NCBI GenBank assembly: GCA_914767715.1
Contig: OU612073.1
Span: 13,330,001 to 13,394,000 of the forward strand
DNA length: 64,000 nucleotides
Reading direction: 5' to 3'
DNA from: Membranipora membranacea
Taxonomy: Eukaryota > Bryozoa > Gymnolaemata > Cheilostomatida > Membraniporidae
In this document: piece after piece, positions 1 through 64,000 of the stretch
Layout: each line of letters begins with the position of its first letter
How positions within the stretch are numbered: the stretch's first letter is position 1
Program-made: the position numbers and the translations under genes
Notes under the pieces: model-generated
Database searches by the model: none
What the model saw: the letters and a program-made list of their open reading frames with translations, nothing else
What the model was told of the DNA's origin: nothing

Positions 1-3000
1 TTTCGAGTTTCTACTTGCTGCATGTGTAAACATCGTAATATCAGTTGCATCATCAGTTATGGCTATAATGACCTGAAGAAGTTTCAGATTCATTTATCAC
101 TAATGATGTAGAGAGGAGTAATTCCTACAAAACAAAAACTGACCTTGCACATTCCTTTGTTTCTCCAGGTGCTAGTTATTTCGTTAGGAACGCCATTACC
201 TCAGGTGGATACTCAGCCTGCTAAACTTAACCAGCTTAATTTCAGCCATAACCCTCCTTTAGTGAGTATAAATGATTAAACAAACCTACTTAGTAATGAG
301 CCTGTGGGCTATTGCCTCTGTTATGATAAGAAAATCCATGTCTTTTTAATAGATGTCAAGATTAAAATAATAAAATGATTCTTACGCCTTCAGAATTTTG
401 AAATTGTTCACCAAATTTTTAATTTAAAAATTGAGTTAAAATTTTTGAAATGACATACCCCTTATGACAGTCATTGCTAACTGAGGGGGGCTTGTAACAA
501 CAAGTTTAGAGATTTATGGACGGATCGAAAATTGAAGATCACTTGGTAAGTATTTACAGAATTAAAGAAACCTACTTAGATAATTGTCCTGTGGGCTATC
601 GCCCTTGCATTTGACAGGGATATGATAAGAGAATCCCTGTCGAAAATGGCAAGATGAAACTATTAAAAATGACACGCCCTGCTTCAATGTCTTGAAATTG
701 TTACCCAAATAAAGAAGTATCAAAATTGGAATTAAATCAGGAAATGAGATTTGCCTCATGACAGAGCTCTTCTTATCTGGATTGCTTAGTCCTTTGTTTA
801 GGAGCTTTGATTTTGTATATAAAATCTGTTATATTATTCAAAAAAAGATTAATTCTCCTTGATTACTATTTTTTCGAACTTCTGTTACAAATTAGCCTAG
901 TTGAAAAAGATTCATAAATGGCTGCCAGAAGGCATAAACGAGATCAAGTTTTACCAAGTTTGCTTGCATTTAGAATTATTCCCCTCCAGTGATCAGTAGC
1001 AGTCCTGCTTGTGTACGTCATATAGTACGCGGGGGAGCAATTTCGAATGTAAGTAGCTTGATCTAGCCTACAGTGGTACAATTTGGGTTTTTGTAAATGA
1101 ACCTGCAAGATAGAATTCGGTTTAATATGATCTCTTGGTAACTCAGACATCAAAATGTCAAAAATAATAGAATAAGATGATATTATTACATCCTAATTCA
1201 AAATTCATGGGTAGCTAGAGTTAGGTCATAATGCTGAGCGTTCGTTTTTTTATCATAAGAGGCTTTATTAACCAAGACTCCGCATTTTGGTCTATGTGAA
1301 ATCTCTAGGCATCTTACCGTGTTGTTTATATGAATAAACATTTAAGGTTTGTCCCCTCATTGACATTAAGGGGACAACTATGGTTTTTTTTTCTAGATTT
1401 TGTTAATATTTTGATAATGGAGAATTAGAAATATCGAAAAGATCTGATGAAAGTTCATGGTTGTTTCACCAGAAGCCCTTAATTATAAATACACAACCGG
1501 TTTTTAGGGTTAACAAATCTGCAATCTGAATTTTATAGGTAGCCTACTATTTTCATCATGTAAAACATGCTTACAAGTTGGGATGACACCTGAAAACCCT
1601 ACAAGAGAACCCAGCAATTGTCGACTACTGCGAGTGATGGTGAGATCGGTCGCAATCTGTTTGTGTACATGCCATTCACTGCAAGGCGATTGGTACCGTG
1701 TGAGATTGTTCCAACCTCCAGCACCCTCAGGTGTATCTATCTCCTGCTATAATAACTATTTTTGAACGTCATCTTGTTGGGGTGTCAGGTAAATCTAGAA
1801 TACAGAGGAGATTATTCTTGGAGATCATGGCATCATTTGTTAGATTTAGCCACAAAGTCTTTGAATTCTCAAATCTTTGTTTGCCTCTAACTTTCAACTC
1901 ATCCTACGAACATCATTGTATTAATCCATCCTATTTTTGACAAAGCTTGGCTCAATATATAGACATTAGGACATGTCTTATCCAACAGTCAGGGCAAATA
2001 CATAAACAAGTACAGAGATATGAAGAGATTATTTGCATCTTTTCTGTGAACCAGGATGCTTTGGATAATAATCCATACAACAATAATAAACATTTTGTAA
2101 GAAATGGCTTTTTTAGATTGACATTGTTTGTGTATTTATGAGTTGGCTTCTCATGTTTAATGAGGCTTTCCTCACAGTTTGGTTGTTGAAGCAAGTCTGA
2201 ATTCTGATTGGCCGAACATCAGGATATTTAACGTTGGGCAAAGGTCATTAGCTTTCCTTTCCTTTCTTTGCCTCAGGCAAGGTTGCACTGTACTCTCGAG
2301 TTTTTGAAACCCTCCATCCCCCCTTAGAAAACCTTGTATTTGTTACTCACATGATATTCTTTCTAGTTGTAGAACGTGTGAGAAGAGTGTCACAGGATTA
2401 CCTGCTACAGTAGAGCACTCAATATTTCAATTTAGAGACCAACGCTTTATACGGATTATACACCGATCATCCTCATGATCTGGAGATATCTGTTTGTGTT
2501 TGGAGACTAAACTTGGAGCGTGTGACTAACCATCACCCAAAATTCAAACGGTCACAGCTGGGGTGAATTAGCATTCACCAACCCGTGGCCGTCCTATTCT
2601 TCGCCAAAACTTTTATTGCCATGAATGAAATTTTTTCTTTATATCTGAAGTCTATTTCACGCATTGCATAAATAAAAGTATTTTGTAATTTGTAAAGTTG
2701 CAGCTATTTGATTGTGAAGCAATAATTGACATGAGAAAAAACATAATTCTTCCTTATCATACCATATCAGGCTTCTGTTCACATTCTTGAATGAAGTGGA
2801 GAAGAGCCTACCATCAATTTACACGGCGATGTGAGGACATTCCAGACTTTGTGACATGGCGACATTGCGGATGGCGCGTTAGAGAACATGATTGTGACAA
2901 CTCACGATTACGTCAATACAAAAAACTTAAGAATTTACACCCTGCTTAATTTCCTGGTTTAAGAAAGCTATCTAAGCCCCTCATGATGCAGATAAGTAGG

Positions 3001-5900
3001 AAAGACGCAACAATATTACGCATAGAAGTGCAGAATGACTTCCATATTAATTACGTTTTAACATTTCAGTGGCATAAAAACACAGAACTTTTATGTATTT
3101 GAAGTATTTACCTAAAGAGTACAAAAAACATTAAAAGGCTTCTTTTTTGAGTAATGAATAATCAAGGCTGAAATCCATAGTGATAGGGATAATCAGCTAA
3201 ATAGTATGATCACAAGCCACTGGGGAATATAGATTAAACCTCTATCTAGTCCAGTAACTTGATTCTACAGAATTCTATTTTAACTAAATCCATAATTTTG
3301 AGGGGACACAATCCTGCTGTTTTTGCTCATACAATTAGATCTAACATATGATTAGATCAGATTGCACTCTCACAACCAAATAGTCGAACACTACCTCGTT
3401 CTTGAATAATAACACATCATGGCAAGGGGGCGCTGGTCAAGCGCAACTACCCTTAAAAAATTGAAATTCTTGGTTTTGCAGTTGACCATAACTTAAAAAC
3501 TTTGTGACCTTGATTGCACTTTCAGCAGTATAGGGCAGTGATAAGCAGACACCACAACCGACATAAGTAATGTATTAATGCATGTATTTTAAAATTCCAC
3601 AATCGAGTCACATACAAAAAATCTAAATCTACCACACCTTCTTACTTTCTCATCTGTGATGTACTCTTAAGCCTCTTATTTTAAGCAGGAAGCAAGTACT
3701 ACAATGTCATAAGTGATTGCAAAAAAAGTCCTTATGATTTGCATGATGACAACACCATACAGCTAATCAGTTTAATGGTAAGCAGAACAGGTGATAAATC
3801 TTATCCTTGTATTCATGCTTTGCAGTAGAATACAACAACCCAAAGAATCTGGTAGATTCTGGTCTCACCTACATGATGCAATCTGGCAGAAGGTTCAGGA
3901 CTTCCCTCAGGTAGTGAGTGAGGGAAATTATGTACTAAAACCTTGCCACACTTACTACTACCAGGTTCGAGGAGTGAGGACAGCAACACAGACCTCACAT
4001 GCAGCAATTTTCATCAGGGGGGCTTCGGGCACTTTGGCGGTTGCTTGGGTTTCATTCGATTTGGATTCTTTTAACGTCATGGTGTGCAAACTTAGAAAAT
4101 TGTATTTTGGAGCAAAATTTGTACCCAAATTATCTCATCCTGTCATGAAAGACTGTGGTCAGTGTAGACCTTATTTTGTTTCATGGCCTTTCACTCACTT
4201 GGAATAAAAAGTGGGTTTCCCTTTACATATTAAAGATTTTTTTTTTTATTATTATTTGTAATTAAGTTATTAGTTATGTTTTCTAAATTTAGTTTCACTC
4301 TTTTGCAATGTCAGATAATTTATGTCATAGCCTACATAAGAGGTAGGTCTTTGGCGACTATACAATGAAAAAGAGCAGGCTGCATGACACTAATGAATGA
4401 CAAGAATTATGAGCTATAACCCAATGACGAAATACACATTTGGTCTTCGCACAATTATGGCAGTTTTGATAATTCATTCAGGGCCTAAATACAGAAGCCT
4501 TAATTACAGCAATGCCATGTTTTTTAAGTTTGAAATCAATACTTCTGTACAGACAACCATCCACGATAGTCAAAACAATGATCTAATTCATTATGTGCAT
4601 TGAGACTATTTTGTGTTGTGAGGCATTCACACTAGAAAAGTGTTGCTCAGCGTCTGAGCCAGGTGATGCAACTCTGCTGCCAAGTAGGCTGCCAACTATT
4701 TATATGGCAGTATCTGTATAAGTTTCAATGTATTGGATACAATTATTTTGTTACTAGGACAATTGCTATGGTCTTACATAGTCCAATGTTACTTTTTTCC
4801 CTACAAGATGTTGAAATCTTACATTAGAAAAAAAGAATTCACAAAATTGCACCATAAGTATAGAATCTGCCCCATGGGGTGATATTTCACCTTAATCATT
4901 ATCAAAGACTACTAAAAACACTTACCAAGAATAATTGTCATTGAGAGGAGAGGGGAGGCCCAAGTTTGATTTATAGAAGGTAAAATTTTGTCCAATAATA
5001 TAACATTGCATAGCTGTTAACCTGGAAATTTAAGATCTACATTGGCACATTTGATATGATGGTTAGTTTTCTGGTAATGGGGAGAGATAATAAAAATAAC
5101 ACAAAATGGCTAAGGCTTTACCTCTTTATCACATTGAATCAAATAAAGAACCAATTATTTATGATAGGGCGATAAAATTCTCGGAATAGCATTCCTAGAC
5201 ATAAACTATGATTCTCGTGGAGAAGACTCTCATCCCGATAAGCCCACGGCATTGGATGTGTATCTGGTATTTTCCTTTCTACACCATAGTTTGTTCTCTT
5301 TTCATTGCTAGAGAAATCTTGCCACATACATGCATACATACGACTTATTCAGCAGTAGCCGGCAGAGATAAGCGGCTTTATTCACAGCTTCGGGTGCTAC
5401 CAAATAGCAGACCATATGTATTACTACTATTGTCGAAAATGCAAAACAAAATTGAATCCATCCCTGCAAATCTTCTCATTTCTGTGTCATTTGTCTCAGC
5501 TTCATGGTTTGCATAGCAGGAAACCACCATGTATTATGTCAAAGGAGTCCTTAGCATCTGCATCACAATGATGTCAATCAACTGTTCAAAATAATGATAA
5601 ACTAGCAAAAAACTCAATCTCAATTCCTATGTTCTACTATAACAATAAAATACAAAAAATAATACAGAGATTATCAAATGTATAAACTGGTTGCCACTGT
5701 GTGCATCATAGACATCACAATTTCCACCAGTCATGCTCTTAAAATATGTGATATTACGAATCATTACTTGTCTTATATAATAGGAAGTTGTGTTTTGTGA
5801 TTTATTAAAAATTCAGACAACAAATGAGTGTTGCAATTTCGGACATGTTTGCCAATTCATGATAATCATTATACAAAATCTGGTTTTAAAAATTATTATC
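1..5900. other. gene-poor left flank
   Basis: I see no supportable gene here. Open frames are short, lack splice context and show no domain signature. The longest, at 3791-4207 on the + strand, encodes 138 residues of unremarkable composition with no homologous segment elsewhere in the window. None of the receptor exon types found to the right (six-cysteine domain, CUB-like, sushi, membrane, ITAM tail) was recognised on either strand, so the array seems to begin near 5.9 kb. Confidence 0.5.
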
Positions 5901-5923
5901 AAGGCTATGAATTCCAATAAGGA

Positions 5924-5962
5924 CCAATAAAAGGCTTGGATTACAGCTCAAGCGATATAAAT
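5924..5962 (+). promoter_or_regulatory. promoter of the CPEDY-family copy at 6041
   Basis: A CCAAT box (5924-5928), GGATTA (5938-5943) and TATAAAT (5956-5962) lie in this order, with the TATA element about 85 bp before the ATG at 6041. The GGATTA-TATA pair recurs at nearly the same distance before the nested genes of units B, C and D and the pseudogene at 9.5-10.1 kb, which supports its being a real core promoter. Confidence 0.6.
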
Positions 5963-6040
5963 CTAAGAAAAGTTACACAGAAAATTAGAATTCGATACAT
6001 CAGTCATTGACAGAGCTTGTTTTTCTGACTTGACTACAGT

Positions 6041-7112
6041 ATGAGGAGAGATCAAATTATTTTGTTAGTAATTTTTGCCACAGCATGGTTTCTTCCTGCT
6101 GACACTCTGGAACCTGTCAAATTCAGGACATGCAAATTTCCTTATCCCAAGAAATCAGGTTAGTCTTCCATGAGATAATTGGGTTGTGATGAGGGAACCT
6201 CAATTTAATTTTGCTCCCTCACACTCACTTACAAATTCTGCCTGGCACATCTATTTGAACACATAAGGTGAAATATGTTATAACCAATCTTTTAAATTCC
6301 ATTTCTAGACATGTACTGGTTAGCTCCTGTGAGAACAAGGATGACTTGGTATGACTGCAGGGGCATTTGCCAAGACTTCAGCACTAATGGAAGGACAATT
6401 TTTGCATACCTGGCATTCGATGACCTCAGATGTAGTTCTAGGCTCTGCCCAGAGGACTACATGCATGGTGATAAAACCAATTTGTTGCTGAGCCACATGG
6501 GATACAGAGATCCGGGTTCTGGAAAACGCGAAAAGGCGGAAAATCAGATTCATCTCGGAAAATCGTTTTTCACCTTGAATTTCATGATGATGCTAAAAAA
6601 AACTCCTGGAAAGACATTGAGACATCACCACTGTCTCATATGAGTGTTTATGGTAAAAATCAAGTAATAAAAATAATTTTTTTTGGAAATGCGGAAAATA
6701 TTTTTTTTCTCAAAAATTGATCTCAATGCGTAGAAAATGAACTGTAACCCATTAAGATATCATCCCCATCTTTTAACGGCCTAAATTTCAGGTTCTTTCA
6801 TTTATGGAAAACGCGGAAAATCGTTTTTCACCTTGAATTTCATGATGATGCTAAAAAAAACTACTCAAAAGACATTGAGACATCACCACTGTATCATATG
6901 ATCGTTTTTGGTAAGAATCAAGTGATAAAAATAATTTTTTTGGAAAATGCGGAAAATATTCTTTTCCTCAAAAATTGATCTGTCTGGAAAGTAACGATAT
7001 TGACTTTGGACCCCTACTTTTAACTTATTCTTGCAAGCCTCGGTCCCCAAGGCCAATGGTTTTGGGACAGGACATTTGGAGCTTCTACGATAAGCCTAGT
7101 ATAGTCAATTGA
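6041..7112 (+). pseudogene. CPEDY-family cysteine-rich secreted protein, second exon split by a repeat insertion
   Basis: Exon 1 (6041-6158) starts with MRRDQIILLVIFATAWFLPA, a good signal peptide, and ends in phase 1 at a GT donor. Exon 2 opens at 6309 after TTTCTAG with DMYWLAP and carries the family core (DC, GIC, FAYLAFDD, CPEDY, MGYRD). After about 6520 the reading runs into an AT-rich repeat and stops at 6643. The missing C-terminus, with TYSCKP, resumes past the repeat at 6984 and reads to a stop at 7110-7112. The exon was therefore cut by an insertion of roughly 460 bp. Two family cysteines are also replaced (SS for CAC, GY for GC). The copy lies on the + strand, opposite to the other copies. 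If still translated it would give a 149-residue protein with a foreign tail. Confidence 0.7.
6520..6983. repeat. AT-rich insertion with two tandem copies of about 165 bp
   Basis: Two near-identical blocks, 6558-6723 and 6817-6981, share the core CGTTTTTCACCTTGAATTTC, the ATGATGATGC stretch and the GACATTGAGACATCACCACTG segment, and are offset by about 259 bp. The whole sits between two halves of one conserved exon of the cysteine-rich family, so it is an insertion, not ancestral coding sequence. The family of the repeat is not recognised. Confidence 0.65.
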
Positions 7113-7700
7113 AGTCTGAAAGAATGTGAACTTTTTACATAATGCAGCACTTGGTGCGGAATTTGTTTGGTACCTCACGGTCATCTTCATGCAAAATAAA
7201 TGATCGTCCTGAAGTTTTTTTTCATTTTTACATATCTCACAGAATTTATCTGGCACATCAGATTCATACCTATGTGGTTTGTACGATTGTATTATTCAAC
7301 ATAAATGTTCTCAGGCAATATTTGTCTGTCAATACTGTGGATTTTCAATGTGATTTCAACGAATATTTGTATGATTAAATTGAGTTTATCAACTTTTTTT
7401 ACAAATAATAATCAAAGTCATTGAGATATATAAGACCAAGCACAAGTTAAAGACATTTTCATATGAGCTTTGAAAACTCTATGTTGTTGAAAATAGCTGT
7501 TCAGTATCTCTGTTATTTTATATCTTTGTTGTTGATTCAAAAGAACAATTCTAGCGTCTTATACCTTTGTTATAATGCCTAAAATCAGCATATTCATGAT
7601 TGGTTCTTAAAAAGTTTATAGTGTCTGATAAATTACTGTACTATTCTAAACATTAACTTGGGTTAACACTTCTATCAAATGAAATGAGAATGTTTACCCT
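7113..7700. other. spacer without recognised features
   Basis: AT-rich sequence between the interrupted cysteine-rich gene and the retrotransposon. It may contain the 5' part of the retroelement insertion, but no coding or repeat signature was seen. Confidence 0.4.
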
Positions 7701-9172
7701 TTGGCAGAAGCTGGAGCTTTCAAAGATATGAACCAAGTTAGAAAAACCTTTGGCCCGGGCCACATTGTAACTGACATGTTCAATAGAGCATTAATAGAAG
7801 GTGTATTTCCTTCACAGTGGAAAACCGCAAGAGTAATTCCTATTCATAAGGGTGGAGACATCAAAGATCCATCTAATTATCGCCCTATATCAATACTTCC
7901 TATGCTATCTAAGATTTTTGAGAAACATGTGAATTCCCAAATTCAAAAATATCTCACCATAAACAAACTTCTTCACAAATTACAATGCGGATTTAAAGAA
8001 GGTTATTACTGTGTTGATTCCCTACACAAACTCATTTCTGACTGTTTGTCAGCAAGATCAGATGGTCACTTTGTTGCTATGATGTTTTTGGATTTCAAAA
8101 AAGCTTTTGACTGCGTCGACCATAAAATTCTTCTGAAAAAATTGACAATGTACGGTATAACGGGCAAACTGCACTCTGTCATAAAATCTTTCCTAACAGA
8201 TAGGACACAATTTGTAGCTATACAACAAGGTGCAAAAAGTTCAAAAATGCTTCCAATAGACATTGGTGTCCCCCAAGGCTCAATTCTGGCACCAAGTTTA
8301 TTCCTCATATACGTCAATGATCTTTTATCCTACAAAATACATTCCATGGCATTTGCCAACGCTGATGATACAGTTTTCGTATCAAAATCTGACAACTTTG
8401 ATACACTGAATGATTTATGTGATACTGATCTACACTTGATAGAAAGTTGGTGTAGGAATAATAGGATGTTGATAAACATAAAAAAATCTCACTATATGCT
8501 TGTACACTCCTCTCATAGAGCCACATCTCTAGATTTAGATCTAAAAATTAACCATAAAAGACTAAACCGAAATGCCAATACCAAACTCCTTGGCTTTACT
8601 TTGAATGACTCATTGACATGGGACGATCATGTAGACCAGATTTGCACCAAAATAAACAAAAGTTTGGCATTATTCCAGAAATGCAGGGCATTCCTAGATA
8701 GTAAATCATCTCATAACTTTTATTTCCAGTATGTCTTTTGTCATATGATATATGGCATCCGCATATATGGCAACCTATCACCACAATATATTCTTGAAAG
8801 AACATACTTGCTCCAAAAGAGGGCTTTCCGCCTAAAAGCAAATGTCAACCACATACCATATCATCTAATACATACAAAAGATTAACATACATCTCTTGAT
8901 CTGATTCCTTTTCCTCTCCTTGCTGGTCATTTCACCTGTATTTTTGATTTCAAATTTTGCATTTGATTGCACCTGACTTTCTTTTGGAAGGCTTTATTCC
9001 AGCTAGCTCTTAAACCTTTTTTAGAGACAAATACCTATTACATTATCACATTGATCAATTAAGACAAAAAATCACTACAACTTTTAACTCTTTACCAATT
9101 CAGATACGCTCAGCAACCAAACTTACTCATTTTAAACAACAACTATCAGAGCACTTTATATCCTATTAATTC
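7701..9172 (+). mobile_element. 5'-truncated non-LTR retrotransposon (Jockey/CR1-like reverse transcriptase)
   Basis: A 394-residue frame (7701-8885) shows the finger and palm landmarks of non-LTR reverse transcriptases in order: ARVIPIHKGG, NYRPISILP, the AFDCVDH block and GVPQGSILAPSLFLIYVNDL. The catalytic box reads AFANADDT instead of F/YADD, so an N has replaced the aromatic residue and the enzyme is probably inactive. The frame stops at 8885. A homologous C-terminal piece (NSLPIQIRSATKLTHFKQQL) appears in the trailing sequence up to about 9172, implying frameshifts between them. No endonuclease domain lies upstream, so the copy is truncated at its 5' end, as is usual. The clade is inferred from motif wording only. 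Confidence 0.85.
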
Positions 9173-9495
9173 TTGTTACTTGAGTATTTTTTCTTTTTCT
9201 CTCCCCTTAAGTTTTTTCTTTTTTGTTCTGTCACTGCATGAAAAAAATTTCTAAAGATGATGTAGAATGACAATAAAAGTATACAAATAATAGGTTGATA
9301 AATAATAGCAATTGCACTGTTCAGGTATTATAATGCATTGTTTTTTAAACAACTCCATATTGATTGATTGATTTATTCAAACAAGAAATAAAATTTCTCG
9401 ATAAAAGTTTTGGTGCTGTGTAGTTAAAAAAAATACCAACATAACTGCACATAAAATTCACTATCATAAAAGCAAAAATATTGATCAATAAACAT
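9173..9495. other. retroelement 3' tail and AT-rich spacer
   Basis: This stretch contains short pyrimidine tracts, an A-rich segment near 9262-9295 and a TTGATTGATTGAT tetranucleotide run near 9360. These are compatible with the untranslated tail of the neighbouring non-LTR element. No gene seen. Confidence 0.4.
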
Positions 9496-10133
9496 TTATG
9501 AAAAATTATTGTAACAGGTTCCCATTAAACTGTAATCAATTACATGTTTGAAGTATACATCGCCCTCGGGCTTGCAGGAATATGTGAGAAGTGCAGGAAA
9601 GTATTTTGTATTACTTTCCATACTGTTGACATCTCCGCATAGGCTCAGCAATAGGTTCAGTTTATCACCATGCATTTAGTTCTCTGGACAGAGTCTGCAG
9701 GCACATCTGCTATCATCAAAAGATGGATAGCCAAATATCCTTATCCCGTCGGTCCCAAAATTATGTTGACAACTGTCAAAGCAGTCGGATAATGATATAA
9801 ATACTTTTTCTGTTTGGGCCAACCAATACCTCTCTAAAAATGAATAACAGGTATTATTAATATCTCAAATTATCAACTTGTGAAAGATAAACATTAACAA
9901 ATTTTATATTATAGCAATGAATGTATGCAAATGCACATTACAAGCTAAGCAATTTCAACAAGTATACATAGAAGCCTTTGGTTCCTAAGGATTGGATACG
10001 GCTACAAGAAAACTTACGCGGCTTGAGTAGAAAATGAATTACAAGTCCTGAATTTGGTTACGCTTTCAGCGCCTGCATGAATCAATGAGATGATGACAAG
10101 AGGTGCAAATAAAATTATTCTAGTTCTTCTCAT
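9496..10133 (-). pseudogene. CPEDY-family cysteine-rich secreted protein, decayed copy
   Basis: On the minus strand, exon 1 starts at 10133 with MRRTRIILFAPLVIISLIHA, a clear signal peptide. The exon border near 10018 has lost one base relative to the other copies, so the phase no longer matches exon 2. Exon 2 (from about 9825 down) opens with an arginine where every other copy has methionine, keeps YWLAQTEKVFIS and the cysteine spacing, and has a stop codon in the CPEDY motif (CPEN then TAA, about 9687). The remainder down to TYSCKPEGDVYF is still recognisable. It is closest to the unit D copy at 53.4-54.0 kb. It probably remains from a deleted receptor unit, because no receptor exons flank it. 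Confidence 0.75.
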
Positions 10134-10210
10134 TCCTAATCCCTGCAAAAAGATATGTCTGATCAAGGATAGGCCACAGTTGATTTTGATTTGCTTGGTC
10201 TCTTTTCATT

Positions 10211-10237
10211 CCTTATATATTACAGAAGGGCTAATCC
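10211..10237 (-). promoter_or_regulatory. promoter remnant of the 9.5-10.1 kb pseudogene
   Basis: The minus strand reads GGATTA (complement of TAATCC at 10232-10237) followed by an ATATATAAGG TATA-like element (10211-10220), about 80 bp before the ATG at 10133. This is the same arrangement as in units B, C and D. Confidence 0.5.
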
Positions 10238-10239
10238 TA

Positions 10240-11906
10240 GATCCTCTGTAGTAGTCATGATTTACCTTATGTTTTGGGTGTTGTTAGGAATAATGATGAT
10301 TACAAGTTTGTGGTGAAATAACAAAGTATCCTTTTGTCCGCAGAAAAGTTTAACCTCAAGATTTACATTCCCTTTTTTTGCAGGTGTTGCAGAATCCTTG
10401 GAAAGTTTATCAGAGTTATCCTTTGTTTTTGGAGGTTTTATTTCTTTTTTAATACTTTATTGGCATAATTTTCATTCTCAAAGAATGATTAACAATATTA
10501 CCCCTGACAAGAAAAAAGGAAAATTGATTGTAGATTGAAAAAAAGATATTATCATGTTATCTGTGAAAAATAATGTTTGGAGCAATGAATTTTGAATAAA
10601 CTGACAACCACAGTGGCAAGCACGGTTGAAGGTAGACTGTTATAACAGGACACTATAATATTGTCCAAAAGATTATTTGTTAACCTAACAAAGCATGGAA
10701 AGGACCTTGCAACTATGTGTATTGTAGAGATAACAAAATTTTTTACCTGAGTCTGAACACAGTTTGCAATGGTCAAGCTGTTCCACATTATTATGTAAGT
10801 TGAATACATTTTGGAATGATCAGAATACATTTCCATATTATCTTAATAATAAACTAATACTTGAAAGCTACTCTAGATCAAGCAGGTTTGTTCATTCAAT
10901 TTTTTGCACCTGACACGATCAGTGATTTTCGCAATTTAAATATGGGGTTTATTCTGTGTCAATCACTACACCTCTTTTTTGCTGAATTACTTACTGTGCT
11001 CATGCAAATTGACTATGATTATGGCATAATCCTTACAATGGAAGTTGACTATTCCATCTTATTATAAGTTTTTACAGATCATCAGATTGGCCTACTTGTT
11101 TTATTGTAACGCAAGTTTTTTAATGTTTTTTGACTCAACTTAGCTGCAGGGTTCCTGATTATGTAAATTGAGAGGCTTAGAAGGACGTCATGGTTTCCCC
11201 TCAATCACTGCAATGTTTTTTTCATCACTGTCACTACTGTAAAATGAGTTTGACATCTGAAACTGAACAAAGAAACATGCAGTTATACTGATATGGTATC
11301 CGGACATGGATTTGGTTTGTACCCTTTATTTACCAAGGTTAACATGGTACAAACTGTCTCTGCGACTTCAGAAACTTTAAAATTGTGATGTAATACATGT
11401 GCAATAAACAGATTATTTATAGGTTATTCCGAGAGCATTGAACTATATGCCATAGAAAATAATCAATAGAAGAAAAACTGCAAACAATTGCAACACCTCC
11501 TTGTAGTTGGGAGGGGGGTTTAGCTCGACGATAAAGCTGAGACTTAATAATATAACAATGTGCTATTATCGGCACAAAAAAACACCGAGCGGTACCAAAA
11601 ATTGAAACCATTGACCACAGGTTGGATTAATGCTAGTAATCTAACATCTCGAACAAGGAAAAAAAGGAAAACCATTGTTATGAAACGGGTTAAAAATGAT
11701 GTATGTTGAATCTGATTGTACGTTAATTACGAATTGTAGATTGTTCAGAATCATTTGGAATTGATGAAATAAGAACAAAGGTTTATTTCTCCAGAGGCAG
11801 TTTTATATTTGCCTTCAAACTGTTTGGTCAAACTTTTCACTTGTAAGCACTTTCCTAGATCTGTTCAGCATCACTTATTTTTAATATTTGCAACGCAAAT
11901 CAAGAA
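10240..11906. other. spacer upstream of receptor A with remnants of unit-flanking repeats
   Basis: No gene is supported. Near 11140-11230 a segment (cctgattatgtaaattgaga and its continuation) matches the conserved block found downstream of each receptor gene, for example at 24.86, 33.27 and 44.46 kb. Near 11400-11640 there is similarity to the sequence before receptors B, C and D. Both point to an earlier unit, or part of one, having lain here. The 5' exon of receptor A ends in this stretch. Confidence 0.5.
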
Positions 11907-12937
11907 ATGTGAGTAGAGACTAGCTGTTAACCTTTCGTACTTTTGTATTTTCGTGGATAGTTACCTCCACCATCATTTAATAGTTTTATGTTATTCGATG
12001 GTAGATCGGTTGGTGTAACATGATTAGCACGATGCATATGTCTTATGGAAATAAATTAATATTATTTCAGGTGGTTTATCAGAGTCATATACATTTTAGC
12101 AACAATAACACTATGCGGAGTATTTTCTGCCAAAGGTTTGTCATATTCCTGCTATATTTTCTCCTCACAAGTTGATAATCAATGACACAGCTCTGTGAGC
12201 TGGTTGATGCCCGCTGGGCTCTGATTTACATGATATCAAATGAATGGAAATACATATAATTTATGCAGACGTTTCCATCATCTCTTACATGTTATGACTA
12301 AACGGCTTGACTTGTCCTAGAGGTTTCTTACTTGAGGTGCCCTTTGATTAACATGTCTGTTGATCAAATCAACTTGACAAATGATTGTAATGTTCCAGGA
12401 AGACTGAGAGGCGAGGAAACAATAAATGTACATGAAGATGAGTTTTGCAGTTCAGCCATCAATAGTGTCAAGATGACACCAGACATCTCAGACAATGTGA
12501 GATACTGTGTAGCAAAAAGTACAGGTAGCTCTGGAGAGCCACTTAGCCAGATCCGTATCACTGGCTCATGTGACCACTGTCTCATCATCTTCAATCATCA
12601 GAGTAATGGCATCGGTCCCTGTCAGTTCAACAAGACGGTTACTTATAATCAAGAGAAGGTATCATGTCCGGAACAGCGAGAATATTTCAGAGGGGAGAAA
12701 CTACTACTGCAGATCGCAAAGAAAATGCAACCGTCATTCAGTATCTCATTTGTAGGTAAGCCTCATTAAATATTAGTGCACTGATCTAGACTACCACCGG
12801 TAAACAGTTTATCTCAACCAAAGGAGAATTTTCTCTCTCCTCCCTTTTTTTTCTATGGGTGATGTGGTTCAGACACATTAATTTAGATCATCGATTTTCC
12901 GTCCCTGTTCTACTTCACTCATATCACTGGGTAGCCT

Positions 12938-12995
12938 GTCTTGACAAGCTTTGTTCGGTGGGTCCCTCCCTACCGAACAAAGCTTATTGTCTGTT
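12938..12995. repeat. short perfect-looking hairpin in intron 3 of receptor A
   Basis: The arms AAGCTTTGTTCGGT and ACCGAACAAAGCTT flank a loop of about 12 bases. This may be a tiny MITE or a target of one; there is no sign of coding or RNA function. Confidence 0.5.
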
Positions 12996-15900
12996 GAGAT
13001 ATTAGCCAGATAAATATTAATCCTCCAGATTTTCTTTATATCCTTGGTTTTCTGGAACCCGGCAAGTTACTATACCTGTTCTGACAAAGCTTCCCCATTG
13101 TTACTCAGCTTACCCAGTCGCTGTGATAATTGATAATGTGATAATTATTTGTGAAAAAAAGTATTGGGAATATCTACAAGTATCATGATTCGCCATGAGT
13201 GTAAAACTTTCCATTTCAAGTAACTTGTTTGCTTTGGCCTGTACTCGTAGGGAGAATTGATTCGAGAGGCTCAACAGAATGAGGGGGTATCTGTTCCATT
13301 TCATTCACTCCATGCATTCACTTTGTTGTTTAAACCCTTTGGAAAAATAATTTTGAAGACTACTGGTGGACAGAAGCAATATATAGTCTGGCAGCTAGTT
13401 CTGCAGTAATTATGTAATACTTCATGCACATTGAGAAAAAAGCTAGCACTTCAGTAGTTTTTAAGGGTCAATATTATCTAACTAAATCTAAATTCTTATT
13501 TTCTAATATTTTTTTGTTATTTCTTTCAGTTTATCCTGTGTTTCCATTTCCAATGTCAAACTCAAAGGGAAATAGCAGCGTCGATGCCACTCAAAACCCC
13601 GATGGGTGTATTACCAGTGACATAACCTTCAATAGACAACCCTACAATTACTCATCAACCAATTACATGAAAATGACAATTGATAATTTACCAGAAACTG
13701 CTATTATTACCATAGAAATGAATGGGATAAGTTTAGCTTCATCTTACATTCATGTTCTAGCCATCAGGAATGCAATAGATTTTTTTGACTTCACAAAGCG
13801 TTTTGTCAGGAATCCTCCAAAATAGACCTACTATTTCAATTAGAACAAGGAGATGACTCTGGTTATGACAAGCAAGTTATCTTCATCAAATACTCAGGTA
13901 TGTATGAAAATAAACAAGTGCATTGATCGATTACACTGACCGTATCACATTTCTCATGCTGAAAATTCTGGATGGAGAGACTTGGAAGTGCAAATTTCAG
14001 AAATGAAATGTTTTGGAAGAAGCTGTAGAGATTTTTGCACCAGCCTTTGTAAGAGCTACATTGTGCATTGTATAGTGATTAGGTAAACCAAACTTTAAAC
14101 TTGAACTTTGAACTTGCTAAATCACTCAAAATTTGTGTGCTTCTCAAGTAAGTAAGTGTTTCGATAATGAGATCCATTGACATGTAGCCTACAATGCAAT
14201 AGTTTGAAAAATATTCTCTGTTTTCACACTATGAATTATACATGTACTAATAAATCATTTTTAGTACGAGCATCATGCGATGAAAGTATTACAAATCTTA
14301 AAAAGCTGAACAGAATGGCAAATACAGATATTTACAATGCTTCATGCCTGGGTGAATTCAAACTTCTTCACGATGTAAAATCATACATCTGTAAAGATCA
14401 GCAATGGGATCCCCCACTTGAGTGTGTTGGTGATATAAAAAACTTAAGCACTACGACACTTCCGATGGTGTCTGATTTTGATGCAGGTAACAAAACTATA
14501 TTCATACTCAGTTTTTGATAAAAAATAAAGCAAGTCTGAACTACAAATAATTTACCATATAATATTTTGCGTTACATGGAAGCAGAAAATTAAACAGACA
14601 AATCGAGGTCTGCATCATCTCCTACTTGGCTCAAACAAATCATATAGAAAGTTACTCTGAAACCTCAAGCCTAACAAAATTACATTCAAGAGTGGTTTGG
14701 TAGTGCAACCACGATGCTATTGGAATGACCATTCTTTGTAATCCTTATGAAACCACTATTTGTTAGTTTCTAATCATCACACAGTATTTTTGGTTCAACT
14801 ATGAACTAGTATCGAAACGAAACTACCGTGCGATTATGGATCATCATTCAGTGTATACACATAATTAGCAATTGAGATAGTTTTGAAACAAACTTGCGAT
14901 TATATTAGTACTCATTGTGCATTAGTTTACATTGGGCCATTGACTAGCCTGGACTGGGTACAATGATGACCTAGCATTAAAATGAAACCACCGTGTATTT
15001 AAATACAATACAGTACCAATTAAGTTTGATACTGCATTGAAACCACCGTGGTATGTAAAAAGTTTCAGTACTAAACCAAAATTTATGAGTGTGTATAAAC
15101 CCATCAAAATGCATTGAGCTGTGAGAAAGAAAATAAGGGTCATCTGCTCTTTCTTTTTCTTTGTCATTTTGTTATTGACCAACATAATGGTTGTGAACTT
15201 TGGTTTAGGAAATTCATCATTCACCAGAGCTGTTTCTACTTGCTTACAGAATCTTCTGACAAGGGGTATGATATGGATCACAAGTATAAAATTGGAGTAC
15301 TGACTACCGACACTGTTGAATTGGAGACTAATACAACATTGACATCATCAGCTCCAATGATTTCAATTATTGGAACTTTTATTGGCTTGTTGACAGTATT
15401 TGCAGCGGTACTAGTTGTATACTGGTCTAGAGCGAGGTATGTGATAACGATGACATAAAATTAAAAACTATTCATCCTTGTGAGACACAAACAGCTTGTT
15501 GGAGCAAAAACTTTTCATCAATTATCTACCAGTTTCACATAAATTGAGCTGAAAGTAGGTTAGGCCCCGCCTAATCTATTACTCCCCAATAAAGCCTTAG
15601 TTAGCATGAGGAGATAGTTGAATCTAGTTGCTCACTTGCAGGTTTAAGATCCTGGAATTTGTTGGTTTTACCTCATGGTTGTACTAAGGTGACTGTCCAT
15701 GACGACTACTTTTGTAGACGCTACCAGAGCAGCCCCTTTTAGAGATAAGGGATAGATATCAATTATTCACTGTCTGTTTTGTATCATAACTACCACTAAC
15801 TCAATAGATATCCAAATTTACCATTAACTCAACATGTACAATTAACAAGTCTAGTTATTGAAAACTCTCAAAAATACTTTATTTTATGTCTATTAAAAGT

Positions 15901-16109
15901 CAAAGTTAAAACTAAGTTAACATTGTATACGTCAATACTCAACTATAAGTGTAAAACTCAACTAACTGACTCTCAATGAATATCAAAGTTCTCATTTATA
16001 TAGGCAGCGGTCACAACACCAGGTCTACATGGACACACAATCAAAAGGTACAAATCATATATAATGGTCCGATAAAATCATAATTGTCCGATAACAACAT
16101 AATTGCTGA

Positions 16110-16320
16110 ACTCTAAGATTAAAGTATTATATAACATTTTCTTGTGTAGGATGAACGAACAGGTAATTTGTTACGGCATAAAGGACTTTGTCTGTCTGGC
16201 AGCCAAGGATCAAGCCATTTGTTGAACTCTAAGATTAAAGTTTTATGTAACATTTTCTTCTGTAGGGTGAACAAACAGGTAATTTGTTGCGGCATCAAGG
16301 ACTTTGTCTGTCTGGCCGCT
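16110..16320. repeat. tandem duplication of about 116 bp
   Basis: The segment from CTCTAAGATTAAAGT through GGACTTTGTCTGTCTGGC occurs twice in direct orientation, starting near 16110 and 16227, with a few substitutions. It lies just after exon 7 of receptor A. An open frame covers it on the + strand, but no homologous domain is recognised. Confidence 0.65.
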
Positions 16321-17021
16321 GACTTATCATTTAAAGTTAATATTGTTACGTCAGGATCCATCCAGCGTCTGGCTCTAACTAGGTTATGTACAAAGACAAT
16401 ACAGAACTTCTTTGATCAATCCACAACAGAATTCAAGCTTGATTCTGTTGGACCAGGCCCTCTATTTACAGTTTTTTTCCATCATAAATCTTTTATTTTT
16501 TTAAAGAGATGCCGCCAATCAAAAACACACTCAACCAAGAGTTTAAGGTAAGCCTGTTCATTATCAAGTTAACATAAGTTTGACACAGAAATGTTATTTC
16601 TTTTTGCTTGTTGAACATATGTTGAGTAAAGTTACCATTAGAGAATCAAAGCTCTAAAAATTGAGCAGTTTTACCAATTGAGAGTATTTCTTCAGACACA
16701 GGAATTTAGACCTTCAGAGAATGGTGTGTCACAATAGATGGAATTGGTTGATTGTTTGACATGTATATATACTTTTTCATATAAAATAAATCTTTTTGGC
16801 CAGATTTTGAGTCATGGAAATACAAGGAAAACGAGTAGAAAACCCCATGCAAGGCAAAATTAAAATGTTTAATTATTTTTACTTGATATGTTAATATTTC
16901 CCTTTCAAATTTTCACTAACCATATTTGGGCCAAATTGGAGTTAATTTGTGGCTTGCAAACCATCCAAAACAGCGAATTAACACTCTTATTTATGAATGT
17001 ACTTCATTGTAAACTGGTTCA

Positions 17022-20000
17022 ACTATAGTAGTCAACGGACAGATCATCTTTTTTTTGACGGTTCGTGATATCGGAAGAACAAAGCTACACCATACATCAA
17101 ATCGAAGGGAATTTTCTCCTGAGTAAGAATATCAAGGTAGTAAAGAAAAAAATTTGGGGGGCGGCCATTTTTTTAAGCAAAACAAATTTTTTTTGGACTT
17201 TTTTGGGCCTGTTTCTCCCCGGGATGATAAATATATACTTCCAATGACTCAAAAATGTACATTTAGATGATATTTATCCATGTTTAAAAAATAAATTCTG
17301 TATCTCTAAAAAAATCACCAAAAATCCCTTAAACAAATTTAATTTTTGCAAAATGGTAGTTGTCTCCCCCGTTTCGGAATTTTTTCACTTTTTTGTAGTT
17401 TAACAAGGTTTTACTTCAACCAAATATTACACAGATGGGTCATGAGCAATCTGCCATATCCCAGAAGAGGTACAGCAGTCATAGTCACCCCAATCTGAAT
17501 ATACAGCCTTGTTTTAAGCTGGAAAGTCGAAGCAGACGTCGCACCCACAGCGACAAGACTGCGGCAAAAGTTCCCCCTCATATATGGCAGCTGCAAGCTT
17601 ACAATCTGCGTTGTGATGACCGGTAGTTGGTCGCTGTCAATTCCTCTAGATCTTTAAGAGCTGGGGGTAGTGCGGTGTATACTATCTTGCAGGCAGCCCC
17701 GGTAATCTCCCGCCGATGATCGTTGATTACAGATGGTTCCATTTTTTTCATTCTGGCTGGGCAATATCCCACTCGCTTGCCTAATAGTCAGAGAGACAGA
17801 CAGAGGATGAAAGTATCCTCTGTGCTCATCCTTCCCTGAGAATAGTTGGTGTCTGACAGACAATATGACAGGGTATTATAATTTTAGGTGCATGAGACTT
17901 GCACCACCGTTTCATGCAGTGCAGCTCCCTACGGGATGCAATTTTACGTTGGATCTTGAATTTGGTTTTTTTCATTTATAGAAACCTGGTACATTAATTT
18001 GATTATTATAAGATTTCGGTGAGGTTGCCAAAGAAAGCTTACATCAAGGGATTTTATATAGATTATCACCAGCTATATCTTGACCCCAAAATACAGCAAT
18101 GATTGGTCAGAACGCTAAATTAACTCTCGAAGCACTACAGCTTTAGCACACACTGGTGTAGCTGCTGAGTTGTTTAATTGTCGTTCTCCAATGATACCAA
18201 GGCACTATTGAGCAGTTCTTAGCCTGACTTTGAATTGCAGTCGCCCCTGTGTATTTGTCTCAATGACAACTTGCGCATGATTAGCCAATTTGTTCAGCCG
18301 ATGTGTGATGAAGAAACTTGTGTGAAATGTAACAAACCACCTGGCACAAGTTTTATCCCTCCTTGCTGTCCCTCCCCCACCCAAGCATTTCACATAAAGG
18401 GCAACTCAAGCACCGAAGCAACAGCATTGCATAGTATCTCGTCTGCCATGTTATTAGATGATTGAAGACTTCTTTGCTTTGCATTTGTTCGCTGCTTCTA
18501 CAAGAAAAGCTTGTCTTGCCATACTTTTAGCAATTTACATGAGCTCCATCAAGACCGTCCGTTCTTGGGAGATCGAGCAGCTTTTCACGCGGGCAGAGCT
18601 TCTTTTTTGGCATCGCCAATGAGTGCAGCTATGACATGGTTAGCTTGTTCGGGACCTATTTCAAAGCTGCATCAGCAGATAAGTCCCCACTCTTTGCGAC
18701 TCAACTTTTGAATTCAATGACGGCGCACTGCAGTTAAGGGAATATATATCAACCAATAAGGCACTTTCATTGCTAGCTCACAAAGTTTTGACAGCCATGA
18801 GTGAATGAAACTCAGAGTTTTGATACCCTCCACCGACATGTCCTGCTCTCAGAAGTATCCCATATGTGTTTAAACCATGTTCAATTGAGCACTTCAGGTC
18901 CTGCCTTGCATAATACAGAAAGATTTAGGTGATCAATAAGAATATGTTCTGAGGCAGGTACTATAAACGATTGGGTTCCTCAGTTATTTAAAAGTTCTGG
19001 GTCCGACTTTATCTCCATTTATCATAAATTCGAATTTACACTGCCCCTTTTATCTGTAACAGAATGATGGGATAAAATCGGAATAACAATTATACTGTTT
19101 TCAAAAATTGCCAAAACCCAAGTGTATTAATGCTAAACTGTATCATGATTTTTTATCAGCCTTTGGAATGTGTGAAACTGTGATGGTTTTTGGTTTATAT
19201 GGAACTTATTGAGATGTCAGGCAACGCAGATAAAGCCAGCACAAGTTTTTTATAACTATTTAAAAATCAGAAAGATTAACTTCATCCCAAACCCTTTTAA
19301 GAAATCAAACATTATAAATTGAAACTTTAATCTGCTCACAGAGAACATTTAACTCATTTAATCTAACTTCATTAGCAAACCGACACCCGTGAGCCTCCTA
19401 TCAAATGTCGGCCCTGTGGAACAAACTGCCCAACAACCTGGAATACAAAAAGACTCAGGCCACCTTTGGCACTCAGGTGCTACTTCCTGTCTTGAGGTGC
19501 TGACTTTTTTCATCACATATTTTTGCCACATCTCGTATGGTGTATGGACTGGTACCTCAAAAAACAAAAAACCTTAACATGCTGATTGCGCATGTTGGCC
19601 TTATCTCTGCCGCACCCAAATACATTCTAATTTCAAAATTTTTAATTTGTTGATGAAGTTGAAAACAAACATACCAAATCTTTGAGGCATGTATTAGAAT
19701 ATGTTCACCTACAGGATAAGGGTGTTGTTGGTTCGCTGGAGAAACCTGATTATAAATCGCTTGCCATTTGAATGCCTGGCTCTAGCGAGATCTTACTGCC
19801 ATATAAAAACTGTTTTAGGAATAGGTTACTTGACTTATAAAATACTATCTGATCTAGGCAGTCTGGTGTGAGACTCTTTTCATTATGTATTATTGGCAGT
19901 TGTTGTTGTATTGTGCCTCAATAGCTAGATGATCCTGATCAGACTGTGCTTGTAAATGACGACCGCACGTCTATCTGGTTTCTCTGTTGAACCTCAGTCA

Positions 20001-21262
20001 TACTAATAGACGCTTGAAAAATTTGTCGACTCACTTTCATTTTGTTGACAACGAAGAATATACACTTGGCCTCTCAAAAAGTTAAGGCTGACAACCAAAG
20101 ACGCAATTCTTGCAGTTCTTCGTTTCATACCCTACCCTATGTAAGAGATTGCCGTGTCAGCAAACCTGGAGACGGTTTGCTTGCTTGTGTAATATTTGTA
20201 GCATTTCTTAATGTAGCTCAGTGGCCTTTTGGGACAGTGCTCTATCAAGTTGTTACTAAACTGCTGGCCTGGGGGATCCTTGTGCATTTTAACTTTCAAG
20301 ACAATTCAATAAACATCGACATAAGAATAATTTGGTCATATCTCTGCGGTGCTACTCCAAAGACTATTCTTTTGGGATTTTGAATTTTGATGTAGGACTG
20401 CCTTGTCCGATCACAAATGTTGTTTTACCTTTTGAAGCTCTTATAATGACAGTAGGTTACTATACTTTCTTATACAATTTTTTAAAATTAGAGACAAGGT
20501 GACATCAGACAAAAATCTTAATCTTCAAAAATCGTTCCAATAATCAGCATTCATTGAATAGTGAAGGAAATTAATAATAACATATTTAAAGTTAAGCAGA
20601 GACAAAATTATGCTCAACCATGTTAAGAAGGGTGGCAGCAAGTTATTTATTCTAAATCTACATTTGGAAAATTAATTATATTCAAAGATCGGCAAGTGAA
20701 AATGCATTTGTAATTTGCTGTCGGGACAACTCCGAATAAATTCTTCGTATTTGAAATGACCATTGCTTAAAACATGTTTATTTTTTAGTTTTGAGACTCT
20801 CAGGAAGTGAAGCAAGCATGTGAATCTAGCCTCTGTACATTTTTTGAGTGAATCTGAAAAACGAAAAAAAAGTCCTCGTCTACAGTATAACCAAATCACA
20901 CTAATTTTTTGGTGCCCTCGAAATATCCGGCAGCATAATAATCCAAGAAAGTTTTTTCAACTATTTTTATGTCACTCACTATGTTTTAATCTAAAATAAC
21001 TGTGTAAACCAAATTTATTGTGATAGGAACACCCTCTGTGATGTGTAATGCAAATAGGTATATTTTTGACAAATTTGAAGTTTTCCTCTCTTTAACCCTC
21101 CGATTCAGGTGCGCCCCCCAATTTAATTTTTTTACTACCAAAATATTCTTATTCCCTAGAGTCTTAGCTTCGATTTGATATATAGTGGTGCTTTGTTCCT
21201 TCCGATATCACGAAACGCCTTAACGGAGCCACTTTTTAGGGATCTGTCCGTTGACTATAGTT
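17022..21262. mobile_element. 4.2 kb insertion with about 150 bp terminal inverted repeats, probably a decayed DNA transposon
   Basis: The left end from 17022 (ACTATAGTAGTCAACGGACA) is matched in reverse complement at the right end up to 21262. Further shared blocks are TTCGTGATATCGGAAG, ATCAAATCGAAG and TTGGGGGGCG, covering roughly 150 bp per arm with visible divergence. The interior has only short, broken frames (for example 20042-20383 and 18235-18465 on the + strand), none of which I can match to a transposase, so the superfamily is open. The insertion explains much of the unusual length of the last intron of receptor A and ends only 160 bp from the nested gene. Confidence 0.6.
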
Positions 21263-21423
21263 TTGTCTGGTCCCATAAATATAAGACGACACACACATAC
21301 ATGTTAAATATGACCCAAATCAGGACAGTAAGTACAGCAAAAAGTAACTCTACTCTTAAAAAGGATTGACATTAGTAATCGTCTGACATTTTGAAAACAA
21401 GGCCACTTGGTGCCTAAAAATGT

Positions 21424-22371
21424 TTAATTATTAGGTTTGTCGTTTGTTGCCTTGGCAGGCTTACAATCATATGCTACAAAATAGGGCCAAAAGTCATCTC
21501 CATCACTTCGTTTCATACTTTTGAGATTCTTACTTCCCATATAGTTGAGCAGTAAGTCCCTTTTATCACCGCGTATGTAGTCTTCTGGACAAAGCCGGCA
21601 ACTACAACTCCTATTGTCATCTCCCAGCCAGGCAAATATTTCATATCTTATTCCATTGGGGCTGAACTTCATACAAATATCGTCACATTCCCAGACAGAT
21701 ATCCTTCTCTTTGCAGGAGTCAGCCAATACATGTCTAAAAATAAATTAATACTTAGATAACTGCATTATCCATGTGAGATATAATCTTTCCCATCCATGA
21801 TTGTGTAGTTTAACACTGGAGTTAACAAAGAATTAAAACAGTAGGGCTCAGTGACCCACTGCATGCTGAAGAATAATAGCAAAATAATGAGTGCCTTTAG
21901 GGCAAGGCCCCGATATCTTTGCGTATCTGATCTCAACTTGTATGCAAGTCAGAGCAAACCTGGGGTCGAACAGTTGTCGGTGATCTGCAGTTGGATTTTC
22001 ATTAATGACCTTCAACTTCTGCATGCTCAGGTGTTCTAATCAACCAAGAATCATCTTACTGTTTGCAATACACAACTAAACCACTACACTGTGAACATTC
22101 CGACCTGCCTGGAAACTGAGAGTAACTTGGCGCCGAATATGGCGGCCAACTTTATTTCTCAGTCTTCGGACAGAGACAGACTTGCGATTTAAACCAACAA
22201 ATTGAGACTAACAACACAAAAACACTGCATTCCCCTAGTCTTACTCTGAGACTCACCTGGAATTGTATGATAGGATGTGTTGCATGTCCGGAATCTACTG
22301 TAGTCCAGTTCAGCATAAGCTAATGAAGCAATGGCAAGAATAACTACCAAAATATTTTGCGCTTCCTTCAT
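21424..22371 (-). CDS. nested CPEDY-family cysteine-rich secreted protein, unit A
   Basis: Two exons on the minus strand inside the last intron of receptor A. Exon 1 (22371-22257) starts MKEAQNILVVILAIASLAYA, a signal peptide, and ends in phase 1 at CCAG/GTGAG. Exon 2 (21734-21424) follows TTTTTAG and begins DMYWLTP. The 141-residue product keeps the core CSCRLCPEDYIRGDK. It has seven cysteines after the signal peptide: the one after MG is replaced by serine (MGSKN). An in-frame ATG lies upstream at 22404, but 22371 aligns with the start in the other copies and lies about 80 bp from a TATA element. No known family is recognised with confidence; the C-x3-C, aromatic stretch and CxC spacing faintly recall WSC-type modules. 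The receptor around it is broken while this gene is open. Confidence 0.8.
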
Positions 22372-22450
22372 CGTGAATGTAACTGAGAACATAAGCCCTT
22401 TCAATTATCGATCATAACAGACTCTGATTTACTGTATCAATCATCATCAG

Positions 22451-22460
22451 TTTTATATCC
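22451..22460 (-). promoter_or_regulatory. TATA element of nested gene A
   Basis: The minus strand reads GGATATAAAA about 80 bp before the ATG at 22371, the same distance as in the other nested genes. The GGATTA element just upstream in the other units is degenerate here (AGATTGAA). Confidence 0.5.
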
Positions 22461-22781
22461 CCGGAGGTTCAATCTCTGCGTCTCACTAATCACAATAAAT
22501 CAGTGTTTATTGCCGTTTCACCAAGAGGTTTAGTATTTGTGGTGAAAAGTCAAGTCTTGCACTGTCACCAGGATTGGTTTAAATGGCGCCTAATACCTAT
22601 TGTTACATGACTGTAATATTTAGATGAAATGAGTTAGAAGTCTGCACCGATTTTGGAATAAAACTGGGGCAAGTTCTTGTGTAGCCAGAGTGCATATGTG
22701 CAATGTATTGACAAACATAACTGGACTAAGGACTTTGCAGAAAGAGCATAAACATAGATGTTATCAATAGGATGAGATTTA

Positions 22782-23258
22782 TGGTAATGTAATGTAATGT
22801 AATGTAATGTAATGTAATGTAATGCAATCTAATACAATGTAATGCAATGTAGTGCAATGTAATACAATGTAATGCAATGTTATGCGATGTAATGTAATGT
22901 AATGTAATGTAATGCAATGTAATGCAATGTAATAAATGTGATGCAATACAATGCAATACAATACAATACAATGCAATTCAAAGTAATGTAGTACAATACA
23001 ATGCAATGCAACGCAATGCAATTTAATGCAATGTGATGCAATGTAATGCAATGTAATGTAATATCATGCATTGTAATGCAATGTGATTCAATTTAATGCG
23101 ATGTAATGCGATGTAATTCGATGTTATGCGATGTAATGCGATTTAATGCGATGTAATGTGATGTAATGCAATATAATGCAATGTAATGCAATATACTGCA
23201 ATGTAATGCAATGTAATGTAATGTAATGTCATGCAATGTAATGCAATGTAATGTAATT
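22782..23258. repeat. pentanucleotide satellite (AATGT/AATGC)n
   Basis: Almost 480 bp of imperfect five-base units, mainly AATGT and AATGC with AATAC variants. Several overlapping open frames rich in H, I, L, C and Y on the minus strand are products of the repeat, not genes. It lies 135 bp before the tail exon of receptor A. Confidence 0.95.
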
Positions 23259-23658
23259 ATCTCCTTTACAATCTTTATTTTCACCTGTACTGCTTACTGG
23301 CAGTTAAGCTGCTGATGAATACTATTTTATGTACAGATCCACTCCACATAGCTTTAACTTAATCATACTCACCGATATTTTGTTTTATTCAGATTGCAAC
23401 GAAGAGGCTGAAATAACAGAAGGGAACATCGATACTGTGTCAGATTATGAATTCATAGAGCAAACGGATCCCTATCTTGATTATTGTGAGATAGATGAGA
23501 GGGATATGATTAGTGATTTGGACCGAAGTTTTTCCCCAAGTGACTCCGAAAAAACTGCGCCCAGTAGATTATCTACTGAGGACACAGATTCACACCTTAG
23601 GTCTGATCCATCATTAGCTGAAAACTTAAAAATTCCTTCGCCAAATTTGATGGGTTGA

Positions 23659-26600
23659 ATTTCCCGAGAAATCAATAAAAGGGGGATAAATCTGCAAAAA
23701 GAGGTGAACCATTCGAGAATCACAACTAACAAAAAGCTAACCAATGATGTCGTTAAAAAGAGAATACCGAATACACCTCCGATGCCTTGCCGGGGACTCA
23801 GAGGCATGACAGTCTTCTCCCAGCGACCACAAAAAACTGAGGCTTAAGTACAACCCAATGAGATTTTACAAACAAGACACACACCTCAATCGGTTCAGGA
23901 AAAAGGATTGGATGGCGGTCCGTGCACTATCAAGGGTAGCAGTGCATCGATCGCAAATATGGCTTACGATAACAATCTCCAATCAAATATTGGAAGAAAC
24001 TACTCTACCAGCTGGAAGCTGTGATTTTGAAGATTCCCCTAAGCATTTACAGAGTTTATACTCTTGATAATGATGATAAAACTCAGTAGTTTCCCTTTTT
24101 TAATAATTAATATAACTGAATACAACATGAAATATTTGTTGCACTGCTTTGGTATTTGTGTGGCTGGTCGATATATCTGGCATGCGAATCATTTTGTTGA
24201 AATTGAATCTGGATGAGAATTTCCTGATTTATGCGTAACAAAATAATTGAACCAAGAAAACACTTGATAAAGCAAATTGGTTGAGCCGATTTTTTTGCAG
24301 TTGACGTAATAGTTGGTTTTCACAATCGCAATAATCCAGAGATTTGTGGTGCACTCGGTGTCAATCACTGTAGCACCCCTCATTGATGGACGATCTCATT
24401 TATCTCCACATACATCTGGCTTGTGATTTTTATTTATATTTTTTTATGTGTTGTCTTAAAACAACCTGTATTGTTCTGACTGCAGTGCTGTGTTTGTGGG
24501 CACTCAGTCTTCCCGATCTGAGTTTGTGATGTTATTCATGTATTTGATAATGAGTCCCATTGTGTACAAGCATGAGTTATGTAAGAGTGAAGCCTGTCAA
24601 CAATATTGCCTACAAAGCAACTCCAATCAATCTACCAATTATAAAAATTCATTGGGAAAAAACAATGATCTCAAACACACCAGGAGTGCTACCTCTACAT
24701 CTTGGTAGAAGTTTTTTTTAAATCTGTGGTAATATTTGATCTAAATACAAGAATTTACACCTTCATTTGTTCTGCTTACCATTCATCTGATTGGTCAACG
24801 GGTATTATTGTTATGCAATTTATAAGGACTCAATTGTGGTATACTGACGGCATTGTGCGGTGGGTTTCCTGATTATGCAAAATAAGAGGCTTAGACGAAC
24901 GTCAAGGTCTCACCTTAATCCATATAACAGATCTTTGACTGCTGATGGAAATAAGCAGGTGGTAATAAAAGAATTGTTTGCATTTGACGTAATAACGAGC
25001 TATCACAATAAATCAAAAGGGTCGATGGTTTAGATGCGAAAGAAACTACCTATTGCTTATGTCTGTATGAAATCTAAAATATAGCCAATGCTGAAGGAAA
25101 CTCTCTCTGTATCACTAACCTCTCATGGTAAAATCTGAGGTATCTACAATACCTCCATATTAACACAGCTCGCACAATAAAAGATGATGATGGAAAAATT
25201 ATGCCTTGTGAATGAGTCACTTCAGTTTTTTAAGTTGGGCAAAACTCTATCATGTTATTGAGCAGATTGAGCCCTAACACCATTCCACAAAGAGTAATAT
25301 TACATGCTGAGTAATATTACATGGTGAGTAAGGTGGTCCAGAGCATCTCCAAAATATATTTGTGAAAAGTGAAAAGCTAGTGTAAAAAATACTACTGCAG
25401 ACACTGTAAACTTGATGATGTTACACACGTCCAGTGAGATTATTAAGCGGTGATTCAATTTGCAAAAAAAACTAAGAAAGAATCAATGTAACATCTTCTA
25501 TGCGTGACATATGTCCCTGTCAAGAATACCATAACAGTCTCATTTATAGTTGGCTTATTTATCCGATTATTTTATTTTATTTTTCATTTTGTTTTGTACA
25601 AAATACGAAAAGAATTATATAGCCCTGATGTAAGAGTCGATTGAATAAAGAATATCTTAGATAATGATGTCATATTTAAGATCTGGGTTATCAATCATAT
25701 ATGGAGTAATTAATCAAACTTGAAGTCACTGGCTATCTCAAATCTGAATCTTATTCTAGAGTAGAAATTTGTAGACTGTAAAATAGCAATCAGTTATTCA
25801 GACAGGGAAGTTTTGCAGAAAGAAGAGGATTATTTGATCAAATTTTAACAATAATATAACCTTAAACTAACTCATTGTAAAAAATAAGTTTTGGAAAATA
25901 AGGAAGCAAATTCCTGGATTATGAGAAATGAAATGGGAAAAGATTGGATTACAACTAGGCTTAACTGAAACAAGTCCCAGGTTTATATTCTAAAAAAACA
26001 TTTGAATAATATCCTGGGCTGATTGAAATTTTTATCAAGGCAATGTACACCATCCAGCAGGACAGTCGAACAATGTAGAATTTTGATATCGACAACTTAT
26101 CAATAACAGTTCACAACAGCTGCGCATTGAAAACTCTTGAGGAAAATGGCATTGTTCCAAGGCAGTTGTCTGAATATCAATTTAAACCTGGGTTAAATAT
26201 TTAACATGGTAACAAATTGAGCCTGGTATCACTACAAAAGTTAAGACTGTCCTTCTCCGCCTTTGTTCTGTTGTAATACGATTGCAATATAGATTATTGA
26301 TAGGGCGGTGTGGGAACACAGGATACTCTGAAGAAAAGTACCCAACTAACAATCAGGCAAAAAATGCAACTGCAACACCACTTTGTACTTGGAAGTTCCA
26401 CTCACCGATACAGCTGAAACTTAATAATATTACAATGTGCAATTATCATCTAAAAGATACACTGCAACCTACAAAAAATTAAAACCATTTACCATAGGTT
26501 TGATTAGTGTTAATAATCTAACGATTCAAACAAGGGGCAACAAGGAAAAAGAAGAATGGCATTGTTATGAAACAGGTAAAAAATGCTGGAATTTGAATCT

Positions 26601-26756
26601 GATTTTCTGTTAATTACGCATTGTAGATTGTTCGAATTATTTAAAATTCATTGTAACTGATGAAACAAATACAAACTTTGTTTGTCCTCCAGGCAGTGGA
26701 ATGTTTATCTTCAAGCTTGGTGGCTGCAGCATTAGCACAACAAATTTCTGTTTGAG
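23659..26756. other. spacer between units A and B, made of unit-specific repeats
   Basis: The first part holds the eroded remainder of the receptor A tail: NTPPMPCRGLRG near 23770, and a CDFED-like stretch near 24023 followed by an early stop. Two blocks then recur after every receptor. One is at about 24235-24385 (the TTTTTGCAGTTGACGTAATA segment), the other at about 24768-24990 (the TTCTGCTTACCATTCATCTG segment). From about 26094 a third block matches the sequence before receptors C and D. No gene is supported; the frame at 26282-26482 is part of that repeat. Confidence 0.65.
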
Positions 26757-26765
26757 TATAAAAAT
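26757..26765 (+). promoter_or_regulatory. TATA box of receptor B
   Basis: GAGTATAAAAATA lies 58 bp before the split start codon. The same element at the same distance precedes receptor C (38532-38540), and it falls in a short deletion in receptor D. Confidence 0.6.
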
Positions 26766-26814
26766 ACCTCTAAATCTTTTTCACCAGATATCATAAACAA
26801 TACCAACCGATGAT

Positions 26815-29800
26815 ATGTGAGTAGAAATGTATTAGTATTATTAATTAGTATTCTGCGTTTTGAATAGCTTAATTATATCTTACTCTATGCATTCTATGTG
26901 TCTAATGGGTGTACCGTGATTGATATTATATTTTTGAATGGTTCGAAATGTAGAGGCATACGTTGTTACAAGCCATAATTCCAAGGGTTGTACGCCTTTC
27001 ATGAACTGATTGGTAATATTATAAATTTCAGGTTGTGCATCAGAATTGCTGAAACTTTCATCGTAATAATGATATCATACGGATTATGTACACAAGGTTG
27101 GTTTTTAACTTAATTTAATATGTAAGCCTAATAATTAATCTGCTTCTAAGATTAACAACCCTGTGGTTTCAACCAACAATAATAAATAAATGATGGATAA
27201 CTGCATTTAAACACTTGTGACCACACTAGCAATCTGCAGTGGGTCATGTTGTCTTTTTTCCTTAATGGAATTTGCATAATTAATTATTAAACCATATCTG
27301 GAATTTTTTGCCATGTTCACATGTGGTTTGGTGAAGCTGCATTTCGTTTGATTCAATGCCACCGGTGAAAATTGCTGCTTTTGTAAATCCGCTCAGAGAA
27401 TTCTCTGTCTGATTTCAATTGATTGCAATATTTTAGGAAGTTTGAGAGGAGAGAAAAGGATTAATATAGATGATGCTAAGGTTTGCAGCTCATCAAACGG
27501 CAGTGATACCGAAAACACAGCGGACACCCAGACGACAGTAAGACATTGTGCCGTGGAGATTTCAGGGAACCAAACCGAGGTGGAGATCCGGATTATTGGG
27601 ACTTGTGACAGCTGCGTACTCATCTTCAATCAGCAGAGTAATGACAGCAGTCACTGCCTGTTGAACAGAACAATCACAAGTAATACAGAGAATGGATCAT
27701 GCCCACAACAGAGAGAATACTTTAGTGGTGATGTTGATCTACTATTACAGATAGAAAGAAGAGATAAAGCTGTATATCGTATTACATTTGCAGGTAACAT
27801 TATATTGTTTATTGATTATTTAAAAATGTATGTAGATCATGATTCTTGACTTAAATACCTTGGTTCTTTTGCCAAACACTCTTCAAATCTTCACTTACTA
27901 TAAGCGGCTTGTCTCACACCAATATCTGTTACCATTTTTTTTCAGTTTATCCTGTTTTTTCATTCACGACGTCCTCCTCTGAAGGTAAGATTGATGTCAG
28001 TCGATCTCCCGATGGATACATCACCAACGATTCAACCTGGAAAGGAAATGGCACATCAAACAGTCACATGCCAGCAACACTTTTCAATATGCCATTGGCA
28101 GGGGCTGTGACCATAGACATATATCAGTTAGATGCAATATTACCAAACTTTCAGCAACTTAACATCTTCAACGAAGACAAATTTGTCGACTTGAAAATCC
28201 AAAGTCAGAGAAATTTACCGCTGAGATTCTTTGGTTCCGATAAAATCGCTCTGCTTTTTCAAACAGTACAGGGATATGTTCTGCAAGATGATATGATCCA
28301 CGTCAGATACTCAGGTATGTAATAATAACATTAATTAATTCATTAGTCTTAGTTTGGAATGTGTATAATAGCGCTGACAGCTTGCATTCAAGTTGTAATA
28401 CTTCAGGTATGGTAGCCAACATAACACGGCCTCACAGTTCTGTAAATAGAACCCATGATATCATCACAATTCTTTTTCATGCTACCTAAAGCAAGATAGG
28501 ATTTAAATTCTCAATACAAAGCAGGTATGCCCATAGTTTAGACCGATATTGACAAATAATTAGTGACCATTTGACAATATCATGGGGTCTATGTATTGCA
28601 GCACTCCCTAAAAAACCTTGTTATTCAAACGCTTCATTGTTATCATGCTCCCAATCATCATGAGGAAAATTTATGTATTTTCTATAGCACGATCGTGTAA
28701 TACCAACATCAGACATTTGAACAAGACAGCCTTAGAGAAGACTGGCATTCTCGGAAACACAGCCTCACTATACAAAGCTTCTTGTCTGAATGGCTTCAAA
28801 CTGCTTCACAAGGTCAAAAAGTCCCGCTGCCAAGATCATAAATGGGATCCCCCTCGTGAGTGTATAGAAGACGATGCTGCCGATTACTCAAGCATTCAAA
28901 CACAAGTGACAGATGAAGGTATTTAAAGTTCCCTTTGCTCACATGATACACTAATGACATGCTTATTTCTATAGAGTAACCCGCACACAGGACACTGCAA
29001 ATTTTGCTCCCATCATAGCAAAATCTGAAAGTTATACCCTCTTACTTTACCAATTTCAGGACTTTTAAATAATCAGTTTTAAGCAAAACCAAAGAATAGG
29101 CTTTTAACTTCATTCATTGTTTTTTTTGACAGTGACTACCAAATATCTACATAATGGAGATCTTAGCACTCAAGATGAAGAACAGTCTTCAGACGGTAAT
29201 AAGGATATTACTAATTCAGTAGTGGCCTCTTCAGCTCCGATTATATCAATAATTGCGATCACTCTGAGCTTGTTGGCAGTTGCTGCGATCTTGCTGATTT
29301 CACACAGTTCTAGAGTTAGGTGAGTAATAATATCTTATCCGAATTTTGTTTTATTTGACTTCCTGTGTGGTCATAGAAGACACACAATTGACATTCTACG
29401 ATAAATCACTATTGGGCGAAGATTTCTACTCTCTTAGCCTGAGCTCTGAGGGGACAGAGCAGAATTATACATGATGTTATCCAATGCTTGGTGGTTAAAT
29501 AGGTAGGCCAAAGCTATATTTTGGTTCAGATCGAGTGTTGATTATAGAGAAGTTCTAGTAATTATATGGAGATAAAAATTTATAGAAAGTTATAATGAAG
29601 ACTGGAAAAATTGAGTGTGACTTAGCCTCAACCATGTATTATGTTCAAAGTTCTCTCAATTAGTCACCTAACAAGAGCGATCACTGTGGGAAATTCTAAA
29701 GAGCCTAGCTTGTCTGGTCAGGCTATTTTGAATCATATTTCATAGTGTGCAGCATGGTGATTGATAATCTCTTGAATTTATAATTCACTACAGAATTAAT

Positions 29801-32227
29801 ATTTTGTGGCTAACCTGCTATAGCACACATTGTGACACTGCAATTTAACTGAAAACCAAACTCTTTCTAAGTAATCAAAATAGCAGTATTCCTACACTTT
29901 TTCATATTTAAATTTTATCAGGTTGTGTTTAATTTGTTTAATGTTGTTATACAGCAATTTTCTTATTTTCAGATCTAGGAGCAGAGAGAAAATGCCTGCC
30001 AGTCTAACCCAACCAAGACTACAAGGTTTGTCAGCTACCAATACCTGATCGTGATTAGATATAACTTGTTCACTTTATTACTGTAGTTTACAGTAGTGCT
30101 ATAAAAATTTTATGTTCTGTAAACAATTCAGTAGTTACCAATCGTAGCGGCAGTAACAACAACTATAATTTGTAATAACAAAACATTGGTGAAAAGGTTT
30201 AGTATTGATCAAAAAATATTATGTAAAAATATACAATGAAAATAGTCCACTACTAAAAATTATCTACAATTAAGTTCTTTTGATGTATGTAGGCCCCTCC
30301 GGCTTGCAGTAGTATGCTCGATAGGAATTAAAGTCATCTGTATTACTCATCATACTGTTGTAATCCACGCATCCCATACGGCTCATCAATAGATTCAGTT
30401 TATTACCACGCAGATAATCCTCTGGACAGAGCAGACAGGCGCACCTGCGTTCATCATCGCCTGGAAAGGCAGATACCCTTGTCTCATTAGTTTCGAAATC
30501 CCGTCGACAATTGCTATAGCAGACACGGGCTGATATAAATTTTTCTTCTGTTTGGGCCATCCAAAACATGTCTAAAAATGAAATAATAAGTAATTTAGAT
30601 TCCCGTCACTCCCCAGAACTAATACCCCTTTATTAAATCATCTATAATGGATGTTTCGCATGACCAAATCTGGAAAGCAGTATATAAACGTTGAAGTTTG
30701 TTTATTGCCTAATTCTAAATTCGATAGTAGGATGATAGCATTGAAAGTACAGCACATAAGTGGGACAAAGATTGAATGGAGTCTGAGCTGCATAAGTTGA
30801 AAAATCGCATATAAAATTCAAAAAAGGTGTTTTGTCTCTTGGTGGCTCCACACTTTGATGGTCCGTATTTATCAATTTTCGATCGGCGAGCAGATTTTCA
30901 GATGGTTATCAAAAGAACAGTTTGAGATAAACAATCTAGCTGATAGGTGGATATTTGATCTCAAAGCATTGTACAGCCCTAACACAACTCACCTGGTTTT
31001 TCATGATCGGGTCGGTTACAGATGCGATAACCCTGAGCTCCATCAAAAAGGAATGAGATGATAACAAGAGTTACCACAAAAATCAGTCTAGCTTCTTCCA
31101 TTCTTAATGCAAGCTGATACTTTAATACAGAGGTGTTCTTCTCAATGATGACCATAACAGTTGTGATCCATTAGCCCCAATACATTTCTTTTATATGACT
31201 GGAGGACTAATCCTAGGTCCTTATTGGTAATAACTTATCAATCTGTGCTCATTGTGGTTTTGTTAAGCTTGTTACGCATTTGTGGTGAAAAGAGTGAAGT
31301 ATGATGTTGTCAACAGAGACAGATAACAGATGTCTTGAATGTCATGTTTTACATATCCTAATTTCTGGAATACAAGTTTGAGGGTAAAACAATAATGGTG
31401 CTATCAGTATTATTCTGTCTATCATATCATCTCAGTATTACATTAATACCAAAGATCAATCAATATTGCACTTATTATTATGAACCCTATGTAGGCCTAT
31501 CATGATTAAAAATTGTTCCCATGATGAGTAAAAAACTTTTACACTGGATGATGAATGATTAATGAATATCATCTTTTTAGCCACTATAGGCTCTATTCCA
31601 ATTCTACTCCCCATTGTATGTAGTTAAACAATATCACAGCAATGCCTTTTGAAGACGCACATTACCGTTAATTTATTACTATCAACACCTTATTTTCCTT
31701 GTTAATATACCATGGGCGTTTTTCGAATTATGATACTGATCTAAATTGTATATTTGTGAATCGGCTGATATTCTCTATTTTCTGTACAAGTTCCAAGTCC
31801 GACTCCACAAATCACCCTCATTTAACTCACATATGTTTTATTCAATTTAGATTGTAAAGAAGAAGCCGACATCGATCCTGTGTCGGATTTTGAATTTATC
31901 AAGAAAACTGATCCCTATCTGGATTATTGCGAGATAGATGAGTACGATATGATTAACGATCTGGACAGAAAGAAAACTGCCAAAGAAAGATTTTCCGATA
32001 AGGGGCCAGATGGAAATTCTTGGTCTGGCCCTTCATTCATGGAGAACTTGAAGCTTCCCTCCTTGGATTTATTGGGATCGATTTTCCGAGAATTCAGCAA
32101 AAGGGGTAAAAATCAGCAAAACAAAGGGTGTTCAGATCTCAAAAAGAAAAAAAGAACTAACCTTCATGGAAGGGGAAAAATACCTAATACACCTCCGATG
32201 CCTTCCCGAGGGCATAAGGCCATGTGA
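26815..32227 (+). CDS. receptor B: single-pass receptor with six-Cys, CUB-like and sushi domains and a tyrosine-based tail
   Basis: Exons: 26815-26816, 27032-27096, 27437-27793, 27946-28314, 28688-28918, 29133-29319, 29973-30025 and 31851-32227. They join in frame to 546 codons plus stop. Order: signal peptide (MLCIRIAETFIVIMISYG), six-cysteine domain with several N-glycosylation sites, cysteine-free CUB-like domain ending in MIHVRYSG, sushi domain (four cysteines, WDPPREC), stalk, membrane segment (APIISIIAITLSLLAVAAIL), short basic exon and tail. The tail reads FEFIKKTDPYLDYCEI, so the first ITAM tyrosine is phenylalanine, followed by YDMI and PPMPSR. It stops 66 codons or more before the C-terminus of receptor C, although homologous sequence continues past the stop. 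Probably a cell-surface recognition receptor; the ligand is unknown. A gene on the opposite strand lies in intron 7. Confidence 0.8.
30270..31101 (-). CDS. nested CPEDY-family cysteine-rich secreted protein, unit B
   Basis: Two exons on the minus strand in intron 7 of receptor B. Exon 1 (31101-30993) is a signal peptide (MEEARLIFVVTLVIISFLFD) plus RIC. Exon 2 (30571-30270) runs from DMFWMAQTEEKF to a stop after YIKRT. The product has 136 residues with eight cysteines after the signal peptide, enough for four disulfides, and the core CACLLCPEDYLRGNK, MGC and YYCKPEG. Phase-1 intron, donor CCAG/GTGAG, acceptor TTTTTAG. A small secreted protein, possibly a ligand, co-receptor or effector for the host receptor (inference). 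The family is not recognised. Confidence 0.85.
31188..31227 (-). promoter_or_regulatory. promoter of nested gene B
   Basis: On the minus strand: CCAAT (31223-31227), GGATTA (31208-31213), then ATATAAAAG (31188-31196), the last about 90 bp before the ATG at 31101. GGATTA is the classic target of K50-type homeodomains such as Otx. The spacing is preserved in units C and D and in the two left-hand copies. Confidence 0.6.
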
Positions 32228-33789
32228 GTTTTCTCCCAGAGATCACAAACAACTGAGGTTGAGGAGCACAGAGACAGTTCTGCAGAGCCAAATGAGGTTA
32301 TACAATCAAGAAATCAGCTTCAACCTGTTTAGATAAGAGGATCTGCAGACAATCCTAGTACAAGCCACTACAGCAGTGCGACAATTAAGAACAATTCAAA
32401 TCATGATGATCCCCTATCAGAAAGAGAAGTAAAAACTACTCCGCTAGTGATTATCTGTGATTTTGAAGATGCTCTCAGCGTTTACCGTGTATATACCCTT
32501 GATGAAGGCAAAATTGTGTAGTTTTTTTGGTTTATAATTAGGCAAAATAGAACAAGGAATATTTTGGTACTGATTTGATGTATTTTGGCTGTGCTGTGAA
32601 TCTGGCCCGCAAATCACTTTGTTGATATTATCTAGATGTGCATTTCTTGATTTGTATGTAACAAAATAATTAAACCCAGAACACACTTGATAAAGCAGAT
32701 GGGCTGAATCACCTTTTTTTGCAGTTGACATAATAAGTGGTTTTCACAATCTGAATAATCCAGAGATTTGTGGTGAACACGGTGTCAATCATGCATCTTT
32801 ATGGATAAGGTACTTTGATCTTAATTATCTCCACATAATATTTCGCATCTATCTTGAATTATTTTTGTATTTGTCTGGGCAATTTTCTATGATTATGGCA
32901 TCGTTATATTGTTAAAAAAAATAAAAAATCTAAAACTAATGAAACAGGAGATTACTCTTTCAGCGTGTTAGGGTTCAAATTTCCTCTTTTAAATCTTCTG
33001 CCTATCTCATAGCTTCCAAAGGATCTACAATCAAATTTGCCAATAAAACAATTCCGTGAGGCAGAACCTGTGAGTATGAACTGGAGTGCTAACCATATAT
33101 TTGATGAATATGACTCTTGATAGAAGCATTTTGCAGATTATGATGGTAATTAAGCTGGATACAAGGATGTATTTTATCTTTTGTTCTGCTTACCATTCAT
33201 CTGATTGGTTGACTGGTATTATTGTTACTCACATTAATAGGACTTTATTCGAATAGCATTGTGCTGCGGGTTTCCTGCTTATGCAAAATAAGAGGTTAAG
33301 AGGATTGTCAAGGTTTTACCTTAATCCATGTAACAGATATTTGACTGCACATGGTTAATAGGCAGGTGGTAAATTCAGAATTTTTTGCATTTGAGGTAAT
33401 TGTGAATTTTCACAATGAATGTACTTATTATGGATGGTTTGGTAGCTCCCCAAATTACGGATAGAACTACTTGTCTTTGTCCCATCCTGTTGATACTGTT
33501 ATTTCCTTATTCATCCCGTTGAAATTCACTACATTGTGGCAAATAAGCCATTGTCTTGATATGACCAACATGCTGACTGAAAACCTTGTGTAAATATCTG
33601 TAAAAGAGAATGTGTACAATGATTATCATGGCGATCATAACAGCTCACATATTAAAATATATATAGACCTATTAGGCCAGAAGCAGCCTAGCTGTAACTG
33701 CTCTATAAAAAATGGCACGAACAATTTTCGATGGCAGGAAACTGATCGTATATTATACTTCATTGATGTTTCTTCTGTAAATTTCACCG

Positions 33790-34720
33790 GGTGTACCCAG
33801 TTGTAGTGGTCATATTTAGAAATTAAAAGGTGTTTTGTTTTGGCATTATATGTGTGGGGACTCCTATTCTGTGTAATATTACTAATCTAATCGTCAGGGA
33901 ATTCCAGGTTGAAACTGCATTGTGGGGATTTTGTTGACTTGCCAATTTATTTACCAAGTAAACTTGCAGAATTCTGCTCGTGTTAGATCAGGACAAATTT
34001 AAAATTTTCAATAAGTATAATGTCAGATCTTTATGAGGTTAGTATGATACTGTCTTGCGGCAGCATATCCGCAATATTTCTCAAAATTGCATATAATAAG
34101 TGAAATGTTAAGAATTCAATAAAAGGTGTTTCTAGGGTGGAACAACGTGCTGAATCCAATATTAAGGGTGTACCCAGTTGTAGCGATCATGTCAGCAGCA
34201 GCGCGGCAGCATATCCTCATTTCCTTTAAAAATTGCTTTTAATGAGTGAAATATTAAGAGTTTAAATAAAAGGTGTTTCAAGGGTATAATAACGTGCTGA
34301 ATAGACAAGAGTATAATAACGTGCTGAATATAAAGAAATAAGGGTGTAACCTAGAGCAAGTTTGATCCAATTGCCTGCATGCCTGTTGCTCCCGATCCAC
34401 TGGTCACGCCACGGCGTGACCAATGGATTGGAAGCCACTCGGAATGCAGGCAAATGGACCAAACTTGGTCTAGGGTACCCAGTCGTAGCAATCATGTTAG
34501 CGGAAGATCGGCAGCGCAGCAGCATATTGCAATTTTTCTCAAAATCGCTTATAATAAGTGAAATGCTATGAGTTTTAAACAAGGGTATATCTAGGGTAGA
34601 ACAACGTGCTGAATCTAAAACTGAGAGTGTACCGGTTGTAGCAATCATATCAGCGGCAGCGCGGCAGCATACCTGCACTTTTCTTCACAATCGGTTTGGT
34701 AAGTGATTAATATGGTCAGC
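33790..34720. repeat. degenerate tandem repeat of about 145 bp
   Basis: Copies share GGGTGTACCCAGTTGTAGCG, GCGGCAGCATA, AAGTGAAAT and ACAACGTGCTGAAT. Recognisable starts are near 33792, 34160, 34480 and 34625, with a palindromic element inserted between copies. Origin unknown. Confidence 0.7.
34352..34482. mobile_element. palindromic MITE-like element, about 130 bp
   Basis: An almost complete palindrome with arms of about 62 bases (ends CTAGAGCAAGTTTGATCCA and TGGACCAAACTTGGTCTAG) and a centre at GGTCACGCCACGGCGTGACC. It sits inside the 145 bp tandem repeat and has no coding capacity. Confidence 0.65.
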
Positions 34721-35080
34721 AGGAAACAGGACTTTATGTATGATTTTAACAAGATATTCTATCACATCATTTTAAAAGGTGGTCAGCGACAGCACTACAT
34801 CTCAATGAGAAGAAGACAAAAAGCAGCCTAGACGGGAGACAAATTTGATGTAGGAAAAAAGTGTGTACCCAGTTGAAGAGGTCAGCCGCAGCACTACTGC
34901 ATATCCCAAATATTCACACTATCGATATGTGATCAGTGGGAAGTCAAGAGTTTGATGCAGTTGACACAAGTCAAGACTATAGTCCTGGGTTCTACATTGT
35001 ATATGTTTTATCATTGCATGATAATATGCTATATGCTATATGCTTTGCTATAGCTTCTGCTTCTGGCTTATATGATAATA

Positions 35081-35335
35081 GGTAAATTCGCGCCCTTGGT
35101 ATCTATATTAAAGAATCATTCATCGTAATCATTTTCATGGGGAAATCCAACTGAATAGATTTTATGATTAGGAATACGGTTTTTCAATAATATTGATATG
35201 AAACTTAGAATTATCTCCTCATTGGTAATAGGGAGACAACTTGAATTCAAGTTGGATTCAGTTGGATTTCCCCATGAAAATGATTATGATTAATAATTAT
35301 TTAATATAGATACCAACACAAGGGCCGAATTTACC
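35081..35335. mobile_element. MITE with about 75 bp terminal inverted repeats
   Basis: The ends GGTAAATTCGCGCCCTTG and CAAGGGCCGAATTTACC are inverted and continue through TATCTATATTAAAGAAT and CATTTTCATGGGGAAATCCA. The flanks are AATA on the left and TAATA on the right, compatible with a TA-rich target duplication. Total length about 255 bp, non-coding. Confidence 0.7.
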
Positions 35336-36774
35336 TAATACAAGATTTTAGGTGTAGCATTAAACACTGTTCGATGATTAAGAGTTTACGTTTGACTTCC
35401 TAAGTTTGAGATAAAAATTAAAAGATGTGAATTGCTGTCCATATATATTTTATTGATCACAGTTTATTGTTTCAAAAATAAATAATTTAGTCACTTTTCA
35501 ATATCTACTGTAATAGCAGCAGCTGAATCAACTACAAAAATGTGAAAAAAATAAAATCATCCCAATAAAATATCGCTACATATTACCAGAATATCACATT
35601 TATTTAGAATTATGCACAACCGGAGGATGCAAGCTATCAAAAAACTGCTCCAGATTTATTATTGTATGCTAAAATCATAGCAATCAAGGGGTTATAGTTC
35701 TATGTACTCACTTAAACGGATGGATTTAATATACCTTGGTAGAAACTAATAACATGTATCATGTGTGATGTCTGGGTGTATTTTTCCGAAGAATCTAAAT
35801 ATTTATAAATTTATCGCCAGTGAAGAGGCGCATTCACATCAGTTATAGAAGGCTCACATTCAGAATAAGGTATATGGGTTTCACTAGACGACGGTGGTTG
35901 CAATAACCTAAAGGAAAGTCAAAACCTTTTGAAAATCTGTAAAAGTAATCTAGTGGTGCAAACTATTACTGTGATTTTGATCTCTGAACTGTGCCAAGCA
36001 AACAAGGATACCGCAGATGTTACAGAAGATTAGGTGGTATTTTGCTGCCACATAATAAGTGTAGATTGTTCAGGCAGCAAGATTGATATTGAGAAATCCT
36101 TCGCCCCCGGACACAATCAGGGATGCCTAAAGCATAAATAAACTCATATAAACACAAATCAATATGCGCTACAAATAGAAATTTTTCAGTTGCATGATAT
36201 CATGTTACATCACTTTGAGTAAGATGTGATGTTGAGAGCCTACATGAGATAATTATGTGCTATAACACATGTACTTGATTTGCTGGTAGAATTGTTTGTT
36301 ACTGTCGTACCTTAAGAAAGTTTGTTATTATACAAGCATCTCGTGTTTGCTCAAAGGAGCTGTCGCCCTTTTCACCGCTAAAAAATATACAAAGGTATAT
36401 TCCCGTGCTGTGCCAACAAAGGAAGCCATTTTTTGCATATACAGGGGATTCAAACTCTAAAATGCCTGAAAATTACATTATTTTATACAAAAAATGTTTG
36501 AAAGTTGTTGGGAGTTGAGTTGAAAACTATAGAATGTATGGGCTGGCCATAAAGAGGGTGACAATATGCCCAAAAATCCTCTGAGAGACTAGGGTGCATG
36601 CTGGTAAGGGCATTTGCCTCTTTGAGTCAGCACTGGGTCACAGACAAATTACAATGCTTGTACCTATAAAGGCTCTGTTATCTGTCAGTTTAAAGGCTTG
36701 ATACTTTGCAAGATAAAACTGAATAGGAAACGATCATTATTCTAATGATACTACTAATTGGTCAAATCATTCCC

Positions 36775-36865
36775 CCATCCAGGATTGAACCTGGGTCTAT
36801 GTGTTTGGCAGTCGATATTTGCGTTTGGCAAACAATTGTCCAACCCGTAACCTCAGCCAACATTG
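36775..36865 (-). repeat. tRNA-like SINE head or decayed tRNA
   Basis: The minus strand has an A-box-like TGGCTGAGGTTA and, about 60 bases later, a B-box-like GGTTCAATCC, the internal promoter arrangement of tRNA genes. I cannot draw a complete cloverleaf. A diverged copy lies at about 46567-46650, within the larger duplicated spacer, where the B box is damaged. Confidence 0.45.
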
Positions 36866-38531
36866 TTGGTCCGGTCCTGGTTGATAGCCAGAAAAACCTG
36901 ATAATTTGCACTCCCTCCAGTTCTAATCTGATTGGGTGAGGCAATAAGTGACCTCCCAGTCTTTGAGTGTGTGACAAGCTGTCAAAAATTGATGAGCACA
37001 TGGTGCAGATAGTGCAGAGGTGCAGAGGTGCTCACATGCCCAATGGTTATGATGCTTCTGAGCCAGGTTTAGAATATCAAGTTATCGAGCAGTACAAAAC
37101 ATATGATAGAGAGGAAGCTAAAATGAGTAAAGTACTCCAGTGCATCTCTAAATGTGTAAAGAGAGAGAGAAGGGAGCGTAAAACAGAAATTCCATCCCAT
37201 GATTAACCTGGCCAAAACATTACACTACACTGCACTGACCTTTCATCAAACAAATAAACAATTGCACAGCGATTTGAGATTACAATCAATCATTGTGAAG
37301 TTTGATGGATTGTGTGAGCTCAACTCCATGATAATGACATTGAAGTCATATTTTATTTCAGAATTATCATTAATATCTGTCATAGTAAATCATAATTGAC
37401 ATCGAATTCCAACCTGAATCAATTAATCAACCACAGGTATTGTCATGTTCTAAAGAAGAAATATGCAGAATTTAAAAATAGCAATCAGTCCCTCAGACAG
37501 CATTGTTATAGGCTGAGGCTTGCTTCATCTAAAAATAACAATAGATGAAGGGCTGTGTTCTTGAAGTACTAACAAGACATGGTTTGCAAAACGTTCCAAT
37601 AAAACCATGACAGACTATAAACTAACTCAATGTAAAAAAAATCTTTTCCCCTGTTATTCAGATCAATGCTATAACATCAAAGTTTCGGAGTATGAGGAGG
37701 CAAGCTCTTGGAGAAATGGAATAGAAAGAGATGGTACTATAACGAGGCTTAATTGAAGGTGTATTTTCTAAGAAATGATCCCTTGGGCTAATTTAAAATT
37801 GAATCTTGGCAAGGTACATCACATAGCTTGACATTCGAGAAATTTAGAAATCTGACATATGCCGACATGTCAATAACAATTCGCAACACCTGCGCATTGA
37901 AAACTCTTGAGGAAAATGGCATTGTTTCAAGGCCATTGTCTGAATATCATTGTAAACCTGGGTTAAATATTCAACATGGTAACAAAATGAGCTCGGTATC
38001 ACTACAAAAGTTAAGTCTGTCCTTCTCTTCCTTTGCTGTGTCGTCACACATTTGCAATATAGATTATTGATAGGGCGGTGTGGGAACTCATGATATGCCA
38101 AAGAGCAAGACCAAACTAACAATCAGGCAAAAAATCCAACTGCAACACCACTTCGTACTTGTAGGTTCCGCTCAACGATACAGCTGAGACTTAATAATAA
38201 TATTACAATGTGCAATTTTCATCTATAAAATACACTGCAACCTACAAAAAATTAAAACCATTTACCACAGGTGGGATTAGTGTTAATAATCTAACGATTC
38301 AAACAAGGGACGACAAGGAAAAAAGAGGAAGTCCATTGTTATGAAACAGGTAAAAAATGCTGTAATTTGAATCTGATTTTCTGTTAATTACGCATTGTAG
38401 ATTGTTCGAATTATTTAAAATTAATTCTAACTGATGGAACCAATACGAAAGTTTGTTTCTCTTCAAGGCAGTTGTATGGTTATCTTCGAGCTTGGTGGTA
38501 GCAGCATTCACACAACCAAATTCCGCTTGAG

Positions 38532-38540
38532 TATAAAAAT
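38532..38540 (+). promoter_or_regulatory. TATA box of receptor C
   Basis: GAGTATAAAAATTA lies 59 bp before the split start codon, matching the position of the element before receptor B. Confidence 0.6.
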
Positions 38541-38590
38541 TATCTCCAAATATTTTTCTCCAGATATTATAAACAAAACCAACTGATGAT

Positions 38591-41500
38591 ATGTGAGTAG
38601 AAATGTATTGTTTAGTATTTTGCATTTTGAATATCCTAATTATCCTACTCTATGCATGCTACGCGTCTAACATATATTTTTGAATGGTTTGAAATGTCGA
38701 TGCATATGTTGTTACAAGCCATGATTCCAAGCACTGTACATACTTCATGAACTGATTAGTAAAATTATAAATTTCAGGTTGTGCATCAGAATTGCTGAAA
38801 CTTTCATCATTATAATGACATCATATGGAGTATTATGTACACGAGGTTGGTTTTTATCTTGATTTAAATATGTAAGCATAATAATAAATCGTTTTCTAAG
38901 ATTAGTGACCCTGTGGTTTCAATCAACAGTAATAAATAAATGATAAATAACTGTGGTTAGACACTTGTGACCATGCTAGCAATCTGCAGTGGGTATGTGA
39001 TCATGTTGTCTTTTTTCCTTGATTGAATTTACATAATTAATGATTAAATCTCATTTGGAATGTTTTGCCATCCTCACATGTGGTTTGGTAAGGCTGTAAT
39101 TTGTTTGAATCGATGTCACAGACAAAAAGTGCCGCTTTTGTAAATCAGCTCAGTAAATTCTCTGTATCATCTTAAATGACTGCAATGTTTTAGGAGGTTT
39201 GACAGGAGAGACAAAGATCGATGTAGATGATGTTGAGGTTTGCCGCTCAACCAGCACTAGCGATGCCAAAATCACAGCGGAAACACAGACAGCAGTGAGA
39301 CATTGTGCTGTGCGGATTTCAGGGAACCGAACCGAGGTTGATATGCGTCTTATCCGGGTTATTGGGTCTTGTGAGAGTTGTGTTCTTGTCTTCAGTCAGC
39401 AGAGTAATGACAGCAGTCACTGTCTCTTGAACAGAACAATAACAAGTAATGCAGAGAATGGATCCTGCCCACAACAGAGAGAATACTTTAAAGGGGAGGT
39501 TGATCTACTACTGCAGATGGAAGAACAAGTACATCCAATAATTCTTATCAAGTTTGCAGGTAATTTTGCGATGATCTTTTGGTGCCCCACAAGAATCGTA
39601 AGTTCACTGGCTAAATGGCTTGGATCAAAATCATCATGAGTGTGTAAATGGGTTGTTTAACTATAACTTACAATTGATATTTTGTCAATTTTTTGCAGTT
39701 TATCATGTGTCTCCGTTCGTAAAATCATCAGATAATAGAATGAGTCAAATAGATGCCACTCAATTCCCTGACGGATACTTCACTAATGACCCGACATTTC
39801 AAGGACAGGACAACAATCTCACATCAGAAAGTCTAATGGGGGCGTCACTCGTGAACTTACCGCTGTCAGCAACTGTGACCGTAGACATTTATCAATTTGA
39901 TGCAGTACTACCTAACCTTCAAAAATTTATCATCGTAAACGGAGTTGAAATTCTTGACTTACATAATAATAAGTATAGCAAAGATAAACCACTGAAGTTA
40001 TCTGGCTCCCCTGTAATCGGTTTTCTTTACCAAACTGTAGAAGGATATGATCTGCAAGATGAGATGATCCACATCAGATACTCAGGTATCTATCAATGAA
40101 TTTTTCATTTTGTGTAGGTATTGATTAAAGTGCCAACTCCCCCTTGGTATGTGTCAACTATACATGGGAAGTGGAACAATTGTAACTGATAATAAATGAT
40201 AACTAATAATTGTAAATTTTAACATATATTATGATTTAATATTTTTCACCTAACCTCATAAATGCATATGATAGTACGATAAATACCTTTTTTTTTATTT
40301 TATAGTACAAAAATGTAATATCAACATAACACACTTGGACATGCTAGAGATAAAAGAGACATCAGGTTTGGGGTCTCGACAATACACAGCCTCTTGTCTC
40401 AAAGGATTCAGCCTTCTTCACAAGGTTGACACATTCCACTGTGAAGATCAACAATGGAATCCCCCGATCGAATGCGTTAATGATGGTGTTACCCACATCT
40501 CAAGGGATCAAATACAAGTGAAATGTACAGGCACTACAATTATTCCTGCTTATTTTTTCCCCCAGAATGTATTATTACTACTGACAAAAAGGAAATGATT
40601 GAAGATTAATAAATATTTTCTCAGAGAGATTTGAATTACTTGATTTGCTACCAATTATTCCACGCATTAAGTTTATAGGCACCTTTACCCTCCACAGGTG
40701 GCATTGCACAATTTACCCTTACAGATCTACTCGATCGAATTGTAATGAGTCTATCAAATAAAATAATGAGTTATGTGCTCTTGTCAAAGAACCAAAATAT
40801 CAAATATTCACTGAGCAATCATTAATTTTCTTGCAGCGACAGAGTTGAATGGTGAAGTGAAGGATGGAGGACAACATGAAAGACATATTGAGGCAGCAAC
40901 AAAAAAGGATACAGAAGCAACCTCTTCAACATCAGCTCCCATTACTTCAATTATTGCTATCACCCTGAGCTTGATGACAGCTGTCTCGATGCTACTGATT
41001 CTATACTGTTATAAAGTGAGGTAAGTGTCTATAGTTCAAACATTGAACCATTTCGACTATCTGCATAGTCATCATTTTGCAAATATTTCGTTTCTGTGAA
41101 GCTTTTAAAGTTGTCTTTTTCCATCTTGCTAGCAATTTGTTTTGCACTGTTTGGATACAAGTGCAAATAATCATCACTGGGACATGGGGAAGAATAAGCA
41201 ATACAGTCATGACATTTACAGATGGTCAGCATCTACTTTTTTAGATAGGACAATTTACCAAATGATACACACTCATTTTAACTCTTGAGACTGAGACTGA
41301 TACACAAAAAACCTGGATGTACTTTTAATATGGATCCATATTATAATATTGATAACAGGTGGCCTCAAATCATTTTGATCATGTATATTCTTTCTCATAT
41401 ATTTTCATGTCTAGGATCAAAGACGACATACCTGCCATGCAAATTCTAGCGCAACCAAGAGTACAAGGTTGGTCAGCTACCCACACCTTATTTATTTCTA

Positions 41501-43745
41501 ACAAAATATTAGTTTAGCACAGTTAATTAGACAACATAGCACTTAGAATATATGTAGTTTAGTGAGTTTATTAGGGATGTAGTGGCTTTCAAATTCATTG
41601 TTGACCAGAGTGATTGATAGACAGTCTGCTTGTTCTTAAGTATATTATATTATCTTTTATTTAATATTATACAGGAAAGGGATAGATTGTACTGTGAATT
41701 GTACTGTAATTAATTCAACAAATATCATACCAATTCTGTAAAAACAGTATAGCAAAATTGCCAAAAAATATGGTGTATGAGAAAATTTATTCATAAAATT
41801 TTGGAAAAATTCAAGCTGATGATGCTGGTCTCCTAAAAACCGTTCTTGAATTGCGATAAAACTTGAAATAGATAGCTCCCTCAGGCTTGCAGTAATAGGT
41901 AAGGAGGGGCCTGAAATGGTAATTCATCTCACTTTTCATACTACCGACATCTCTGCATCCCATAAGGTCTAGCAATAAATTCAGTTTATCACCGACCAAG
42001 TAATCCTCTGGACACAGCCTACAGGCGCATCTCTTGTTATCATCGCCGGGATAGGCAAATATATTAGTCCCATTAGTGCCAAAATGTTTTTGACACGTGT
42101 CAAGACAGACGAAGATATTTATAAATTCTTTCTCAGGAGCCAACCAATACATGTCTAAAAGAATAAGAAATACTTATGGGTATGCTTACACAATAACAAT
42201 CAACTAGTTAAAGATCTATACAAACCCAATTTTGATATGGATGAAATGAAAGAAGGCTGCTCCGCATAACAAATAACAATCTACTAAAGAGGAAATGGTT
42301 GACGGTTTGAATTCAGCAGGATGTGTGGTGCAGGTCCTAGTATACTTACTTGGATAATTAGTGTCAGGTTGTTTACATCTCCGGATTTTTGTTATGCTTT
42401 GAGCTCCTGCATGAAGTAGGGAGATGATGACAAAAGTTATCACAAAAATGAATCTAGCTCCGCTCATTCTACAAACTGAACTGAAAGGAAATCAATCCTG
42501 ATCGACGATAGATTACGATGTGCTTTGATTTAGGCACTCCTTTTGCTTTTATATCTCTGGAGGACTAATCCTAGGTCCTCATTGGTAATCACTTATTGAT
42601 CTGTGCCGTTGTGGTTTTTTTAAGAAGGTTAGAAGTATGTGGGGATATATTCAAGTATCATAACGTCAACGGGGACAGTAAGCAGATGTCTAAATTCTCA
42701 TTATTCACAATCATTTTTATGGCATGCATTTCATGTTTTTCATCCATCAAATATCTCGTAATCCACCCCTGTTTGTCTATGGCTGAAATAAGCATTCCCA
42801 CACACAACCACTGTTTTCTGTGACTTTGTGACAAGGCTAGGTTCAAGTGATGAGATTCAAATTAGCATTGAATGAGTGGTGTAAAAAGAATTCTCTGTGT
42901 TAATAAGTGTATTTGCAATGTTATTTATTGGGTGAACAAGTTGCAATAGAATATCTTGGAGCAAAAGTAACAAATAATTAAAGTACAATATTCATCTAGT
43001 TTATCACAGTTACATGATTTAATTTTCGGCCATCATGAAGCCGGAGCATACACATTCTTGTAATACTCACATAACATGTTTTTTAAATCTAGATTTCGAC
43101 GAAGAGACTGCCAGGACGGAACGAAATATTAATTCTGTGTCAGATTATGAGGTTATCGAGAAAACTGATCCTTATCTGGATTACTGTGAAATAGACGAGT
43201 ACAATATGATGAGTGATGTGAACCGAAGTACCTCTGTGTGTGAATCCAAAAGATCTGAAACAACAACTGAGGAGGACACTAATGCAGACTTGGTCTCTGA
43301 ACCGTCATTTCCTGAGAACTTAAAAGTTCCTTCTTCGGATTTGTTAAACTCTATCTCGCGAGAATTTAGTAAAAGAGGTGTAAGTATTCAGAACAAACTT
43401 AAGTGTTCGGGGTTCTCTGACAAAGTAAGACCAAATTACAGAGCAAAAAGGAAGATGCCTAATACACCTCCGATGCCTTGTCGGGGGCCAAGAGGCTTGC
43501 GAGTCTTTGCCAAGAGACCACAAACAATTGTGGCTGAGGTGCATATAAACAGTTCTGAAGCAGACGATAATAAAATTCTACAAACTAGGCATCAACGTCA
43601 ACCTGTCCCCGAAAGAGGGTCTGAGGCCCATCCGAGTGCAAACCAATATAGCAGCTCGGCAATCAGAAGCTGTGATTTTGAAGATGCCCTCAGTGTTTAC
43701 CGAGTGTATACTCTTGATGATCATGAAACTCTGTATTTTTTATGA
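38591..43745 (+). CDS. receptor C: complete ITAM-tailed six-Cys/CUB-like/sushi receptor
   Basis: Reference copy of the array. Exons: 38591-38592 (AT), 38778-38845, 39194-39559, 39699-40085, 40306-40524, 40837-41020, 41415-41467 and 43093-43745, joining in frame to 643 codons plus stop. Rough residue map: signal peptide 1-24; six-cysteine domain 24-146 (NRT, NDS and NGS glycosylation sites); CUB-like domain without cysteine 146-275; sushi 275-340 (four cysteines, WNPPIEC); stalk; membrane segment about 380-405; basic exon; tail 427-643. The tail has YEVI, eight residues, YCEI (445-460), then YNMM (a YxxM), PPMPCR (about 552-557) and a C-terminal SCDFEDALSVYRVYTLDD. ITAMs recruit Syk-type kinases, YxxM recruits PI3-kinase, and PxxPxR binds SH3 domains. 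The donor of exon 5 (AAAT/GTACAG) is the weakest border. Function is inferred as an activating surface receptor. Confidence 0.85.
40306..40524 (+). other. sushi/CCP exon of receptor C
   Basis: A phase 1-1 exon with four cysteines in CCP order: C-N-I-N, ASC, FHC and EC preceded by W-N-P-P-I. ASCLKGFSLLHKV is the usual mid-domain stretch. Homologous exons are at 14265-14486, 28688-28918, 51281-51502 and 52072-52274. CCP modules mediate protein-protein binding in complement factors and adhesion receptors. Confidence 0.75.
41811..42467 (-). CDS. nested CPEDY-family cysteine-rich secreted protein, unit C
   Basis: Two exons on the minus strand inside intron 7 of receptor C. Exon 1 (42467-42350) starts MSGARFIFVITFVIISLLHA and ends in phase 1 at CCAA/GTAAGT, so the joining residue is Asn instead of Asp. 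Exon 2 (42154-41811) runs from MYWLAPEKEF to a stop after RRPASSA. The product has 153 residues and eight cysteines after the signal peptide, with CACRLCPEDYLVGDK, MGC and YYCKPEG. The C-terminal basic extension (FKFYRNSRTVFRR) is longer than in units B and D. No transmembrane segment after the signal peptide, so probably secreted. The family is unrecognised. Confidence 0.85.
42546..42585 (-). promoter_or_regulatory. promoter of nested gene C
   Basis: On the minus strand: CCAAT (42581-42585), GGATTA (42566-42571) and ATATAAAAG (42546-42554). TATA lies about 80 bp before the ATG at 42467. The segment ACCTAGGATTAGTCCTCC is identical in unit B. Confidence 0.6.
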
Positions 43746-46700
43746 TAAAAACTAAGCAAATAACCAGGTGAAATGTTTTTCTTCTGATTAGTTGTTCATT
43801 TGGCTGTTCCGTAAATCTGTAGTGCCAGTTATTCTTTTTGGCAAGAAATGGATCGCTTTTCCTGATTCATGCGTAGTAAAATAATTAAACCCAGAAAACA
43901 CTTGATAAAGCAGATGGGTAGAATCAACTTTTTTTGCAGTTGACGTAATAAGTGGTTTTCACAATCTGAATAATCCAGAGCTTTGTGGTGCAGTCGTGTC
44001 AATCACAGTAACACCTCTTTATGGATAAGAAATTTTCATCTCATTTATCTTCACATTGTATTTATGCATCAATATTTTTTGTATTTGTCTGGCCAATTTT
44101 CTATGATCATGGCATTGTTATGTAGTTAAAAATAATAAAAGTCCGAAGCTATTAAATCAGGCAAATACTACTTCAGTGTACTCTTTCAATCTTATAGCCT
44201 CCAAAGCATCTGCTATCAAATTTACCAATAAAATAAATCCGCAAGTCAAAAATTGTAATCACAAGCACAGTGCTAACCTAACACTCGATGACTATGACTC
44301 TAGATAGAAGTATTTTGCAGATTATGATAACAATTGAGCTGAATACAAGGATGTGCTTTATCCTTTGTTCTGCTTACCATTCATCTGATTGGTCTACTGA
44401 TATTAATGTTATGCATATTAGTAGGACTTAATTCCCTTACCCATTGTGCTGTGGGTTTCCTGCTTATGTAAAATAAGAGGCTTACAGAAGAACGTCAAGG
44501 GTTTAACTTAATCCATAAAACAGACATTGGACTGCTCATGTTTAATAGGCAGGTGGTAGATTCAGAATTTTTAGCATTTGACGTAATTGTGAATTTTCAT
44601 AATGAATGTACTTATGGTCGATGGTTTGGCCCAAGTTACGGATAGAACCACTGATCTTTGTCCCATCCTGTTGATACTGTTATTTCATTATTCATCCCGT
44701 TGAAATTCAATACATTGTGGCAAATAAGCCATTGTCTCGAAATGACCAACATTTTGACTGAAAGCGGAAGGTATGCCAAGATAATGTTGTCAAACATAAC
44801 TCTTCACATATTAAAATGATAATGCAATATTTTAGGCGTAGAATTAACACACTGTTCAATGAATATAATGAGTTTACATTTGAATTCCTAAATATGTATT
44901 ATATAGTTGAATACTTGAAGATGTGACTTGCGGTCCATACATAATTTTTTGATCACAGTTTATGGATACAAATATAAATATTATAGTCATTTTTCAATAT
45001 CTACTGTAATATCAATGCAGCAGCTGAATGAACTATAAAAAAATTGTAAACAAATAAATCATACTAATAAAATATCGCTACATATTACCAGAATATCACA
45101 TTAATTTAGAATTATGCACAAATAGGGGAGCAAACTACCAAAAAAACTGCTCCAGGTATATTTTAATATGCTTCAATCAAGGGGTTATAGTTCTAGTTAC
45201 TCGCTTAAACAGGTGTATTTAATGTACCCTGGGTAGAAACTAATAAAATGTATCATGTTCGACGTCTAAGTCTATTCTTCCAATGAATCTTAATATTTAT
45301 AAAATTATAAACAGCAAAGAGGCGCATTCACATCAGATATAGAAGGCTCACTGTCAGGATGAGGTATATGGGTTTCACTATACAACAGTGGATGCAATAA
45401 CCTAAAGGAAAATCAAAACCTTTTGAAAATCTGTATAAGTGATCTAGCGGTGCAAATGGTTACCGCTGATCGAATCTCGGAACTGTGTCATGCAAACAAG
45501 GATCCCACCTTTGTTACAAAAGATTAGGTGGTATTTTGCTGCCACATAATAAGTGTAGATTGTTCTTCAGGCAACGAATCGGGAAGATTCAGATTCAGAA
45601 ATCCTTCGCCTCCCGACACAATCAGGGATGCTTTAAAGATATACAATCTCTTATCAACGCAAACCAATGGACCTTACAAATAGAAATTTCTCCAAATTCA
45701 TGATATCACGTTGCATAGTTTGAGTAAGATGAGGTTTTGTCAGCTTTATCTTTGAATAAATTTACCAGTACCAGTGCTTATGTTTTGACTAGTGTGAGTG
45801 CTTATGTCTGTACTAGTGTCAGTGCCAGAACCAGAGCCTGAACCAGGGCATGTACCAGTCCCACTGCCTTTTTCTGACACAATAGTTGGCATCATTAAGG
45901 AACGTTCAAGTGTCAATCTGAATCACCAGAAATCTTATGTTCAGAGCCTGCGTTACAATAGTAGGTATTTTACCAAAAATATATTTGATTTGCAGGTGGA
46001 ATTGTTTGTTACTGTTATACCTTCAAACAGTTTGTTATTATACAAGCACCCGTGTTTGCTTATAGGAGCTGTCACCTACTTCACCACCAAAAACATAATA
46101 TAAATTAGAATTATTATGCTTCGACAATGAAGGGAAGCCATTTTCTGCACTCACAGGGGATTCAAATGTAAACTCTAAAATACTGAAAAATTACTTTACT
46201 TTATACAAAAATGTTTGAAAGATTTTGGCGGTTGAGTTGAAAACGATAGAATGATGGGCTGGCCCTAAAGAGGGTGACAATATGCCCTAAAATCCTCATA
46301 GAGACTAGGGTACATGCTGGTAAGGGCATTTGCCTCCTTGAGTCAGCACTGGGTCGTGGTGGGGCTTAGGTTTGTGTAATACCTGCCGACTTTACAACCA
46401 ATTTTTATGACATAAGAGGTAATTATGCCATAGACAAATTACATTGTTTGTACCTGTAAAGGCTCTGATATCTGTCAGTTTAAAGCCTTGATACTTTGCG
46501 AGATAAAACTGGATAGGAACCGATCGGTCTCCGGGATACTGGTACTAACTATTGGTCAAAACACTCTCCCATCCAGGGTCAATGTGTTTGGCAGTCGATA
46601 TTTACATTGAGCAAACAATTGGCCAACCCATAACCTCAGCCAGCGTTGTTGGTCCGGTTCGGTCCTGGTTGATAGCCGAAACCCTGATAATGTACCGGCT

Positions 46701-48205
46701 CCAGTTCTTATCTGATAGGGTGAGGAAATAAGTGACCTCCCAGTCTTTGAGTGTGTGACAAGCTGTCAAAATCTGATGAGCACATGGTGCAGATGGTGCA
46801 GAGGTGCAGAGGTGCTCACATGCCCAAAGAGTATGATGCTTCTGAGCCAGGTTTAGAATATCAAGTTATCGGGCAGTACAATACATAGAGAGGAAACTAA
46901 AATTATGAATAAACCTGGTCAAACATTACACTACGCAACATATTTGACTTTCTATCAAACAAATAAACAATTGCACAGGGGTTTGACATTACAATCAATC
47001 ATTGTGAAGATTCATTGAATGTGTGAACTAACCTTGATGATAATGACATTGGTCTCATATTTTAGTTCAAAGTTATCAATAACATCTGTCATAATAAATC
47101 ATAATTTACAGTAATCTCCGATCTGTATAAATAAATCAATCACAGGTATTGTCATGTTCTAAATGAGAAATCCAGAGAATTTAAAAATAGCCATCAGTCA
47201 TTTAGACAGTAATGTTGTAGGCTGAGGCTTACTTCATCTAATAATAACAAAAGAGGAAGGGCTGTGTTCTCGAAGGTACTAACAAGACATTGTTTTGCAA
47301 AACGTTCCCACAAAAGCATGACAGACTATAAACTAACTCAATGTAAAAAAAACCTTTTCCCCCTGTTATTCAGATCAATGCTATAACATCAAAGTTTCGA
47401 AGTATGAGGAGGCAAACTCTTGGAGAAATGGAATAGAAAGAGATGGAACTATCATGAGGCTTAATTGAAGGTGTATTTTCTAAGAAATGATCTCTTGGGT
47501 TAATTTAAAATTGAATCTACGCGATGTACCTCATATAGTTTGATAAGTCGGCACATATTAAGTGCCGACTTATCAATAACAATTCGCAACACCGGCGCAT
47601 TGTAAACTCTTGAGGAAAATGGCATTGTTTCAAGGCCATTGTCTGAATATCGATTTAAACCTTGGTTAAATATTTATCATGGTAACAGTTTAAGGCTGGC
47701 TCTCACCTCCCTTGTTGTAATACATTTGCAATATAGATTATTGATAGGGCAGTGTGGGAACACAGGATATGCCAAAGCAAAAGACCAAACCAACAATCAG
47801 ACAAAAAATGTAACTGCAACACCACTTTGTACTTGGAAGTTCCGTTTAACGATACAGCTGAGGCTTAATAATATTACAATGTGCAATTATCAGCTAAAAA
47901 TTACACTGCAACCTACAAAAAATTAAAACCATCTACCACAGGTTGGATTAGTGTTAATATTCTAACGATTCAAACAATGGGCAACAAGGAAAAAGTGGAA
48001 GGCCATTGTTATGAAACAGGTGAAAAATGCTGTAATTTGAATGTGATTTTCTGTTAATTACGAATTGTAGTTTGTTCCAACTATTTAAAATTCATATTAA
48101 TTGATGAAACAATTAAGAAAGTTTGTTTCTCCTCAAGGCAGTTGTTCAGTTGTTCTTCAAGCCTGGTCTTTTTCCAGATATCATAAACAATACCGACCTC
48201 TGATA
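43746..48205. other. spacer between units C and D
   Basis: It begins 115 bp after the receptor C stop with the first post-receptor block (about 43860-44035), which may be 3' UTR, then the second (about 44370-44600). The 44.85-47.15 kb stretch repeats that of 35.4-37.4 kb, with an extra CCAGTG-type minisatellite at 45770-45870. The pre-receptor block follows at 47.53-47.96 kb. No gene is supported. Receptor D lacks the TATA element found before B and C: the corresponding stretch near 48160 is deleted. Confidence 0.6.
45770..45870. repeat. CCAGTG/CCAGTA minisatellite
   Basis: Short CCAGTACCAGTG-like units with interspersed TTATGT segments. The same motif forms the outer part of the foldback arm near 59930-60090, so this may be a solo arm remnant. 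Confidence 0.6.
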
Positions 48206-48300
48206 ATGTGAGTAGAAACTTATAGTTAGGTTTTTTTGCACTTTGAATATCTCAATGGTTACCATTTTTACTCCCCGAGTTACCTCTCACCTCCCTCACG

Positions 48301-48393
48301 CTATGCATGCTATGCATGCTATGCATGCTATGCATGCTATGCATGCTATGCATGCTATGCATGCTATGCATGCTATGCATGCTATGCATGCTA
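48301..48393. repeat. nine-base microsatellite (CTATGCATG)n
   Basis: About ten near-perfect copies of CTATGCATG in intron 1 of receptor D. The open frame with repeated CYA residues across it is a product of the repeat. Units B and C have a single ATGCATTC- or ATGCATGC-like site here, so the array expanded locally. Confidence 0.95.
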
Positions 48394-49640
48394 TCTATTG
48401 TGTCTAATGGGAATACCAAGAGTGATAGTATATGTTTGAATGGTTTGAATTGTCAACAAATATGTTGTTACGAGCCATAATTCCGAGCTTTGTACACCTT
48501 TCACTGATTGGAAACACTCTGCCTGCAGGATAGCCTTGTGGCATTGTCTATCTCTGCAGCACAGCAGTGGTGGCGCTGCCTTCCATCAAAAAAGGCAACT
48601 CCCAGGGTTCAAGGTTATGAGATATCAAAACCAGTGTTCCATTTAAGCCAGATTATTTCTAAATTATGGGTTTCCATTGTTCGGGTACTCAGACTAGGTG
48701 AATTAGTTCAAGCCCTATGCTGCAGAGACAAACGTATGCCTCAACAGCTCGCACATGCGCAGAGTGGATTGAAAATATTATAAATTTCAGGTTGTGCATC
48801 AGAATTGCTGAAACTTTCATCATTATAATGACATTATATGGAGTATTGTGTGCACAAGGTTGGTTTTAATCTTGATTAATATATGTTAGACTAATAATAA
48901 ATCATACTTTCAAGGTTTTGGTCCCTGTGGTTTTGATCACCAAGAAATGAAAACTTGATTAATGAAAGTAAAAAAAAAATTGTGGTCAAAGTCTTGTCGC
49001 TGCACTAGTAATCTGCAGTGAGTCTGTGATGACATTTACATGCTTCTATAAATCAGCTCTTCTTATTTCAAATGACTGCATTTTTTTAGGAGGTTTGAGA
49101 GAAGAGACAAGGTTTGATATAGATGATGCCGAGGTTAGCAACTCATCAAACGACAGTGATACCAAAGTAACAACGGAAAGCCAGTCAACAGTAAGACATT
49201 GTGCTGGAGGGATTTCAGGGAAACGAACCAAGATGAATATGCATAAGATCCAGATCGTTGGGTCTTGTGGCAGATGTGTTCTTGCCTTCAATCAACAGAG
49301 TTATGACAACAGTCACTGCCTCTGGAACAGAACAATAACAAATAATACAGAGAATGGATCATGCCCACAACAGAGAGAATCCTTTAGTGGTGAAGTTGAT
49401 CTACTACTGCAGATTGAAGACCATATCCAACCTGGATACCTCACTAAATTTGAAGGTAATTTTAAGATGAGGATCATGAATTTCGACTGATATACTTCCT
49501 AACATTGAAAATTTGCTGTATCACACCTTTCTACATGCATGATATGAGTATTTCAATCCCTAAAGCACTGGCCATCAAAACTTAATGCAATCCAGCTGGT
49601 GTGGTGGTATGACATCATGACTGGAAGTTTAAATATTCTT

Positions 49641-50052
49641 AAACCACTGCTGACACAGCTGGGCTTTGCCCAGCAGTGCCACAAGTCAAACATTTAAATA
49701 GAGAGTTGTGGCATCAAAACATCTAGCCAGTAGCTTTGAATGGAGTTATATGAGCTCTCAAAATGTAAGGAGTATCTCCTTCCCCAGCCATCCACCATTA
49801 GTGATCACATATGTTGAGGTTGACCAATCAGGTTTGATCCCAGTTAGATATTAAAGGCACCTGATTGGTCAACCTCAACATATGTCATCACTAATGGTGG
49901 ATGGCTGGGGAAGAAAATACTCCTTACATTTTGAGAGCTCATATAACTCCATTCAAAGCTACTGGCTAGATGTTTTGATGCCACAACTCTCTATTTAAAT
50001 TTTTGACTGGTGGCTATGCTGGGCAAAGCCCAGCTGTGGCAGCAGTGGTTTA
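49641..50052. mobile_element. large palindrome, about 190 bp arms, foldback MITE
   Basis: The arms run from AAACCACTGCTG (49641) to GACCAATCAGGT (49833) and, inverted, from ACCTGATTGGTC (49859) to GCAGTGGTTT (50052), with about 25 bp between. Each arm also contains a nested GCTGGGCTTTGCCCAGC palindrome. It occupies intron 3 of receptor D and is absent from that intron in A, B and C, so it inserted after unit duplication. Confidence 0.85.
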
Positions 50053-51059
50053 AGTCTATACTAATATTGACATTATAAATACTGATGATATGAATCAGGG
50101 CTGCATTCATGGGTTTTTATATGATAGGGCCAAGCAGGAAGGGTGTGGGAGAGGTGCTGTAGGGCCAAGATTTGTGCGCTGGCCAAATCTCACACCATCT
50201 GATCCCAATGCTCTCCAATGTTCTTATACAATATTTAGATTCTGAACTGAAACTTGTCTGCATATCAGTAAAACTAGGCAAAAAACATGCGATGCCATTC
50301 AATTTTTTTTCAATAATAGGAGTTTGAAAGCTGAAACTTGTCCGCTTATCAGTCAAGGCATGTCAACGAAGAAAATGTCAACAGTATATCACATCGATAG
50401 AAATTAGTTTGCTGGCTCATAAAAAATCTTGTGACACATTTCACTTATTTGTGTTTTTCATAGGCTCGCTAGTCGTATGGTGAGCGTCAATTTTGGGTAA
50501 AAATCTTCCTCGAACAATCTCAGTAAAATCTTATAAATTCTCTTGCAGTATATCATGTGTTTCGGTTCTCAATTTCACAATATAAAGGCCTGATTGATGC
50601 CAGCGTATACCCCGATGGATACATCAAAAATGATCCCAGCTTCAAAAGAGAAGCCAACATTAAACATTAAATTGGGCATTAAACAGCGACATGTCGGCAG
50701 CACTTACGAATCTGCCAGTAGCAGGGACTGTTACTGTTGAAATATTTCAGGTAGAGCCGATACTACCGAACCTTCAGAAACTGAACATCAAAAACAATCA
50801 CAATTTGCACAACTTGGCCAATCGAAATGAAAAGAAACGCCTGCTGACCTTTCTTGGCCCGTTTATAATCTCATTGATTTACCAGACAGTGCAAGAATAT
50901 GATCTAAAAGGTGAAATGATACACATAAGATACTCCGGAATGAATGCATTTATCATAATTTGAATTGACAATCATTGGGTCCCTGGTCACACAGTTGCCT
51001 AAAATTACTGTGAATTGTACCCATGATATAATTAGATTTGTTGTGTTGGACAGGTTAGA

Positions 51060-51120
51060 CGATTAATAGCTATACATACATACATACATACCATACATAC
51101 ATATATATATATATATATGT
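51060..51120. repeat. microsatellite (CATA)n and (AT)n
   Basis: CATACATACATAC followed by an AT run, inside the intron before the first sushi exon of receptor D. A shorter TATATATA run at 51597-51610 lies at the matching place in the duplicated copy. Confidence 0.9.
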
Positions 51121-53415
51121 AAATATAACTATAAATATTCCAATTCTAAATATATAATAGATAATTATCTGACCAGAAAAAGACCAGTAGCAGTGCCAAT
51201 AATTTGTATGGTATGTTATGATATATTATTCCTTACCTCACTTAATAAATTTAAATTATGATGAATGTTTTTATTTTTAGTTAGACCGTGTAATACCAAC
51301 ATACAACATCTGAACAAGCATGTGTTCATCAGTTTGGGTTCTTTGCAATACACAGCCTCTTGACTGGATTGGTTCCAACTAAGTCACAAGGTCAAGACAC
51401 TCCAGTGCAACAATCAGCAATGGTACCCTCCCCTGGAATGCTTTGGTGTTGCCAAAAATGCAGGTGTTTCCAACAGCTCAAGAATTCAAACACATGAGAC
51501 TGGTATAGGTGTTTAATTTTTTCCTTCCTTGTTGCTTGGACAGTACTATGACATGAAAAATGTATTGGACAGGTTGTGTGATTTATAGCTATACATTATA
51601 TATATATATAGCGTTAGCTACGAACTGAAAAGACTACCACTTATAGTCTATAACAAAAGACCAAACCTTTACCACGTTGACAGACTATATGATGAGTGAC
51701 GATAACTTGCTATCATTGTATCATGTAAGACTGTATTTTACCTCTTAAGGTTTGTCCTATCTGAAATATGCTATCACAACCCTTTAACATGGAACATTTG
51801 TTTAAAGGAAAGGTGCTCCCCTCACAAACAATTAGGAGAGATAATACCATTCTTAGATTTCATATATCTCTTATTTCTACCTAAAAGCGCATAGGCACTG
51901 GTAAAATGCATTTTTAAATCTTTCTAGGTATCAGTTGCAAGATAGCAGCGATGCATAGTTGAATTTACTGGCGTATGCTGCAGTAGCAGTGTCTATAATT
52001 TGTATGATCTGCTATGATACATTATTCCTTACCTAACAAATTTAAATTATGATAAATGTTTTTATTTATAGTTAGGTTGTGTGATACCAACATACCACAT
52101 CTGATCAAAAATGATTTCATCAGTTGGGGTTCTCAGCAATACACAGCCTCTTGTCTTGATGGGTTCCAACTGAGTCACATAGTCAACACATTCCATTGTA
52201 AAGATCAGCATGGTATCCCCCGCTGGGATGCTTTGGTGTTTCAAACAACTCAAGAATTCAAACACACGAGACAGGTACAGTAATTTTTCCTTTCCTGTTG
52301 CTTGGTCAGAATTATGACATGTTATAAGGCTTGAAACTTGATGTGCTCGGTGTAATAATGCATATCACATGCATTCAAGTTATAGGCTCCCTCTCTTGTG
52401 AAATGACACTGCACCATTTGGTCTTATATGTACAACTTCACGCCATGGCTCATCAAAGAAAAGTCTCTAGTTTCGAATGAAATTTTATTTGGAATATTTC
52501 GGTTGTCAAAGGTCTTTTCTAGCGGGACTGAGGGGAAAATCAGACTAAAAATTGAATATTTATCAATCAATCATCTTAATCATCAATATTCATTTTAGCA
52601 GTGACAACCGACTCTGGTTATAACCGAAATCACAGGTCTGATGATACTGAACAGTCTGATAACCATGCCGAGAATACGAAAAGTGATACAGAGTCTCCAT
52701 CATCACCTCTTATTATTTCCATCATTGGAGCCACTCTGAGCTTGCTGACAGTTGTTGCAATGTTGACTATTTCACTCCGTTATGAACTTAGGTAACATAA
52801 ATAGGTATCAGCATCAATACGAAAATTTAAATTTAAATATATGCGTAGTCAGTAATCTAAAAACTGTATTACACTAATCACAAAAAGGCAAACATATCTA
52901 CCCTTTGCAAAGAATTTATTTTTCGGCGGTTTTAGTTTGTTCGGAATTTGGGGTGCGAATAGGTGCCTGTGCATTAGATGATGAGATAATTGTATAAGGA
53001 CACCATCGGTCACCACAGCGCTAAATACTTGGCACCCCAACACACCAACAACATATCTATATACCTCCAGTTTGGTCTCATTAATCAACTGTTGGGCAAA
53101 CTATAGCTTGTAGGTGTCTCAAAATTTCTAAATATTTACAATCTTTTTTCCAGATCTAGAAACAGAGATAAAGCACCTGCCGGCCAAATAAACACTCAAC
53201 CGGGAGTACAAGGTACGTCAGCTCTCCGTTGCAGATTTAATCAACAACCTCACATGCCATATAGTAGTTCTAACAGGCATTGTAAGCCCTTGTGAAACAA
53301 TTGGACTGTTTATGTATTGTAATGTATTGTTTTGTAATTAATCATTATCATGAAATATGTTTGAAAAGCCAAAAAATTGATTTATGAAAATTTAAAATTC
53401 AACAAATCAGGTCCC

Positions 53416-54009
53416 CTAAAAATTGTAATTAATTACATGTTTGATATATACATCTCCCTCAGGTTTGCAGGAATATGTGCGAAGGCCACCAAAGTCTTTT
53501 GTATTCATTTCCATACTATTGGCATCGATGCATCCCATCAGGTTCAGCAGTCTGTTCAGTCTATTACCACGCATGTAGTCCTCTGGACAGAGCCGGCAGG
53601 CACACCTTCGGTCATCAAGAGCGAGATTGGCAAATATACTTATCTCGTCAGTGCCAAAATTATCTTGACAACTGTCAATGCAGTCAGAGAATGATATAAA
53701 CACTTTCTCCGTTTGGGCCAACCAATACATGTCTAAAAACGAATAATAGATGTTATCAATATCTTATACTATCAATTTGTGAAAGATCAACTTTAACGTA
53801 TGTATATGTTAGCAAATAAAGTATGCAAGCTAAGCAATTTAAAAAAGTAGACATAGATGACTTAGGTTTTCAAAGAGTGCATGCAGCTCCCATAAGAACT
53901 CACCTGGTTTTTGAGTAGAAAATCGATTACAAGTCCGTAGTCCAGCTTTTGCATGATGTAATGAGATGATGGCAAGAGTTACAACGAAAATTAGTCTAGT
54001 TCCTCTCAT
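53416..54009 (-). CDS. nested CPEDY-family cysteine-rich secreted protein, unit D
   Basis: Two exons on the minus strand in intron 7 of receptor D. Exon 1 (54009-53904) starts MRGTRLIFVVTLAIISLHHA and ends CCAG/GTGAG in phase 1. Exon 2 (53732-53416) runs from DMYWLAQTEKVF to a stop after HVINYNF. The product has 140 residues with eight cysteines after the signal peptide, including CACRLCPEDYMRGNR, MGC and SCKPEGDVY. It stays open although the surrounding receptor is damaged, as in unit A. Closest to the pseudogene at 9.5-10.1 kb. Confidence 0.85.
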
Positions 54010-54101
54010 ACTTCATCAAAACTAAAACTGGAAAACAAAATCAATTCTTATCAATGATAGATCACTCTGTGTTGTGATTTACATAGAAAGATTTCTTTAT
54101 T

Positions 54102-54125
54102 TTTATATGATTGGAGGACTAATCC
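54102..54125 (-). promoter_or_regulatory. promoter of nested gene D
   Basis: The minus strand has GGATTA (54120-54125) followed by ATATAAAAA (54102-54108 region) about 95 bp before the ATG at 54009. The CCAAT box seen in units B and C is not preserved. Confidence 0.5.
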
Positions 54126-55218
54126 AAGATGTATTGATCCGTGCTCGTTGTGGTTTTGTTAAGAAGGTTACAAATTTGTGGTGATAGATTCACGTATCAT
54201 AATGGCAATGGGGACAGTATGGCAGATAGTTAAAACCTCATTTGATACAATCTTAGTATGCATGCAATCTTTTGACGGCAAGCTCGAGGGTAAAATGTTA
54301 ATAATGCAGTCAATGTTTTTTTGAAGCGTCTTATCGCCAAGAAATATCAAATTAGTGGTATTCTTGTAGTCCACCCCTGTTTGTATGTTGCTCAAGTAAG
54401 CGTTCCCGCATAACTTCTGTTTTGTGTGGCTGCCTGAAAAGGCTAGGTTGAAGTGATGTGATAAAGTTAGCTTTGAATGAATTGTGTAGAGTAAAATCCC
54501 TGTTCCAATGATTATCTTATTTCAAATATAATTTACTGGATGAACTAGTTGCAATGGTTGATTTTGAGGTATAATAAAATGATGATTAAGAGTGTGATAT
54601 TCACCTGGTTGTACACAGGTACATGATTTAATTTTTGACCATCATGAAGCCAAAAGTCAAAAATTCTTTTAATACTGACATCCTTCTTTTTTTTATTTAG
54701 ATTTCAACGAAGAGACTAATAGAGAGAATAGAAAAGATTCTGTGTCAGATTATGAATTTATAGAGAAAACTGATCCTTATCTGGATTATTGTGAGATAGA
54801 CGAGTACAATATGATGAGTGATATAAACCGAAGCATCTCTGTGTGTGACTCCAAAAGATCTGAAACAACAACTGGGGAGAACACCAATACAGACTTGGTC
54901 TCTGAACTGTCATTTCCTGAGAACTTAAAAGTTCCTTCTTCAGATTTGTTAAACTCTATCTCGCGAGAATTTAGTAAAAGAGGTGTAAATATACATAACA
55001 AACTAAATTGTTCGGAGTTCTCTGACAAAGTTAGACCAAATTATGTAGCAAAAGGGAAGATGCCTAAAACACCTCCGATGCCTTGTCGGGAGTCCAGAGG
55101 CTTGCGAGTCCTTGCCCACAGACCACAAACAATTGTGGCTGAGGTGCATATAAACAGTTCTGAAGCAGAGCACAATAAAATTCTACAAACTGGGCATCAA
55201 CATCAACCTGTCCAGTAA

Positions 55219-57654
55219 AGAGGGTCTGAGGTACGAGTGCAAACCAACATAGCAGCTCGGCAATCACAATAAGTGCTGATCAAGGAAAATACCAATCAAA
55301 TAATCAAGAAATACCTACACCACAAGTTAGAAGCTGTGATTTTGAAGATGCTCTCAGTGTTTACCAAGTTTATACCCTTGATGGTCATGAAATGTATGTT
55401 TTTTGATAAAATGTAAGGAAGATACAAGATGAATTGTTTTCAATCCGATTAGTTATGCATTTGGCTGTTCGGTAAAGCTGGAGTGCAAGTTATTTCCTGA
55501 TTTATGCGTAACAAAAAAAATGAACACAGAAAACACATGAGATAGCAGATGGGCTGAATCACATTTTTTGCAGTTGACGTAATAAGTGGTTTTCACAATC
55601 TTACTAATCCAGAGATCTGTGGTACACTCGGTGTCAATCACTGTAACACCTCTAAGATCTTTATGGATAAGGAACATCATTTTGATCTCATTTACCTCAA
55701 CATTGTATCTTGCAACTCTTTTTTGTATTTTTCTGGCCAATTCTCTATGATAACGGCATTGTTATGGGGTTTAATAATAATGGAAGTCCAAAGCTATTGA
55801 ATAGGATCTAATACTATTTCAGATTTTTAGTATTCTCTTTCAACCTTATAGCCTCCGAAGCAACTGCTATCGAATTTACCAATAAAATTGATTCCCTAGT
55901 CAAAAAATGTAATCACAAGCACAGTGCTAACCTAACACTTGATGACTATGACTCTTGATAGAAATATTTTGCAGATTATGATCATAATTAAGCTGAATAC
56001 AAGGATGTGCTTTATCCTTTGTTGTGCTTACCATTATATCTGATTGGTCGACTGGTATTATTGTTATGCAAATTAATAGGACTTTATTTGTGTGTGGGTT
56101 TCCTGCTTATGCGAAATAAGAGGCTTACAAAAGGATGTCAAGTTTTCACCTTAATCCATGCAACAGGTATTTGACTGCTCAGGGTTAATAGGCAGGTGGT
56201 AAATTCAGAATTTTTTGCATTTGATGTAATTGTGAATTTCCACAATGAATGTTCTTATGGTCGATGGTTTGGTAGCCCCCTGAGTTGCGGATGAAGCTAC
56301 TCATCTTAGTCCCATACTGTTGCAATTGTAATGCCATTAGTCATCTCTTCGAAAATAATGTGCATGTGTATATAAAAACCCATATCCAGTGCCTCATATC
56401 ACTTTTCAAAAAGTGTTTTGGAAGGAAATAGAAGATGCGGCTGATCACAGGCCTGTGTTCTACCACCAGATGAGGGTGTGCTAAATATATTTTTTGTCTG
56501 ATATGTGCCATGAAAGCTTGAAATAGAATAAAAATTTGAAAAATAGCTTAATTTAGCCATATATATCAATGTGGCTGAGTGGCTAATGTTCTAGTACGGC
56601 CAAAATTCAAATCCCGGCTGAAACAAGAAAAAGAAGCAGCGAGGTGCATACTTTATAAATATATCACTTTTTTTTACATGCTTGTTGCACGAGAGGCCTA
56701 AGTTCAAATCCCGGTGAAGGCAGATTTTATTTACATAATATCATCTATTTACTACTTGATGGTTTATCTTGTTGTTTTAGTACCCATTTATTACTAATTA
56801 CACACTACATTATTGAATTTAAACACCTGGTTTTCGCACCGCACAAGCTTCAGCAGCCCAGCGTGGTTGAGCAGATTGAGTGTTTGATCTCAGCCCGAGT
56901 TCAAATTCTGGTGAGGCCAGATTAAAAAAGCAAGGAGGGAGCAAGGGGAGCACCCCTAATTTTTTTATAATATATTTATAAATATCCCACAATTAAAACA
57001 TGCATGTTGCGCTATATTCTATGGCTGTATTCAGTGAAAATAGATCTGGGGAAATTCTGCCACATAATAGGACAACGATACTCTGTCTGTTTACCTCATA
57101 GATGGCATGGAAAGGATAGCCATTTCAATTTGCACATAATAATGACATCGCACTTGGCCATCCATCATAAACTCAATCGACAACCTGAGTGTATTTCATC
57201 AACACCCCTGAAGTTTGTGGCAACTATGATCGGGCATTTCTAGTTTTATTTTTGCCATATAAGCCATTATATCAGCATTACCAAATGATTAACTAAAATA
57301 TCTAGTCATTATCTGTAAATGGGAATGTATACTATGATAATCATGGCAATCATAACCGTTCTCATATTGAAATACATATAGGCCTATGATAATAAACATT
57401 TTAGGTGTGGCATTTAAACACTGTTTTATGAGTAATGAGTTTATGTTTGAGTTTCATAAATTTGTATTTTTTGAGACAAGAAATTAATTACTTGAAGATG
57501 TGACTTGCTGTTCATGTATTGTTTATTGATCACAGTTTATGGATTTAAAATAAATAATTTAGTCATTTTTCAATATCTACCGTAATATCAATGCAACAGC
57601 TGAATGAAAATATCGCTACATATTACTAGAATTGTGCACAAACGGGTAGAAACT
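55219..57654. other. spacer after unit D
   Basis: It opens with sequence homologous to the C-terminal part of the receptor C tail (CDFEDALSVYQVYTL near 55334-55378). A GTAAAG donor in the last codon before the D stop and an AG at 55331 could splice this back in frame. Both post-receptor blocks follow (about 55490-55665 and 56020-56250), then tRNA-like modules (56.57-56.93 kb) and spacer sequence shared with 35.4 and 44.9 kb. No independent gene seen. Confidence 0.55.
56570..56930 (+). repeat. three tandem tRNA-like SINE modules
   Basis: Module 1 has TGGCTGAGTGG (56572-56582), a perfect A box, and TTCAAATCCCG about 30 bases later. Module 2 (near 56695) keeps only AAGTTCAAATCCCGG. Module 3 (near 56860) has TGGTTGAGCAG and GAGTTCAAATTCTGG. 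Short AT-rich stretches separate them. None folds into a convincing functional tRNA, so these look like tRNA-derived SINEs or serial insertions. Confidence 0.55.
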
Positions 57655-57895
57655 AATTGAATGCAAACTAGGCATCAAAATCAGCCGGTCCAGGAAAGAG
57701 GGTCTGAGGCACGAGTGCAAACCGTCATAGCAGCTCAGCAATCACAATAAGTGCTGATCAAGGAAAACACCAATCGATCAATCAAGAAATACCTACACCA
57801 CAAGTTAGAAGCTGTGATTTTGAAAATACTATCAGTGTTTACCGAGTTTATACCCTTGATGATCATGTAATGTATTTTTTTTTATAAAATGTAAG
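57655..57895 (+). pseudogene. orphan fragment of a receptor tail exon
   Basis: This segment matches the 3' part of the receptor tail exon of unit D (55185-55410) almost base for base: the CAAACTAGGCATCAA region, the intervening CAATAAGTGCTGATCAAGG, and CTGTGATTTTGAA leading to SVYRVYTLDDH. No upstream exons accompany it. The first post-receptor block follows at about 58005-58165 and the second at about 58518-58750, so a unit end was duplicated here without the rest. Confidence 0.75.
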
Positions 57896-59930
57896 CAAGA
57901 TACAAGATGAAATATTTTTCTTCTGATTAGTTGTTCATTTGGCTGTTCTGTAAATCTGTAGTGCCAGTTATTTTTTTGGTAAGAAATGGATCGCTTTTCC
58001 TGATTTATGCGTAGTAAAATAATTGATCCCAGAAAACACTTGTTAATGCAGATGGATTGAATTAACTTTTTTTGCAGTTGAAGTAATAAATGGTTTTCAC
58101 AATCTGAATAATCCAGAGCTTTGTGGTGTTGCTTCGTGTCAAACACAGTAACACCTCTTAATGGATAAGATATATTTATCTCATTTATTATCACATTGTA
58201 TTTATGCATCAATATTTTATTGTATTTGTCTCGGCAATTTTCTATGATTATGGCATTGTTTTGTAGTTAAAAATAATAAAAGTCCAAAGCTATTGAATCA
58301 GGCAAATACTATTTCAGGGTACCCTTTCAATCTTATAGCTTCCAAAGCAACTGCTATCAAATTTACCAATAAAATAAATCCGCTAGTAAAATAATTGTAA
58401 TCACAAGCACAGTGCTACTCTATCACTAACTTGATGACTATGACTCTTGATAGAAGTATTTTGCAGATTATGATAATAATCAAGCTGAATGCAAGGATGG
58501 ACGTTATCCTTTGTTCTGCTTACCATTCATCTGATTGGTCGACTGGTATTATTGTCATGCAAATTAATAGGACTTTATTTGTGTACACATTGTGCTGTGG
58601 GTTTCCTGCTTATGTAAAATAAGAGGCTTAGAGGATTGTCAAGGTTTTACCTTAATCCATGCAAGAGGTATTTGTCCGCTCATGGATAATAGGCAGGTGG
58701 TAGATTCAGAATTTTTTGCATCTGACGTAATTGTGAATTTTCACAATGAATGTTCTTATGGTCGATGGTTTGGTAACGCCCTCAGTTATGGATAGAACTA
58801 CTTACCTTTGACCCATCCTTTTTATACTGTTATTTCATCATTCGTCCCATTGAAATTCACTACTATAGTAAATAAGCCGTTGTCTTGAGATGACCAACAT
58901 TTTGACTGAAAACCTTGTGTAAATCTCTGTAAATAGGAAGGTATGCCAAGATCATCCTGTCACAACTTTTTTGATCAGGCCTCAAAGCTAAAACTCCAAG
59001 TAGATGATCTCGACAGCCTTATGACTAAGCGTACCAAAACACTTGCCCTCCGATATATCCATGACGATGGCCACTTTATGAACAATTTTCTTGCTTAATG
59101 CCCCTCAGGCAGGTATCGAACAATTAAACACAGAAGTGCCCTTGGTAAAGACTGTTTTTCGAGGCATGCTATCCATATTTTAAATGATATTCTCTTTTAA
59201 TCATCCATCAGTGTTTAATCTTATTTTTCCTTGTATGTGCTGGCTCCTTTTCAGTATGAACACCCTTATCTCGCAACAAATTTTTTTATGTTAGTGATAG
59301 AATACAATCAATCAATCAATCAAACCTAACCCTTCACATATGAATATGACAATACAATATCTTAGGAGTAGCATTTACACACTGTTTAATGAGTAATGAG
59401 TTTATGTTTGACTTCCTAAATCTGTTTTATTTGAGGCCAAAATCAAATACTTGGAGATGTGACTTGTGGTACATACATAGTTTTTTTATCACAGTTTATT
59501 GATTCAAAAAGAAATATTATAGTCATTTTTCAATATCTACTATAATATCAATGCAGCAGATGAATGAACTACAAAATTGTAACAAAATAAATCATATCAA
59601 TATAATATCGCTACATATTACTAGAATATCACATTTATTTAGAATTATGCATAAAAGCAGGAAGCAAGCTGACAAAAAACTGCTCCATTTATTGCAAATA
59701 AGGATCCCACATATGTTACAGAAGATTAGGTGGTATTTTGCTGCCACATAATAGGTGTAGATTGTTCTTCAGGCGGCGAATCGGGAAGATTATGATTGAG
59801 AAATCCTTCACCTCCGACACAATCGGGGATGCCTAAAAGATGACTAGACTCATATCACCACAAATGATTGGCCCTATGAATAGAAAGTGAATGGCATTTA
59901 GTTAGCCAAAGTTTATCTTGGTGTACCTTT
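57896..59930. other. duplicated unit-end spacer with a retroelement-like tail
   Basis: It contains the fifth copies of both post-receptor blocks. At about 58960-59320 there is a segment ending in CAATCAATCAATCAATCAA, typical of the 3' end of non-LTR elements or SINEs. Then, at 59370-59830, comes another copy of the spacer seen at 35.4-36.1 and 44.9-45.7 kb. No gene seen. Confidence 0.55.
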
Positions 59931-60090
59931 ACCTTTACCAGTGCCAGTGCTAGAACCGACCCAAGTGCCAGTGGCAGCACCAGTGCCAATACCTATACCA
60001 GAGCCAATTCCTGTACCAGTGCCAGTACCAGCACCTGTAAATACACTAGAACCAAGGCATACACCAGTGCCAGTACCTGATTCAGTGCCA
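59930..60090. repeat. CCAGTG/CCAGTA minisatellite in the left arm
   Basis: About 25 six-base units. Both strands stay open across it, giving PVPVPV-like and GTGTGT-like translations that are repeat artefacts. The window ends inside the inverted copy (63980-64000). Confidence 0.85.
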
Positions 60091-62029
60091 AAATACTTAC
60101 AAGCGTTGCCAAGAATTGCCAAACATGACAATATTCTATCATGTATAGGGAACATGTTATGAAACAAAAAACAGCCTCTGTTCACATCAATGCTTTGCCC
60201 TAGCAGTGAACGAAAAACCCAGGGACTATAAGGGTCTAGAGTATATTATCTCCCCTGTAATAGATTCACACTCAAATGATGATCCACAGTATAACAGCAA
60301 GCCTAGCCCAGGGATGCCTAGGACAGTTACAAGGCAGCTCTACTGACACTCCAGAAAATTACTTCAACCAGGATTAGTGTAATTAGTAAGAGGATGCAGT
60401 GATTAGTAGTGAACAAAAAATGATATTCTGGCATTTCTTTCTGCAATCTATCATTGACCTAAGTGTTTCAGAAAAAACAGAATTTTTGTAAAGATGATCA
60501 TTGTGTCAGCAGGGTGGCTTGTTTCGAACTATTCCCTGTCCTAATCTTATGAAAGATCATGGTGGATCTTTCCAGTACCGGTATGGAAGGTTTGAATAAC
60601 AAGCAAAAAATTGATGCAGCACTTTCAGCTTTGCATGCCATGTGGTGTATCAAAGCTGTTTAAATATCATGGTTGTATTTTGCTATCAGCATCAACCACT
60701 AAAATATGAACCACCATGATTAACAATGAATAACCCACTACAGCGAACACATTGTTCTTCAACTAGTGGTCAAGCCCAAGAATCTGAAATACTCTGTCAA
60801 AATGGAGTAGATAATATATTCGCTGTCTCTCGTTAGGCATAGGCAATTGAATCATGGTACCTTATGGAACTTACTTGAAATAGATAGTTTGTTGCGCTGA
60901 ATATGAAGGCATGGGTTGGTGTTGGATGACTAATTAAAACCAACTTAAACCTTCTTTCAATACCTGCCTATTTATAATGTAAACTAATTGCCAAAACAAA
61001 GGGTCTAGAAGGGTCTTGCGTATTTTGTCTCCCCTGTTATGTATCAACACTAAAATGTCTTTGACTACTCAAACTTGGTTCAATACTGTTTTTTGATGAG
61101 ATCTATTCCTGGTTCTATACTTCGAATATTTAAGTAATTTGACTCCTCAACATTTTCCCTCTTTGAATGAAAATTAATTTACATAAATCAAAATTAGCAT
61201 TGGTGGAAGTGTGATTCTACCTTCACTAACAAAAGTAAGAAGCCACTTTAGGCACATAGTATATCATTTTAAACCAACAGTTATGGCAAACTATATCTGC
61301 AAGAATAAACATAACCTGTTTTGAAATTTCTGGTAATCAAATTTGCTCAGCCATTCCACATTTGATAAAATGACGCAACGTCATCCAATCACATATTTGA
61401 TGAGCTATTAATCACCAGTAGCTCGGCAACTTTCGTAAAGTATATATGGTAAATATTTGCTGACCCCTGTGTCTCTACAAGCATATCATGTGGAATCAAA
61501 GAACTTCCAACTCCAACTTCCAATTTCCGACTGTTTACCTACTCTCGGGTTTTTCAAGTGTTCATACTATGTTAACTGTGTCTATACAAGGCTATCAAAA
61601 CATAAGGTAAGTTCATGTGTATCAGGAGGATTTGTGCAGGTAGAAAATTAGAGATGAATTATTCTAGACACGCAAATGTTATGCAGCAAAACTGTCACTA
61701 ACCTTTAGATGCAAATCATGTTTATCAACTTTCTTAACGTCTTCAAAATTTCAAAATTTGCTTGCTCAGGGCAGCATAGCCAATGCGTTTGCTCTGATTG
61801 TGTGAGTCGGCATCAGAGCCAATGGCAGGTCATATGGTACTTTTCTGAAGGTACCTCATCATTTGTAGAAAGAAGCGTTGAATAGAAGTCACTGAAGGGA
61901 GAACGAGGGGCATCCGTACTGAAGTTTTTACCCTGTTGTTTTAACTTGATACTTGATCAGTTGCCAAAAAAGTAGTACTTACTAACAGAGACTATTATTT
62001 ATAGTATCTGATTATAAGTGTAGACTTCG

Positions 62030-62105
62030 GGTCAATAGGCCACTGCCAAAAGCCAACTGGCCATAAAGCCACTGGTTTAAAAGCTACTGGCCATAAAGCC
62101 ACTGG
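62030..62105. repeat. GCCACTGGCCATAAA repeats, left inner arm
   Basis: Three to four copies of a unit of about 15-18 bases, inverted relative to the longer array at 62945-63125. Confidence 0.75.
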
Positions 62106-62944
62106 GAGATCCGACCAACCCTTTGCAAATAAATATTTTAAATGACTCCACCCGAGCATCTTCTCACACATTTCTTCTGTACCGCAACCCAAAATTAATA
62201 AATAAAACTGTATCTTGATGAACAAATTAAATTGATCACAAGCAAACATTCAAAACATTCAGCACATTTAGATTGAATCAATGCCGTTCTGAGAAGAGAA
62301 AGCAGCGTAGCTTTTTTGATTTTTTTTTGTAATGTTACAATAATTCGTATTCACAGGGAAAGATTTTTAGTATCATTTTCACCCAATGCACCCTGTGATC
62401 CATTTTGATTATAACATGGTTATATCGGATCTGATTCTTAACAAAAACTAAACTATCTTGCGAACAATACAAGCTTCCACCTAATTCTATCTCTGCATCC
62501 ATCGAATGTTTTTTTATTATTGATGACCAACAAACCCAACCGGATCAACTTGATCGCTATTGCTTAAAGTTTTGTAACCTGATCACTGACTTTTTTGTTG
62601 TTCCAAGTAGGATATGTGCTTGGCGTGTGGCATATCAAAATCAAAAAAGCTATGCCGCAGTCTCTTCCCACAGCGGCATTGCTTTGATCTAAAAGTGCTG
62701 ACTGTTTGCTTGTGATGACTTTCATTTGTACATCAAGATACATTTTAAAGTATTAATTTGGTACAGTACAGAAGTAATGTGTGAGAAGATGTCCGGGTGG
62801 AGTCATTTAAAATAATTATTCGCAAAGGGTGGGTGGGATCTTTTCTAACTTTGTTAAAATGGGAATCAGTGAGTAGAAATAAAAAAATCATTGATAAATG
62901 GCATATCAACAGCTAGAATTTTGTGTTTTTATTATGTAACCATT

Positions 62945-63125
62945 GAACCAGTGGCTTTTTGGGCAGTGGTTGTTTGGACAGTGGCCTTATGACCAGTGGC
63001 TTTTTGGCCAGTGGCCTTTGGGTAGTGGCCTTTTGACCAGTGGCCTTATAACCGGTCGCCTTTTGGCCAGTGGCCTTATGACCAGTGGCCTTTTGGCCAG
63101 TGGCTTTATGGCCATTGGCTTTTTG
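62945..63125. repeat. CCAGTGGCCTTTTGG repeats, right inner arm
   Basis: Ten or so copies of a 15-16 base unit (CCAGTGGCCTTTTGG and CCAGTGGCCTTATGA variants). The frame rich in QWLFGQW across it is produced by the repeat. The array is more than twice as long as its inverted partner in the left arm. Confidence 0.85.
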
Positions 63126-64000
63126 GCAGTGGCATGAGTTGGTTTTAATTAGTCATCCAACACCAGCCCATACCCTTATATTCAGCGCAACAAACTATCT
63201 AGTTCAGATAAGTTCCATAAGGTACCATGATTCAATTGCCAATGCCTAACGAGAGACAGCGAATATATTATCTACATTTTGACAAAGTATTTCAGACTCT
63301 TGGGCTTGACCACTAGTTTAAGTACAATGTGTTCGCTGTAGTGGGTTATTCATTGTTAATCATGGTGGTTCATATTTTAGTGGTTGATGCTGATAGCAAA
63401 ATAAAACCATGATATTTAAACAGCTTTGACTGGCATGCAAAGCTGAAAGCGCGGCATCAATTTTTTGCTTGTTATTCAAACCTTCCATACCGGTACTGGA
63501 AAGATCCACCATGATCTTTCATAAGATTAGGACAGGGAATAGTTCGAAACAAGCCACCCTGCTGACACAATGATAATCTTTACAAAAATTCTGTTTTTTG
63601 TGAAACACTTAGGTCAATGATAGATTGCAGAAGGAATGCAAGAATATCATATTTTGTTCACTACTAATCCCTGCATCCTCTTACTAATTACAACAATCCT
63701 GGTTGAAGTAATTTTCTGGAGTGTCAGTAGAGCTGCCTTGTAACTGTCCTAGGCATGTCTGGGCTAGGCTTGCTGTTATACTGTGGATCAACATTTTAGT
63801 GTGAATCTGTTACAGGAAAGATAATATACTCTAGACCCTTATAGTCCCTGGGTTTTTCGTTCACTGCTAGGGCAAAGCCTTGATGTGAACAGAGGCTGTT
63901 TTTTGTTTCCTAACATGTTTCCTATACATCATAGAATATTGTCATGTTTCGCAATTCTTGGCAACGCTTGTAAGTATTTCGGCACTGAATCTGGTACTGG

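Follow-up and report, generated by a model that had tools for sequence, protein, structure and literature searches.

An array of ITAM-tailed receptor genes in the bryozoan Membranipora membranacea with opposite-strand genes for small secreted cysteine-rich proteins in their last introns

The window analysed here, a 64,000-nucleotide stretch of chromosome 9 in the bryozoan Membranipora membranacea, contains four receptor genes (A-D), all in direct orientation on the plus strand. Read exon by exon, each has the same 8-exon type I layout consisting of a signal peptide, two family-less domains of ~120 aa, a sushi domain, a transmembrane (TM) segment and a tail. Within intron 7 of every one lies an intact two-exon gene on the minus strand encoding a secreted cysteine-rich protein. 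The orientation and the nesting confirm an earlier note on this DNA, and the start it gave for the array, 11907, is exactly the A of the receptor A start codon, which is split by intron 1 (AT/G, 11907-11908). The note's extent of 11907-55218 holds for the four units, but two more, decayed nested-type copies lie outside it. The features, in window positions, are as follows.

5208-6640: decayed inverted unit; tail remnant on minus strand (5208-5309), nested-type gene on plus strand (6041-6640) with altered C-terminus
9541-10133, minus strand: decayed nested-type copy with in-frame stop
11907-23655, plus strand: receptor A, apparently disabled; start codon split as above; exons 12071-12135, 12399-12755, 13530-13897 (frame break), 14265-14486 (sushi), 15250-15436 (TM), ~16507-16547 (weak, probable stop), 23393-23655 (ITAM tail, early stop)
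21424-22371, minus strand: nested A; exon 1 22257-22371, exon 2 21424-21734; 141 aa, 7 Cys, intact
26815-32227, plus strand: receptor B; exon 1 ends 26816; exons 27032-27096, 27437-27793, 27946-28314, 28688-28918, 29133-29319, 29973-30025, 31851-32227; tail stops early
30270-31101, minus strand: nested B; exon 1 30993-31101, exon 2 30270-30571; 136 aa, 8 Cys, intact
38591-43745, plus strand: receptor C, complete, 630 aa; exon 1 ends 38592 (AT/G); exons 38778-38845 (signal peptide), 39194-39559, 39699-40085, 40306-40485 (sushi), 40837-41020 (stalk and TM), 41415-41467, 43093-43745 (ITAM tail)
41811-42467, minus strand: nested C; exon 1 42350-42467, exon 2 41811-42154; 153 aa, 8 Cys
48206-55218, plus strand: receptor D, apparently disabled; exon 1 ends 48207; exons 48791-48858, 49090-49455, 50549-50937 (frame break, donor GA), two sushi copies 51281-51502 and 52072-52274, then 52599-52791, 53154-53212, 54701-55218 (ITAM tail)
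53416-54009, minus strand: nested D; exon 1 53904-54009, exon 2 53416-53732; 140 aa, 8 Cys, intact

Only receptor C is predicted, from splice-site logic, to be open through all eight exons. Receptor A looks disabled by the exon 4 frame break, the early tail stop and a probable stop in the weakly recognised exon 7, and receptor D by the exon 4 frame break with loss of its donor and a broken second sushi exon; in receptor B the first ITAM tyrosine is replaced by Phe. The decayed copy at 9541-10133 shares 75% DNA identity with nested D across 683 bp, and a search for a tail exon belonging to it found none. Among the matches listed in a self-comparison of the window, receptor exon 3 reached an E value of 5e-65 and nested exon 2 one of 1e-28, which, together with the recurrence of the same layout genome-wide, indicates that the arrangement is not due to chance.

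In the receptor ectodomains, Pfam Sushi was detected in three of eight exon-5 copies (best E 4e-4), copy C itself matching no family, and a profile search with exon 5 matched factor H at 3.4e-5. Searches of exons 3 and 4 against Pfam and PDB profiles found no family (best chance matches E 0.04 and 0.15, respectively) and in particular no Ig match; the structural model of exon 3 was too poor for comparison (pLDDT 36). For receptor C as a whole, nothing reached E 0.001 among 5728 protein-database candidates.

An ITAM, tested as YxxI/L x6-8 YxxI/L, is present in 23 of 24 receptor tails and in two of three further tails, compared with 2.3% of shuffled tails (0.8% if only I/L is counted). Since the pattern used to choose the 24 tails contains the second ITAM tyrosine, the first tyrosine is the sole unbiased test of the motif. 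In five divergent tails the motif's Y and I residues do not vary, and the tail consensus, YxxI-x8-YxxI, has the spacing of vertebrate ITAM receptors, from which the bryozoan genes differ in carrying the ITAM in the receptor's own tail, in the YxxM that follows it in 14 of 24 tails and in the family-less ectodomain domains 1 and 2. The host gene would encode a type I receptor with two family-specific domains and a sushi domain outside and an ITAM, often followed by YxxM, inside; clustering of such a receptor would lead to tail phosphorylation and recruitment of tandem-SH2 signalling proteins. The genome yielded 44 matches to SH2 exons, with one tandem pair (C9:12128300-12134300) that presumably represents an SHP-2-like protein.

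The nested genes share a predicted signal peptide on exon 1, 7 or 8 cysteines and a phase 1 intron with a GTGAGT or GTAAGT donor and an AG/AC acceptor. A TATA variant lies 86 bp 5' of the nested C start codon, and one was found 60-140 bp before the ATG in all 20 nested genes whose first exon could be read (the count leaves out nine of 29 genes in which it could not), compared with 15% of random windows; the copies were chosen by a pattern that implies the G of the AG acceptor. The antisense gene may be read from its own TATA-type promoter to yield a small secreted protein. Six of the seven exon-2 cysteines are invariant across 25 copies, one of the six being implied by the selection pattern, which contains the last cysteine. 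Variability is among the highest at positions 14-24, 68-71 and 78-83.

Cysteine-stabilised alpha-beta (defensin-type) folds carry CxxxC in the helix and CxC in a strand, in the order b-a-b-b, and the sequence and predicted model of nested C exon 2 have this arrangement. Profile searches of the nested exon against Pfam and PDB returned no family (SHC matches at E 0.3 were taken as chance), and of four candidates in a protein-database search with nested C, two short proteins matched, at 85% and 57% identity. The nested product might be a secreted immune effector, that is a defensin-like antimicrobial or opsonin rather than a ligand, with sensor and effector combined in one block, a reading that we consider rather improbable.

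The array is a small fraction of a genome-wide family larger than first noted. An opposite-strand nested exon 2 lies 0.48-1.65 kb 5' of the tail at 63 of 74 tail loci on eight chromosomes, and a same-strand nested gene was found 5' of none of the 74. Four of the 11 unpaired loci were read by hand and all four contain a nested gene, raising the overall count to 67 of 74; the other seven, some of them short fragments, were covered by search only and are unpaired there. In all eight units whose exons were read individually (A-D and L059-L062) the nested gene sits between the TM and tail exons, and the nesting is kept in three divergent loci with only 25-32% (nested exons) and 23-39% (tails) identity to unit C. 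All units descend by duplication, so their shared orientation reflects one event rather than 67. On C3, two nested-type loci lie <2 kb 3' of a tail on the same strand.

Seen from the nested genes, the search found no tail exon at 12 of 63 loci of the first query, nine of them in the home cluster (C9:13.24-13.42 Mb), which suggests that solo nested genes exist; across both queries, 45 of 108 nested loci had no tail found by the single tail query. When two tail-less loci were read, one (L065) proved to have a tail and the other (L064) was ambiguous.

The constant position between TM and tail exons and the TATA boxes are what would be expected if antisense transcription stopped or rerouted the receptor transcript, producing either a decoy that lacks the tail or a silenced receptor, with the secreted product secondary. 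Such regulatory nesting leaves the fixed cysteines of the nested protein, and the purifying selection on it, unexplained and appears very unlikely. The median dN/dS of nested exon 2 is 0.38 (181 pairs with dS 0.05-1, from the 25 copies chosen by the last-cysteine pattern), suggesting predominantly purifying selection on the coding sequence; comparisons of unit L012 with three others gave 1.0-1.38, on too few sites for a call of positive selection.

Nested divergence follows that of the ectodomain exons (exon 4, r 0.89; exon 3, r 0.84) more closely than that of the nearer tail exon (r 0.72; 12 of 14 units), and it also follows that of the sushi exon (r 0.85, 11 of 14 units), units lacking an exon having been left out. 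Co-adaptation was dropped as an interpretation of these distances, since the sushi exon tracks the nested gene too; with the tail possibly homogenised, the nested-ectodomain correlation perhaps reflects shared history. For nested against tail distances, a Mantel comparison in 18 units gives r 0.77, the value expected from pure linkage, as would hold if a secreted-protein gene had been trapped once in an ancestral receptor intron and copied along since, the two products being unrelated. Intron-nested genes are common in animals, and a single event can account for all copies. Such a passenger would be expected to have disappeared from part of the receptors, but 67 of the 74 tail loci retain it, the other seven having none by search; purifying selection also speaks against it, although an independent secreted gene would show the same. 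On balance we regard this passenger reading as unlikely.

We tentatively favour, at a probability of about 0.45, a two-gene module in which an ITAM receptor is co-inherited with its own secreted partner; that the partner binds, that the output is of immune type and that the role is in self/non-self or pathogen recognition is what we infer. The secreted protein, with its constant cysteine frame and variable positions, would serve its host receptor as ligand, soluble co-receptor or self-marker, and nesting would cause both to be inherited and duplicated as one haplotype block. The nesting, retained in this intron across deeply diverged paralogs, locks the two genes together. The overall dN/dS below 1 counts against this module. 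The earlier note had proposed such same-haplotype recognition pairing, and opposite-strand nesting in every pair found, the placement just ahead of the signalling tail exon, its persistence across those paralogs and the ITAM, a feature of recognition receptors, support it in part. Two observations speak against strict pairing: the nested genes are intact where receptors A and D look broken, and 12 of 63 nested loci had no tail found.

A comparable combination is the Brassica S-locus, where the receptor SRK and its small secreted cysteine-rich, defensin-type ligand SCR (SP11) are locked together in one haplotype, there in a plant, with a receptor kinase, neighbouring genes and a single locus. 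Closer in architecture is the Ciona s-Themis/v-Themis system, in which, according to PMC7018956, a receptor-like gene contains the gene for the egg-coat partner on the opposite strand of one of its introns and the two form a haplotype block, as in the intronic, opposite-strand placement seen here. That source describes three gene pairs, nesting in the first intron and demonstrated polymorphism, compared with about 70 loci, the last intron and a set known from one haplotype in the bryozoan. The Themis proteins are polycystin-1-like and fibrinogen-like; a Pfam scan of receptors B and C and nested C found neither, bearing out the earlier statement that the families of this sushi/ITAM receptor and small cysteine-rich protein differ. 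The host being a bryozoan and not an ascidian, we treat the Themis parallel as analogy, not homology.

The fester/FcoR genes of Botryllus resemble the present family in that, according to PMC12065747, they are arranged in large clusters, encode type I receptors that combine ectodomain sushi domains with tyrosine-motif (ITIM/hemITAM) tails, and are inherited as gene pairs. There the pair members are neighbours and both membrane proteins, whereas here one is nested and secreted; the words 'nested' and 'intron' do not occur in the main text of that review. FcoR carries Ig domains; exons 3 and 4 here matched no Pfam or PDB family. Homology to fester (the tunicate fuhc system) was considered and dropped, the host being a bryozoan in whose mitochondrial COX1 AGR codons stand for Ser rather than Gly.

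Fusion and self/non-self recognition have been reported in bryozoans (PMC3549757, PMC12018476, PMC11686985), and the sole molecular candidate met in the parts of the literature consulted is a remark on sequences weakly resembling Alr1 in the genome of Bugula neritina (PMC7576161). The nested receptor family provides a concrete, physically linked candidate receptor/partner set, for which polyA RNA-seq of the same specimen (ERR6464929) and an alternate haplotype (GCA_914767555.1) are already deposited. It is conceivable, though doubtful, that bryozoans evolved their own genome-wide repertoire, independent of those of vertebrates, tunicates and cnidarians, in which some hundred ITAM receptors, each with an antisense defensin-shaped secreted partner encoded in the intron ahead of the signalling exon, form the basis of colony self/non-self recognition in the phylum, every duplication or haplotype then carrying a matched receptor-partner pair. 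Should the pairs bind, this would be nested-pair recognition at multigene scale and would bear on how matched receptor-ligand pairs remain linked while diversifying.

The arrangement seen in units A–D, in which intron 7 of a receptor gene holds a secreted cysteine-rich gene on the opposite strand, recurs across the genome. A single tail query (receptor exon 8, the cytoplasmic ITAM exon) gave 102 hits that merged into 74 loci, and two nested queries gave 108 nested loci. An opposite-strand nested exon 2, the second of the nested gene's two exons, lies 480–1651 bp (median 1013) upstream of 63 of the 74 tail loci, on eight chromosomes, and none of the 74 has a same-strand nested exon 2 in that position. 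Hand inspection covered four of the remaining 11 (L060, L061, L066 and L067) and found an opposite-strand nested gene in all four, that of L067 being frameshifted. Loci L059–L062 repeat the order of the window, namely exon 4, sushi, transmembrane segment, opposite-strand nested gene and tail. Because all copies can share one origin, what gives this layout weight is that it was kept while the copies diverged deeply, rather than having arisen many times. With both nested queries, 45 of the 108 nested loci lack a tail detected by the single tail query; two were inspected (L065 and L064): L065 does have a tail, the first ITAM half of which is lost (YENF), and L064 may or may not have one. For the first nested query, no tail was found at 12 of 63 loci, nine of them in the home cluster (C9:13.24–13.42 Mb), where a tail should be detectable.

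Outside the window, C2:24.098–24.286 Mb (L064) holds a cluster of at least 13 divergent nested-type genes, all on a single strand, each of which may or may not sit in a receptor gene. Two nested-type matches (C3:26751894–26752151 and C3:26827328–26827444), likewise outside, sit downstream (3′) of a tail and share its strand. The window itself is C9:13330001–13394000 of a colonial bryozoan, Membranipora membranacea. The genome copy analysed has 339,339,785 bases in 18 contigs (C9, 25,735,955); the published tzMemMemb1.1 assembly has 21 scaffolds, 339,374,674 bases and a chromosome 9 of 25.74 Mb (PMC10290214). COX1 on contig C18 has AGR codons where solved COX1 proteins have Ser (NNMSFW, FSWL), evidence against use of the ascidian code.

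The receptor of unit C reads as eight exons with consensus splice sites, together encoding 630 aa, and in all four units the start codon is split, exon 1 ending in AT and exon 2 beginning with G. Exon 2 encodes the signal peptide, and exons 3, 4 and 5 share phase 1-1. A sushi domain is encoded by exon 5 (Pfam match in three of eight copies, best 4e-4; profile comparison with complement factor H, 3.4e-5); exons 3 and 4 gave a convincing match in neither Pfam nor PDB. Stalk and transmembrane segment lie in exon 6, followed by a short exon 7 and the tail.

Features of the window (positions from its start)
11907-11908, 26815-26816, 38591-38592, 48206-48207: split start codons (AT/G) of receptors A–D
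7683-8885, + strand: open frame of 400 aa that contains a reverse transcriptase domain (Pfam RVT_1, 4.8e-31), situated between the two decayed nested copies
22726-23260: short-period tandem repeat in intron 7 of unit A, with an open frame on the minus strand
57665-58870: additional copy, following unit D, of the receptor 3′ end, comprising the end of the tail and the sequence downstream of it
60070-60950 and 63136-64000: large inverted repeat with highly similar arms of ~0.9 kb, reaching the window end (among the matches listed in the window self-comparison)

Among 24 distinct tails, picked by a pattern around the second ITAM tyrosine, 23 carry YxxI-x8-YxxI and 14 have YxxM C-terminal of it; in the unit B tail the first ITAM Tyr is replaced by Phe. 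Y19, I22, Y31 and I34 are among the invariant columns when tail C is aligned with four tails 23–50% identical to it, and 2.3% of shuffles of tail C yield the pattern by chance. The first half of the motif is also compatible with the ITIM consensus S-x-Y-x-x-I, and the sign of receptor output may thus be either way. A tandem-SH2 gene, which we take to resemble SHP-2, lies at C9:12.128–12.134 Mb.

Nested and tail distances are correlated across 18 units (Mantel r 0.77). Of 14 units, 12 had all the exons required; across these, the correlation of nested distance is higher with exon 4 (0.89) and exon 3 (0.84) than with the nearer tail (0.72), and the association with exon 4 persists given the tail (partial Mantel 0.85, p 0.0002). 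Co-adaptation of ectodomain and nested protein would produce this pattern; homogenisation of the tails explains it equally well, since sushi exon distance also tracks nested distance (0.85).

Some units show decay. In receptor A the frame of exon 4 is broken, the tail stops early and exon 7 probably contains a stop codon. Exon 4 of receptor D is likewise broken in frame and has lost its donor site, and the second of this receptor's sushi exons is broken; decayed units near the window start hold two further nested copies. The nested gene can therefore outlive its host receptor, which weakens the reading of an obligate pair.

The topology matches that of Themis (PMC7018956), but the proteins differ and Themis loci are few. 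Fester/FcoR, from another phylum, is the closest in receptor style and in inheritance by pairs, nesting being unmentioned in the main text of its review (PMC12065747). Fusion and recognition are reported in bryozoans (PMC3549757, PMC12018476 and PMC11686985), and weak Alr1-like sequences in Bugula (PMC7576161); among the papers listed by searches of an open-access library that lacks most subscription papers, none reporting the present family was seen.

Gene structure, nesting, TATA boxes and selection on the sequence are shown by the sequence analysis. We posit that each unit most likely encodes an ITAM-coupled recognition receptor co-inherited with its own secreted partner, a reading under which the receptor would bind that partner, signal an immune output and take part in allelic matching.
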